From Heterotrichella gracilis (Eukaryota > Sar > Xanthophyceae > Tribonematales > Xanthonemataceae), in contig JAULBX010006442.1 of NCBI GenBank assembly GCA_032358255.1, positions 60,695 through 124,694 of the forward strand: 64,000 nucleotides of DNA. Reading direction: 5' to 3'. The notes beneath the pieces were generated by a model that worked only from the letters and a program-made list of their open reading frames with translations, was not told the DNA's origin and ran no database searches. The translations under genes were made by a program, and so were the position numbers. Position 1 is the stretch's first letter. Every line of letters starts with the position of its first letter. Of this stretch, positions 1 through 64,000 are shown one piece after another.

Positions 1-432
1 GCAGGTATGCTAATTAAGGGTGGACGGGGAAGCAAAGACAGATGTACATGCAACAGATGCATGCATGTGCATGCATATATTACTTGTGGTGCTAGCATAC
101 AAATGGTAATCAAGCGGATCTAGGGCTGTGGGTTGCGGGATACAAGGAGCGATCTGTGTTCAGTCAGTGCATCTCCCCCCTACCTGCCCACAGCCCAGCT
201 CTTCTCTAGGGCAGGTGTGTACGCATTATATACATGTGCATCCAGGTGAGTAGGAATGGTGAAAAGTGGTGATCAAGTGGTGTTTGCATCCAATGCCTAG
301 GGTTGCAAGCTGACAGGAGCGATATTGATGCGATTCCAAACATTGATAGTTAAGACTGACTGTATTACCAGTTTTTAGTTTTGCCTGTTTAAATATTTAA
401 TTTAATTTCGCGATGCTCTACCCTCCTTGCAG
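1..432. other. Left edge, no exon recognised
   Basis: I see no convincing exon here. The stretch should lie in an intron of the SGNH hydrolase, whose first visible exon begins at 433 after a CAG acceptor. Two loosely similar pieces occur (around 145-170 and 310-335, both containing a GGAGCGAT core), which may be old duplicates. The hydrolase N-terminus must lie to the left of the window or in a short exon I cannot identify. Confidence 0.4.
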
Positions 433-2281
433 GCGACAGCATAGGCGGCGTACTGGGGCGGGCGGTGGGTGACCGGCTGTATCGCCTGCCTTGTCTGGGT
501 GCGGTGGTGGTGCTAATTGGGGCTAACCACCTCAACCACATGAGACACGTGAGTGCCAACCTAATGAAAACCCTAAACTCTAAACCCTAAATGCCCGCAA
601 TGCCTGGGTGCGGTGGTGGTGCTGGTTGGGGCTAACCACCTCAACCACATGGGACACGTGAGTGCCAACCGAATAAACCCTAAACCCAAACCCTAAACCG
701 AAACCCTAAACCCTAAATGCCTGCCACGGCTGGGGGCGGTGGTGGTGCTGGTTGGGGCTAACCACCTCAACCACTTGAGACACACGAGTGCCAGCCTACT
801 AAAAACCTAAAACCCCAAAACAAAAAATATTCTTGCCTGGTGGGCGGTTGTGCTGCTGATTGGACCCAACCATCTCATGTGTGCTTGAGACATGTGACAC
901 GAGACCACGTAAGAGATCTGGGTGACGCATCGTGTGTGCCAATAGCATGCTGTATATGTATGTGCATGCTGCATTTGTGGCAACTTTGACGTACATGGAC
1001 AGTGGTGCATCATTTTGTGCATGCACAATACGGCCCAGCAACAGATTAGCAGACACAGTTTTAGCAGAAGTATAATTAGCACATATATAATAAGCACATA
1101 TATGAATTGTGGTGCTGCCCACACTTATTATTGTGCACATATTGATCAACTGTCAACAAACTGTTTGCGCATGCATTTTTCAGCCCTGCGCTGGCAAGGG
1201 TGCCACTATGTTGCCATTGGGATTTAATTAAATGCACATGGTACATTCATCCTCGAGAGATCGCCAAGTTCCACCAAACTATACACGGTAACATTGGAAA
1301 TACGGTACCATTTAATTTACATGGTTTGCTTTTGCCGTGCAGTGGGGTTCCCGCTTGAATACATCCCTGGACCCCTCCCTTGCCCCGCTGGCGGCGGAAA
1401 TTTCCGGCATGATTTCCCAGGCGGCCACCCTCATCCGCGCCACCTCCCCCCCGGGGACCAAAATCATCGTCAACGGAATGATCCCCCGCGGCCACAAATG
1501 GAACTCAAATTTCACCTCCAGCAACCACATGCCGGTCATTAAGAATATCAATGCCAGGCTGGAGGCGGACGCGTCAGCAAATAGGACCTTCACATTTGTG
1601 GACTGCACCAGATTTCTGGTCAATGTGACAAAGGTGCGCTGGGCCTAAAATCTGCTCTTGCCCCCTCCCCTTCCCTCCCTTCTCCTGCTTCTTAACGACA
1701 CCTTTTGCCCTCCTACTTCCCATCGCCACATGCTATACCTGTCATGGCGGGGCATACCCACACATATAGCCAGGGGGAAACCCTGAACCACCTTTGAAAC
1801 CCTAAACCCTTAAAGCCAGCTTAAAGAGCTTGAGCGTGCACACCCTTCCCTCAAAAAACGGCACCTTTGCCTTCCCCCTTACTATGACCACCATTTGCTC
1901 CACCTGTCATGGCGGGGCATAGGCGCAGTCATGTACCCTAAACAATGAAGCACACTTTAAAAATCCTAAATAATTGAACTCAGCTGGTACCGGCCACATT
2001 CATTCTCCTTTTCCCTCCCCTCCTACTACGACCATCTGTCATGGAGGGGCGTGTGTGCCCTTGCAAAAAATAAACCCTAAACCTCCCTCCATCCACAGAA
2101 CGGCACCTTTGCCCTCCCCGATTACTACGACCGCCACATCCTGCATCTATCTTGGCGGGGTGTGCGCGCACTCATCAACTGCTGGCTGCCCCTGCTGAGG
2201 GAGACTTTCCCACAGGCGCAGCTGCCACCCACCTGCACAGCGGAGTATGACGTTCCCCTGGGGGCATCAGCGCAGGGATAG
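433..2281 (+). CDS. SGNH/GDSL-type hydrolase, 5' end missing
   Basis: Three exons join in phase: 433-548, 1343-1633 and 2099-2281 (TAG stop), giving 195 visible residues. The first exon opens in phase with GDS, the nucleophile block of SGNH esterases, and ends with VVVLIGANHLN, which fits block III (G-x-N). The middle exon has the strand KIIVNGMIPRG and the helix KNINARLEADA typical of the PAF-acetylhydrolase-like branch. The last exon has LPDYYDRHILHLSWRG, where block V with the catalytic Asp and His is expected. The family hydrolyses ester or acyl groups; the substrate cannot be read from the sequence. The N-terminus is outside the window, so targeting is unknown. Both introns carry decayed copies of the neighbouring exon ends. 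The family call is firm from blocks I, III and V; the subfamily is inference. Confidence 0.75.
598..905 (+). repeat. Three decayed copies of the SGNH exon 433-548 tail
   Basis: Segments at about 598-661, 722-792 and 833-905 repeat the end of the preceding exon (the GTGGTGGTGCT...AACCACCTCAACCAC part with the following donor). Divergence grows with distance. Stretches of CCCTAAA separate them (for example 664-716). The first two keep a GTGAGT-like or similar donor, so they are possible decoy splice sites. Confidence 0.85.
1690..2056 (+). repeat. Three decayed copies of the SGNH last-exon head
   Basis: Segments at about 1690-1752, 1855-1922 and 2012-2056 resemble the start of the exon at 2099 (ACGGCACCTTTGCCCTCC, TACTACGACC, CTATCTTGGCGGGG). 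Each has small indels that break the frame. They precede the functional acceptor at 2097-2098. Confidence 0.85.
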
Positions 2282-3020
2282 CAGGGCTAAGACCCTAGCA
2301 TAGGGTTGGAGGTGGGAACCCTAGCATAGTGGTATGGTTGGAGGCGGAACTGGAAAACTCTCATGCTGGGTAGGCAGATCTCGGGTATTTTTGGGGAGCA
2401 GAAACCCTAGCGTAGGGTATGACGATCCCTGGAGAGGAGCTGCGCAGGGGTAAATGGGACCCTGGCGCAGGGTCTGGAGGTGGGAACCCTAGCGTAGGGT
2501 TGGCGGTGCTGGCCAACCATTGGCGTAGGTTTTGCGGCGCTGATGTATGCGTGGGGCAGGGGTGTGTGGACTCTGGTTGAGCCTGTTGAGCCAGTTTGGT
2601 ACGCATGGCATATGCGTATACATACCATACCACGTAGCGGGTCTGGTTTATTGTGCACTCGTTGACAATTCATCAACAATGCTATGCAAACCTCATTACA
2701 TATTGACTGTTACAGTCAGCGGTGAGTGAAGGGCTTACAAAAGAGTTTTAAGGCTTAATTAAAACCCTTGTTATCTAAAAAAATCTTGTACTTAGCGGCT
2801 GCGCCACACAGGGGCACCCCATGCCATGTGACTATCAAAGGCATGTGTACATCAATTACTGATAGCACAGTGCACCACAACGATTTTTCAAAAATGTTTG
2901 TTTTTCTGAAAGAAAGGTTATGCTTAGGGTATGTGTAGTGCCTGCCTGTCACCTGCGGGCTCAAGCCATGAGGCCATCTCTTTTGGCTTTGGCTTTCACC
3001 TTTTTTACTGCCCGGATCAA
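2282..3020. other. Non-coding stretch after the SGNH hydrolase
   Basis: No gene recognised. Between 2282 and 2510 there are several copies of an AACCCTAGCRTAGGGT motif with GGAGGTGGGAACCC, a local degenerate repeat. The remainder (2510-3020) looks like ordinary A/T-richer sequence. Confidence 0.5.
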
Positions 3021-3089
3021 TCTATATAGACACTATAGAAACGCACCAAGTTGGTCTTGAAACAATTGTGTGAGTGGAAAGCTTGGTGG

Positions 3090-3310
3090 TGGTGGGCAGT
3101 AGGTAAATCTTACAACACTGAGTGCAATTGCACGGTGCCAATGCCGCCTTGGGCATCACCATGGGGTTGGGAAAATGGGGTGTTGGAGAATGCGTTCTGT
3201 GGGGTGTGTGGGTCTGTATCGACATGGCCTCCCCTCTTCCCCTTTTCCTCGGAACTAGGCAAAGGCCAGTTGGAAACGGCTACGTGCAAGGGTTAGGCTG
3301 CGCAGGCCTG
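3090..3310. repeat. Duplicated block, partner at 8580-8800
   Basis: This block, with its TGCACGGTGC and TTGGGCATCACCATGGGG core and the ending GGGTTAGGCTGCGCAGG, aligns by eye with 8580-8800 over about 220 bases. No ORF is conserved between the two copies, so the shared unit is non-coding. It belongs to the set of large duplications that also carries the COPA exon relics. Confidence 0.75.
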
Positions 3311-3379
3311 CCCTGAGGGTGTCCATATGGCAAACTTCAGTGGGCACTACTGAAGTTTGCCATATGGACACCCCCAGGG
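3311..3379. repeat. Near-perfect 31-bp hairpin
   Basis: Arms 3311-3341 and 3349-3379 are reverse complements with one mismatch and enclose a 7-nt loop (GGGCACT). The arms contain GTCCATATGGCAAA. A related, longer-looped inverted pair with the same core lies at 11087-11110 and 11192-11214. It could be a small foldback transposon remnant or a small-RNA precursor; the sequence alone does not decide. Confidence 0.85.
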
Positions 3380-3667
3380 CAGTACTAGTACGCAGCAGGC
3401 TCAACTAGCTCAAATTTTGCCGCCCTCGCCTTCCCCTAAGCCTCAAGCCCTAAACCCTAAACCCCTTCCCCTCTCCTACCCATTTTTGCGGCCCTCCCCT
3501 CCCGCAAAACCCTAAACCCCTTTTCCATCCCTACCCCACTTTTGCCGCCCTCCCCTTCCCCCGAAACCACAAACGTTTGCCGCCCTCCCCTCCCCTCCTT
3601 TCCCATCCCTGCTATCCCTGCTCCCCTAGCTAGGGTTCCTTCGTGACCACCACCACCCTGCCTCCCC

Positions 3668-3910
3668 TGCAGGAGCCGGAAGACACAGACACCTGGCACA
3701 ACCCTCAACCCTAAATACTGAATGCTCAACCCTAGGCACCATGCAGGGGCTGGACGGCAAGGACACCTGGCACCCTGCAGTGCTGGACGGCAAGGACCTA
3801 GGCTAGGGCTACTAGGGCGGGCGGCATGGGTGCGGAGGCGCTACGCCTGGGCAACCACCTAAACCACCGCGATGATCTTCGAGTCACACTATTTGGGGAC
3901 CAGGGAGTGT
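3668..3910 (+). pseudogene. Coatomer-alpha (COPA) exon relic, copy 1
   Basis: After CCTGCAG acceptors, 3669-3700 and 3740-3770 resemble the codons for the conserved coatomer-alpha stretch LDDKDTWHRLG, and 3820-3860 continues as GAEALRLGNH. COPA orthologues read this region as one exon followed by a helix ending in FERLSFLYL. Here the copies are interrupted by stop codons and indels and the head is duplicated twice in a row. It is a relic, not a gene. The closest full-length match in the window is at 8260-8400. Confidence 0.7.
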
Positions 3911-4310
3911 GAGCGCCTGTTCATGTGTAGATAGTGTATAGCATGGCTGGATGGAGGCTTCTGAGGGAATGGGCATACTTACCGGGCTGCTGACCTGTGT
4001 AGGGTTTAGGGTGTAGCGGTTGCCAGGCAGCGCCGCCCTCAAAGAGTGCCACCATTCCCCTGAGGCCAGCTGCACACAGCCACATAGTTTACATACTTAG
4101 TTAGCTGTACGCACATCATAATTGATTAGCAGTCAGTACACGGCCACAAGCACAAGCGAATGAGGTTCCTATTTTTCAGTAGCATATGTTGCATTGATTG
4201 ACTTCATGTCCAGCCTGAGTGCCACGGGGCACTAGGAAGGTTGCCAGCCATGTGCAGTCACGGTAACTACCCTTGTCTGGGAGTATGGTGTACGTGCTCT
4301 GTTCAGATGT

Positions 4311-4381
4311 GTATTTGTACGATTTCGATGATGAACGATTACAGATATGTACTTGTACGATTTCGATGATGAACGATGATT
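4311..4381. repeat. Two-copy tandem repeat, about 38 bp
   Basis: The unit GTAYTTGTACGATTTCGATGATGAACGAT is present twice in direct orientation. No coding role is seen. Confidence 0.85.
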
Positions 4382-4589
4382 GCTTGATTTTAGGTGTAAC
4401 ATCTTATCGCCAGCTGGCTCGACAGCTTTAAAGTAATTACAGCAGCTTTGTGTGCGCAGCAACAACTGCCACGGAGGTGATGCAGGCTGCTAAGCAAGCA
4501 ACTGAATGTTCCTGATGATTTCTGTTTTGTATCTGAAGTGTAAATAAGTATTACAAGCTGTTGACATCATCCTGAGTGAGCTCGCTCCA

Positions 4590-4768
4590 CGGGAACAATG
4601 AGATCATCCTAGGGATCAGCCGCACGCTCTATGAAGACATTGGGATCGTCCCAGGGAGCGATCCTCCGCACGTTGGGTGTGCCAGAATACATCACCAAAG
4701 TGTTGGGCAACTGTCATGGTCTGTGGAGACAGGATTATCCCTGGGATGGAAGGGACCAGCAAATCCAG
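4590..4768 (+). pseudogene. COPA exon relic (ILRTLGVPEYITKVLGN segment)
   Basis: In the frame of 4631-4885 the translation contains ILRTLGVPEYITKVLGN, which matches the conserved coatomer-alpha segment that precedes the alpha-solenoid. A GTGAGC donor follows at 4769. Upstream and downstream residues do not continue the family pattern, and no intact exon precedes it. The exon lies in the right order before the next relic at 5201. Confidence 0.75.
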
Positions 4769-5200
4769 GTGAGCGGGTGGGATCCCCCGTTGATGGGGGT
4801 GGGTGGGCAAAGGCAGACATATTGTGGTATGGACAGGTTCAGGCCCTGCTCATGGCCAAGGGTGTGTGTGCACGTTCAAAGGTAGCGGGTTTGCAGAGTG
4901 ACTTGCCTGCGCTGAACCTGGGATGAAAGGGTGCAAAGTGACTGTAGTGACTGTCAGTGAGGTTGCACCCCTAAACCCTATGGCTGCTGCTGCTGCTGCT
5001 GCCCTTCTATGCATCACTGCAAATACGATAATTACTGCAGATCGTAATGTGTTGGTTTATGTCATATAACTGTTTACACTTTGCTTAGGCCGCCTTCCTC
5101 AGATTGCACCCCCCAGAGCAAGCTCAAGCCCAACAAAAATATGTCTTTAAAACAGTATTTCTTGTTTATATATATTATTTACATGTTTTTATTTGACCAG

Positions 5201-5393
5201 GTACTGGCCATGATGCGCAACAGCCAGCTGTGCGACCAGGCAGCTATCGCCCACCCGCGTGCAGGCCAGGGGCTACCCAGAGTACCAGAAGTGGCGCTGC
5301 ACTTTGCCCAGGGCGAGCGCACGCGCTTGGACATATTCAACCCCAGGCTGGCGGTGGACTGGGGCAGCATTGACATCGGCTATGTCGGCGCAG
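5201..5393 (+). pseudogene. COPA exon relic (MMRNSQLC...VALHF segment), frameshifted
   Basis: After an acceptor (GACCAG at 5195-5200) the frame reads VLAMMRNSQLCDQAAIA, then loses the family pattern. QARGYPE appears in another frame, and PEVALHFAQGERTR returns to the first. Coatomer-alpha orthologues read this as one continuous stretch, so indels have broken the exon. A GTGAGC donor follows at 5394. It ends in a VDWGSIDIG segment that recurs at 7725-7762. I read this as a dead copy of COPA that still carries its splice junctions. Confidence 0.8.
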
Positions 5394-5860
5394 GTGAGCC
5401 ACTGCTGGGGGTGAGGGTTTGTGTGGGTTGGAAGTTGGAGATCAACCAATCAAGGGATTATTTGGCAGCATCATGCGAGCATTGGGGTGGTACCATTGGG
5501 GTGGTATCAATCTTTTGAGGGGTCAAGGATCCATGTGCACTTGCTCAATCCGGCGTGTGTAAACAGGCCATACATTAGTGAAGGGGTGGTGGGCCGTGGG
5601 CAGGACACTCTGGTGCTGGAGGATCGCCTGCAAAAAGGGAGGGTTGACTGATAAAGGGAGGATTGACCATAAAATGCTATGCCGTTGGGTTGCCCTCCAT
5701 TTGCCACTCTTGCCGCCCTCCCTCACCCCTTTTCCCTCCCTACTCCCCTGGTGCGTTCCCTGTGACCAGTACCACCCTGCCTCCCCTGCAGGAGCTGGAT
5801 GACAACCCTAAACCCTTCAGGACACCTTGGACCGCCTGGGTGCTTTGGGACTCGTTCAGG
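5394..5860 (+). pseudogene. COPA intron plus exon-head relic
   Basis: The intron-like stretch 5394-5620 aligns with 7763-7990 (shared GTGAGCCACTGC start, ATTGGGGTGGT middle and GTGGTGGGC...GGGCAG end). A pyrimidine-rich run then leads to CCCTGCAG at 5783-5790 and GAGCTGGATGAC, the start of the LDDKDTW exon. This is interrupted by an AACCCTAAACCC insertion and resumes as GACACCTTGGACCGCCTGGGTGC. A telomere-like motif has therefore landed inside former coding sequence. Confidence 0.7.
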
Positions 5861-6439
5861 TACTTACAGAGCGTCCAACGCTGCGGACCTCACCTGCACA
5901 CCCTTCTTTTGCTAAATGTGCACTCAAGCTTCTTTCCAATTGGGTGGTGCTCACAATATTTTCTTCCAGTGAATTGGGTGGTTTTGACACCTGGTTTTAC
6001 CGTCAAGGATATCACCCACACCCTCCGGCCACTGACCCGCAGGCGTCAAGGCGCAGCGCAGCGCTCTTCATGTCATCTATGCTCATGTGTTCATGTGATT
6101 CCATGAGCGGGTCTCCGTTGCGCTTTATGGCCTTTATCTCAATGGCCAGAGGGTGTGGGTGACCTCCCTGGCGGTGAAGCCTGGTGGTCACAGTGTCGAA
6201 CCCCGCGCATCACCGCCAGGGATAACACCCACCCCGTCTGGGCCACAGGGATGAAAGGCACAAGGCGCAGCGGAGACCACATCATGTCATGCACAGTGCT
6301 CATGGCATTCATATTGTTCATGAGATGTCGTGAGGGGGTCTCCATTGCGCCTTGTGCCCTTCAACTGCCTGACCATACGGTGTGGGGTCATCCTTCGACG
6401 GTACAGCCAGGTTACCACTGGGTTCCTGCTGGTATGTAG

Positions 6440-7090
6440 AATGATGCCCCTTCTGTGTATGCACGCTTATTTGACCTTCAGCAGGTTGATGGGTTGATAC
6501 AAAACATCAGGCGAAGCCATACGCTAAGGGCCATGCATATGCTGATACAAGGTGTGCACCGCAAGCAACCCTGTGTGTGCAGCACTTGGATTGTGCGATC
6601 AGATGCTTCTTCACGTCGCTGCGTGTGCGCATGCGCAGCACCTCAAGAGAGAATGGAATGCACACTTCACGTGCTGCATACAACATTGCTTGCGTCTTTG
6701 CAGCCATGCCAGCCATAGTGCATGTCAACAGTGAACCCTAAAACATAAACCCTAAACAGTGCGGTTCAACCCTCTTGAAGTTGTTGCCTCTTTGCCAGCC
6801 ATGCCAGCCAGCCACCCAAAGCGCATGCCGTCTAGCATTTTGGCGTGGATTGCTGTGCAATATCTCGAGACTGTATGCGTTGCCAACTTGTTGCTTGGGC
6901 AAGCTGAGCCCATCAGGTACATATACCACATGCATGCGTTGCCAATTCCAAGTACTCCAAGCTTGCTTTATACCATGCAGTGAGACCTGACACATAGCTG
7001 GTGTGCTCAGCTAGCGCAATGCAGTCGTCGCAACTAAATTATAATGCATTTTTCACATCCCAGGTGGGTGCACAGCAGGCAGCACGCCTT
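6440..7090. repeat. Duplicated block, partner at 10555-11020
   Basis: The two blocks share in order CCCCTTCTGTGTATGCACSCTTA, ACCYTCAGCAGG, GTGCACCRCGCAA, the CCCTAAACAGTGCGKTTCA piece, GCATGCGTTGCCAACT and TCCCAGGTGGGYGCACA. Indels are large. No conserved ORF is present. The block is part of the COPA-associated duplication field. Confidence 0.75.
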
Positions 7091-7203
7091 GCCAGGGACA
7101 CCCTGCAGGGCAGTGCCAATACGCAGGGGGCGGCGGCACTTCCAGTACTGGTGGGCGGTTGTTTCCTGGTTTCCTCTGTCGCAAAAATACACCCTGCCTC
7201 CCC

Positions 7204-7410
7204 TTGCAGGGGCTGGATGACAAGGACACCCGGCACTAACCTGACACAACCCTAAACCCTAAACAATAAAGTTTCAATAAACCCTAAACATTGGCATACA
7301 ACCCTAAACCCCAGACATTGGCAAATAAACCCTAAACAATAATTAAATCCTAAACACCCTGCAGGAGCTGGATGACAAGGACACCCGGCACTTCCAGTAC
7401 TGGTGGGCGT
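7204..7410 (+). pseudogene. Two COPA LDDKDTW exon-head copies
   Basis: GGGGCTGGATGACAAGGACACC at 7209 onward and GAGCTGGATGACAAGGACACC at about 7366 onward are two further heads of the same coatomer-alpha exon, each after a GCAG acceptor. They are separated by about 110 bases of CCCTAAACAATAAA-type sequence. Both run into unrelated sequence (CACTTCCAGTACTGGTGGGCG) that also occurs at 7137-7155. Confidence 0.75.
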
Positions 7411-7724
7411 GATCTAGGCAGGACTGCATGTACAGTACATGCAGCAATTGCAGCAACTAGGCAGTACTGCATGCGTTGCCAACTGCTTCATTCCAATACA
7501 CCATGCATTGTGACCTACAACGCAGTTTGTGTGCTCACCCACGTGTTGCAACTCACACAGTTTTTGTATTCCAGGTGGGGTGCACAGCAATTGCAAGCAG
7601 CAGCGGCATTGACGAGAACACCCGAAGGGCGGTCAGAGCAGTAATAGCACTAGTACGCAGAAGGCGTTGGACAATGGACTAGGCGGTCCTGCGACAACAT
7701 CAACAATAGCCAGGATTGCGGTAC

Positions 7725-7990
7725 CGGTCGACTGGGGCAGCATTGACATCGGATCGGCGCAGGTGAGCCACTGCCGGAGTGCGAGGGTCTGTGAGGGTTT
7801 GTGAAGGGTGCACCTCGAAAGTTCAAGCAATGGAGGGATGCGGGGGCATTGGGGTGGTGTGCAGCCTGGCGCATGTCTATGACGCACCCCAAACCCTAAC
7901 CCCTAAACCCTGTGGTGCGCAACCTGTCATCGGAGCATACGTCAGTGAAGGGATGGTGGGCTGTGGGCAGGTAGCACTCAGTGCAGGAGT
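7725..7990 (+). pseudogene. COPA exon-tail relic with following intron
   Basis: GTCGACTGGGGCAGCATTGACATCGG followed by GCGCAG and GTGAGCC repeats the tail of the relic exon 5201-5393 and its donor. The adjoining intron-like stretch matches 5394-5620. Upstream exon sequence is missing, so the copy begins within the old exon. Confidence 0.75.
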
Positions 7991-8164
7991 ATGAAGTAAT
8001 GGACAAGGGAGGTGCTGTGCTGATGGGTTGCCCTTCCCCACCCTTATTTGTCAACTTTGTCGCCCTCCCCTCCCCCTAAACCCTAAACCCCAACAATAAA
8101 TCCCTTTCACATCCCTACCCCCTTGGTGTTTCCTCCGTCACAAAAAAATACACCCTGCCTCCCT

Positions 8165-8410
8165 AGCAGGAGCTGGATGACACGGACACCCAGCATTACC
8201 CTGGCACAACCCCAAACCCTAAGCCCTACATACGTATACTAAACCCTAAAACGCCCTTGCAGGAGCTGGATGACAAGGACACCTGGCACCGCATGGGTGC
8301 GGAGGCGCTGCGCCAGGGCAACCACCACCATCACGCCATCCAGGGACCAAGACTCGGAGTATGAGCGCCTGTTCTTCCTGTACAGCATGGCTGGATGGAG
8401 GCACAGGAAG
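8165..8410 (+). pseudogene. COPA LDDKDTW exon relic, best preserved copy
   Basis: Two heads occur: about 8169 (GAGCTGGATGACACGGACACC) and about 8262. The second reads ELDDKDTWHRMGAEALRQGN without interruption, which is the coatomer-alpha consensus. It then runs into CACCACCATCACGCC and a stop. A further frame at 8355-8395 resembles YERLFFLYSMAG, the FERLSFLYLITG motif of COPA. The exon is broken between these two parts. Confidence 0.8.
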
Positions 8411-8529
8411 GAATGTGCATAAAGGCTGCTGACCTGGTTAGGGTTTAGGGTTTGCCAGGCAGCGCAGCCCTCGGGTGCGACCATTCCTTTGAATCGGGGG
8501 CGCTCCCAAACAGCCACAGCCATATGCGA

Positions 8530-9334
8530 GGACAAAAATTTGGGCTTAAAACTTCTTACTACTCTTACAGTGTTCAAAACTGAGCAACTGCACGGTGCTG
8601 AATATTGTTGCTTGGGCTTCACCATGGGGTGGGAAATGGGGCAGAAATAGGGCATGGGAGAACGCGTGCTGTTACTGGTGTGGGTGTGGGCGTGTATTGA
8701 CTATATTGACAGCCTTTGACCCAATTCCCCTTGCATATCCCTCAGACTTGAGCAAAGGCAACGCAGCTTGGCAAGGGCTAGGCTGCGCAGGCTGCGCTAC
8801 CATGGCATTGCATGGGTGTTCCACATATGTTGAATGGAAAGCACTTTGCTGAAGTGGACCTGCACATGCTCCACTCCAAATTTCAATTTCAAACCTGCAA
8901 GCTGTTGGTGGGCCATCATAATGTTGTAATTTTCAGTAAGGAAGCAAGGTGTCTTTCAATCAAGAGGAAGCCGGGGACAGCATGCAAGGCCAAATGGGGA
9001 TGCTTGCTGGGGATGCGTTCTCGCCTGCACGCATCCCGGTGAATGCCCCTGATCTGCCACGAGGTTCACGTGATGCAGTTCCGAGACCATCAATCACCAC
9101 CTCCTGCTTGTTCCACACCAAGAAAGCACAGCGTGGAGCTGTCATGGCTCACACTGCATGTATAGGAGATACGGTGTGGATAGACCCGGACATGGTTGCG
9201 TTAGCCCTTCAAGAAACCTGCAGATAGGGGACCTGGGTACTTCACCGGCGCTTTACCAAGTGCTGTCTATCTGATGCAAAACGGCTGGCGTGTTGTGAGA
9301 GGTGCTACCCTGATCTCGTGAGCACAGACTGATC
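8530..9334. other. Stretch between the COPA relic and the membrane protein gene
   Basis: 8580-8800 is the partner of the duplicated block 3090-3310. From 8800 to 9334 no duplication or exon is recognised; it should contain the promoter and 5' UTR of the gene starting at 9335. No TATA-like element stands out. Confidence 0.5.
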
Positions 9335-10237
9335 ATGCAGCGTCTCACTCAGTGCACTCCAGCTGGCGCCAGTAGCGCTAGCTTGACTCCAAAATTGCCA
9401 GGTCCCGCCCAGCACCTGAGGCGGGCCATTCCAAGCGGGTCTCCTCTCCTGCGCTCCTGCAAGGCAGTCCGCTGTGCCCCCCACAGGACAAACAGCGTGG
9501 TCCCAGCAGCTGCAGCCAAGCGCGGAGGCAGTGCTGAGCTGTCAACACCCAAGCCGAAGTTGGAACAGGTAAGCGTTTTCAACGGTAAGCGCGCGCATAT
9601 GCATGCATGCTTGCCAACAAGCATGGCAATGCAAGTCTGCCAAGCGGCAGCCCGATGCTCGAATATGCATATGCATGCATGAAGCGTGTTGTTCCTCCTT
9701 ACAGCTGGTTCCTGGGTGCTCGTGTTGTTAACATTAGCCTTGGTTATGTGTAAACCCTTCCGGACCCTTGAGGGTATAGGGAGGAGTTTCTGACTGCTCT
9801 TGTGCCACCCACCGCAGTATTACCTGCCGTACTTGCCCATCTTCCCAGCAGCAGGCCTGGGGGCTTACGGGATCGCCCACTACTTCGGGGCGGATGACAC
9901 CGTCATCATCAGCCTCATCGTTTTCGTGACGGTGCTCAGCACCGGCTACTTCGTCAGGAAAGTTGTGAACAGGGTGTCAGCCACTGAGCGGAAAGCCGCG
10001 CGGCGCAACGCCGCGCTCTTCACCTCAGTCTTCCTGGTGTCGTTGGCTGTAACCTACCTGGCCCTCCCCCCCGAGTTTCTCGCCAACCTGTCCGCCGATG
10101 GGGCACAGGTGGTGCGGCTGCTGCTGGTCGGCCCTGGCGCGTGGCTCTGCGGGGAGACCATTTTCCAGTGGTCCATCGAGGAGGCAATGGCAGAGGCTAT
10201 AACGAGCAGGAGCTCAACGAGCTGTTCCCAGGCCTAA
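9335..10237 (+). CDS. Small multi-pass membrane protein, probably plastid
   Basis: Two exons, 9335-9568 and 9818-10237, give 217 residues. The intron has a GTAAGC donor and GCAG acceptor and is phase 0. Residues 1-78 are rich in Ser, Ala, Arg and Pro with few acids, like a chloroplast transit peptide. The second exon has four hydrophobic segments at roughly 82-102 (PYLPIFPAAGLGAYGIAHYF), 105-127, 147-168 and 183-200, with a basic loop (SATERKAARR) between the second and third. I do not recognise the family. The last 13 residues are odd: two bases over, the frame reads NEQELNELFPGLRRVRARRR to a TGA at 10264-10266, which looks more like real protein. A one-base indel or assembly error near 10185-10195 is possible. 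The gene sits intact inside the field of COPA relics. Confidence 0.6.
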
Positions 10238-10264
10238 GGCGCGTGCGTGCCCGCAGGCGCAACT

Positions 10265-10440
10265 GAACGTGCGGCCCTAAACCCTAACCGGCGCTACGGA
10301 ATCCTTAACCCTAAACCCTAAACGTGCGCCGGCTCCCGGAAGGGAGTGCCCTGAACCCCAAACCCCAAACGTTAAACCCTAACCCCTAAACCGTGCGCCC
10401 GGCTCCTGGAGGGCTTGGCCTAGCGCTCCACGCTGGTAAG
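10265..10440. repeat. CCCTAAA-rich stretch
   Basis: Many degenerate copies of CCCTAAA with spacers (ACCCTAACCGG, AACCCTAAACGTGCGCC). Two GTGCGCCGGCTCC / GTGCGCCCGGCTCC units repeat. It directly follows the membrane protein gene. Confidence 0.8.
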
Positions 10441-10554
10441 CGCTGGAACTGCAAGCTCCCTTTGGCATGCTGATATTAGGGTTTAGGTTTTTTGCCCTAT
10501 TGTTCAGTACCCTCCTCAGCATATGCATGCATGCAAAGAAGGGCTAACTCCTTC

Positions 10555-11020
10555 TGCCTTGTAGAATGCTGCCTAAGCCCCTTCTGTGCATGCACCCTTA
10601 GTCTACCCTCAGCAGGGTTGGTGGGTTGAGACACAGCACCAGGCCAAGCCTTAAACCCTAAGCCCTAAACCCTAAGCCCAGCTAAGCCCTAAACCCTACG
10701 TAGCATTGCATGCTATTTCAACGTGTGCACCACGCAATGGTGTGTACACGTGTGTGCAGACAGTAAACCCTAGATTATAAACCCTAAACCCTAAACAGTG
10801 CGTTTCATACCCTCTAAAGTTGTCACGTCTTTGACAGCCAGCCAGCTGCAGGCAGAGTGCATGCCGCCTTGCTTTTTGGCCTCCAATGCTGAGTAATATC
10901 AATATTCCGACACTGCATGCGTTGCCAACTCCTTGCTATCTACCATGCAGCGCGACCTTCAACGCACTTTGTGTGCCCAACCTAGATGCTGCAACCAACA
11001 CAGTCGTCACTTCCCAGGTG
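10555..11020. repeat. Duplicated block, partner at 6440-7090
   Basis: Second copy of the block described at 6440. It includes a run of CCCTAAGCCCTAAACCC units (10650-10700) that the partner largely lacks, so the telomere-like motif expanded after or during duplication. Confidence 0.75.
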
Positions 11021-11086
11021 GGCGCACACACGCACGTACTGCCCACTAATACTGACCAGGGCGCCTGCTGGTACTGCCCACAGTTG

Positions 11087-11214
11087 TCCATATGGCAAAG
11101 CCGCTGCTGCCTGCGCAGTTTCAATTTCAAATCCCAGGTGGGCGCACAGCATTGCAAGCTGGAATAGAAATTGCAATCTGGGACAGTTGACCCAGCAGCG
11201 GCTTTGCACGTGGA
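11087..11214. repeat. Inverted repeat with the hairpin core
   Basis: Arms GTCCATATGGCAAAGCCGCTGCTG (11087-11110) and its near reverse complement (11192-11214) enclose about 80 bases. The loop contains TCCCAGGTGGGCGCACAG, a piece also found at 7055, 7570 and 11015. The arm core GTCCATATGGCAAA equals that of the tight hairpin at 3311-3379. Confidence 0.75.
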
Positions 11215-11595
11215 CACTCGGGGCGGTACCAGTACGCAGCAGTACCAGCACGCAACGGGCTCAACTTTTGCCGCCCTCCCCTCCCCGTGGGCCCTGAGCC
11301 CTAAACCTCAAACCCTCTTTACCATCCCTACCCACTTGTGCCGTCCTCCCCTCCCCCTAGACCCTAAATCCTAAAACCTGTCCCATCCCTACCCACTTTT
11401 GCCGCCCTCGCCTTCCCTTAAACCATAAACCCCTTCCCCATCCCTACCCCACTCTTGCCGCCCCCCCTCCCCCTAAACCCTAAACCTGAACCCCTTTCCT
11501 ATCCCTAACCCACTGTTACCAGCCTCCCCTCCCCCTTTTCCATCCCTACCCCCCTGGTGTTTCCTCCATGACCACCACCACCCTGCCTCCCTTGC

Positions 11596-11905
11596 AGGAG
11601 CCGGATGACATGCGTTATTATTTATATATGTGTGTATAAATTTACATTTATGTATTTATTTGCAGCTGGAGAACAACGACACCTGGCACCCTGCAGGAGC
11701 CGGATGACAAGGACACCCAGCATTACGCTGGCACAACCCTAAACCCGAAACCCTAAAGACGTATACTAAACATTAAAATGCCCTTGCAGGAGCTGGATGA
11801 CAAGGACACCTGGCAGCGCCTGGGTGCGGGGGCGCTGCGCCAGGGCACCAACACACCATCAAGTATTGCGGCCGCCAACCGGTGTGAGCGCTTGCCTTCT
11901 GTAGC
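11596..11905 (+). pseudogene. COPA LDDKDTW exon relics, third block
   Basis: Heads lie at about 11597, 11665, 11695 and 11788. The last reads ELDDKDTWQRLGAGALRQG, again matching coatomer-alpha, then diverges. The block follows four units of the CCCTCCCC...CCCATCCCTACCC intron end (11270-11570) and is followed by the intron piece that in the other copies is at 3930-4080 and 8380-8520. Confidence 0.75.
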
Positions 11906-12040
11906 GTATACAGCATGGCGGGATAGGGATTTGGGGAGGGATGTGCATACGGCATCTGGCCTGGTTAGGGTCTAGGGTTTAGCATGTGCCAGGCAGCGCA
12001 GCCCTCAGGTCCCACCATTGCCCTCAGGGAGCGCTCGCAC

Positions 12041-12120
12041 ACAGCCCCAGCCCCAGCCCCAGCCCCAGCCCCAGCCCCAGCCCCAGCCCCAGCCCCAGCC
12101 CCAGCCTCAGCCACAGCCAC
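12041..12120. repeat. CCCCAG hexamer microsatellite
   Basis: About 11 perfect CCCCAG units with a decayed end (CCTCAGCCACAGCCAC). The paralogous positions near 4070-4085 and 8505-8525 have only one or two units, so the expansion happened in this duplicate alone. Confidence 0.95.
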
Positions 12121-12249
12121 ATGTGAAGGAGACATTTTTATGTGCATGTGCATGTCATCGGGTGGTCCAGGACCTATCATGGTCCAGTGCTTTTGAAAAC
12201 CCCAGGACCTGGTGGTCATGACTGCACCGGCTGTACAGCTACTTTTTAC

Positions 12250-12432
12250 ATCCGATTTACAGTAGCTATTAGCACATTTTGATTGTCTACAGTTATGCCC
12301 CGGGACACGCAGCCAGTTTTTTACAGCCTGTTAATAGGCTGGCGGCCAATTTTCAGTAGCTATTAGCAATGATACCATATGCTAGCACATTTTGATTGTC
12401 GAGAGGTATGCCCAGGGACATGCAGCCTGTTA
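12250..12432. repeat. Direct duplication, about 75 bp, twice
   Basis: CAGTAGCTATTAGCA, GCACATTTTGATTGTC, ATGCCCNGGGACAYGCAGCC occur in the same order at 12260-12318 and 12352-12426. No coding role is seen. Confidence 0.8.
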
Positions 12433-13640
12433 AGAGTCTTAGAGTAGCCCTAGCATGAATCTCAAGCTTCTGATGCTAGCACACACCATATAGGTACAAG
12501 CAGAAGTGCGCACATGCATATCTCTTCATACATACTTTGTCACTAGTAGTCTCAGACCCCTGGCTGGGTTACTCGTACCAGTACCAGTACCGTACCGACG
12601 TCACCACTGTGGCTGTACTGGCAATTTGCCACGATGTCATATGAGGCAGCAGGCTGCAGGAGCTAAGCAAGCAACTGCCAGTTGTTCTGATTTTCATTTT
12701 CAAAAAATGCAAGGCAACCTGCCGACGGCTTGGAATGCCTTTGTGGATGCCATCCATTGGACTCCTCCGAGGATATCATGAGTACTCACTAGTAACAGGC
12801 AATGCATATGCTTGTTTGTTTGTACTATAAATGTAAATTACAGATCGTCGGTTGACATCATGAGTGACATATATTTCTCGCCATATGGGTGCGAGGCAAC
12901 GCCGGCACTGTGCCCTGAAACTATGTGTACACTACGTAGTATAGTGTATTACCGTCATCATGCATCATGAGTCATGATGCTTTGCAAGTACGGAGTGTGG
13001 AACACAGCAAACCCTCCCAGCAAACGTGTAGACAATGTGCAACATTTGGCACATGGCCATGCTGCAGGCAGTAGCACCGGCTCGGCGATTTTCAAATTAT
13101 GGCCAAAGGCCGCCTGACGGTCGAGGTGAGTACTTAGTAGTCTATCCTATCGCGTCAAACGCGACAAGGGTGTCACAAATACACAACAATGATTATATAC
13201 AAGCGCTACCTAACATGTTGACATGAAAAAACAGATTGCAAATTGCATTGAACGGGGTAAACTAAATCACTAAACAGGCAACATGAATCCTACACTAAAA
13301 TTTTGACAGCAGAACAGCAAACAGTTGACATGGAACTAATGTGCGCGTATTCAGTATTCAGTCATGTTGTTTGTATTCAGTACTATAATGTCTTCATTGA
13401 ATACACCGTTGATTTGCGAATGCTAGTAGCAATATACATCGTTCAAGGCTGGTCAGAACAGGTCCCCTCATGGAAGATATTTGAAATGAAAAAGTGCACC
13501 ACTGACCAAGCAAACACCAAAAAAACTGCAGCGCTAATGAGTTGGCCAGAAATTGTCCCATCAACGACGCGCATTGGCCTTTTCACGAGCGATGCTGCAT
13601 GCTCCACCCTCTCCTGGCTTGCGTTCATTGCCAAATGTCG
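12433..13640. other. Stretch without a recognisable gene
   Basis: Around 12630-12870 there is weak similarity to 4450-4580 (CAGGCTGC...GCTAAGCAAGCAACTG and GTTGACATCATGAGTGA). Otherwise I see neither exons nor repeats. The telomere-like motif is almost absent here. Confidence 0.5.
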
Positions 13641-13804
13641 GTGAGGGGGCTGACTATTTTGCTTGGTGCAGGAGAACATGCTTGGAGGCCGACAGGGCAA
13701 GGTTCCCATGCGCTTTGCTAAGTGGACCCCAAACCCTAAACCCTAAAACAGTTTCTCCTCCAATGCTGGATGAAAACAGCCCCGGCTGCTGCTAAAACAA
13801 TGCC

Positions 13805-13845
13805 CCGGGCTTTTGCCGTTTATGATGCCCCCCCTTTGGTAGACC
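13805..13845 (-). repeat. Echo of the phosphatase last exon beyond its stop
   Basis: GGGCTTTTGCCGTTTATGATGCCCCCCCTTTGG repeats, with a few changes, the end of the last exon (13868-13905), which on the minus strand encodes the [12 protein letters not shown] tail. CCCTAAACC sequence separates the two copies. Confidence 0.8.
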
Positions 13846-13859
13846 CTAAACCTTAAACC

Positions 13860-16800
13860 CTAAAACAGCGACCCAGGCTTTGGCCGCTTATGATGCCCCC
13901 CCTTTGCCTGCACAGGCACCCTCAGGGTGTACAGGGGCTCCGCCGATTCAATCCCCATGTAATCGACCACCATCTCCCCCCTGTGCACCAGCACCGCCAG
14001 GTAGCCATTGGCCGCAAGCTGGAAGGGGGAGTGGCGGGCGCTGAAGAAGCCACTTCCCAACTTGGACCCCGCACCGCTGATGAGGTAATGGATGCCCGCC
14101 TTGCGCCTGCAGGGGTGGTGGGGGTGAAGGGATTGGGATGGATGCAGGGCTCAGGGTGCACAGTAGCTGAGCATGTACTCAGCCTGCTGAACCCTAAACC
14201 CCAAACCCAAAACAACAGCCCACGCCCTGGCAAGTGGACCCAAAGATGTTGGATGCCAACATCAGGTATAGGGTTTAGGGTGATTAAGGGTTGGCAGCAG
14301 GAATGGTTTGATGATGCAGAGGGTGTGTGGATGTGGTGCAACAGTGGGCGGAAGGTTTGGAATTGCCCAAGTTGGGAGCAGCAGCTTGCCATGGTTTGAA
14401 CCTGCCCTTCTGTCAAATAATGGTGGCCCAGTTAGATGCTCCACCAAGGACATTGGCCTTTATTATGAACGGAAAATAGAGAATGCACCGACATATAGAT
14501 TGTCGAAAGGAACATAGATTGTGTAAACTCACCAGTGTATGTGCTGCAGGTTGTGGTCGTGGCCGCACATGTAGGCTTGCACCCCGTACTTAGACAGGAG
14601 CGGCTCTAGCCACTGGACGAGCTCGGAGGTATCCTGCACATGCGCCATGTAGTGGGTGCCTTGCACAGGCAACAGATGGTGGTGGGTGTGCATTCATTGC
14701 ACCCAAGCTTGCCATCACCCTACACCTTTACCCTTGCTCTCATCAAGCATCCCGGGGATTGATCAGCTGGTGCCTGACCACAACCATCCACATGGCACTA
14801 GACCATGCATGCACCCCAAACCCTAAACCCCAACGCAACCCTAGCGCCTGCCACCAGCCTGGCGGCCTTGGCTAGAGTCCTGATTGGGTGGTGCCCACCA
14901 ACAAAGCTATCCAAGATTGGCATCATGTGAGATTGCACATGGCTGGACGTGTTTGCCACCTGTGAATGTGTGTGCAACACCCTTTAAACCTTAAACCCCC
15001 AAACCCTCAAACCCTAGTGCCCGCCGCTCACCTGGCGCCGGTGATTTGTCCTGATCAGGTGGTGCCCAAGAACAATCTTTTAAGCATGGCATGACTATGC
15101 GTAGCATCATATGAGGTTGCACACGCATGGACGTGTTCGTCACTTGTGATTGTGGGTGCATCACCCCTAAACCCTAAATTCTAAACCCTAGACCCTAGCG
15201 CCTGCCGCTCACCTGGCGCCGGTGATTTGTCCTGATCGGGTGGTGCCCAATCACAATCTTCCAAGCGGCACTTGACCTTGCCAGATTTTGCTCCAATTCC
15301 GCCAGCTGGCCCCTCCAGGACTGCTCCAGCAGGCCCCCCGGGTTTCCCGCCCATGAGGTGTTGTAATACTCAGAAATGAAGGGGGTGGTGTCCATGAAAA
15401 AGAGCTCCAGGTGGGGACCAAGGGGGAGGTTGTACGCGCGCGCCACGTTCCATCGGGGGTCGCGCTGCGCCAGGGAGATGTCTAGCTCGTGCAGGGGGGA
15501 GTTGTAGCAGTTGGAGCCTGGTTGCTCGCAGATGCGGCTGGCGGGATCCGCGGTGACTTCCCCATAGTCGTGGTTGCCCAAGACAGCATACCAAGGCACC
15601 TGCGGGGGGGTGTGACTACGTCAATATGAAACCTGCAGGGTCAGGTTTGTAGGCAGCGGGGTGTGATGGCAGTTGAAGCCCGGCTGTTGGGGCTGACTCG
15701 ATCCGCTGTGGTTTGCCATAGTAATGTATACAAGCCATTGTTTCTTGCTTCATTAATTGATTTACGCTGTTGCTGCTCAAACGGGTTGCTCACCTGGAGC
15801 GAGGGCGCAGTGTATACGTCCATGAAGGAGGTTTGGAATGCTGGGTCATGTGCAGACACGATGCCACCTGGAGGAATAGAACAGAACCGCTTGGTTGGTT
15901 GGTTGCAGGGCAGCAATGGCGCTAGCACCATCCTGACATGCACTTCCAGCAGTGGCGCTAGCATCATCTGGCGTGCACTTGACGCAGCGATGCTAGCACC
16001 ATCCTGCCATGCACTTGCAACAGTGGCACAAGCACCATCTGGCATGCACTTGCCGCATTGAGCCGTGTTGCCGAGCATGAAGGAAGATTTGTGCAACTAC
16101 CAACATATAACATGGCTTCCAAGTAACGCCCTCGCTCATTTGGTAGAATAAGCAAGCAAGTATGTGCGTTCCAGCTATACAGCCAGATTAGGATGCCTGG
16201 GTGTGCCTCACCCAAGCCCAAGAGCCAAGGCTTGTCACTGTGGTATAGTAACACATGGATGATATAGAGGTGCTCACTTGGATAGAAGTTATCTCCCGTG
16301 CTGATCACAAAGTCAGGGCGGAAGGAGTGCGCTTTGACGGCCATGGCAGCAGCTGTCTGGGTTTGGTTCATCTGCCCCAGCCTGCCCCAGTCACCAATCT
16401 GCAAGCAAGGGAAATGAATTAGAGGCACAGAAGATGTTTTCTGAGGGAAAGTACTCAGGCGCCTGGCACTGTTTCAGACGAGTCCCTGACGCTGCATACG
16501 CACTCGATGAAAACCATACGAGTCAAGGTGACATTTGCAATGACATTTCACGCTACACTGGAAGCTACTTGCAACCGCCTGTTTAGGGCTGTAAGGATGA
16601 GACCTAGGAATTGCTGTAAGGATCAGGGTTGCCAAGTGGACTGCGCCAAGTGGGTGAGGACGCGTTGCACTGGGACGTTTGGTGTTGAGGGTTAGGGCCG
16701 CTAATGGGGCGCGGACACATTGCAACGGAGCAGGTGCATGTACCCCAAGGGATGTGTAGGGTTTAGGGTTGCCAAATGGGTGGCCGCAAACCCTAAACCA

Positions 16801-17504
16801 TGGACCCTAACCCCCAGACCCGTTGCAGTGCAAGGTGCACATACCACAAGGAACCTCGTTTCTGTGGTGCTGAAGAGCGTGAACAGCAGCGTTGGGTTGA
16901 CCAGGGCAGCGCACAGTGTCCCACAGACCGCTCCTACTATGAAGGCCAGCACCCAGGGACACCACAAGGCATGTAGCCATGGCTTGTTCTTGCTCCCTGC
17001 TTGTGTCGAGTGTGAAGAGGATTCTGCAGAGGCGCAACCAAAGTCAGCTGGAGTAAGGTGGAGGCAAGCGAATGGTAGCGCACCAGGTTTGCATTGGCGG
17101 GTTCTGGGGAGTGCACAGGGGTGGACTATGGGTAGGGCTGCTCCAGTGCCTTGGAGGGCACAGTGCATTGCTCTAGAGACTACGTGCATTGATAATTTGA
17201 AAGCCGCACGAGGCAAGGGTGAACAGGGAGTGTTTAACGACTGCTGCTGCCAAGCTGTTCAGTGCTAGTGACTGCCATTGCTTGACTGAAAGTCGTGTGC
17301 ACCAGTGAAACACCCCTTCCATATCTCCCCCCAATGACCTACAAGAAGGGTTGACAGAGCAGGTTACAAGGGGTTCTCGCTTCACTTACCTTGCTCGCTG
17401 GTCCTGCGGAGCAGAGGCTCGTCCAGGCCAGCCCCAGTCACCCCCACCCCCACATTCACAGCCACACTGCCTTCATGGCGCGGATCTCCCAATTGCCCGA
17501 TCAT
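13860..17504 (-). CDS. Purple acid phosphatase, membrane-anchored
   Basis: Seven exons close in phase: 17504-17390, 17047-16845, 16398-16278, 15867-15794, 15599-15213, 14633-14533, 14106-13860; 415 residues. All metal-ligand blocks of the low-molecular-weight (ACP5/TRAP-like) purple acid phosphatases are present: [35 protein letters not shown] and [10 protein letters not shown]. The active site uses a binuclear metal centre to hydrolyse phosphomonoesters. The N-terminus is unusual for the family: a roughly 65-residue hydrophilic tail with DEPLLRR, then one hydrophobic segment (about 69-92, [19 protein letters not shown]). This suggests a type II anchor with a dileucine sorting signal, so an endosomal or vacuolar location is inferred. 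The start is the first ATG before the in-phase exon 1. The second exon could also begin 18 bases later, at an alternative in-phase AG. Confidence 0.92.
14841..15095 (-). repeat. Two echoes of phosphatase exon 5 tail
   Basis: 15020-15090 is nearly identical to the end of exon 5 plus its donor (coding-strand GGGCACCACCTGATCAGGAC to GGCGCCAG and GTGAGC). 14841-14910 is an older copy of the same piece (VIGHHPIRT still readable). CCCTAAA stretches lie between the copies. Both are on the gene's strand in the intron after exon 5. Confidence 0.9.
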
Positions 17505-19423
17505 TCCACTCCTATTTTGCCAAGCAGCTGGAAGTTGTGCAACTGAAAGGCTTGGGGTGCAGGGATTGAGCTCAGACTGCCACTAAAGCTCTCAGCTATG
17601 CCTACTGCATGGGTCTCAGACTGTGCCCTGTTCAGGGCCGTTTTCAAACTGCTTCCCAGTACACCGACGTTTTGTAACCCGTAGGTCCTCTATCACTCAA
17701 AGATTGGGGCTTATCTATTATGGTAATACAGGCCTGGTTCAAGGTCCAGCTCCTGGGCAAGGCAGGACTTGGCAGCCACACTGTTTAAACTCTGCACAGT
17801 CGACCCAAAGCAGGGGTGGAATGGCGTGTGCAAGGCGTCAGTCGTGTGTTGGGAAAAGTGTCTTTGACTGCTGTTAATAGACTCAAGGTGGAGCCAAGCC
17901 TTGCACAGCTTTGTGGTCCAACTTTTGAACTGCAACTTCCAAACTAATGCTTGTGGCCAGAATATTCCCGTTCAAAGTTGCGCGACGACCCAAACTTCCA
18001 ATCGGGCCTCAGCCGAACAGACAGGCTTCAGAGTCAACAGTTCACTTTCAACACAGCGGTTCAGAGGAACCCATTAAGCGATACTGCCTGCGTTGGGACC
18101 ACTGCGCTTGCCTTGGGGGCGTCAACGGCATGCATCACATGTCTCGAGACACCCTGTTCAGTAGCCCTGTGGCTGCTGTGCACCTACCTTGGCGGCTGCA
18201 AGCTGTTCTCCCCCCGAAGACAGAGGAGCAGTTTGCTTCTTGTGGGTAAGCGAGGGGCATGCGCCAAGTAGGCTTGCCAAGGTGTCGGAGGGCTGAGCAA
18301 CTTCCAGTGCAGCACAGTTGGCTGGTGCCACCCATGGTCGATGGCTGCCAGCCCACCCCGTGACCCAGCGCCCCAGGCTGGTGCCGGGGGCCACTACAGC
18401 CAGACTACAGCACTGTCAGGGAGTAAGAGGTGTCGTGAAACAGCCTTGCCAGCCCCAAGTAAGGCTCAAACAGACTTGCGAGTTCTTGCAGGTTCAAGTA
18501 TGCTGCCCATGTCACTACAACAACTTGTCAGGACTTTGGCGAGGCTTTGGCAACTTCCCCACCACCCTCCCGCGGAACAATTGCTGAGCAATCGCAATTA
18601 CAAGCCAATTGCCTTCAGGCATAGGGCGGGGGTACATAACGCATGCCACAAGCTATAACGGCCCTTCAACGTAGCTCAACCCGCTCACCAGTCCGCAACT
18701 CTTTTATGCTTGCAGCACAAACCCACTGCACCTCAATGTGGCGAACGGTGCAACACTAGACGGGCAACCCCGTCAATTGCAAATAAAAGCACGGCATTGC
18801 CATGCCCAAAGATTGGCGTACGCAAAGGTACTCACCCTCTATACTGCCAAGACGGCTGCTAAAACCAAACAAAGCACAAAGGAAACTGAAACACCCCAAA
18901 CGGGGTAGACGTGGGTGCCGCATATGCGATACCTGCGCGGCGGATGCCCACACAATACATAGAGCAATGCATTGGTTCGTTCGGACGCTCAAACTCACAC
19001 ACAAGTACGGTACTACCGACGCATGCCCTGTGGCATGCGCCAGTGCGCTGTATAGCTGCCCCATCCCATCCCTATCCCCATACCCAAAGACCCTCTCCCA
19101 ACCGGATCAAGCACCCTTTGCTGGCCCCCTGCGATCGAGTTGTAGGCATCGTGCCCTAGTTTAGGGTTTCCAAAGGAAACCTCTCCACGCCACCCAGCTC
19201 CCCAAGGCGGGTTGCACAGCCACATTGCCATAGGTGCCATGTCTGCTGATACCCAAATATGCGGCCATCATCCATGAGACGCTGCCTGTGCCCTGCCATC
19301 CCATGCTGCCGCCCACAAGCCCATAGCAGTGCCGGTTTGGGACGCGCAGCAAAATGCGAATCCCAGGCCCCACCAGACTGGTCCCCGTGCCCACCCTCAG
19401 CCCGCCCGGGGCCTGTCCTCGGT
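17505..19423. other. Intergenic: phosphatase 5' flank and bHLH 3' flank
   Basis: No exon, RNA gene or repeat recognised in 1.9 kb. It must hold the phosphatase promoter on its left side and the bHLH 3' UTR on its right. Only one TTTAGGG motif is seen (about 19160), in contrast to the intron-rich regions. Confidence 0.5.
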
Positions 19424-21136
19424 TCATGCGGCTGGTGGCCGCAGCATGTGGTCTTGCGACACGTCCAACGAGGTCTGCGGCAGGTAGCTCTGGGGCCCGT
19501 TGCCCTGCATCCCGCCCATGCCCCCCATCCCGTGCATCCCGCCCATCCCCCCCATCGTCATGGGCTTGCTGTGCTGCTGATTAGACACACTGGCCAGAAG
19601 GTTCTGCACAGCCAGGTCCTTATTGTTGGCCAAGGCAGACAACGAGGAGAGGTTGGTACCCGCCGACTGCACCGCAGCTTGGAGCGCGTTTTGAACGTCT
19701 GCCAGCTGTTGGAGGGCGGGGAGGGCTGTGAGGGGCAGGCCGCCGAGTTGCAGCATGGGGTTTTGTTGCTGCAGGAGGTGCGCGGAGTTGTTCTGCATCA
19801 TGACCTGCTGGAGCAGCATCTGGCCCTTGGCCTTCTCGGTTTGCGCCACGCGCTCCTGGGAGGGGTGGGGAGGGTGGGTGAGCAATGGGCATGGGCGAGG
19901 GCGAGGTAAAGCAGGTGACAAGATAAAGGTGCAGAGCGATCCACATGGAGGAGGGTGCTCAAACACACTGCCATACTCTACCGCAACAGAGCACTCCAGC
20001 ATGGCATGGAAGATGGTCCAGAGCGTCGATTGGTGCTTCACCAATAAGGGGTGATGCAGGTGGCAGATATTCAAGTAGATTGATCCATAGCCACAGGAGG
20101 AGACTGGCCAAGTACACAACTCCTCATATGCGCTGCAGAACAGCTTGCAACTGAGCAGAAGGTCAGGACAATGGATGGTGCAGAGGGCCGAGGCGTGCTG
20201 TAATGAATGGGTCACTTACCTCCAGGAACTTGTTCAGCTGCTTTAGCTGGTTGTTCTCCAGTCGCAGCTGGGTGACTACCCGCACTGCGTCGCAGATGAT
20301 GGAGGCCTTGTCGGTCTTCACGTTCTTGCCGTCTGGGGAAATCAGCTTGGCAAGGTCGGTGAACCTGCAACACCAAAGTACATCAATAATGGGTTTGACG
20401 TTCTTGCCATCTGGGATATTAGCTTTGCTAGGTCGGTGAACCTATAAAAGCAAGGTACTTCACTCAGTGCTATCAGGAGTGGTGATATGGTTGCCACCCA
20501 AGGGGGGAGACTAAATGCAACCTGGGAACATTGGGTGGAAGGTGGGAAGATACATCATTTCAATCACTTGATGTGTCTTGGGTGGGCACCCAGCACACCA
20601 CGCACCTGCACCTATTTGCCAGTTGGCACCTAAATATGCATGGATAAGCCTGGACAAACCCTACCAATTTGCCCAGGGGCAGATGCACCTGGGGGTAGCC
20701 AAGCATTCAAAAAACAAAAAAAGTTTGGAATGGTTTGCAACCTAGGAGCCACTGCGCACCCTTCGTTCAGCCTCTCCCGCCTGAGCCGTTCTCTGCACGC
20801 CTTGTTCTTGGCTGCTTGGCTCATCTCCCCCTTGCCCCGCTTCCTGTCAGGCTCGCTGTCATCCCCGCTGCCCCCACCATGGGGATCTTTCCCCGTTTCT
20901 GACTCAGCCAGCAGAAACGCCAGCCCCTCGTTGTCGTACGCATCCCTCTCCCTCTTCGTGCTGATGTGGCCCGAGGTGGTTGCCTGGTCCCCAGCTTTTT
21001 GTGCCCTGCTCCCTCCCTGGCCACTGGCGCCCGGTTGGGGGATCTCGTGGGCTATATCAAACAGCAACGAGTCTGTGAAGTAGGTACTGGGTACTGGTAG
21101 CGGCTCCGAGTGACCTTCGCCCCAATTGAGCTCCAT
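19424..21136 (-). CDS. bHLH transcription factor, ILR3/group IVc-like
   Basis: Three exons: 21136-20760, 20364-20220, 19855-19424; 317 residues, phases 2 and 0. The basic region (about 105-125) reads KNKACRERLRRERLNEGF. It has the ACRE pattern of plant group IVc (ILR3-type) factors, with Glu and Arg kept for E-box contact and Ala instead of His at the first contact. The helix-loop-helix follows (LAKLISPDGKNVKTDKASII, then CDAVRVVTQLRLENNQLKQL) and runs into a leucine-heptad helix. The last exon adds a Gln-rich helix (QMLLQQVMMQNN) and a Met/Gly repeat (GMGGMHGMGGMGGM). It acts in the nucleus as a dimer; group IVc members in land plants regulate iron homeostasis, but that is only suggestive here. 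The start lies in the good context GCCGCCATGG. It is divergent from the SSB gene, with 1.35 kb between starts. Confidence 0.87.
20391..20445 (-). repeat. Echo of bHLH exon 2 head
   Basis: TTGACGTTCTTGCCATCTGGG to TAGGTCGGTGAACCT repeats the start of exon 2 (20318-20364) on the same strand with substitutions. Its acceptor position has decayed (CCTATAAAAG on the plus strand in place of CCTGCAACACC). Confidence 0.85.
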
Positions 21137-22487
21137 GGCGGCCAACCCTGGGTGCTGGGGCGATACTATGGTCTGAACTGGCTGCTGGCACGCGCACCAC
21201 ACACGCAGATGCCCCACCGGTGCCACGCCCCCACAACCGCAGATTCACACCGTTTAGAGTCAAGGTAGCGTTGGGCTGGTGCTAGCAGGTGATGCTGTAG
21301 AGGATGGGCGTGGAGACAAACCCCACCTAGAGCTTTGCAAGCGGTGAAGAGCTGCTGCACGCACACATGAAAGGCCACGCCACGGAACTTTTGGAGATGA
21401 GCTGTGCCTTTTCCGCCAATGGGCGACGATCTAGTCGGCAGCCTCCTCCCCGCACACTGTGTCCTCCCCTTGTACCCTAGGGTTTCCTGCTGTGCCTGTT
21501 TCCCGCCTTGCCTTGTTGTTGACAGCAATCCCGCGCTATGTGGGCACAATCAGCTGAGAAAAGCTTCACGTTTGTAAAGTTTTGGATACAGGGACACAGC
21601 CGCACCTGGCGAGCCGTGCTGCCGCCATACGCCAGCATATGCATGCATGCCCTCGCGAATCTACTGTGGTAGCACACCCACTCACCCACTACTACTGAAG
21701 CAAGGGTTCAACCAACCCAGCAGCGGCGACGCCTGCCTATTTCCCTATATACCCACTCCGCGGATAGGCGCCCTTGCGTGCCTGTCGCACCCCTGAAAGC
21801 GTGGATGCAGTCCGCAACGGGAGCACCCCACACCAGGTGAGCTTCCAACCCTTGTTCCAGTTTCTAGGTTGCTTGGTTGCTCCTAAAGGAATAAGTACGG
21901 GTGTGTGTTGTCACATGGGCTAGTCCACTTCACCAAGTGAAAGCAAGGGGTGGTGGAGGGTTGCCCAAGTATCCATGCTCACCAACCCCTGTTGCCCCCA
22001 AGGCATCCTTTACCCAGCGAGGTTTAAGGTAGCGCTACACTTTCGCAGCCCTTTGCTTTGGTTTCTCGTAAGCAAGGGTTGTCTGTTCACTCTGTCACAA
22101 CGGCATGGCTGGGTGCAGCAATTGCCATATGAAGCAAGGGGTCAAGTGGAAAGGTATCCTTACTATTTGTAGTCAGCACTTACGCTTGTGTAAACACTCT
22201 CCTTATGTAAACACTTTGTATATACCATACTTGTACCCATCAACCTTCACATTTATGGTACCACAACAGCAGGTGGTATGATATCACACCCTACCCCTCC
22301 TGTGTATGGAAGACCGCTCCCAGCGAGCGCACAGAGGGGCTGCCCCTCCCTCATTTTCACCAATGATATAGCACCACCCCGCCCCTGTGACGCCAATGCT
22401 TCCACTAATACAAACAAACAAAGAGAACCGCTTCCACTGATACCATGTTATCAAAACCCTCCCTTACCCCCCCCCCTTGTACCCAGG
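21137..22487. promoter_or_regulatory. Shared divergent 5' region of bHLH and SSB genes
   Basis: The two genes start head to head. No clear TATA box is seen. An older copy of the SSB exon 1 piece (CCCAGCGAGCGCACAGAGGGGCTG at about 22318-22345 against 22522-22555) lies inside it. An ATG at 22278 is in frame with the SSB but would put 70 low-complexity residues before the presequence. Confidence 0.45.
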
Positions 22488-25400
22488 ATGCTGGCCACCA
22501 CCCGCGTATTGCGGGCTGTCTCCCAACGAGCGCAGCGCACAGGGGGCCTGCTCCTCCCCTTGGCGCGCTTCTCGTCTCGTACCCCCCTGGCACCGCCACG
22601 AGCGTCCTACTCACCCCAGCAGGACTATCAGGCCACCCAAACCGACTTTGAGCAACAGCAGCCAGGTAATAAACCCTTTCAACCCTTAACCCTAAACCCT
22701 AACGGCTAGGTAACAGAAACCCTAAACCCTTGGCAAGCAAGCCAAGGTGGGTGAAGCTTCTTGGCCTTTCAAACTGTATAAACCTCGCTACCGCACTGAA
22801 CCCCAAACCTACCAACTCATCGCCACACACTCCCCAAGACCCTAAACCCTAAGCACCTCAATGCCACTCCGACCCCCAAAAAACCCAAACCCATTTCTGG
22901 TCGTACTGTCGGTGCTTGGTGTGTATCTGGAGCGGATGACCCTAACCCTACACCCTACACCCCTCCCCTATTCCCTACACCACACACCCCGGGCAACTGA
23001 CCCTGTGAAAAACCCTTGCGCAGGGTTTGGTTCCTGGTCCCCAGACGGCTTCCAGCAGCAGCCCCAGCAGCAGCTCCCCCAGGGGGTGGGGGGCTTTGCT
23101 GGCGTGGCACCGCCCCCGCAGGCGCAGTGGAACCCCGAGCTAACCAACAGCGTGAGGCTCACAGGTGCGCACTTACCCCATTACGGTTCCCCTACACATT
23201 GAGGTTGGGTAATGAGGCGATAATGAGGCGAACCCGGCAAGGAATATAGCTGGCCTCAGGATTATAGCTGCCAAACACCATTCAGTTCTATTGCACTGGA
23301 CGCCCTCCCCTCCGCACCTCTCACACTGGTTTCTCCTCCCCTCCCCATGTCATCCAACCACCCACCTTCCCCATTCCCCTCCGCAGATGTGATCCAGTTC
23401 CTCCCCTAGATATTAATGTGATCACCACCGGCGGCAACCAGGTGCTTGCCAGGATTAAATCACGGGCTACCTACCCCCTGGCCAAAAACACAATGCCCTT
23501 TTGCACTGGATGCCCTCCCCTCCCCGCCTCCCACACTGGTTTCTCCTCCCCTCCCCATGTCATCCAACCATCCCCATTCCCCTCCCCTTCGCAGGTGTGG
23601 TCCAGTTCCCCCTTGACGTGATGACCACAAGGGAAAACCTAGCTGGGCCTATCCCCCATGCCACAAACCATGCGCATCCCCCCCCCACGCCCTCCCTTTC
23701 CCTCCCCTCCTTTATGTCACCAGGCCAACCCCCTCCTTTCAGGCGTGGTCCAGTTCCCCCCTGATGTGATCACCACTGGGGGCAACCAGCTGCCGGCCAG
23801 GATCAAATTGGGCCTGCCCCTGGCCAAAAACATTAGGCCCTTTCCCACCGGGCGCCCTCCCCTCCCCACTCCTCACCTCTCGTTTCTCCACGTGTCATGT
23901 AACCACCCCCTTCTCTCCCCCGTTTCAGGCGTGGTCCAGTTCCCCCCTGATGTGATCACCACCGGGGGCAACCAGCTGCTGGCCAGGATCAAGGTGGGCC
24001 TACCCCCCAGGGGGCGCAACAGGGACGCGCAGTGGTCGAAGATAGAGGTGGAGTTCTGGGGCTACGAGGTGGGTGGGCAAGGGTGTTTTGTAGGGTATGC
24101 TTTTTGGGTAGGGGTTTGGGTGGTGAAGCATGCTCTGTGAAGCCTGTGCACAAGGGTCATGGCAGGGCCCCGCCTCCCCATCGCCAGCTGTGCTTTTCTT
24201 CTTTTCTTTCCCCCCGCGTTCCTGACAATCGACAATCTGCAAATGCTGTGTGCCATCCCCTTTCTTACTGATAAAATATATAATCCCCCTTGCAGGCTGC
24301 CCAGATTGCGCAGTATGTTCACAAGGGCATGCAGGTCCTTGTTGGAGGCCACTTCAAGGAAAACAGGTGGATCGACCAGGCAACGCAGATGCAGCGGACA
24401 AAGCTCAGGGTACGTTGCCAAGGGTTTCTGTAGGGTTTCAGCTCAGTGTGGTTGGAGTGTTTGGCAGGGTTTGGCAAAGGCATTGTAGATTTGTTGCAGC
24501 ATGTATACTGCAATTTTTGGAGGGTTTTGATCGTCCACCATACATTGATGGACTGACCAGGCAACCCAGATACAGCAGACAAAGCGCAGGGTGCGTCGCC
24601 TAGGGTCTCTACTAGGGTTCCTGTAGGGTTTCTGCAGCTGTGGTGTTGGTAGGCGAGTGCTGGTAGGGTTGCCAGCTGCAGTTCTGGGGCGGCTAGGGTG
24701 TCTCATTTGATGGTGGTTAGGGTGGAAGTGGAGGGTTTAGGGTATAGGTTGGACGATGCGGCGGCCAGTCACAGATTTCCCTCCAAACTTAAGCACCGGT
24801 TGGTACCGTATCAATTTAGTACTTCCAAAATGCAAAGAAAGGTAGCAGCGCTGAAGGCTGTCGTATTCCTCCCCTGCAGATTGTGGGTGACACCATCCAC
24901 ATCATCCCCCCTCGGGAGCAAACACAGCCTCCCACCATCACCGACTTTGACGACCAAGCGCCATACCAAACCTCCACCACCCCACCGCCACCCGACGCCG
25001 CCTACTCATCCCCCACCACCCCGCCGCCGCCGCTGCCCCCCACCACCCCACCACCACCACCATCACCCGCCGCAGCCGCAGCAACCCCCATCACCGCCTC
25101 CATGGAGCGCACATGGATGAGCTTCAACAACGAGGGTTTGGCCCTGGATGACGTGGCGGCGGCTAGGAGGATCAAGCGGGGCACGGTGGTGGATTACGTG
25201 CTGCGGTGTACGGCCAAGGGCTACCCACTGGATTGGGCGCGCCTGGCTGCCGAGCTGCAGCTGGGGCCGAAGGGATCGGTGAGTTCTTGAATGGGTTTTG
25301 TAAGGGTTTGGGTAAGGGTTCTGGCAGGGGTTTAGGTAGGTTTTAGGAGCTTGGTGACGGGTTTGCAAGGTATAGACAGTACAATACCAAGGGCTACCCA

Positions 25401-27450
25401 CTGGATTGGGCGCGGCTGGCTGCTGAGCTGCAGCTGGGGCCCAAGGGATCGGTGAGTGAGGGTTTTGTCTAGGGTTTTGGTACGGGTTTCTTCCATGGTA
25501 AAAGAGAGTGAGGTATGCGGGGGCGAATCAGAACAGAGGGGTTATTTGGGAGTCAGCAGGTAGTATCATGGTAGCGAATCAATGCACCTTCTTGAAGGCT
25601 GTCACAGCAAGGGTTGTGCAAGTGTCCCCATCCTGGCAATTTCCTCCCCTTGCTCCCCCTCCGTGCCCGCTTTCCGTCTCACCCCCTTCCCTTCCCTCCC
25701 CACAGCCCTGGCTGCCCCCCCCTGAGTGAGCCAGGCCATCGATGAGGTCCTGGCGCAATACACCGAACCACGTAAAACCACCCGGGTGTACACCCTCCTT
25801 TCCCACCCACCCCCATACAATCACCACCAAACCCTACCCCCCCGTCCCCCCCTTCCCCGCCTCCGCCTCACCCCCTTCCCTCCCCTCACCCACAGCCCTG
25901 GCTGTCCCCCCCTGAAGTGAGCCAGGCCATCGACCAGGTCCTGGGGCAATACACCGAACCTTAAACCACCCACGTAAAACCACCCGGGTGTATACCCCCC
26001 TTTCCCACCCACTCCCGTACACACACCACCAAACCCTACCCCCCGTCCCCCTCTGCCCCTCCTCCATCTCACCCCCTTCCCCTCCCCTCCCCCACAGCCC
26101 TGGCTGTCCCCCCCTGAAGTGAGCCAGGCCATCGACCAGGTCCTGGCGCAGTACAGCGGACCCGCACAGTCTGAGGAGGCATCTGTGAAGCTGGGTGCAG
26201 TGCGTGGCAAGCTCATGGACCCATCCTCGGAGACCGGGCCCAAGGTCATGTCACAGGTAGGGTTTCAGGCTAGGGTTTAGGGTATCAGGCTAAGGTTTTA
26301 GGGTATCAGGCTAGGGTATAGGTATGGAATGTCATCCGGGTGGGTGCGGTGAGGGGCAGGCTCATGGACCCATCCTCGGAGACCGGGCCCAAGGTCATGT
26401 CACAGGTAGGGTTTCAGGCTAGGGTTTAGGGTATCANNNNNNNNNNNNNNNNNNNNNNNNNNNNNNNNNNNNNNNNNNNNNNNNNNNNNNNNNNNNNNNN
26501 NNNNNNNNNNNNNNNNNNNNNNNNNNNNNNNNNNNNTCATCCGGGTGGGTGCGGTGAGGGGCAGGCTCATGGACCCATCCTCGGAGACCGGGCCCAAGGT
26601 CATGTCACAGGTAAGGGTTTAGGGTTGGGTGTCCTAACCCGTTTGGAGGTTTGGGGTTTAGGGTTGGGATGGTATTTGGCTGGGTGGGTGCGTGGCAAGC
26701 TCATGGACCCCTCCTCGGAGACTGGGCCCAAGGTCATATCACAGGTAGACTGTAGGGTTCAATGGTGTAGGGTTTGAAGTTTAGGGTTTAGGGTTGGGAC
26801 GCGCAGTGAGGGGCTAGCTCATGGATCCATCCTCGGAGACTGGGCCCAAGGTCAAGTCGCAGGTAGGGTTTCAGGCTAGGGTTTAAGGTATCAGGCTAGG
26901 GTATAGGTCTGGAATGTCATCAAGCTGGGTGCGGTGAGGGGCAAGCTCATGGACCCTTCTTCGGAGACTGGCCCAAGATCATGTCGCAGGTATGGGGCAT
27001 GAAATTCTACAACAGGTGTTAGGAAACAAAACACCAAAAGCAGCACACTATTAAGCCAACACAATACTGTGGGGCATAAAGAGCCACCCAAGTCCAATCC
27101 TTGATTTTCAATGCCATAACAGCATATTCAACCTGTGTTCATGTCCCCTACCCGTGACATGTGTTGGGCCCAGTCTGTCTTTCCTGTAAAATAGATATCA
27201 GTGTTTATTACTGTATACATGGTGATGTGCGTATCCCGCTGTATCGCAGGAGATGGAGGCGCCCGATGGCACCTCCACCACCTACAACCAGATCAAGGCG
27301 GTGCTGGCCATGCGGGCCCTGGGCATGGATGTGGATCAGGTGGCCGTGAGGGCCCCCAGCCCACCGGGGGGTGCTGGGGGTGGTGGTGGCGGTGGCGTTG
27401 CTGGTGGGGTGGGGGCTATGCCCGGGGCGGATGTGAACCCACCCTTTTAG
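22488..27450 (+). CDS. Mitochondrial-type SSB with C-terminal HTH_40 domain
   Basis: Seven exons close in phase: 22488-22665, 23024-23164, 23929-24068, 24296-24409, 24880-25278, 26098-26256, 27250-27450; 443 residues. Residues 1-40 (MLATTRVLRAVSQRAQRTGG and on) are an Arg-rich mitochondrial presequence. A Gln/Pro linker follows. The SSB OB-fold covers about 98-205: NSVRLTGVVQFPPDVITTGG, KIEVEFWGYEAAQIAQYVHKG, QVLVGGHFKENRWID. A Pro/Thr linker of about 60 residues then leads to a region (about 285-415) that fits the HTH_40 domain at the C-terminus of RecQ helicases: NEGLALDDVAAARRIKRGTV, DWARLAAELQL, a middle helix AIDQVLAQY, and the typical end TYNQIKAVLAM. It ends in a Gly-rich tail. Expected role: ssDNA binding in organelle DNA maintenance. 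The fusion is unusual. The SSB call is firm; HTH_40 is read by eye. Confidence 0.85.
23385..23845 (+). repeat. Three echoes of SSB exon 3 head
   Basis: Copies at about 23385-23480, 23590-23655 and 23742-23845 precede the functional exon at 23929. Each holds the pyrimidine-rich acceptor and the start of the exon (GTGGTCCAGTTCCCCCCTGATGTGATCACC). The copy nearest the exon is the closest match. They are separated by CCCTCCCCTCCCC sequence. Confidence 0.92.
24540..24602 (+). repeat. Echo of SSB exon 4 tail
   Basis: GACTGACCAGGCAACCCAGATACAGCAGACAAAGCGCAGG followed by GTGCGTCGCC repeats the end of exon 4 (24371-24409) and its donor GTACGTTGCC. Confidence 0.9.
25385..25965 (+). repeat. Echoes of SSB exon 5 tail and exon 6 head
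   Basis: 25388-25460 repeats the end of exon 5 with its GTGAGT donor almost exactly. 25700-25770 and 25888-25965 repeat the CCCACAG acceptor and the first 70 bases of exon 6. The first of these has one base fewer and shifts frame (CCTGAGTGAGCC against CCTGAAGTGAGCC). One intron therefore holds echoes of both its flanking exons, tails on the left and heads on the right. Confidence 0.93.
26325..26995 (+). repeat. Five echoes of SSB exon 6 tail around an assembly gap
   Basis: Exon 6 ends at 26256. Copies of its last 60-70 bases with a donor end at 26405, 26610, 26744, 26862 and 26989. The first two are the same as each other; later ones diverge progressively and the last has a one-base deletion that breaks the frame. 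Each is followed by a TTTAGGG-type stretch. Confidence 0.95.
26437..26536. other. Assembly gap of exactly 100 N
   Basis: The gap is flanked on both sides by identical repeat copies (26333-26405 and 26537-26610), so it most likely hides additional copies of the exon 6 echo. Real length is unknown. Confidence 0.98.
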
Positions 27451-28554
27451 GGTTCTAGGGTTTTGGGGTTTTGTATGGGTGGAGGTGTGGGGTTGGGGAT
27501 GGGGAGGCGGGTTCTGGGGCTTGTGGGAGTTGTGTGTGGAGAGTGCAAGCCCCGTGCGCTGGATAAGGCTAGGGTTGTTTGAGGACTTGTTGCATCAGCA
27601 GCAGCAGCAGTACAAGCACAAACCCGCACTGGGACAGATCATGGTGTTGAACATCGCCAGCAGGGTCCAGGGTTTACTATGCACATCCAGCAGGGTCTAG
27701 GGTTTACGAAGCACATCCAGCAGGGTCCAGGGTTTACGAAGCGCATCCAGCAGCAGTGCTTAATACCGTACCTGGGCCAGACCATGGTTGAACACTGGTT
27801 GAAAAGGAGCGGAAGGAAAAGGAAAGGAGGGGAAGTCAGCGTTGATGTTGTTTTCAGCTACAGTTTGCAGTGCCAGTGCATGTGTGGCGCGTTGTTCCAA
27901 CTGTTGCCAAAGGGTGTGTGCAGCATGGTGGGTTGCCGCAATGTTGCACCCTACACACACCCTTTGCTGTGACAGGGTTTAGTACAAGGTGGATATTTTG
28001 GTCTGCTGGGCACACCCACCATAAACCCTTGCTGGAGCCCTTAATGTGAAGTTGGTAACTCCATGGTGCGTTCCCCATCTTTCTTAGACGACATGGAACT
28101 GGTGCGAGGCACTCGCTGGGGTGCCTTTTCTGGTGCCAGTGCCATGAGAAAATTGGCCATGTCAGCACGTCGTGGCGTGTGCAGCCGCGGTGGATATGAT
28201 GGGGCCCTCATGGGGGGGCAGCACAAGGGTTTCTATAGGGTTTCTACTACAAGGGGATGTGAGTTGGGCAGGACGGGGAGGACGAGCGCGGTGTTCATGC
28301 ATTTGGTCGTACCTAGCAACACCGTGCAAAAGCTGGAAACTTGAGCGCCGCTTCTCGTTGTCCTAGGTTGACTTGTAACCCCTAGCACCTATAAACATCT
28401 GCTTCACGCACTAGCGAGCTCAAACCGTGTATTGACAGCTGTGCATGCGTTCACGACACACCAACCCTTAGCCATCCAATTCCCACCACACAGCGCGCAG
28501 GATCGCACACCCCGCCAGCTTAGGAGTGCCCCAACCACCCATGCGAACGCCGCC
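27451..28554. other. Between SSB and pentaspan genes
   Basis: 27655-27755 has three tandem units of about 34 bases (CATCCAGCAGGGTCYAGGGTTTAC). 27595-27625 has a short CAG run. The rest shows no exon; its right end should hold the promoter of the gene starting at 28555. Confidence 0.6.
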
Positions 28555-31500
28555 ATGGCGGCGTTAACCACCCCCGTGCCTGCCAACGTGTCAGCTAGTG
28601 TGTTTAACGGGGTCCCCACCTTCATACCTGACTGCTCCTCAGTGGATGTGACGCAGATTAGCGTCGAAGGCTCTCTGCGGTTCAACCTCACGGACGTGAA
28701 CTACTACACGGTAATTACACATAAGGTTAGGGTAAACGAAGCCCTGGCTGCCCTGCCGTGGCATACGCTAGAGTGGGTTGCCAAATACGCCGAGACCCTT
28801 GCTTGGAGGTGGGGAACACCCACGGTTAGGGCCTGCTGGTTGACTTGACCTTATGTGTTGCTAGCAATGGCAGACAGGTCATAGGTTGTAGGCTGACCAA
28901 GACAGCCGTGACAACAACTTACCAGTTGATACTGCTGTGCCTGCTGTGCTCATGCCCAGGGGATACGATAGTCCCGGAACCCTCCTCGCTTACCCATTAC
29001 ACCCGTGTGATTTTGCAGGACAGCATCAGCACTTCCCTGCCTGGCATCATCCTGGGCAGCTTCTGCGTGCTGTGCGGGGTGCTGCTGCTGGCATGGGTGG
29101 GTTTCTAGGGTTTAGGGTTTCTATGATTTATCGTTTAGGTTTAGGGTTTAGAAATAGGTGGCTGCCGAAACGAATATCTACCTTAATGGAGCAGCTTGTG
29201 GCGCTGTGCAAGGGATGCTGCTGGCATGGGTGGGGTATCATACCAGGGCCGCCATATGCATGCATATAGCTAGGGTTTGTAGGGTCCAGCCGTGGGTGAT
29301 GCATGCATGTACGGGCAGCATTTTGGCTCACACAGTGGTGCGTGTCCTGTAGGTGTGCTTGCATTCTATTCCCATGATACCATGTTGGAGCTAGTCGCAT
29401 CCCAGCTGGTGGAGTAGCTGGTAGCGGGGCTGCGCCTCTGCCATCTTCACACCTCATCACTATCAACTAATAGCTATAGCTATAGCCCCTCGTTCTCCAT
29501 CCCTCCCTAATACACCTTCCTGGCCTGCTTACTGCTACCGCATGAGCAGGATGCTCCTCTCCCAAATCCACCTCCTCTCACCACAAACCTGCACCCAAGC
29601 ATCTAGTGCACCCCCTGCATTTTAACAAGCTGCATCCTGACGTCCCCGTTCCCCTCTCCCCCCAGTATATCTCCCTCGCCTGCTCCCACTTCAAATGGCG
29701 CACAGTCCACATGGACCCCCCGGGGTGGGCGGAGCGGGGGTGCCTCGCCGCCTTTTTCCGGCGCCGCCACGTCAGCTGGAGGGGATACCTGGTCACATTC
29801 TGTGCCCTGCTGGGTGCCGCGGTGGTTGGGTGCTCCATATGGGGGCTGGTGGTGAGCCTGCGCAAGACCAAGGACATTGTGCAGCCCGTGTGGGACATTG
29901 TGGACGAGACGGTTGTCAAGGTGAGAGCGGGTGGGGTGTGGGGGTGGGGGTGGAGGTGACGGTGAGGGTGGTGGTGGTGGGTGGTGCAGCTGGGGGCATT
30001 GTTGATGGAAGTGTGGAGCTGTTTTCTGTTGGTGAGCTTGCGCAAGGCTAGTGGCATTGTTTAGCCTGTGTGAGACAGTGTGGACGAGACGGTGGTCAAG
30101 GTGAGGGGGGGTGCGTGTGGGGAGTGCTGGGGGTGGGTAGGTTTCGGGGGTGGGTGGGTGGGTGGGTAGAGTACCTGATCGCCTTCTGCTGGCTGCTGTT
30201 GTGGTGGGGTGCTTCATTCGGGGGCTGGTGGTGATCTCAAGCAGGGATAGTGACATGACATTGTGCAGCCTTTGTGAGGCGGTGGTCGATGGTGGGTGGT
30301 GGTGGTGGATGGGGAAGAGGGTGGGGAGGCGACCCAAAGCATGACAGCCATCATCATGGCAACCTTGAGACCATAATTGAACTGTACTTTAGATTACATT
30401 GATGATCATCGCAAGGTTGATCACATGTTTAAATCAAACCAGATTACAGCCATGATCATCGCAAGGTTGGTCCCCTTCCACCCCCCAGTCACAAAAGTGC
30501 ACATCCCCGCCTCCCAAACCTCTCGCCCCCATGCATGCGCACCAACCCCTCCATCAACCCCCGTGTGCGCAGTTGGATGACATCCTCACCACCGGGCGTG
30601 AGCTGACCGGCAATGCCACCGCCATCAACGACACGCTGTCTGTGGTGATCACGGGGCTGAGCGGTGGGTAGTTGGGGTGTGGTGGGGGATAGCTGTCATG
30701 TGTAGGTGGTGGTGAAGGGACCTCAGCGGTGGGTGGTCAGGGAGGGTGGGGACGCTGTCGCATTGTGGTCCTTGCCCACCCACACCCAATGTCAATGCAT
30801 GCCCTCCTCCATACCCCATTTTTCAAGTGTTACTGCTATCACCCATGAATCCACTTCCCCCCACTCCTCCATCTTGCCATCCCACTTCAACCTTGCCCAC
30901 ACCCTTATCCACACCCACACCCCGCAGGCTCTGTGGGCAGCGGTGTGGCCGGCATCGCAGGGGGTATATTGGGCGGCCTGGGGATAAACATAGGGGGAGT
31001 GAGTGGCCAGGAAATCAGCAATGCCAAGGAAACAGCGGTGAATGCGCAGGCCAGTCTGACCTCGGCTGTTGTCGGCGCCAATGAAACCATCGACAACGTG
31101 CAATCGGGGCTGGATGTGAGTATACACTTGCAAGCAGATTCGCATGATTAGCGAGGAATAGCGTTCATCGCATCCATTCAGGGATTTCAGGACGCTGAGG
31201 TCACTGGAGTGGCCAGTGTTCTTGTACAAGATTGGCGACAGAAACGTTGGTTGCATTCCTTCCACAAACACACGCAGGCAGGCTAGTGACGGAGGGTACG
31301 CAGTGCATGCGCAGGCCAGCAGTGCCTTGGCAATGGCGCCAATGAAACCATACACACAAGTGTACAAATGGGATTGGATGGACGCATGGCCACCATTTTG
31401 CATGCGAGATGAGCAACAGGACAAGAGATTGGAGTGGGAGCAAAGGAATGGCAGGGTGATTGTGATCATCACAATTGTATTGGAACCACGCCCCAGCCAA

Positions 31501-33969
31501 CTTTGTTCACCAGCACCAGCACCAACAACATATCCCCCATACCCACTTAACCTTACTTAGGGTCACTTATTGGGTGGGTTCGCTTCAGCCTTTATCACGG
31601 GTGCACTGCTTCGCAGCTGATGCCTCCTCGGGATATCAGGTTATATCTCCAAAATTACGCGTCTCGCGTCAGGCTTTCACTTTTTTTTACACACTCACCG
31701 CACCCCCCACCCACCTTTCGCAGAGCTTCAACAGCAGCAGCCAGGACTGGCGCGTCACCAGCGACAACATTGCAAACACATGGCTCAAAACCGCGCTGGC
31801 AGTTTTCTTCGGCCTCTTCATAGCGCTTTCGGTGGTGATGATAGCGCTGCTGCACTACGTGCGCCGACCACACTTGTTGAATGTGGTGCTGGTGGCGCTG
31901 TGGGTACTTACAGCAACAGCCATGTTTGTGGGGGCAGGTGAGGTTGTGTTTCCTAGGGTTTTGCTAGGGTTTTGTGAGGGTGTTTTGGGCTGTTCATGGC
32001 ACTGTGGGTGGTGCTGGTAGGCTGGTGCACTACTTGCGCAGGCCGCACCTTCTAGTTTTTTTTTGGGTTTTGGCAGGGTATCTTAGGCTGTTCGAAGCAT
32101 TGTCGGTGGTGCTGATAAGGGTGCACTGCATGCACTGGCGGCACCTTGTGAATGTGGTGCTGGTGGCTTTGTGGGTGCTGACAGCCGCTGCAATGTTTGT
32201 GGGGGCAGGGTTGTGTTTGATAGGGTTTGTGGGGCATGCAAGAGCTTGTCAGGGGTTGGCGGGACACATAGGTTTCTTACTACTATATGTCCCTATGGCC
32301 ATGTTTGTAATGCCGGGTGAGGGCCTTGATTAGGGGTTCCAGTTGGGGGATGGTGAGTGCAACATCAAGCACATGTAGCACATGTAACGCCTGTACCACC
32401 CTAGCCCACCCACGCAGAACCCTCCATCCCGCAGGTGGCTTCCTCCAGGGCATCCAGGTTGGCGATGATGGGTGCAAGTACGGGGAGGCATATGCCTCAA
32501 GGCTGGTGCTGCAGCAGGTGTCGAATGCCAGCCAGGAGCAGGTGCGGGGTGGGGAGTGTGTGTGAGGGGGGTGGGGGAGGTGTAGTGCGCGCAGAACTGA
32601 TGATGTCACCAATCGATAGCAGTTGCGTGTGGAGTTTTATTTGCTGATTTACATCTGCTTTTATTCATTTCTACTGGTCCAAACCGAATATATTACTCGA
32701 CTAAATTAAACCATCATTAATCATCATTAAAATCATTAAACTTGTATTTTCCCAGGTTCAAACGGCGCTGGACTACTACTTTGGGGTGCTGTACATCCCT
32801 GATGAGCAGGTGCCGCTGGAGGTGTTTGGGATAGACGCAATGAAGCTGCTGGATGTGCTGAACGCCACCGCCACCCAAGTTGCCCTGAATTTGATTGGTG
32901 AGTGGGTGGTGGCAGGGATATGTCAATGCAGGAGATGGTTTTCGATTTTTATTCTTGTTAATTGGTTCATTCTATGCTGTTCATCCTATTTTCTGTAGAT
33001 TTAACCTACAAATTACGCAATGTGAAATTTGTCATGACAGTGGTCCTGAGTCCCTTCGATGAATGGGCGCCATGCCATTCCCCAAGGGAGCTGGTTCAAA
33101 CTTTAAATTCAAACGTTGAGTTCAAACTTTGAATTTGGGCCCCCGCCACTACCTTTCAAGCCTCAACAAAGTGCCATACTTCCTAAACTGCCCTGAAACC
33201 CTAGTCCATGTGGTGCAGATTCCAAGGTGGCTACCTTGCTGCTGGGCATCACCAGCTTCAGCCCTGAAGAGAAGCAGGCGGTGCAAGATTTGCCTGAAGC
33301 CCTGGACAACACCACTGCCTTGGTGAACGAGATGATTGCGCAGGTGGGAAGGGGGCCCCCTAGGGTATCGCAGGGTTTGTGGGGCAGGGCTTTGCATATT
33401 GGCAGGTTTCTCGTGCTTGGTAGGGGCCTGGCCTAGGATTAGTAGGGCCCTGGAGTGCGAGCGGAATGCCGAGGCGGGCACTAGGGTTGGCAGGGTTGCC
33501 TTGTAGGGTTTCAAGGGGTCAACGAGATCATTGCGCATTGGTAGGGAGGAGAGGTCCCACAAATCTTACCCCACATTCGCAGGTGTCCCGCACCAATTTC
33601 GAGGATGTGTACTTCTGGTCCAAGGAGTATGTGTGCTGCACTATCACTGACCTCTTCAGAAGCCTGTGGGTACCCTGGACGGTGGTGGGTGCCCTAGCCA
33701 CCACCCTCTGCCTATGCGTCTCCTTCTATGTGGTTAGCCTGGTGAAGTACGGGAATTATGATGTTGGAAGTGGGGGTGGTGGTGGGGAGGAGGGGGGCCC
33801 GGTGGGTGCGATCGTGGGCGGTGGGGATGGTGGGGGGAAGGAGGCGGAGGTGGCGATGGTGGGGATGGGTGGTGAGGGGGCAGGGGGGTATGGGCAGGTG
33901 GGGATGTCACGGGTAGGGAAGGGCAGTAAGGACTCCTGGCCTGATCTGGATGCCATTGCCAAGGTTTGA
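28555..33969 (+). CDS. Five-TM membrane protein, prominin/tweety-like topology
   Basis: Ten exons close in phase: 28555-28710, 29019-29096, 29666-29920, 30573-30663, 30928-31115, 31724-31937, 32435-32541, 32756-32897, 33219-33343, 33583-33969; 580 residues. Hydrophobic segments lie at about 59-78 (GIILGSFCVLCGVLLLAW), 120-143, 272-298 (TALAVFFGLFIALSVVMIALL), 304-326 and 482-506. Two long loops (145-270 and 330-480) lie between TM2-TM3 and TM4-TM5 and carry N-x-S/T sites (NAT, NDT, NSS, NAS, NAT). The N-terminal 55 residues carry NVS and NLT. A Cys-containing loop follows TM1. This is the layout of prominin and tweety proteins, which shape membranes or act as anion channels. Residue similarity was not tested, so the name is topological. 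The C-terminus is Gly/Glu-rich and cytosolic. The start has context GCCGCCATGG. Confidence 0.7.
29205..30300 (+). repeat. Echoes of pentaspan exons 2 and 3 tails
   Basis: 29205-29245 repeats the end of exon 2 (GGGATGCTGCTGGCATGG and a GTGGG donor). 30020-30105 and 30170-30300 repeat the last 80-110 bases of exon 3; the first still ends GACGAGACGGTGGTCAAG with GTGAGG. Confidence 0.9.
31285..32320 (+). repeat. Echoes of pentaspan exons 5 and 6 tails
   Basis: 31290-31380 is an old copy of the exon 5 end. 31985-32045 and 32085-32220 copy exon 6; the latter keeps AATGTGGTGCTGGTGGC and GCAATGTTTGTGGGGGCAG but its donor is mutated (GGTTGT instead of GTGAGG). A shorter third remnant is at about 32290-32320. 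Confidence 0.88.
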
Positions 33970-36210
33970 ATTTGTGGTTTGATTTATCTATGAGCTAGGG
34001 TTTTCATTAGGGATACTTGGATGGGATGTGCAAGCACGAGCAGTCAAGTGTGCCAGAGCGCTTGGTTGACTTCCTTTCCCATTTATGATTGCTGTCTGTT
34101 TGGAAGGTACATCAGTAGTTTTAGACCAGCGTTTTGTTTTGGACAATCAATGTTCCCTTTTCCTTGCAGCGCTGCCGAGAGGAACTTGGCATGTCGTGTT
34201 AGCTTGCAGTCTTGTTGCGATTTGAAGGTATTGCTTGAATTATAATCTATCTGTCTTTTCTATATATTTGGGTGCAAGCATGGCAAGGTTTAGTTTCCTA
34301 TTCCATGCAAGCTGCACTGACACCTAGGTGCACCTTTGCTGGTCTGCTGTCTGAGGAACAACAAACTCAGACAACAATGGCAACAAATTGCAAGACCTAG
34401 AAACCTTCAAAGCTGTCGCTGTGGGTTACCCAATTTTAATTTGGCACGGGTTTGGGTTACCCATATTAGGCGAGCGGCCGCGGCGGGTACTGCTGGCTGC
34501 TAGAAAAGCTACGGCATGGCAATAGGGGTATATAGAACCCCAGTTGACTTGACATCTTTGTTGGCAGTTTTGTGATTGTATCGTTTCCATGGGGTAGTAT
34601 TCTTGGGACGTGGGTGTCCGTTGTATCCCTAGCTAGTGGTGGCAATTTAAGGGACCTCCACATTTAATCTCGCCAGGCATGGGGCTTGTGCAATCACTGA
34701 GTCAACCTGGTTGTGCCAGGTCCGTGTTTACAACCAATGGTACGACGAATGTGTTCGTGGTGGTGAATTCCTGAAGGCAATTTGCATTGAATGCACCACC
34801 ACAGGTTTTTTTAAAGCAGTGCCCTCCCATTGGGCACTCGCCGCTGGGAATTAAATTGCATTGCAATGAAGTCACCATCCTAGCTTAACCTCGGCGACTA
34901 GGAACGTTTGGCCCAACCCTCACACCGCATCGGACAATCCATAAACCCTAGTGTAACCCTAGTACGGGGATTCGTGATATTCACGGGAAGTCGAATTTCC
35001 GATCAGGTGGATGAGAAAGCTGACCAGGACACGGTGCGATGGCGAGTAGAAGTGGCTGATAGACGGATCACATGACCCCACTGCCCATGCTTCTAGAACC
35101 TTCCAGATATCTGCCGCCACGTGGACGCCACGTGGACGTAAATAACGCAAACACCTCCTGTCTAGGGTTTTGTCGGGCCCTATGCAGCGCTACACGACCC
35201 CAGCTTCGGGGCTGCGCCCACCTGCCTCAAAGCGGGCCGGAAGCGATAACGATTTAATTCTGCCGAAATCAGTTCTGATGCGCGCCTGCCCCATGCGCTT
35301 ATAAACCGTTGCTTGCCACGGAACGCGTTTCCACGTAGTGCGCAATACTTTCGACCACCGACCAGCGTTCAGATCCTCGAGACATCGTCTGTAATTAACC
35401 AACTCGGACTTTTCCCTGATTGACATCCAATCTGTGTGCAGCTGTCCGTATGTATGCCTAGGAGGCAGGCTGTCGTCTGGTTGACGGTGTATCAACGGTT
35501 TGGCAAACAGCACCTCGTGTCTGTCGTCGCACTGTGAAAATTTTAGTCTAATTCACACAGCAGCGCAGTTACAGCCCATTAGAATTCTACAGTTTGTACA
35601 ACGTCAAAACCAGTTTGGAGTGAGTCACTCGAGTTGCAAGGGTTCGGCCTAGGCCTGGTCCTTTGACACAGCTGCGTTGTGGAGCATGGCCTGGGTGTTA
35701 CGGCTCAGCCTCGGTTTCAGCTGTTGTTCCATCCTTAGCCAGAGCAGCTTGTATCCAATACGAGTGAAAGGCCTTGCAACTGCTCAGGCTGGTTAAACTC
35801 GCTCACTGACAGTCTCAACCACCCACCTGTGGGTCTACAACCTATCTCCTTGGAACAACATAAAAAGAAGGCATAGTGTGGTTTGGGGTACTCAATTCCA
35901 TCCTTACTCGTGACCCACCATGTAGCTGTGGCATTTGATTTACTGCAGCCTGTCAGCCCCCATCCAAATGCCTACATGACTCATTTGAGCCTTTTCAGCC
36001 TGCCAGCCTTCATTTGAAAGCCACATCAGCAACCAATCCGTGGGAGTGCTTAGCCTATCAGCTTGTACCACAATCCACTACAGCCTGAGGCCCGGGCCCT
36101 GACCAGCTTTCATTTCCAGTTTCAAATAGTCAGTGACCAGTTCCCCATCTACCAGCCATCCCCAAACCCGTCAGAACCAGTGTCAGCAGCGGCTGTGCCA
36201 GGTGGCAGCC
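33970..36210. other. Intergenic stretch, no gene recognised
   Basis: No exon, RNA gene or clear repeat is seen in 2.2 kb apart from a few isolated AACCCTAG/TAGGGTTT motifs (34945, 35163). It contains the 3' UTR of the pentaspan gene and the promoter of the gene at 36211. 35100-35125 has a short direct repeat (CCACGTGGACG twice). Confidence 0.5.
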
Positions 36211-39200
36211 ATGTCATCCATCAACGCTCGCCTGCTATTCAACAAGAGGCGCAAGATGGAGGCGAAGGCATCCCTCACGCCCCAGCAGAAGGTGGACCGG
36301 CTGCTTGACAAGTATGGCTACACCTACTGCGACGAGCTGGGAGTGGCCCTGCACACCAACTCACCACAGGTGATCCCCAACAAGCAATTCGATTTCGAGT
36401 GGAAAGGCACATTGGGACGTTAACATGTTGAATGTAAATTGTGGCACACCATGTATGTATACACACCAACTCACGAGGTAGGAAATGCACATGATGCTGG
36501 CAACTTAATTGTGGGGGGGAACGGTAAATTTAGGCTCAGGTTGCGGCATACATTACAAAGTAACTGCTGGATTCGTAACCAAGGAATTGCTGCAGCGCCT
36601 ATTGGATTTAGCGCCATGCTGTGGATGGCATGCATGCATGGCGAGCACCTGAACTTGGCGGGAAATGCAGCACAGCGCCCTTGAATGCGCGGGCATTGGC
36701 ATGGGTAGCAAATTGCACAACAAACCCTAGACCCTAAGCGCAACCCCTAATCCTATGCATCTAGGTACGACCTACAGGGCATGACTTGCACTTGGCATAT
36801 GCATGAGTGGTACACGGAATGGTGCGTGCTGGAGGGTGCATGGATCGAGATGGCGTATGCGCCAATAACACAGTAGCAGTGCCAAACCCAACATGCATGC
36901 ATATGCCACTATGTGAGATGCATCTTGCTGCAAGGCCTGGGTGCGTCCCCATGTCCCTCACCCCTGGCGGGTGGGGGTGGGATGCGGTTGTACAGGGATG
37001 CGGATGTGGGGTGGTGGTGGGATTAGGCTAGTCTGATGCCACCCCACCGCAGGCCCTTTTTCCTCCATCCTCCTCACCATCCGCACCCCACCCGTCACCT
37101 AACCCCCACCGCCCGCCATTGACCACCCCACCACATGCCAAACACCGCACACCTCCATTACCCTCGCCATCTCCATGACTCTCACTATGGGCATCAACCC
37201 CCGCACCCCCACCCCTCCCCCTTCCCAGTGGCACCCCAACCCACCCACCACTTACCACCCGCCACTGCACCGCAGGCCCTGTTCCAGTGGCTGTGTGCCT
37301 CCATCCTCCTCACCGCGCGCATCCGCATCTCAAACGCAGTGCGAGCCACCAAGGCGCTCTTTGAGAGGGGACTGGTCAGCTCGCATGCGGTCCTTGCCAC
37401 TCCCTGGGCGGAGCGCAGGCGCATCCTGGCAGACAATGGCTATGCGCGATACGGTGGGTTGGGTTGGAATTCCATTTGGTTGCAGGGGTTGGGGGTGGGC
37501 TGGTGTGCCTTTAGGTGACATCTGCCGTGCTCTGCTTGGTGTTGAAAACGTTTACAGCCAGGGGATCATTTGCCATACGCAGTGGGCGGAGCGTCCGCAC
37601 ATCCTGGTAGATGATGGCTTCGCGCGATACGGTGGGTCGGCAGAACTGTACTTGCTTGAAAAGGGGGTGTGTTTGATTTGATTAAAACAGGGTTATTCAT
37701 ATTCTTATCAATTGTAAGGATATGAATAACATATCTTACAATTTACCTCCATATTAGGGCTAACCCTCCATTGCATGCACTCTGCACACCAGGGAGAGGC
37801 CCCTGCTCCCCTCACCCACCACCCTGCAATCCTGCACCATACAGCAATTTATTAAAACCTTTAGCATTGCAGACGAAAAGACCGCCATTGTTTGGGCGAG
37901 GGCGCAGCCCTGGTGGGTGCCGAGTACTGGGGCGACAACGCGCCGAGGGCCGCAGCCATGTCTGACACCACAGCACCCCTCAGTCACCCCTGTGCCCCTG
38001 CCTTCCTCACCCACCACCCTGCAATCCTGCCCCCCTGTAGGAAAGAAAAAAATAAGTGCTTTAATTCCCAATTCTAATATCTGCGGACGTGAGGACCGCC
38101 ACCTTCCTTAGGGAGGACGCAGCCCTGGTAGCCGACGATTACCGCAGTGACCTGAACGCGATGAGGGCTGCAGCCAGGGGGAACCTTGACCCGCTCCTCA
38201 ACCCAACCCCACGTTTCCCTGCCCAGCAGCATGCACTTGCCCACCTCCACCCACTCCTAACCAATAACTTCCATTCATTTGCAGATGAGAGGACTGCCAC
38301 ATTCTTGGGCGAGGATGCAGCGCTGGTTGCCGGTGAATATCGCGGCGACCTCAACGCGCTGAGGGCTGCAGCCAGGCGAGACCCCTCCCAGGAGCGCCAC
38401 CTGTTGAAGAAGTTCAAGGGAGTGGGGGATGGCAGCGTGGACATATTCTTCAGGTGAGCTGGGTTCTAAGGTAATATGTTTATGGGATTGCAGGTTTTTA
38501 GGGTGTAGGGTGTAGGGTCAGTTGCAGCTTGCTAGCCACATAATGGCTACCAGAGTTCCTGAAACACGATGGGCGTCATTTTTATGCCTCAGCCAATTTT
38601 GGAGTTGGAACAGGCGCCTGGTAAATGGCAGGCAGCATATGAACCACATAAGTGAACATCATACATGCCGCCCTCCCCTTCCCCCCTTCTTGACCCTACC
38701 TTTCCAGTATGGTGTGTGCAGCTGGTATGCGACGATGTGGACCACTTTGTAGACAAGCATGTGTTACCCTCCATGTGGCACATGTTATTTTTGCCAATTC
38801 ACTCGACAAATGCGCCTGACCAATGGCAGGCTGGTTCACTTCCCTGACTCATGTAAATGCCTCCTCCCTCCTCCCCCTTCCTGACCCTCGCTTTCCCCCA
38901 CCCCCAGGGAGGGTCAGCTGGTGTGGGATGATGTGTACCCCCTTTGCAGACAAGCATATTTTCCCTCCCTCGGCCCCGCATCCTCGAACAAACTTCATTT
39001 ACCTAAGTCATGTATTTCGCCCCCTCACACGCCCCTTCTCTGACCCTCCCTTTTCCCCACGCGCAGGGAGGTGCAGCTGGTGTGGGATGAGGTGTACCCC
39101 TTTGCAGACAAGAAGGCGCTCAAGGCTGCGCGAGCGGTGGGCCTGGTGGAGCATCCCCAGGTGTGTGGGGGGGCGGCGCAGGTTACTGTGGGGATGGTAT

Positions 39201-40336
39201 CGGTAGGGATTTGGGATCCAAGGTGGCGCTGGAGGGGCTAGCGCATTTGCAGATAGGGTGGGGTTTTGTGGTGCCTGTGGGAGGGAAAGGCTTTGAGGAA
39301 GGAGATATGGATAGGAGCTGTGAGTGGTGGGTGTGGGGTATATAGATCACCTGCAGGATGGGGTTGGCATCAGTGGCCATAATGGTACCAAAGGTATGAT
39401 ATACATAGAGACATACATGCGCCTCTTGTCAGAACCCTATTCCATCACCCATCGAACTCTACACTCCAGCAACTTACATCCTCATATGCCCCTCCTGAAA
39501 CCCTGCACTCCAGCACCGTCTGAACTCTCTTTCAAAACCCTCCAATTACCGTATTTGCTGACTCATGCCCCCCTTACCACAAAACCTGTCTGCGCCGGTT
39601 GGCTACGACAGGGAGAAACATGTGCGCTTCATGCTACAACCCTGCATTTTTAGCACCATGCATGGGGACTTTCATACCCTCACAATTGCCAGCCTCAGAA
39701 CCTTATAAACCCTCTTCCAAACCCCTCCACTGACCCTAATCCCTGACGCATGTCCCCCTTACCACAGGGTCTGTCTGCGCTGGTTGGGCACGACAGGGAG
39801 ACGTATGTGCGCCTCATAGCCGCATTGGTCAGGCTGGAGAGTGCCAAGGGGTATGATGACCTTACATCGCCAGGGGGGGACGCCTCGCAGGTAATCGCTG
39901 GGTGGGTAGTCTTGCTAATGACTGAGAATGTTTCCAGTCTCGAGCCTGTGCATTTGCTATAGTAATTGTAATAAGGGACTTGGTACAGCAATTAGGATCC
40001 TGGTACAGTAATTGGGATGTGCCAAAGTGAGAAACAAATGAAAAAGATAAAGTTACCTCAGAAAATCTGTGTTATCTGTCCAATTATATGACTAATATTT
40101 GTCAATTCATTTTGCAGGACATGTCCATGAGCGGCAACGTGAGTACCGCCAGCACCCCCACAACCAGCGTGACAGTCACCCCCGCGGAGAGTCCCCGCTC
40201 AAATGCGGGAAATGTGCTGCATTTCCCGGACTTTGGGCCCCTGTCACACCCCCTGAACAGCACCAGCTTTGACTCTCGAAGCTCGGTGCTGGGCGAACCC
40301 CTGTATGGCGCGCTGGAGATGGACAGAGGGCTCTGA
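36211..40336 (+). CDS. HhH-GPD-like DNA glycosylase/endonuclease homologue
   Basis: Six exons close in phase: 36211-36369, 37276-37453, 38285-38453, 39067-39160, 39768-39890, 40118-40336; 313 residues. The fold is suggested by an N-terminal helix ALFQWLCASILLTARI with the downstream LVSSHAVLATPWAERRRILA, a linker RTATFLGEDAALVAGEY, and the hairpin KKFKGVGDGSVDIFFREV (about 153-171), where KGVG fits the helix-hairpin-helix of this superfamily. It is followed by ADKKALKAARAVGL. Many bacteria have a protein of about 210 residues with this order of elements, annotated as an endonuclease of the HhH-GPD superfamily; catalytic residues are not established there and I cannot point to a catalytic Lys with confidence. 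The last 72 residues are Ser/Thr/Pro-rich and probably disordered. No targeting peptide is evident; the basic start (NKRRKMEAK) would suit a nuclear protein. Confidence 0.6.
37045..37640 (+). repeat. Echoes of the HhH gene exon 2, head and tail
   Basis: 37045-37090 repeats the acceptor and head of exon 2 (CCGCAGGCCCTTTTTCCTCCATCCTCCTCACC). 37570-37640 repeats its tail with donor (GGGCGGAGCG, ATGGCTTCGCGCGATACG, GTGGGT). Confidence 0.88.
37692..37745. repeat. Nested inverted repeat
   Basis: Arms 37692-37707 (GTTATTCATATTCTTA) and 37715-37730 pair with one mismatch around a 7-nt loop. The second arm also pairs with the following ATATCTTACAAT, so two alternative hairpins compete. It lies in an intron of the HhH gene. 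Confidence 0.8.
37865..38185 (+). repeat. Two echoes of HhH gene exon 3 head
   Basis: 37865-37965 and 38083-38185 repeat the first 90 bases of exon 3 (AGGACCGCCAC, GAGGACGCAGCCCTGGTAGC, GAGGGCTGCAGCCAGG). The second is open in frame over most of its length, but no proper acceptor precedes it (GGACGTGAGGACC). Confidence 0.9.
38700..38965 (+). repeat. Two echoes of HhH gene exon 4 head
   Basis: 38704-38765 and 38900-38965 copy the acceptor region and GTGCAGCTGGTGTGGGATGAGGTGTACCCC with indels that shift frame. A related CCTCCC...TGACCCT pyrimidine run precedes each and the true exon at 39067. Confidence 0.9.
39355..39655 (+). repeat. Two echoes of HhH gene exon 5 head
   Basis: 39355-39440 and 39583-39655 resemble GTTGGGCACGACAGGGAGACGTATGTGCGCCTC of exon 5 (39768). 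The second begins CACAAAACCTGTCTGCGCCGG. Both have frame-breaking changes. Confidence 0.85.
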
Positions 40337-42548
40337 TATGGTGGCCTTGAAAGGGACATGATGCAAGAAACCTCAGCATGTCCAAGGGGAAAGGGTGCGC
40401 CATCCAGTGCAGTGTATGTGGCGCTAAGGCGGTGCCATGTATTGTGGCGCATGATGGCTCGTCAGCTAGCAGCAAACACAGTGTGGACCCGCACACCACC
40501 AGCTGCATGGCATGGGCCCACAGGTTACCTCTACTATGCTTGAGGATCCGTACCAGTAACCTATCCTGCTGCCAGCTGGCAATGGCGGTCATGAGCCAGG
40601 GCCACAGAGGGTGGCACTCTCGACCGCAGCGTCATTCAGTCGTTGAAGAATATAGTAGGTTTAGCAGGCCGTTTCAGGAGGGGTTCTTTAGAGGGCCTGT
40701 TCAGTAGCCCATGTATACAACAACCGGTTCTGTAGATTTCACCTGGTTTTAGGAGTTTGACAAATGCAGTCCCCCAAGAACCCAGATCCATCGTGGGCAA
40801 TGCATGTAGGTTGTACGTATGAATATCCCTGACCTTGGCTATTTTCATGCAATACCATCTCCCCAGGTTTCTCTATGCTGTGTCTGTCTCTTCAGTTCAG
40901 TTCCATGAATTCAAACCCATTTTCAGAATCTCGGTACCCCAAGGAAACCCATTTTTTCTAACAAGTTACTCTGCTATTTCGATTCTTCAGTGTATCAGAA
41001 TCTTATTAGGGGCCCCCACAGTAGTGTGGCAGAGTATTATGACAGTACTGTGTGCAGGAATGTAGTTTATGTGCCTTAAGTGTGCCAATCATGAGTGACT
41101 TGCGTGCAAGAAAACAACCTGTGTGTAGCCGTTATGGTGTCACTCACAGGGGCTATCCAGGGTAGTCGCAATTTTTTGTCACTCTTTATATCCAAGGCTG
41201 GCGTTTCAAAACGCGCCATTACAAGGCACTTGACAGGAAAAGGGCAGCTACAACGTTTGAAGTGCAGTGTGTTTTCCATCATTTCTGCAGCGTGACCTCA
41301 CTTGCGTCTGTACCAACATCAGTACCATCAAATTGTTTTATGCCAATAAATCCTGACTGGCAAAGGGCAGATTGTTGTACAACGAATGCCCACCCCTTTT
41401 TTTTGGTTTAGCGTTGTAAGTTGGATTTTGTTGATTGGCATTTGTCACCGTTCAGCCCATGGGAAGTGCGTATCGCACCAAATTTTTGATTCTGTGAGCT
41501 GCTAGTCGTGGCGATAGGTAGCGACTTGGTTGTTGTTGATGTTCAGATTGTTGCATGGTTGCTTGGTTTACCGTTGGATGTCGAGAATAAGAGGATTAGT
41601 TGTGTGCTGTTCATAATCGAAAAAGTTAGTGCTTATTCCTGGCTATGCATGTTGATAACTTCATTGAGTTTTTAGTGATATGATTGGATGTGCGTATCGC
41701 ACCAGTTGTTTCAGTGACTCACTGCATGATGCAGGCAGATGTTGGGGGTAGTATCCAAGTAGACTAGTAACAATTTGTTGTCGATGTTCAGGTTGTTTGT
41801 GTCACACACTTGTATTTTGTGTTAAATGGCAAGAATGATGATTCAGTGGAATCATATCATATAGGTGAACTCTGCTGATTGCTTGTGTGTTTTGTGTGAG
41901 AAAGAAAGGACAGTATAGCTGAGCTTTAAAATTTACATTTACAATGACTGTAGTGGGTTGATTCAAATGACTGATTGGAGGAGAGTATACCATTACTGTG
42001 AGACCAAACATGCTTTTGGCTTTGTTGCCATGCATCACCGCATGCACCACAACTACCGGCCTTGTGTGAACTGACTCCACTATAATAAAAGTGGAAATTT
42101 AATGGGTGGACCAGCACACACAACGCAAATGGGTTCCGAAGCTGAGCTGGTTCAATATTCCAGGCATGCTTACTTAATGGCACATCACCACGAAAAACTG
42201 GCCATTTCGTGTTTATTCTTCCCTTGCTTCCCGCCATCATTTCGTTATGCATGCATTGCAAGCTGAGCGTCCCTCTTGACTCGGAAAGGAAGACCTGGCA
42301 AGTCTAAAGCAGCGTACTACAAGTACTTAGCAACAAAAATTTCATATGCTTGCAACTAGTTGAAACTACGGCGACAGTTGGTTGCGAATAGAGGCGTTGC
42401 GTGTCGTGCACCGCGACAAGGCGTTTTTTTTCTTGCAAGAAAACTGCAACCTGGGTTGGGGTGTTATTCGCCTTCCTAGATCCTCGTGTTGCGTTGGGTT
42501 GGTTACTAGTGTTTTTGGGAATAGGCAGCCTCAACAGATTGGAACAGG
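40337..42548. other. Intergenic stretch free of telomere-like motifs
   Basis: 2.2 kb with no exon or long repeat recognised. GTGCGTATCGCACCA occurs twice (about 41466 and 41691) in otherwise similar TTGTTGATGTTCAG surroundings, so one old direct duplication of roughly 225 bases spacing is likely. CCCTAAA or TTTAGGG arrays are absent. Confidence 0.55.
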
Positions 42549-45500
42549 ATGGCTGAGAGCTCTGGAGCAGCAGTGGCTTTGGACAGCGAGGTGCTTGCCA
42601 GTATCGTGGACCGTCTATCCGTCAGGGAGGATATGGTATTGCCAGGGAACCTGACAAAGGACGAGCAAAACCCGGGCGTGGCCAAGCGAAAACAGTACCT
42701 GGAGGTATGTGCACGATGCCTGTGCCAACTGGTGTGCCAGGACATGCCTGCAGCAGGATGCCCAGCTGGTGTGCCAGGGCAGCACTGATAGGCTAAACAG
42801 CTTACACCTAGAATATCAATACGTGAACCTAGTCAGAGATATGTTGAACCGCTGCACCCGCCCAGTTGCCCACCACCACCCACCCACCACCGCCTCCCAT
42901 CCCTAGCCAGTCCGCCACCAAGCATCCACCACCACCCACCTTTCACTACCACCCGCCCTCCCACCCACCCACCACCGCGACGGTCACACCCACTCACCCA
43001 GCCTTGGCAGCCCATTTCTGCTGCGGGACCCGGGCATGGTTACAGTGTGACCTTTTCACACTCACCACGAGCACCACCCACCGCTCTTAGGATCCCCAGG
43101 CCACAGTCTTTTGTGCCACACCCACCATCACCGCCACCACCACCGCATCCACCACCACCACACACCCGCCACCATCACCATCGCTACCATCACCCATCCA
43201 CCCACCAACCCTCCCATTGCAGGCCCTGTTGCTGCGGGACCCAGGTGTGTTTCTGGAGCGCCACGGCACGTGCCTCACACCCGAGGAGAGAGCAGGGTTT
43301 GACCCCCTGAGAGGTAGGCACACCCTAAATACCCTACTGCACAAACCCTACTGTGAGGTAGGTACGCTCTTCCTAGCGCACCTAGCCCTACAGGTGCACC
43401 GGCCCCTCAACCCCTAATCTGAAAAATACCCTGCTGCACAAAATCCTACTGGGGCGCGGCCTGCCGGTGACCCTCAGGCCCGCACCTTGGCCCACAGTCG
43501 GCGCCAAGCAAACCCTACACCAAATAAACGCTACATCGAAACACTCCCAACCTGGACCAGAACCCTACAAATGGCATGCACTTCAGCCAAACTATTCCTT
43601 TTCTGTAGGCGACTACGAGGTCAATTTCTACCTCAATTTGTTGGAAGATGATGCACGCCCCGCCAGCGACCCTCAGGCCCGCACCTCGGCCGCCAACCGG
43701 CGCTTGGCCAAGCTTGCTCAAATGGAGGCGCAGGGGGAGTATTTCAGTGACGAGGCCATGCGGGGGAGGGCGCCGCTGCTGCACCACCAGTACATGGGTG
43801 GGTGGTTGGGAGGGGTGGGTGAGATGTGTGCGCATTGAATTGAAGTTCTAGTAAATTGTTTTGTTTTTGGTTTTTAAGTATTCTAAATAACAACGAATAA
43901 ATGTGGGCGGCGCTGGGAGGAGCTGGGCTTGTTCCGGTTGTACTCTACCACTGCATGGGTGGGTTGAGTTGCTTGGTGGACTCCGGATCCTCCAACCGGT
44001 ACTTTCATTTTATTCTCATCTGCTTTTGTGCCAGCACACGAAATTGGATTGCTCTGCATGTCACCTGGGGGTCTGGAACTGCCGGTAGTCTGAAGTGGGG
44101 TATGGCAACGTGTACATTTGTGGGCGGACAGACATTGGTTTTATCGTAGTGTATCATATCACACGTGGATGGGCTGTCTGTCATTAAACTGTCAGTGCGA
44201 TCGTAGCTGATCATGACGGGCCAGTGTGATCATCCCTGATCAGGACATGTCAGTGTGATCAACCCTGATCAGGACATCTGTTAAATCATGAACGCCCACC
44301 CCGTCCCCACGCCCTGCAGGCCAGTTTGCCCCCCCTCAGCGCACCTTCCAGGGGGGCACCCTGACCGACAGCCTCATGCACCACCACACTGAGGTGGCCC
44401 TTCAGCAGAGGATGGAGGAGCAGCGGCGGGAGGAGCGGGCCAAGGAAGGGGCGCAGGTGAGGGTAAATATAGGGTTTAGGGTTTTGACAGCCAGGGCAGG
44501 GTGCAGGGAGGGTGAGGCATGATTCGGTTTCAGGGTTCAGGATTGAGGTTTTAGATACAACATCATGCACCACCACAGCAAGGTTGCCCTTCTATAGAGG
44601 ATGGAGGGGCAGCGGCTGGAGGAGTGTGACAAGGAGGGGGCGCAGGTGAGGGCTGCACATGTTAGGGTGTAGGGTCTGGGATCTGGGATATGGGGCTTTG
44701 GTGCCTACCAGCAAGGCAGAGGGGGCAGGTAAAAGCACGGCGTGAATCAAGGTTAGGTTGTAGGGTCCGCCTTATGCACAACCACCGAGAGGTGGCACTT
44801 TGACAGCGGATGGAGGGGTAGGCTAGTGAGCGTGGGTGGGCTGCACATGTTAGGGTTTAGGGTTTAGGAGGGGCTGCGCAGCCAGTGCGTTCTACCTCGC
44901 GTCACCTCTTGAAGACAGGAAATGCTTTCCATATATTTGTATGACAGGCACAGTAACATTGAAGTCTGACCAAAGGTGGGTGACTTGCAGGAAGAGGAGG
45001 AGGAGGAGGAGGAGGAATCTTCTGAAGAGGGCGATGGCCCCAGCACGCGGTCAGGGGTGGCGCAATATGACGAGGAGGGCCACTTCACACACTATGAGAT
45101 TTCTGAGGAGCATCGAGAGCAGAACAGGTATTCATGGGCGTGGGTCTTGTCTGTGCCCTCCTCCTGGTCTGGATTCACATGTTTTCTGGTAGGGAGATAA
45201 TTGGGCTTTTAGATGTTGGTCGTCCTCGTGAAGAATCTTGTGGCGAACGAGCGAGGTCCAGTGGGTGTATATTGCGGTGGTGATGAATTTGGTGCCTGTT
45301 GATTGGCTTCATTGGCTGCCTTGGTAATGCAGCTGGAAGGGACACACAAGGGGATATCTGCATCTCCAAGACTGGCTTCTTGCCTCTACCTCCCCCCCAA
45401 CCAATGCCCTGAGACGGGCAATCTTTTCTACACATTTATGTTTTGCCATGTATTCTACTATATTCCCCCCCCATTTGCCAGGGACGACTTTGTGAGGATC

Positions 45501-45638
45501 ATGAAGGAGAAGTTCCTGTCAGGGGAGGACAGCGACCACGTTGACTATGACCACATAGACCACGACAGGAAGCTGGACGATTTCTGGCTGGACCAGGAGG
45601 GGCGAGACGCAGAGGACAAGTACTTTGACGAGGATTAA
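42549..45638 (+). CDS. CCDC97: CCDC97 homologue (DUF2052), SF3b-associated family
   Basis: Six exons close in phase: 42549-42704, 43223-43313, 43609-43797, 44320-44456, 44991-45127, 45482-45638; 288 residues. The N-terminal part has VFLERHGTCLTPEERAGFDP followed by DYEVNFYLNLL, the signature block of coiled-coil domain-containing protein 97. A charged helix QQRMEEQRREERAKEG and an acidic run of nine Glu follow. The C-terminus has DDFVRIMKEKFLSGEDSDHV and ends DAEDKYFDED, as in the family. Animal CCDC97 binds the SF3b part of the U2 snRNP; a nuclear splicing role is inferred by homology. A TGTAA, a common polyadenylation signal in green algae, lies 39 bases after the stop (45677-45681). Confidence 0.87.
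43010..43045 (+). repeat. Echo of CCDC97 exon 2 head
   Basis: CATTTCTGCTGCGGGACCCGGGCATGGTTACAG resembles the start of exon 2 (CCTGTTGCTGCGGGACCCAGGTGTGTTTCTGG). Surrounding intron is CACC-rich. Confidence 0.8.
44195..44280. repeat. Tandem repeat with TGATCA palindromes
   Basis: Three units of about 30 bases, GTCAGTGTGATCAACCCTGATCAGGACAT, in an intron of the CCDC97 gene. Each unit contains one or two GATCA half-palindromes. Confidence 0.9.
44555..44832 (+). repeat. Two echoes of CCDC97 exon 4 tail
   Basis: 44555-44650 copies the last 90 bases of exon 4 including GGGGGCGCAG and GTGAGGG; a TAG interrupts its frame. 44765-44832 is an older copy. TTTAGGG-type stretches follow exon and copies. 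Confidence 0.92.
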
Positions 45639-46592
45639 GCTCCAATTTTCATCCCATTGGAAATTCCAAGTTGGAATGTAAATCAGGCTGGGGGTGGTGC
45701 TGCGGCACCCGTAGAAGTGCCCTAGGGCCATGTTAGGATGGACTCTCCCCACTGCCTCCAACCTTACACAAGTGTATCAGCAGCATCGTCTAATATGTAC
45801 TTGTTGGGTGGTGCTTTGGGTATCGTGATGCCCAAATCTACTTGCTTGTTGCTGTTTGACAGGTTGACTGACTGGGATCCCTAAGGGATTGCATTGCGCA
45901 TGTGGGACTGCCTTGGGTATCTTGTTACCCAGGAAAGCAAAGTGTGCAAACATCATGTGTGAACATCATCTATGGTTCTGGCTGTACAAAGTACTTCTTG
46001 GTTGGTCTGGCTGCCCTGCAATGGCATGGCTCTCACTGTGGCATTTCCCCCCCTTGGAACGGCAATTACGAGGGGAGGTTGCCCCTATACTTCAAGATCG
46101 CTGCCGTAGATGCTATCGTGTTGCCCTTTTGAAGTTTCTGTCCTTTCCTTGGTTGTCCGGTACAGTTGAGTTTGTAAAAGCCATCGTGTCGAGCGGTCAC
46201 GTTCGCGGTATTATCGGGGGATGCGCGCGCATGCCGCTGGCAAATTGACCTCTGTTCGCACTTCTGCGACAGCAACCTGCAAACCTAACTTTGCACTTTG
46301 CAGTTTAGGAGCAGTAACCGTCTCCACCCACAACGTTGACACGAGTCTTGCCAGTTGCAAACCGATTAGGCACAGCTAGGGAAACGTGGATAGACTTGCA
46401 GCTTATTTAAGTGCAAACAGTGCAAACCCCAGCTGTGTTGCTTCACTGGAGAACTGCTGGAGTACAGTATTTGTAACTGTACAAAGCTCCGCAAGGCAGG
46501 CATCGGGAGTGCGGTCGCCCACAGAATCCATCTCCAAGAGGATCCACCCAATACAGGTCTCATAAAAGCCAACCAAAGTGTGTCCCAGCAAG
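45639..46592. other. Between CCDC97 and EF-hand genes
   Basis: No exon or repeat recognised apart from the probable TGTAA signal after CCDC97. The right part must contain the EF-hand gene promoter. Confidence 0.5.
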
Positions 46593-48596
46593 ATGTTCAA
46601 GAAAGGCGCAGCCCCTGTGAGGAGCAACAAGGCTGACGCTGAGCTGACGTCGGACCTCTTTTTGAGGGAGTTGAAGCAAGAGTCTTTCACAGCCAAGCAG
46701 GAGGCAGCTGACTTGAGAAGAGTGTTCGACAGGATCGACTTGCAAAGTACGCATGATGCCTCCTATGGTTTGAATAACAGTGGGCACGGCAGCAACCTAG
46801 TAGCTTAGATGGGTCGATCAAGATGGTTGCTGCATATACAGTACCTTGCAAAACCTCCTTTACCAAAAGCACCCACACAAAAGTTCCCTTCAGTGCTTGT
46901 GGCTACACACCTTGGTGGCCACCCAGTAGCCTCTCTACCCACCATCCCTACCAACCACGTTCCCGATTGCTCCTGCCCCACAGTGCAACAAACCACGTTG
47001 TAACGCCCAGTGCCCAAAGTGTTATACAGTGCTGCTGCTGCACCATCGTGTTAACAGTGCTGCACCACATTGCAACAGTGCTGCAACACCACAGTGCTGC
47101 TATCCAACAGTGCAATTTAACCCCACATAACTGCAAACACCGGGTTGGAGTGTTTCTTGCAGTCGAAACACACACTGCTGGCTGCCAGTCCAGCCCCCAC
47201 AACACCTCCTACTCCTCCCTTCGTGCAGGGGTTGGCAAGCTGGACGTGGGCCCAGTCCAGTCCCCAGGAGCTGCTGCTCCTCCCTTGTGGTTTAGGGTTT
47301 AAAGTCCCAAAAACATATCCTTCTCCTCCCCTTGTGCAGGGGATGGCAAGCTGGACGCGGCTGAGCTGTCATCCACTCTGGAGAGGTTGCAGTCGGTAAA
47401 ATTAAAAACTGGCTGCCCCCAAGTCCAGTCCCCACAACATCTCCCTCTCCTCCCTTGTGCAGGGGATGGCAAGCTGGACGTGGGTGAGCTCTCCTCCACC
47501 TTGGATGGCCTGGGGCTGCACCTGAAGAAGTCCCAGGTGGAGGCGCTGCTGTGGGAGGTTGATGAGGACTGCGACCATGAGATGACGTGGAGTGAGTTCC
47601 AGGCAATGTACTACCGGTGCAGGAACGACAAGAAAGGCACGTGGACCACCCTTTGCATGGCGCAGCCATGCACGTTCCAAACATTTCAGTGCTATCTTTA
47701 CTGGATTTGTTTTTACTGGATGCATATTGTACCATATTGGTGGCCTGCGCAGTGCAAACCCATGCAAAGGGTAACTTTACCCATGCTGTTTGCCCTAACA
47801 CAAACCTTGAACCCTAAACCCATTCGGCCAACGCGTATGCGGGTGTCGATGGAGTGCAAACCCTCGCGTAGGGTTTGAGTCATGCGTGCTGTTTGACCTG
47901 GCCCAATGCAAACCCTGCTCGAGGATTCAACCAACATGCGGGGACCCATTTGTGCAAACCCTCGCGCAGGGTTTGAGCCGCGCATGCTGTTTGACCTGGT
48001 GCAATTCTTGATGATCGACAAGCAGTCAAAGGGTGCCGTCACGTTAGATGTGGCGCTGACCACGTTATGCGAGAAATATGGGAGGCGCGATGTCAAGGCC
48101 ACCCTGGAGGCCATCTATGGCACACAGGTGGGGGGGAATGCGATATCATCAAATATACCACATCACCCTAGGGTGCTCGACAAACCGCTTGAATTGCCTA
48201 CAACACCAACAAAGGAAACGCTACAAAAAGAACAGGCAGTTGTTACCCTGGCTACACTACCTCCCGATCAATAAAAACCGTGGATTATTTCATGGTGATT
48301 TTACTTCACCCGCAACTTTACCTGGCTAGGCGACATAAACCACTGCTGCAGGACGTGACCACCAAACCTTCCAAACTACCTTCATAAACACCTATAAAAA
48401 GCACCATGATACCAGAATAAACCACCATAACCACCTGCAGGACATGACTACTGGCCAGACCGTGAGCCTAGCGCAGTTCCTGGATGTGCTGCACGAGGGC
48501 CAGATCAACCTAGTCATGAACCGACCCACTGCAAAGACGTACAAGCCACCGGAGGATGCAATGCCCAAGGGGCAATCGGGCAAGCGGCAAGGGTAG
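46593..48596 (+). CDS. EF-hand protein, calmodulin superfamily
   Basis: Four exons: 46593-46746, 47463-47636, 47970-48127, 48441-48596; 213 residues. The first EF loop spans the exon 1/2 junction as DLQRDGKLDVGE, the second is DEDCDHEMTWSE; both have acidic residues at positions 1, 3 or 5 and Glu at 12. The third part, MLFDLVQFLMIDKQSKGAVT with LTTLCEKYGRRDVKATLEAI, looks like a degenerate EF-hand pair. This arrangement, with RCRNDKKGFEPR between the pairs, recalls a conserved protist family often found in cilia; that link is inference. The C-terminus is basic (KGQSGKRQG). The second intron must be GC-AG (AAAG then GCACGT at 47637), because only that donor keeps frame. The start is the only ATG of the frame. 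Confidence 0.77.
47025..47115. repeat. CAGTGCTGCAACACCA-type repeat
   Basis: Five or more imperfect units around ACAGTGCTGCACCACATTGCA in intron 1 of the EF-hand gene. Confidence 0.8.
47215..47905 (+). repeat. Echoes of EF-hand gene exons 2 and 3 heads
   Basis: 47220-47265 and 47330-47405 copy the head of exon 2 with its TTGTGCAG acceptor; the second is in frame for 18 codons (DGKLDAAELSSTLERLQS) and is followed by GTAAAA, so it could be used as a cassette exon. 47865-47905 copies the head of exon 3 (GGTTTGAGTCATGCGTGCTGTTTGACCTGG) behind a TAG acceptor. Confidence 0.9.
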
Positions 48597-48945
48597 GAGG
48601 GGGATTGTAGACAGCAACATACTATGAGAGTGGGCTGCTGCCGGGACTTCATCACACAGCAGCGGCATGTTTGCCTCCACTACTGGGAGCTACAGACTAA
48701 GTCATCGATAAAAACTGAGAATCGCCCCACCGCCAAATCGTACAATACCCCAGAGGATGCCGTGCCAAAGGGGCATTCTGGCAAGCGGCAAGGGTAGGAG
48801 GGACTGTGGGTGTCCTACATACTGGGCCTAGGCAAATGGGAGTGCAGAAGTGAATTGGACTTGGACAACGGAGCCACGTATCATGCCCAATCGTATTCTC
48901 CAGAAAAGGGGAATAAGTAACTTGCTGTAGGACATGACAAAATTC
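48335..48945 (+). repeat. Echoes of EF-hand gene last exon, on both sides
   Basis: 48340-48360 repeats the acceptor CTGCAGGACGTGACCACC. After the stop, 48690-48805 repeats the last 100 bases of the exon including GGCAAGCGGCAAGGGTAGGAGG. 48920-48945 repeats the acceptor once more (CTGTAGGACATGAC). The gene end is thus duplicated beyond its own stop. Confidence 0.9.
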
Positions 48946-49312
48946 CAGCGCATTCGTTTTTATACCAACTGTCTCAATGTGAGTGCTTGCGTGGAAAGGA
49001 AGCCAGTCCCCCGCCTGCCCAGATCAAGCACAAGGGCCTGGGTTGTGGCAAGAGCGACGGGCATCTGTTTAGGGTTTAGGGTTAAGGGTTTACCGGTTTA
49101 CCCTAGCAGCTGGCAATTGTACCCCATGCTGTGGTGCAACATGCGCAACATGGGCACTCCCACCATGCGAGTAATGCGCATCGTCTTTACAGATTTCATC
49201 CGGGAAGTAATTATGATCGGCGTGGTTTTGTGACGAATGCCGCCCGGACCTGGCTATAAGTCTGGAAACCCTAAACCCCAACCCTAAAACTAAGATCCTA
49301 AGGGCCTGCCTG
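48946..49312. other. Convergent 3' region of EF-hand and ABC genes
   Basis: No exon seen. On the minus strand a TGTAA lies at 49188-49192, about 120 bases after the ABC transporter stop, and may be its polyadenylation signal. Confidence 0.4.
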
Positions 49313-52300
49313 TCACGGTGTCTGGCCCCCCTCCGGTGCATCGTAGATGTCGTCCACCGATGCCTGTCGCTGCCACAGCTCCGCGTATTTCCCCCCCTTG
49401 GCCAAAAGCTCTTGGTGGGACCCAGATTCAACCACCACACCCTGCAAGGGGGAAAACAGGTACCTGGATGGTGCATTCAGTTGCATGATGCGGGTTTAGT
49501 GCAGCAATGGTTCCATCTATTTTACATTTTACATTGTATAATAGATGGTTCCAATGTAAAATATATAAATCCTACATTTTGGACAAGCACTACCAGCCAC
49601 CATTCCTTCCCACACCCACCTCCTCCAGAACCACAATCTGGTCGCACTGCGCCGCAGTGGACAACCGATGCGCCACAAACAGCGAAGTCCGCCCCGCAGC
49701 AAGCACCCGCAGCGCCCCCAACACCTCCTTTTCAGTCCTGGAATCCAGGGCAGAGGTGGCCTCATCGCACAGCAAAATGCGCGGGGATTTCAGAAATGCG
49801 CGCGCCAGCGCCACCCTCTGCTTTTCACCCCCGCTCAATTTCAGCCCCCGCTCCCCCACCAGGGTGTTGTACCCAAGGGGGAAAGCGGAGATCTGGTCGT
49901 GCACGGCTGCCATGCGTGCGGCCTCGTAGACCTGCTCGGGGGTTGCTGCCAGGTTGCCATAGTGGATGTTGTAGAAGATGGTGTCGTTGAAGAGAACCAT
50001 GTCCTGCGGGGGAAAGCAAGCAAGTGGTCATTACCTCAAACCCTAAATCGTGACCATAAAACAGGTGGTAAATTCCAGCTCTGAACTGCTGCAATGGCCT
50101 CAACCCATGCTATGTAATTGCACCCGCTGCTCCCAAACCCTAAACCCCCAACCCTAAATCAGTACAGTCCCCTCAACCAAGCCACGCCTCCCAACCGCTC
50201 CCAAGCCCCTCTCACAAAATCCCAGGCCCCCCATCTCCATCCCCACCTGTGGCACAATCCCCATCGCCCGCCGCACGCTCCCCATCTGCATGTCCCGGAT
50301 GTCGTTGCCACCGATCAAAACCGATCCGGCGCTGGCATCATAGAATCTGAACAGCAGCCGCAGCACTGTGGATTTGCCACTGCCGCTGGTCCCCACCAGG
50401 GCGCAGCTGGTCCCCGCGGGGACGGTGAGGTTGATACCCTACGCAAGGGTTGGGAGTATACAATTAGGATTCTATGGAGCTGGTGCGGTCTACTTCACCA
50501 AGGGTCATAGTAAGTGGTTTATGGTCTTTGGTTGAGGTCACGTGCTGCCGCTGGTCCCCATTAGAGCCCAGCTGGCGGGGACGGTGAGGTTGATACCCTA
50601 CACAATGGTTTGGAAAAGTGAGGGCATTAATATTATGGGCAGGGTCTAGGCTTTAGAGCTAGGGTTCCACATCAAGGATTCAAGACGGCATACACACCTT
50701 GAGGGTAGGATCCAGGGTTCAGGGTTAAAGGTTTAAGGTTCAGGCTGGCGCACGCACCCTGAGGATTGGCTGGTCTTCGCGGTACCCAAAGTGCACATCT
50801 CTGAGGACGATGTCGTAGCCCCGGGGACTGTCGGGCAGGGGGATGGCGCCCTCGCAATCCTGGGGATGAAAAATGCTTTTGGGAATTCAAAAATTGAGCT
50901 GCTGGGGTTTGTGGTACATGAGCTGTACGTATGAGGACACCGCCTGGAATGGGAGACCCCAAATCCTCATGGAAGTCAAACAATTTTTGCCTTGCAGCGT
51001 GCTGTAATTCAACACCATTATAGTTTGTATTTTCCTCCCCTCCTCACCTGGACATGAGGCTTCTCCCTTGTGAGTGCAAACATGGCGCCCATGTCTACCA
51101 GGGACTGCTTGGTCTCACGATACACAGTACCCAGGAAGTTGAGGGGCATGGACAGCTGCAGGAAGGAGGGTTTCAGTGTCAGTATTAGGGTTTAGGGTTT
51201 GGGGTACACGGTTTAGGGTGTAGAGTTCCGAGTCAGTACCCAGGAAGTTGAGGGGCATGGACAGCTGCGGGTAGGAGGGGTTCAATAATTATGACTAGGG
51301 TTTTGGGGTGTAGGTGTTTAGGGTGTAGCGCATGGATAGGTGCGGGGGGCAGACGGTAGGGATCGATTGTGTGCGGATTTTGCATATACGGTCACAGGTC
51401 GCAGCTTCAGGAAATGATTTTCCGCCTATACAGCGTACCTGTCTCACCGCAAATACTTAGCTAGGGTTGTCTTTGCAAGAATCAAACCCCGCCTGGCCCA
51501 TCGGCCATTGGCCAGGTGCAATAACCACGAAACCCTTCCCTAGGGTTCCAACAAAACCCTGCTTTTTACCTGGAACAGCAGCCCATTCACCATCACCAGA
51601 TCTCCCACCGTCAGGTTGCCTTCAGCGATGCCTTGCTGGGTCAGGACCATGGCAGCCGACAGCGCAAGGGAGAAGATGGCGTTCTGGCCAAAGTTGAGGA
51701 AGGAGAGCGACTCCATGGTCTGCAGGGCGGCCGTCTCGTAGCCTGCAGAAAACATGGCAGGGTTTAGGGTGTGCTTCAGAGTCCATTTAGGGTGCGTTCC
51801 AGGCACTCATCCTCTCAATTTAATGGAATTAGGGTTTGTGCCTTTAGGGTTTAGGGTTTAGCTTACGTTCCAGGCACTCGTCATATCTCCCCTTCTCATG
51901 CTCATCGTTATTGAAGTACTTTACTAGGGGTTGTGACTTCAGGGTTTAGGGTTTGACATACGTTCCAGGCACTCGTCGTATCTCCTTTTCTCATGCTCCT
52001 CGTTGTTGAAGTACTTGACTGTCTCGTAGTTTATCAGAGAGTCGATCGCCCGCGCCCCACCCTCGGAATCAGCTTTGTTCATCACCTGGGGGCAACAATG
52101 GGGTATCGAATTAGATAGATAAAATCATCGCAGATGAATATTACAAATATACCATCCACGGAGGCTCCAGGGCAGGTTTAATCAGACGGTCACATGTATT
52201 GTGGCTGTGGGTATAGGAGAAAAGCATCAGAGTTGGAGATGTTGGCGAGTGCAGCGGGGGTAAACAGATCTCCAGGCGTGTCACCTTGCCTTATTACCCT

Positions 52301-55300
52301 ATTACACCCCCTGTGTACCCACCAGAACACTACCACCTACAGAGGAGTACAGAGCAGTACAGAGCAGTACAGGCCAGTACAGTACAACACTTTTGGCGAG
52401 TTCTCAATAAACTTGTTGTACCCTACACACCACTACACAGCACTACACACCGCTACACGCCTCTACACTACAGGCTAGAGTACAACAGTTTTACCAACAT
52501 TTTTGATGAATTTGTTGTACCCTACACACCACTACACGCCACTACACGCCTCTACACATACCCTATCAACCATGGTCTCCACATGAAAACCAGCAGTGCA
52601 GAACCCTACACACAGGAACCTGCACCGCAACAACATAGCCACCGTGGCTCGTACAAAGTATGCCCATCCCCATTTCCAGATGTTTGGTGAATGCATCAAT
52701 GGTGATACGGTAGGCAATAGGATATGGCGCACCTACCAAACGAAAACCCTGTCTCAGTCCCCAGCTATACCCACCTACCTAAACTTTGTTCTCTATGGGG
52801 TAACAGCTGGGGGCAAACCGCGCCACACCATAACACCCCAATCTTCTGAACCCTAAAAAACACACCCACCGCTTGCCATTCATTAAATGGTACCCCTACC
52901 ATAAACAACACACTCACCTGTCTACATTTGGTCCTCCATTGGGTGACAGCCAGGGTAAAAACGCGCTACAACATAAACCCCCCAAACCCTAAACCCTAAA
53001 TCCTACACAACACACCCACCTGTCTACATTTGGTCCTCCATTGGGTGACAGCCAGAGTGAAAAGCGCCACAATATGAACCCTTAAAACCCTAAACCCAAA
53101 ACAGACACTCACCTGCCTGAACTTGGTCCTCCATTGGGTCACAGCCAGAGTGAAAACGGTGTATGCTCCCACAGTGCCTGCTGTGAGGATGGCAATACCC
53201 CAAACCCTCAACTCCAACCCCAAACCCAGGACCCTACACCGCCGCAACATACCCACCATACCCATTTAGTGAATGCATCGTCGATAATACTTGACTGCCA
53301 AATGCTATATGTGACATGTATGATGCATCTACCAGAACGAAGACCCTCCCTCACCTCCCAGCCAAACATGTGGTACCCACCTGCCTGAACTTGGTCCTCC
53401 ATTGGGTCACAGCCAGGGTGAAGACAGTGTATGCTCCCACAGTGCCTGCCGTGAGGATGGCAAAGGAGGGGCCGCATTTATAGGCCAGAATCCCCCCCAC
53501 CATGCCCACTTCCAGGAATGTGGGCACCACATTAAACACCATCGAGGAGAGGATGAAGTTTATACCTGCGATCGGCGAAATTGGAAGTACCAGTTTGATT
53601 GAAAATGTGTAGATGGTGGCACCGCATTCAACACCAACAACGGTCACTCATGCATGATAATTCTCTGACACAGGACACGCTCGTAAACTGCATCTACATC
53701 CATTGACCGTCCTTTGATCTCTGCAATCAGTTTATACCAATCCCTTTCTAATCGCCACCACCACCACCCGCATGCGCACCTCTCGTTCCCCTGTCCACGA
53801 TCCGTGCCAGACCCCCCGTCTGCCTTGACAGGTGGAAGTTCAAATCAAGGTTGTGTAGGTGGGAGAACACATCGTTGGCCACTCGCCGCATGGTGCGCTG
53901 CGTCACCTGAAGCAGTGGGTAGGGTATTGGGTAGGGTTCTTGTCAGGGCATGTGTTAAGGGTTTTGTTAGGGTGTTGGCCACCCCTTCCATGGTGCGCTG
54001 CATCACCTGAAGCAGTGAGAAGGGTTTTGCTTAGGGGTATTGTTAGGGTTTGGGTCAGGATTTTTGTCAGGGTTCTTGTTAAGGTTACGGGCACCCGCCG
54101 CTGCACCTAAGAATTGTTTGGTCAGGGTTTCAATTTGGTTTTGCCCACGTTGCCCATCCGCCGCATCCCTCTAAGCATCCCAAGCCTAAGGCAAATGGTG
54201 ACACCCTAACCAAGGGTTCACGGTATCACGCACCGTTGCAAACACTGCATTCCTGATTTCGTTGCACAGCGTGGCGCCCGCCCTTGCAGCTCCGTACCCT
54301 AGCAGTAGGGTGCTGGGCGCCAGCGCCAGCATAAACCCTACGCTAGGGGTTGCGCCGCTGGGGTCTAGGGTGAGTGCGTCCACTGCGTGCTTGAACAGGA
54401 AGGGGACCTGGGTAAAAACAGAAAAAAGGAAGTGTTGGAAACAAGATGGGCACATGCGAGCAACCACAAATCGATAGGGATATTGGAAATAATGGCTTGA
54501 TTGCCTTTCTTCAACCTAAGTCAACATCAGGAAGGGATGTGCCCCCAAACCCTTGCTCAACCCCAGATGGTAAGCACTTTTCCAGCGCTCCATGGGACTG
54601 CACGGATACTCGCAACCCCCCACCCCCCCAAAATAGCCCTCGGAATCCCTCGCCTTCAAAACTCTAACAAGCCTGCCGCAAACCCTGTCCAAAACCCTCG
54701 CCCCTTACCTGGATGTTGAGCACTTTTCCTGCCACCAGCAATCCCATGGCAGCCGCTGTGCGCAACCGAAACTCCTTGCTCTCCGGACCAAACAAATACC
54801 CGCCCAGGATTTTCAAGATTTCCCGGTCCGGCAAGGAGCCTTCTAGGGGTGAAACAGGGGGGCCTGGGGTTTAGGGGGTGGTTTCAGGGTGCAGGGGGTT
54901 ATTCTTGGGGCTGTTGAGAATCTGCATTTTTTGAGCTGGAGGTATAGCGTTAGGGTTGGCCTGGTCTGCAAGGGTTTAGGGTTGAAGATGGCCATGGCCT
55001 GCAAGGATCAGGGTTTCTACAAGGGTTTAGGGTTTACGGTTTAGGGTTTAGGGTTGAAGATGGCCATGGCCTGCAAGGATCAGGGTTTCTGCAAGGGGTA
55101 GGTTTAAGGGGAAAAGCTAGGCATTGGGTTTTGAACATAGAGCATTGGCCACAATGATAGAGTCTGGGGGTGGACAATAGGATGCTTTGGTAGGTGAAAT
55201 GCGCATCAGCACTTCAAATCAGCACTCGGAAACAGCAACCATTCCCATGCCTTCCTTCAGCCCCAATGCAATTGAACAATATCCTGCCCCCTCCCCTCCC

Positions 55301-56249
55301 CTATTCCATACCTGGCAATCCCCCTTTGCCCTCCCCACCCTCGGCCTTGGTGGGGTGTGTGGCTGTGGCTGATGATGTGGCTGTGGTGGTGGTGGTGGTG
55401 GCTGCCCCCCGGCCGTGTGGGCCAAACGCCATGTGCCAACCCTAAACAGGAATTTGTGGATTATGTGGGTCAACTCAGCGCGTCCAAACCCCAAACAGGG
55501 TCGTGTGAGCCATGGGAGGTTGCGTGAATTGATGATGGGTGTGTGCATGATCAGGTATGCCGGCCTGAACAGTATATATGCACCAAGTGTTTAGGGTTGG
55601 CACCTAAACCCTAAACCCTAAAACAGTGTGTATGCCATTTGTGCCAGGGCCTGACAGGTGGGAGAGGTGGGAGGGTTATGTGCATCGATCAGGTGTGACA
55701 GGGGTTGGCCAGAAGAATAGAATGGCGCATACCCTAACCCTAACAGTAAAAGAGTATTGATGACAAGCCCGCCACACCTCCTAAGTAACAGAATAATGAT
55801 GGAATGCCTGCAGAGCCCTTCGGGCCAGTCCCGGTATGCGGGAGCCGATCCTGGGCAAAGGGCAACTTCCGCCCAAAATGCAGGATACAGATTTCCAGAA
55901 ATCCAGAGCGATATACACCATGTGTCCTAAACCCTAAACGAAAACAACGTACCGGGTGTGTGCCCGTTGCGGTCTCCTCCCCTCTCAGTGCCCCTCCTAC
56001 CGCACCCCCCTTGGCCAGGGGCGCCACACCCTGCGCTAGGGTTTTCTGCCTATGCGCTCCGCTGAACACATGGTACCCATGGGAACCCTCCCAAGGGTTC
56101 GGGACCGCCGGGGGTACGCAGGGGTGTAGGTGGGCGAGCAATGCGGGGTGTATATGGGGGAACCGGGCCCCCGAAAATGCCGATATTTGGTGGGAAAGGC
56201 TGCGGAGGGCCGACCCCAGGGGCGCCCTCCGGCGGAGCAAGCTGGTCAT
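49313..56249 (-). CDS. ATM1: Mitochondrial ABC half-transporter, ATM1/ABCB7 type
   Basis: Thirteen exons close in phase: 56249-55953, 55441-55312, 54842-54709, 54407-54234, 53906-53780, 53565-53381, 52085-51962, 51742-51570, 51155-51048, 50859-50758, 50438-50247, 50003-49620, 49441-49313; 752 residues. An Arg/Ser-rich mitochondrial presequence ([20 protein letters not shown]) precedes a low-complexity Ala/Thr linker. The six-TM domain keeps family landmarks: [87 protein letters not shown] and [20 protein letters not shown]. The nucleotide-binding domain has Walker [10 protein letters not shown], signature LSGGEKQR, Walker [15 protein letters not shown] and H-loop VAHRLST. It works as a homodimer in the inner mitochondrial membrane and exports a glutathione-linked sulphur compound for cytosolic Fe-S assembly. 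Exon 2 is the least certain; it was chosen because its TTTAG acceptor and its phase join exons 1 and 3. Confidence 0.95.
50540..50608 (-). repeat. Echo of ABC exon 11 head
   Basis: CTGCCGCTGGTCCCCATTAGAGCCCAGCTGG to GAGGTTGATACCCTACACAA copies the first part of exon 11 (50377-50445) with a short deletion, together with its TAG acceptor. Confidence 0.9.
51230..51935 (-). repeat. Echoes of ABC exon 9 head and exon 7 tail
   Basis: 51232-51275 copies the head of exon 9 (CCCAGGAAGTTGAGGGGCATGGACAGCTGC) almost exactly. 51863-51935 and 51785-51815 copy the tail of exon 7 (CGTTCCAGGCACTCGTC, CTCATGCTC). The first keeps about 70 bases. TTTAGGG runs lie between. Confidence 0.92.
52330..52560. repeat. 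GTACAGAGCA / CACTACACG tandem repeat
   Basis: A first part has GAGCAGTACA units. Then an approximately 95-base module ending AACTTGTTGTACCCTACACACCACTACACAGC... is repeated once (52400-52470 and 52500-52560). It lies in the intron between ABC exons 6 and 7. Confidence 0.9.
52730..53205 (-). repeat. Four echoes of ABC exon 6 tail
   Basis: Copies at about 53105-53205, 53020-53075, 52915-52970 and 52775-52830 repeat ACCTGCCTGAACTTGGTCCTCCATTGGGTCACAGCCAGGGTGAA with growing divergence away from the exon. Three keep an ACCTG (CAGGT) junction, hence potential decoy donors. Confidence 0.95.
53980..54110 (-). repeat. Echoes of ABC exon 5 head
   Basis: 53985-54015 copies CCATGGTGCGCTGCRTCACCTGAAGCAGTG, the start of exon 5 with its acceptor. 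54080-54105 is an older copy (GGCACCCGCCGCTGCACCTAAG). AGGGTTTTGTTAGGG motifs separate them. Confidence 0.88.
54843..55150. repeat. TTTAGGG-rich intron part with a 60-bp duplicate
   Basis: GAAGATGGCCATGGCCTGCAAGGATCAGGGTTTCTRCAAGGG occurs twice (54984-55030 and 55056-55100) between runs of GGGTTTAGGG. It sits in the intron between ABC exons 2 and 3. Confidence 0.9.
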
Positions 56250-57543
56250 TGCGGCGGCATTGGCGGGATTGGGGGATATGGGGTGGTTGGGTCTCAAAGG
56301 CGCAAGAAGATGCCTCGCTTTCCCTTGGCTCCTGGCGCGTGCGATGGTCGCAAGAACCCTTTGGTGGTTCTACCTAGCGCAGTGTGTCACCAGGCTATGC
56401 CTGTTGAAGGGTTTGGAGGAGGCCCGGGGATGGGTGTGGCGCTGCCCAATTATTGGAGGTTTGCCTTGTAGTTTCTCTTTCCGAAGTGGAGGCTGGCGTT
56501 ACGGGTCGGTCAAGCGTATGCATTCGCATATGCATGCATAAGCGCATGCATGCAACGTTGGAGCGAAGGTGGCGTCTGGTCAAAAGGCTAGGGCTGAGAA
56601 AATGAATAGACGAGCATTGGATATGATTTTGCAGCGTATGAAAGCCGGCTGGGTTCGCGGACGCTCGCTTGTATGATATGGGTTGAGGAACACTGTGCAT
56701 GCGTTCAAGGTAGAGCTCAAATTGGGTGGGTTGCTGAGCGCAGCTGAAATCAATAAACACTGTGCACATTCTTTCAGTAACACCGCTTGCTTGCGACGTG
56801 AACTCGAGCGTAGTTATCTCCCTCTGCAAACACTGTATAGTGCCTGACTCCTGTGCCAGGCTTCCACCGCGCAGCCTCAACTCAAAAGTTCAAACCCGCA
56901 GTTCTCTCCTTGGCGTATCACCCCACAACTTCATAGCACCAATGCTTTTAGTGCAAAACGGTTCTTGTGGGTAATACTTCTACCGCAACTGGTTATCCTA
57001 AGGCTATCCTCAGATCCCCTGTGGTATTTGTGTGTAAGTCGCTGTGTGCATGCATACATGCCCCGTTGTTTTCGCACCTTGAAAAACTACCTTTCAGCCT
57101 GTTTACTTTGGGGAGTGTACCGTTCACGGTTGCACTGCAGCAGTTGACCATAACGCAGCTCGTTTGCTTGCGGCGAACGACCACGGTCGTGCATGCCTAT
57201 ATGCATGCATGTCAAGTATAGGCGTGCAAAGTACATTCCCGCCCACGCCACGCCCCTGGATTTTACGTGAATATTCAGTTAATCCAGGAGGCAGTCAACG
57301 CTGTAGTATTCGTGGACAGACTTCGTGTGTTGGCGGGCAGGGCATGCATGTGGTGGTACTATAGTGACCTACTTATTGCAATAACAAAATACCCAGCACA
57401 TCCGTACACAGTACCCCGCACACCTGGTGGGGAATCTAGTCCAGCACTGGTTGCCAAGATTATTAGGGTTCCTAGGGCTGCTAGGGTTCACGTACCAAGC
57501 CCTGCCCATGACTGGGCCATGGGTGGGCTGGCGCTAACTGGGG
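56250..57543. promoter_or_regulatory. Shared divergent 5' region of ABC and G-patch genes
   Basis: Head-to-head arrangement with 1.3 kb between the two starts. ATGCATGCAT-type palindromes cluster at 56518-56555 and 57190-57212. No TATA box or exon is evident. Telomere-like motifs are nearly absent. Confidence 0.4.
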
Positions 57544-60281
57544 ATGGCAAACCGTATGCGCTTCCAAAAAGAGGTACGACATGCATCACACACCCCCACT
57601 GTGACGTATGAGCTATGATTCTAGCGACTGTCCATGTCACCTCCATCCCCCCTCTCCACACACACACACACTATACGCGAGGCAGTGGGCTCACCCCTCA
57701 CAGCATCCCCCAGGGAGTGCCATTGCAAGCAACAGGGAGGGTAGAGTGACATATCTGCATTTTTATTGCTACTACCCGCACCACCCGCATCACGCACGCC
57801 ACCCCCCAGGGGAGTGTCACAGTGCGCAAGCAGCAGGGCAGGCAGATGTCTGCATTCTATTACCCCCCCACCCCCCATCCTTATCACTCACGCCACCCAC
57901 CCATACCACCCACACCACCCACCCTCCACCCTCCAGGGGAGTGCCACATTGCGCAAGCAGCAAGGGAGGGATGTGTCTGCGTTCTACCAGGACTTGGTGG
58001 GGTTGCAAGGGGAGGAAAAGGGAAACAACGACAGGCGAGGAGAGCCCAGGTGCGTACCCACGTTGGCACTGAAATCCTACATGGAAACCCTAGTGAGTGG
58101 CTCTGGAACCCTTCATGAAAACTGTAGTGAGTTGGCACGCCCTACTGAAACCCTGCGTGAAACCCTAGTGTGTGGCTTCGCCACATCGATTCCCTACTTC
58201 CCAAACCCTACAAGGAAACCCTAGCATGCGGGGCTCACCCCCTCAAACCCTGCATTTCAAAACCCTACATGCCAACCCGGGATCTTGGTCTTATCCACTA
58301 CTTGTGCTTTCCAGTGGCTCGGATCGCCAAGGTGAGCAGGCTGCGCATCCCCAGGGAGGGCCCAGGGACTCTCGGGGCCCAGAAATTCCCAATCGCATCC
58401 CCAGCAGCAATGTGGGCTACCAAATGCTGCAGCGGGCTGGTTGGCAGGAGGGCCAGGGTTTAGGGTTCCAATCCCAGGGTTTTGCAGACCCTGTGGTCCT
58501 GCCTACTACCAGCGGGCGCCGGGGATTGGGCAGCAGTGCTTCTGGGGATTTGCATAATGCGGCGCAGAATATGCGGTCCCAGGGTGGGCGTGCAGCAGCG
58601 GGGGGGATTCGGGAAACGCCACAGCAGCAGGATGGTAGTGTAACGGGGAGGGGATTGGCGCCCCCGCCGTTTCAAGGGAGGGTGGAGATCATCAGCGCAC
58701 AACGTGCCCAGCCTGGCACCGATCGCACCCGATCCAGCACCCGATCCAGCGCCCATCGTGGCACCGATCACACCCAATCCACCACCCACCGCCCTTCACC
58801 CACCAGCGGCGCCCCCCGCTACGTGCGAGGGGACGCGTACCACGAAGAGGAGGGGGGGGAGGGGGGCCAAGGGGGGGTGCGGCAGGGGGAGGAAGGGGGG
58901 AGGGGAGGGGATGTGCGCTACACGGTACCTGCGGGGAGCGTGGGGTACCGGCTACTGAAGGAGGCTGGATGGCGGGAAGGGGAGGGGCTGGGGTCGGGAG
59001 GACAAGGTGCGAGCTTTAGTGTGGAATAAACCCTAAACCCTAAACCATGGCTCGTTAGGGTTCCATTTGTTCGAGCAATACAGCCAGATTAGGTTGAGGT
59101 GTGAAACCCTGAAACCCTCAACCTAGCCAGATACCGGCTGCTGAGGAGGCTGGGTGGCGGGAAGGGGAGGGTCTGGGTTCGGGAGGACAATGTGCGAGCT
59201 TTAGGGTGACACACCAAACCCTAAACCCTAGTTGGTGGTTCACATGCAAGTTCAGCGGCACAGAGAGATGGGCAGCCAGGCTTGCACATGCGGTGCCAAA
59301 TAGCAAGCACTTTGGAGGACATAGCTATTGTAGCATGGTTCGAGACGCAAGGGAGCTATTCTAGCATGACTCCTGGCACTGTGTAACCCTTTGTTGCATG
59401 TGCATGTTTTTGTCAGCACAGAGTAGGGTTGTCTCTGAAGGTTTTCACCTAGGGTTTTCCCCCATCCACAGGGCGTGCCGAGCCAATCGAGGCATGGCAC
59501 AACCCAGGAAGGAGGGGCATCGGGGCGCCCCAGCAGATGCAACAAGCCAGCAAGGGTTTGGCTAGGGTTTCTATGCCAGGTGGCGCGCTGTCAGTGGGCC
59601 AACAGCCAGGGGAGGGGCAGGGCTCGGCTGGGGCTTCCGCCAAGGGTTTGGCTAGGGTTTCCAAGCGCAAACCGGACCCTAGGCTGCCTGATCCCAGTGT
59701 GGATGAGGATTTGGAGACCAAGCGCAAGAGGGTGGGCCAGGTGAGTGGTGCAGGGTGTGGGGTTTAGGGTGAAGTTAGGGTTTTGCTGAGGTGTAGGGTG
59801 TAGGTGTAGGGTTTGACTAGGGTTCTGAGTGCAAGAGGGTGGGACAGGTGGGTGCGGCAGGCTCAAAACCTGATCAAGGTTGTCACATCACCCACCACTA
59901 TTGTCGTGTCATCCCAGCTCCACAGGCATGGCAAGCTGAGGTGCATGCAGCGCCTGGCGCCACCATTGCCCGGCGCTGTGGCGCGCATCCAACGACACCT
60001 CCGGGAGCGCTCCTGGGCCAAGCGCCAATCCCTTGTTGCCGCTAAACCCTAGACAGGGTTTTGCACTCAGTCCACGCACTATTGACACAGGGTGTCCTGT
60101 AATTGCCCCCCGGTGCATTCCCCCGCAGGCATGGCAAGCAGAGGTGGACGCGGCGGCCAGCGCTACCATCGCCCGCGCGCTGCGGCGCGCATTCAACGAC
60201 ACCTCGGGGGGAGCTCCCGCGCCAGGGGGCAACCCCATCACCCGCACCAACAAGCTCTCGGCCCGCAACCCCCTCCTGTGA
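57544..60281 (+). CDS. Protein with two G-patch motifs
   Basis: Five exons close in phase: 57544-57573, 57937-58049, 58315-59006, 59472-59740, 60129-60281; 418 residues. An in-frame TAA just before the start fixes the ATG. G-patch 1 (about 77-115) reads NVGYQMLQRAGWQEGQGLGF and continues to a RRGLG end. After a Gln/Gly/Thr-rich linker, G-patch 2 (about 255-300) reads SVGYRLLKEAGWREGEGLGS and continues across an intron to WHNPGRRGIGA. The N-terminus ATLRKQQGRDVSAFYQDLVG and the end NPITRTNKLSARNPLL are also typical of plant G-patch proteins. G-patches bind and stimulate DEAH-box RNA helicases, so a role in splicing or ribosome assembly is expected. A basic DLETKRKRV segment may be a nuclear signal. 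The two G-patches, and two KGLARVS segments, suggest internal duplication. Confidence 0.87.
57690..57870 (+). repeat. Two echoes of G-patch gene exon 2 head
   Basis: 57692-57765 and 57808-57870 copy CCCCCAGGGGAGTGYCACARTGCGCAAGCAGCAGGG with the next 30 bases. Both contain indels. Between them lies CACCACCCGCATCACGC sequence that also precedes the true exon at 57937. Confidence 0.92.
59118..59850 (+). repeat. Echoes of G-patch gene exons 3 and 4 tails
   Basis: 59118-59215 copies the last 60 bases of exon 3, its donor region and 20 intron bases (GACAATGTGCGAGCTTTAGGGTG). 59818-59850 copies the end of exon 4 (AGTGCAAGAGGGTGGGACAG with GTGGGT). Confidence 0.92.
59918..60055 (+). repeat. Echo of G-patch gene exon 5, nearly full length
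   Basis: From the acceptor CTCCACAG through GCATGGCAAGCTGAGGTGCATGC to the end (CAATCCCTTGTTGCCGC), it matches the last exon but has lost frame by an indel after ATTGCCCGG. It lies between exons 4 and 5. Confidence 0.88.
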
Positions 60282-60394
60282 GGCACATGGCACAATGTAC
60301 CACGCGCATGGATAGGAGCTGACGTTGGCGATGATTTGGCTGCTGGTTTGCAAAGCTCTGGTGAGGCTATTACCCAGGGGATTTGCTCATTTCC

Positions 60395-61130
60395 CAGGGT
60401 CCAACCCCATCACCAGCGCCAAGCAGCTTTCGGCCCGCACACCGCTGCAGTGACTGATATGGCTCAGTAACTGGCATTCTGGGAGCCACACTCCAGCTCT
60501 TGGCTGTGGGTGCACATGGATCGTATGCGCATGGATGGGACCTGAGGTTGGCGACTGGTTTGGCTGCTGCTTAGGCGGATGCCAGGGGAGGCCAAGGCCA
60601 TTTGTTCCTTGGTCAGGCGCCAGGGGCCAACCCCGTCACCCTCACCAACAGTTGGCCTTGACCCTGCTGCTCATATATGGCAACGAGTTCACTGGCTGGT
60701 GGCTGTTGCGTCTGCGGAGCCCTGACCCAAGACCTGGGCAGCCTTTTTAATAAACAGTTCTTTAGTTCGTTTCTTGATATTCCAGCAATACCGCCGGATA
60801 GCAGTCAGTCTTACGCATGCGGCTGCTAAATAACCTGCCCAGGGGTTTGCTCGTGTGCCAGGCTCCAACCCCAATACAGGCATCAACCAGCTGTTGGCAC
60901 GCAACCCGTTACGCGGTTGTTGTCCTTTCTGTTTGTGCTGCAAGTTACGTATCTCCAAAAGTGACTGAAAAGGTCATTTATGTATGCCGAGTTGTATTTT
61001 ACCCTAATGAAAACCCTAAAGGAATTATATAAAATTAATTGCCATTATTCATCTTCAATGAATCATAGTGCGCTGAAACCAGGGTTGAAGCTGGCGCCAA
61101 CCTGGCGACCGCGCCAACACCAACAAGGGT
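60395..61130 (+). repeat. Four echoes of the G-patch gene 3' end, beyond the stop
   Basis: 60395-60455, 60612-60680, 60858-60915 and 61083-61130 copy the CAACCCCATCACC...AACAAGCTCTCGGCCCGCAACCCCCT end in decreasing quality. They show that the echo process extends past the coding region. Confidence 0.85.
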
Positions 61131-61501
61131 CATGTCATGTGTCAATGCCAGCACTTTATGCACAAAGCCAGACGGGAAAGCTACCTTTGTTGAGGCGCCA
61201 GGATAGGTGGCCGTCCGTCCGGACCACCATTGAAATTGATTGACAGCTGGCGGACTGCTGCACACACATGGGAAGCTGGTCCCTGTAAACCCACGGGGCA
61301 ACTTAAAGGAGGAGCTTTTCAGCTAGAACAGACTGCCAGCTGGTGCCAAGAACCCGTCTTTGTTACTGCAAGCCGAGCTGCAGCAGCGCTGGTACAGGGG
61401 GAGACCCCCTGTTTGCATTCTCTTGAAGCAGACATTGGCCAAAGTCATACTCAGGAGAGCGTTTTAACTGGCAGAGAGGAGAGTCGCCCTTTATGGCGAT
61501 C
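61131..61501. promoter_or_regulatory. 5' region of the HRGP gene
   Basis: No exon or repeat is recognised in the 370 bases before the start at 61502. Confidence 0.4.
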
Positions 61502-64000
61502 ATGAGGAAGCTCCTAGTCCTATGCGCCTTCGTGGTGAGTGGTCCTGTCGATAGTCTACCGGTACCGTTTCTAGTGGGCCGCCCAGCACGTTGAAACGGC
61601 CCTTGGTGAAAGCACGACTGAGTGCCAAGGTCAGTAGCAAGGGCGTCTGCCCTTCAGAACAGTTGGTGGAACAGCAGTGGATGGTGACTAGGCAATTGTT
61701 GTCTGCTAGAGCGGGCGTTACACAACCGATGCATATGCTTCACAGAAGGCGTGACCCACGAGGCGTGGCCATGCCATTGGTGTGTGGCCATAGTGGCTAG
61801 TTGAAGGCTTTGTACGGATTCACACGCACATACCCACTCCTTGCTCCCTCTTTAGCCGTCCGTTGCAACGCCCTACGTGCTTATTTTCTTCTTCAAATGT
61901 GGCTGCTTGAAGTCCCGAGTAGGTGGAACAACACCACTTAGTCATGGCAATGCCATTCCACCCTGTACTTTTTGCGACTGCATCCTGCAGCCTTCGGCGC
62001 CACTTTGAACCACCCTGATCGCCTTCCTGGGCGGGGGCCGTACACCCTCTAACTACATGCCTGGTACGGTACCAATTCGCCCGCCATTGCTGGCGCATTG
62101 TCCCAGAACGTCCCCACCTTGCACCCACCACTTCATTTGAGGGTTCACAACTTGTGCATTATGAGTATGGGGAGCGCGGGCTTTTTGTTGGCCACCTTGG
62201 GTTGTCAGTTAACAGGGTTTGGCAGGTCCAGTCCACTTCACCAGCGGTTCAGTGCAAACAACCCCCACAACACCGGTTTCACAGCTCCTGGCATGGCTTT
62301 CTTGGGAGGCTGCATTGGGACAGGGATACGTTTCAGCAGCATAAGTATTCAATCTGGACTTGAAGTGGCACGCAGGTCACTTGGCAGTGGGGTGCCGCTG
62401 TTCCAAGCAAAGATTTGCGTTGTCTGCTCGTAGTGTTCGCCTGGGCCTGCTGGGTAGGGCCTCACGAGGGTTTTCCACAAATTGGCGTTGGGTCTTACAA
62501 GGGTTTCACACAGGTGGCCTAGGGTTTCTAGGGTTTGACACAGGCGGCGTAGGGTCTCACTTGTGTACATGGCTAGGGTCTGATACGAGTCCATCGACTG
62601 GATTCCTTTCTGACAAACGCCCGGTGTAGGTCTCTAGGGTCTCACAAGGGTTTTCTGTGTTCCGCAGTGCCTGCAGGTGGGCGACGCGGCGCAGTGGGCG
62701 GATGGAGGCGCCACAGGTACGGGAACCCTACCCAAACCCTAGTATGCACCACCCAGCCAGCTAGCTCTGGGGTTTTAAGCCTCTGATGAAACCCTTGCTA
62801 AGGGAGTTGCGAGGCCACTGGGTACCGTTGCACCTATTAAGCTCCACAGAAAACGCTTTCTTCCTTTCCCTCGCACCATTGTCACTGCGACTGTGATTTT
62901 TTTTTTTGTTGTAAAGTACCTGAAAATACTACCAAAAGTGGAGCCCTTTTGGCCTCACTAATTCATAGTTGTTTTAGTAAGCGAGGTGAATTCTTGCAAC
63001 AACACCTCCAACAGTCTAATGAGCCCGGGTCGGCTCCCTCATGACTGTCTCAAAATTCCTGTAACTACCAATATTACAATAGTTGCAAGCAAGACAGCCA
63101 GATACGCACACTCTCTCCTGCTAACCCAGGTGCCCCCTACCTGTCTTGCTTGTTGACCTGTTTTGCTTGTTTGCCATCCCCGTTTGCTTGTTCGTGCACA
63201 CCGTGATCAGCGGTTATTATCAGCAGGCAGCCAGATAAGCAAACAGAAAACCCTACCAGTCAGCCGCAGCCAAGGGCACCCAGCAGTGAGGCCCTTGCAC
63301 TGGTCATACCATTTTGTCTTCTTGTCCCCTTTGTCCTCGATTACTCCCCCTAAACCCCCCTCCACACGCAAATTTCCTCCCCTTGTTTCAGACTTCAGCA
63401 CCTCGTTGCGGCACCTGACAGCCACCAACAAACCACCGCCCAAGACCAAGTCGCCACCGCCCAAAAACAAATCCCCACCGCCAAAGAAGAAGTCACCACC
63501 GCCAAAGAAGAAGTCACCACCGCCAAAGAAGAAGTCACCACCGCCAAAGCCCAAATCACCACCGCTAAAGCCCAAATCACCGCCGCCAAAGCCCAAATCC
63601 CCGCCACCAAAGAAGAAGTCTCCACCACCAGTGAAAAAGTCTCCACCACCAGTGAAGAAATCCCCACCACCAGTGAAAAAGTCTCCACCACCAGTGAAGA
63701 AATCCCCACCACCAGTGAAAAAGTCGCCACCACCCAAAAAATCCTCCCCTCCTCCCCCTATGAAATCCCCCCCTCCTCCCGTGAACCCCCCACCCCCCTC
63801 GCCGTCGCCACCCCCACCGCCCAGCCCACCACCACCATCACCCAGCCCACCACCACCATCACCCAATCCACCACCGCCTTCACCTAATCCACCTCCACCA
63901 TCCCCCAATCCACCGCCACCATCCCCACCACCGCCAAGGCCGCCGCCTCCTTTCCCCCCTCCGCCAAAGCCACCCGCCCCCCCACCCCCCTTCCCTCCCT
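61502..64000 (+). CDS. Cell-wall hydroxyproline-rich glycoprotein, 3' end missing
   Basis: Visible exons: 61502-61534, 62668-62716 and 63392 to the window edge, about 230 residues. The first two encode a signal peptide (MRKLLVLCAFVCLQVGDAAQ) split by a 1.1-kb intron. The third begins DFSTSLRHLTATNKPPPKTK and then has 15 or more repeats with a 7-residue period, first KSPPPKK, then KSPPPVK, then SPNPPPP. SP3 and SP4 blocks are sites of proline hydroxylation and arabinosylation, so this is a secreted extensin/chaplin-like wall protein, as in volvocine and other green algae. It may continue into a globular domain (for example a pherophorin domain) outside the window. A large open frame on the opposite strand is an artefact of the repeats. 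Confidence 0.9.
62440..62660. repeat. GGGTCTCAC/AGGGTTT tandem motifs in HRGP intron 1
   Basis: Six or more imperfect units of TAGGGTYTCACAAGGGTTTYC with ACACAGGYGGCSTAGGG pieces. The ACAGGCGGCGTAG parts weakly resemble the start of exon 2 (GCAGGTGGGCGACGCGG), but not enough for me to call them echoes. Confidence 0.7.
62717..63391. other. HRGP intron 2
   Basis: 675 bases without an exon. TGCTTG units recur around 63140-63195 (CTTGCTTGTTGACCTG, TTGCTTGTTTGCC, TTGCTTGTTCG). Confidence 0.6.

Follow-up and report, generated by a model that had tools for sequence, protein, structure and literature searches.

Tandem duplication and the insertion of telomere repeats at breaks are each already known. 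In mammals, short interstitial telomeric sequences are found at former double-strand breaks, sometimes with random bases and a direct duplication of the target, and have been explained by the repair of staggered breaks (Nergadze et al. 2007, PMC2246262; PMC7215372). PMC2246262 records the target duplication at 6 of 130 loci in rodents and 4 of 25 in primates, and PMC7215372 at 3 of 66 in the horse. In the account that these two papers give of the human sequences, none lies in an exon and 31% lie in introns, a distribution judged to be random, and no link with splice sites is drawn (PMC2246262; PMC7215372). CST-guided polymerase alpha-primase, acting at 3' overhangs, leads to small tandem duplications (PMC8355091). 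In the potato RdRp case, a segment spanning an exon-intron boundary was duplicated, splicing repaired the message, and a new intron was born (PMC4974935).

In Heterotrichella gracilis, more than one in five of the introns that we analysed carry decaying copies of the edges of neighbouring exons, and stray telomere repeats often lie in between. As in mammalian interstitial telomeric sequences, short internal telomere repeats occur with direct duplication; unlike in mammals, where duplication is a minority outcome, the combination of filler and duplication is frequent here, is located at exon edges and tends towards a particular total size. The direct duplication of tens of bases also recalls the staggered-break fill-in and end-joining attributed to the telomere C-strand machinery in PMC8355091; telomeric filler does not figure in that description, the main text of which lacks the word telomerase. 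Compared with the potato case (PMC4974935), existing introns lengthen here, and no convincing intron gain was seen. Our literature search returned no report in which tandem duplication and telomere-repeat insertion together lengthen introns across a genome. The introners of algae and fungi are another case of mass insertion into genes tolerated by splicing, and their sequence is common across introns. The H. gracilis copies share the mass insertion and the tolerance, but each is private to one exon edge.

The sample comprised a 64-kb stretch of DNA (hereafter the window) and 25 other places of 10 kb, 314 kb in total. These 25 nuclear places, picked by contig number, are the basis on which the pattern is extended from the window to the genome. 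A gene finder trained on the 314 kb predicted 14 models in the window, which replace the 12 of the initial annotation. The models are ab initio, with protein support from Pfam matches (7/10 window proteins scanned); one window protein has a weak match, below its cut-off, to the plant bHLH family PF23177. Gene finders will mistake decoys for exons in such genomes, as happened with the one used here. The predicted exon 23724-24068 is a decoy head fused with a real exon, and the "exon" 26322-26405, one of the 22 positives of the window, was read as a decoy itself. Conversely, an exon of an ABC gene at about 53381-53565 was overlooked, and the models at 49313 and 53748 look like a single ABC gene.

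Exon ends were aligned with their own introns and, as a control, with unrelated introns, a copy being called at a local score of at least 20. Over the 314 kb, 46 of 338 exon heads have a copy in the adjacent upstream intron and 44 of 327 exon tails in the adjacent downstream intron (11/55 and 11/51, respectively, in the window alone). Matches on the wrong side were found for 7 of 665 exon ends, and none of the 665 matched on the reverse strand. Similarly, 0/662 exon ends matched the introns of other genes and 1/726 a non-adjacent intron of the same gene. This clear same-gene, same-strand excess bears out the initial annotation, which had described local, same-strand copies touching the splice junctions, each gene with its own set and no dispersed transposon. 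It had counted copies in 10 of its 12 gene models; they are present in 10 of our 14, or in 9 of 13 if the ABC models are merged. The copies have a median length of 62-82 bases, and 67 of the 90 best alignments reach the end base of the exon within two bases. Self-BLAST of the window gave 63 direct versus 5 inverted HSPs at offsets below 500 bp, and only 3 of 107 HSPs joined positions more than 10 kb apart. The same comparison of 20 further places of 10 kb, of which one (L009) is bacterial and without repeats, gave 96 direct versus 7 inverted. The pattern, proposed from the window alone, is thus not confined to it.

Among 119 pairs of copies of which one is exonic, 75 span the expected junction only, one the reverse only, 32 lack a predicted junction and 11 are mixed. 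The polarity described initially (heads upstream, tails downstream) is real, although "always" was slightly too strong. When a direct duplication spans a junction, no other arrangement keeps the exon whole. The polarity is therefore no new law and requires no special process, geometry and exon survival being sufficient. Exon-linked pairs number 119 against 76.5 expected at random, pairs with both copies exonic 46 against 39.6, both intronic 35 against 48.0 and intergenic 21 against 56.8. We dropped the excess of exon-linked pairs as sole proof of an exon hot spot, as slower divergence of exon copies would explain part of it. Offsets are multiples of three in all 10 pairs lying entirely within one exon, not all of them independent, and in 40 of 119 exon-intron pairs.

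The window illustrates the range of these copies. On the forward strand, the predicted exon 433-548 has its tail and donor repeated downstream at 601-657 (93% identity), preceded by CCCTAAA-like filler, with weaker copies at about 719-877. Copies of exon heads lie upstream at 1857-1915 (predicted exon 2099-2281, 81%), 38908-38954 (exon 39067-39160, 93%), 39586-39632 (39768-39890, 85%), 47872-47907 (47970-48127, 83%), 57810-57859 (57937-58049 of a gene with a G-patch by Pfam, 84%) and 59926-59984 (60129-60281, 83%). Copies of tails lie downstream at 24549-24590 (exon 24296-24409, 86%), 29187-29229 (29019-29096, 88%), 30041-30100 (29666-29920, 82%), 31335-31379 (30928-31115, 83%), 32149-32208 (31724-31937, 87%), 37570-37631 (37276-37453, 80%) and 59133-59190 (58315-59006, 93%). 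A tail and donor copy at 25387-25488 (exon 24880-25278) is accompanied by filler rich in TTTAGGG-like repeats, and a copy of the tail region of exon 44320-44456 at 44557-44652 (84%) was called as a further exon by the gene finder. On the reverse strand, a tail copy is found at 15032-15091 (exon 15213-15599, 91%) and head copies at 20392-20441 (20220-20364, 88%), 50545-50597 (ABC exon 50247-50438, 92%), 51234-51264 (ABC exon 51048-51155, 31 of 31 bases) and 53974-54006 (predicted exon 53748-53906, 82%). The copies reported for the HhH and G-patch genes are present, the confirmation covering part of the exons that had been named.

Some exons carry larger sets. In the gene with an SSB domain (by Pfam; forward strand), the region 23288-23928 holds three decoy acceptors with heads (23387, 23595 and 23743), as first described, ahead of the functional exon 3 (23929-24068). 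Exon 6 (26098-26256) is preceded by two decoy heads (25706 and 25896, within 25654-26097) and followed by an array of about five tail and donor copies with telomere-like spacers (26257-26996). The two heads agree with the initial annotation; five tails were counted again, but a 100-base N gap inside the array (26437-26536) makes this number uncertain. The ABC exon at about 53381-53565 is followed downstream by the four tail and donor copies already reported (52769-53195, reverse strand). Their identity drops with distance from the exon: 94% at 53107-53195, 88% at 53014-53061, 84% at 52912-52962 and 80% at 52769-52812.

Identity among the 90 best copies ranges from 74.5 to 100%, so most cannot be assembly duplicates. 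Mismatches amount to 9.7, 8.7 and 17.2% at the three codon positions, with 58 gaps in the 90 alignments. The copies decay about like neutral DNA, these figures being what one would expect were the spare copy free to drift throughout and the exon at third positions alone. Decoy splice sites are left behind as had been proposed, the AG or GT dinucleotide being intact in 57 of 68 copies; this exceeds the 74-75% expected from mean pair identity, although the pair-finding procedure favours intact decoys. Introns with copies are longer (median 414 versus 264 bases), in line with the expected lengthening, which is partly trivial since the copies themselves add length; no quantised intron lengths were found. 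Tandem duplication is a known route to intron gain, but no convincing gain was found in this sample. Five candidates all look like gene-finder errors (short decoy exons), a direct test on 313 introns gave no excess, and there is no case among the 46 listed pairs with both copies exonic. As for tandem duplication itself, the copies are direct, local and tens of bases long, as in small tandem duplications by staggered-break fill-in, but most are not plainly tandem: gaps of 4-250 bases filled with other DNA separate 152 of 221 pairs.

Telomere-like repeats are frequent in this filler. Contig C609 begins and contig C460 ends with TTTAGGG repeats, and the motif occurs 2402 times, against 168-442 for each of 19 other motifs of the same composition. 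Present at contig ends and enriched in fillers, they are internal repeats of the genome's own telomere motif, as interstitial telomeric sequences inserted at breaks are. They make up 16.4% of filler bases in 29 head pairs and 22.2% in 30 tail pairs, versus 4.1 and 4.4% at matching positions in introns where no repeats were detected. At least half of the filler is telomeric in 14 of 137 cases, compared with 21 of 2596 random intron pieces. The 23 fillers tested among those without a telomere-like stretch gave no local template: their longest exact matches average 9.9 bases forward and 7.7 reverse, against 11.4 and 9.1 in 21 controls. Telomere-like repeats crowd around splice sites, at distances of up to 60 bp. 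Heptamers go up abruptly at the splice site, from 0-1 per kb on each strand to 13-24 in the 40 intron bases next to donors, with no comparable change in control motifs. Beside donors both strands are about equally common, beside acceptors only the CCCTAAA strand, which contains no AG; head fillers are C-type in 13 cases, G-type in one and neither in 15. The acceptor side, and the offsets of pairs within exons, point to selection that purges inserts where they are harmful.

The DNA added per event also has a preferred size. It measures 100-109 bases in 25 of 127 clusters, with 10 and 9 in the neighbouring bins (Poisson 7e-7 versus four neighbouring bins), copy and filler often totalling about 105 bases. 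Within the doubled segment, exon exceeds intron in 20 of 21 pairs with at least 88% identity (medians 38 versus 12 bases).

The copies, their polarity, neutral-like decay and preferred size, the telomeric filler and its concentration at splice sites are probably best explained by staggered breaks near exon edges that were filled in, joined with telomeric or other filler and tolerated through splicing. Each copy would be the footprint of one insertion event. A double-strand break near an exon edge, with nicks in opposite strands some 30-100 bases apart, would be filled in at its overhangs, doubling the segment between the nicks; filler, often telomere repeats, would be added ahead of end joining, for a gain of about 65-80, 100-110 or 170-215 bases per event. 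With an acceptor or donor doubled, the spliceosome would remove one copy and the filler, leaving the mRNA unchanged, and the spare copy would drift afterwards. Inserts wholly within exons would persist only if the frame were kept. Heads would accumulate upstream and tails downstream, introns would grow, and arrays such as that of SSB exon 6 might expand through unequal exchange, copy and filler moving as one unit. The breaks, the fill-in and the enzymes (telomerase, CST with polymerase alpha-primase, end-joining) are what we infer from these footprints. The exon-rich doubled segments are not predicted by uniform breaks, hence the assumption that breaks favour exons. If telomerase extended 3' ends, TTTAGGG would be expected next to the left copy and CCCTAAA next to the right; this holds for 15 fillers and fails for 11, which leaves the direction of extension unproved. 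In a looser earlier count both types tended to lie nearer the left copy, the G-type by 28 to 15 and the C-type by 22 to 17. The telomere-like repeats may have another cause or be older, given their enrichment near the splice sites of introns without detected copies. Also at odds with this explanation, 59 of 137 fillers contain no telomere-like stretch, the 23 of these that were tested have no local template, intron lengths are not quantised, and nothing accounts for the 105-base preference. More speculatively, a lineage-specific repair route may borrow the telomere machinery at exon-edge breaks, extending the overhang to about 105 bases with telomere repeats before fill-in and joining; it might be a main genome-wide source of intron growth, because splicing renders its products almost neutral.

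It is unlikely that telomere-like patches already present in introns came first and caused the duplications, through unequal crossing-over or slippage in replication. In multi-copy arrays (SSB exon 6, exon 433-548) copy and filler do recur as a unit, and such patches are common in introns without detected copies. However, in 32 young simple pairs 27.0% of the filler is telomere-like, versus 5.3 and 11.9% of the outer flanks, one of which is often exon, a confounded control that we replaced by the position-matched introns. Several young fillers are near-pure repeat, flush with both copies and with non-repeat outer flanks, and 59 of the 137 fillers contain no telomere-like stretch. We regard it as rather doubtful that exon edges served as templates for mending breaks in the intron nearby (templated insertion, for instance by polymerase theta), the gap being old intron. 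Some gaps do resemble an ordinary intron end, branch point and pyrimidines included, and doubled segments contain little intron; such copying nevertheless predicts copies on either strand and pieces of exon interiors, contrary to the strand and end-base counts above, and the gaps are telomere-rich relative to position-matched intron. It is improbable that telomere-like motifs were retained as splicing signals and duplicated junctions as useful spare sites. Motifs near the splice sites of introns without detected copies and the intact decoy dinucleotides would fit, but the near equality of both strands beside donors is unexpected for a strand-specific RNA signal, the decoys are subject to the bias noted above, and drift of the spare copies affects every codon position. 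That an introner-like dispersed element carries the copies is very improbable: direct copies on either side of a filler do look like an insertion with its target-site duplication, yet in the comparison of exon ends none matched the introns of other genes, and within the window similarity over more than 10 kb is rare. An assembly artefact is hardly conceivable, for despite the N gap within the largest array, copies differ by up to a quarter, with insertions and deletions, and the pattern is present on many contigs.

Together, the data suggest insertion of DNA at exon edges by error-prone repair, with splicing concealing the damage; the sharp rise at splice sites shows splicing as a filter that hides insertions. 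Knowledge of intron growth and of the scars of break repair usually comes from isolated, rare events. In this genome such scars are dense, datable by their decay, each tied to one gene position and telomere-labelled, so that it could serve to measure how often heritable break repair occurs, how large its products are and where it acts. The 127 clusters in 314 kb extrapolate, if the sample is typical, to of the order of 25,000 in 68.5 Mb.

The window (bases 60695-124694 of contig C66, in an assembly of 68.5 Mb and 903 contigs) was compared with itself, and parts of its sequence were also read directly. Among 26 further 10-kb places, picked by contig number, one (L009) was excluded as bacterial. 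Its source, C1, is a bacterial contig of 894,458 bases within the assembly, with a GC content of 0.366 and a PorV/PorQ-family protein, a mark of Bacteroidota; the 10 kb examined contain no telomere heptamers. By default, counts refer to the window plus the 25 retained places (314 kb). A simple gene finder trained on these 314 kb supplied the exon and intron models: 63 genes with 376 introns, CAG/GTGAG-like donors, and YYYTGCAG/G-like acceptors. Seven of the ten window proteins scanned carry a Pfam family, these including SSB, ABC transporter, G-patch, metallophosphatase, bHLH, EF-hand, and CCD97-like; the family scan returned none for the protein labeled HhH in the initial annotation. The models contain errors, as some decoys (intronic duplicates) were predicted as exons and an ABC exon at about 53381-53565 is absent.

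The copies of exon edges are real and local. High-scoring pairs at most 500 bases apart are mostly direct, few being inverted, in the window (63 vs. 5) and also beyond it (96 vs. 7 in the first 20 other places); loosening the threshold yielded 26 inverted matches and 221 direct pairs offset by 50-1000 bases. We ran the exon-against-intron alignment proposed in the initial annotation, using the first and last 60 coding bases of 386 exons. Of 338 exon starts (heads), 46 had a match in the intron directly upstream, and of 327 exon ends (tails), 44 had one in the intron directly downstream. Controls gave 4/327 for heads against the downstream intron and 3/338 for tails against the upstream one, 0/338 and 0/327 for reverse complements, and 1/363 and 0/363 for nonadjacent introns of the same gene. 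In total, 83 of 365 introns hold a copy. Introns of another gene gave 0/337 and 0/325; these 0 matches among 662 exon ends bear out the claim that each gene has its own set, and a dispersed element was rejected as far as tested.

A second count, based on 119 pairs with one exonic copy, is concordant. In 41 pairs the first copy alone has a junction, at its right end, and in 34 the second copy alone has one, at its left end. The polarity first described as invariable thus holds for 75 of 119 pairs, the others showing the reverse arrangement (1), no junction (32), or several (11). On reasoning alone, this polarity is to be expected, since no other arrangement of a doubled junction would preserve the message. 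When a segment across an acceptor is doubled, the second copy continues into the remainder of the exon and the upstream spare consists of acceptor plus head; when it spans a donor, the exon runs into the first copy, leaving tail plus donor as the downstream spare. The pattern is not intron gain. Matching donor and acceptor positions occur in 0 of 46 pairs with both copies exonic, and a direct test on 313 introns gave 0 and 1, compared with 2 and 1 for the controls. Five intron-gain candidates look like gene-finder errors.

Over 90 copy alignments, the mismatch rates for codon positions 1, 2, and 3 are 9.7%, 8.7%, and 17.2%, respectively, and there are 58 gap breaks. This fits dead spares, with a drift of about 9% at all positions of the spare and roughly as much again from the exon, confined to third positions. 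Identities spread from 74.5% to 100%, exceeding 95% in 11 of 90, so that duplication looks both long-running and recent. Of 68 decoy copies, 57 retain the AG or GT, a little more than the 74-75% expected under neutrality, and there is no sign of purging. Across the four copies of the ABC gene, identity falls from 94% to 80% with growing distance from the exon, as if newer copies displaced older ones outward; other arrays are less regular. A run of 100 N (26437-26536) within the SSB exon-6 tail array is probably a scaffold gap due to the repeat.

The offset between copies gives the DNA added per event. It shows a sharp mode at 100-109 bases (25 of 127 independent clusters; adjoining bins 10 and 9; Poisson 7e-7 against the mean of four adjoining bins, before correction for bin choice) and another, broad hump at 170-215 bases, about a nucleosome repeat, with a sharp drop at 220. 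Counting recurring 12-mers without BLAST gave the same size pattern. Within the 100-109 peak, copy and filler lengths trade off (e.g., 30+69, 46+54, 59+43, 80+26, and 100+0 bases). All 10 pairs confined to a single exon have offsets that are multiples of three, several of these pairs belonging to the same genes; among the 119 exon-intron pairs, remainders modulo three number 40, 45, and 34. No quantized growth is visible in intron lengths.

A gap of 4-250 bases separates the copies in 152 of 221 pairs. TTTAGGG-like six-mers on either strand cover 14.4% of the sequence in 137 selected gaps; for pieces lying 200 bases farther out, coverage is 4.5%. A better control came from matching positions in 249 introns in which no repeats were detected: there the telomere-like share is 4.1-4.4%, versus 16.4% in 29 head pairs and 22.2% in 30 tail pairs. 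At least half of the sequence is telomere-like in 14 of 137 gaps versus 21 of 2596 random intron pieces. In some young pairs (L024:4814, L024:5531, L033:1348, and L015:8625), a filler of 25-35 bases consists of little else than the repeat and directly abuts both copies.

TTTAGGG is the telomere of this genome, since it forms the start of contig C609 and the end of contig C460. It is also the commonest seven-base circular motif of the sample (2402 occurrences vs. 168-442 for 19 motifs of equal composition). Summed over both strands, heptamers per kb number 0.7 in exons, 14.1 in introns, and 5.8 in intergenic DNA, with one or more present in 191 of 376 introns. Downstream of donors, within the intron, G- and C-strand densities are 13.4 and 13.7 per kb at bases 0-20, 12.3 and 24.1 at 20-40, 7.9 and 9.9 at 40-60, and about 2 and 2 at 60-100, compared with 0-0.7 on the exon side. 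At acceptors, the C strand alone rises (6.6, 22.8, 14.3; G strand 0.5, 2.0, 2.8). This bias fits selection, since the G strand contains AG; donors show no strand bias of this kind. Density deeper within long introns is about 1 to 18 per kb, and control motifs remain at 0.1-1.3. The rise at splice sites remains, at about half height, with detected repeats removed.

In 20 of 21 pairs that have one copy outside exons and an identity of 88% or higher, exon makes up a larger part of the doubled segment than intron does (medians 38 vs. 12 bases); the figures are 7/7 at 92% or more and 54/74 overall. Selection on splicing would, if anything, push toward more intron. Taken together, this excess and the heptamer profile suggest that breaks favor exons and that survival is limited to those extending to a splice site. 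The observations fit staggered breaks, fill-in, filler, and end-joining. They resemble telomere-repeat insertion at staggered breaks with flank duplication, reported for 3/66 loci in horse (PMC7215372) and for 6/130 in rodents and 4/25 in primates (PMC2246262), and the filling of 3' overhangs by CST and polymerase alpha-primase, which yields small tandem duplications (PMC8355091). We conjecture that telomerase would extend the overhang up to a set length and that CST and polymerase alpha-primase would then fill it; copy plus filler would thus be constant, accounting for the 105-base mode. The direction test predicted by this telomerase model gave 15 cases for and 11 against. Searches of the open-access literature turned up no earlier account of exon-edge copies that carry telomeric filler, which does not prove that none exists.

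Besides the short copies, larger local repeats spaced by about 1 to 5 kb occupy 3577-12052 of the window (e.g., 8154-8521 vs. 11682-12052, 78%). The window also contains a near-perfect palindrome of 75 bases (3308-3382, 91%), nested repeats of about 200 bases, both direct and inverted (5988-6393), a CAGCCC hexamer array of 12.8 copies (12042-12118), and 21-base tandem repeats inside a predicted coding exon (63432-63927).
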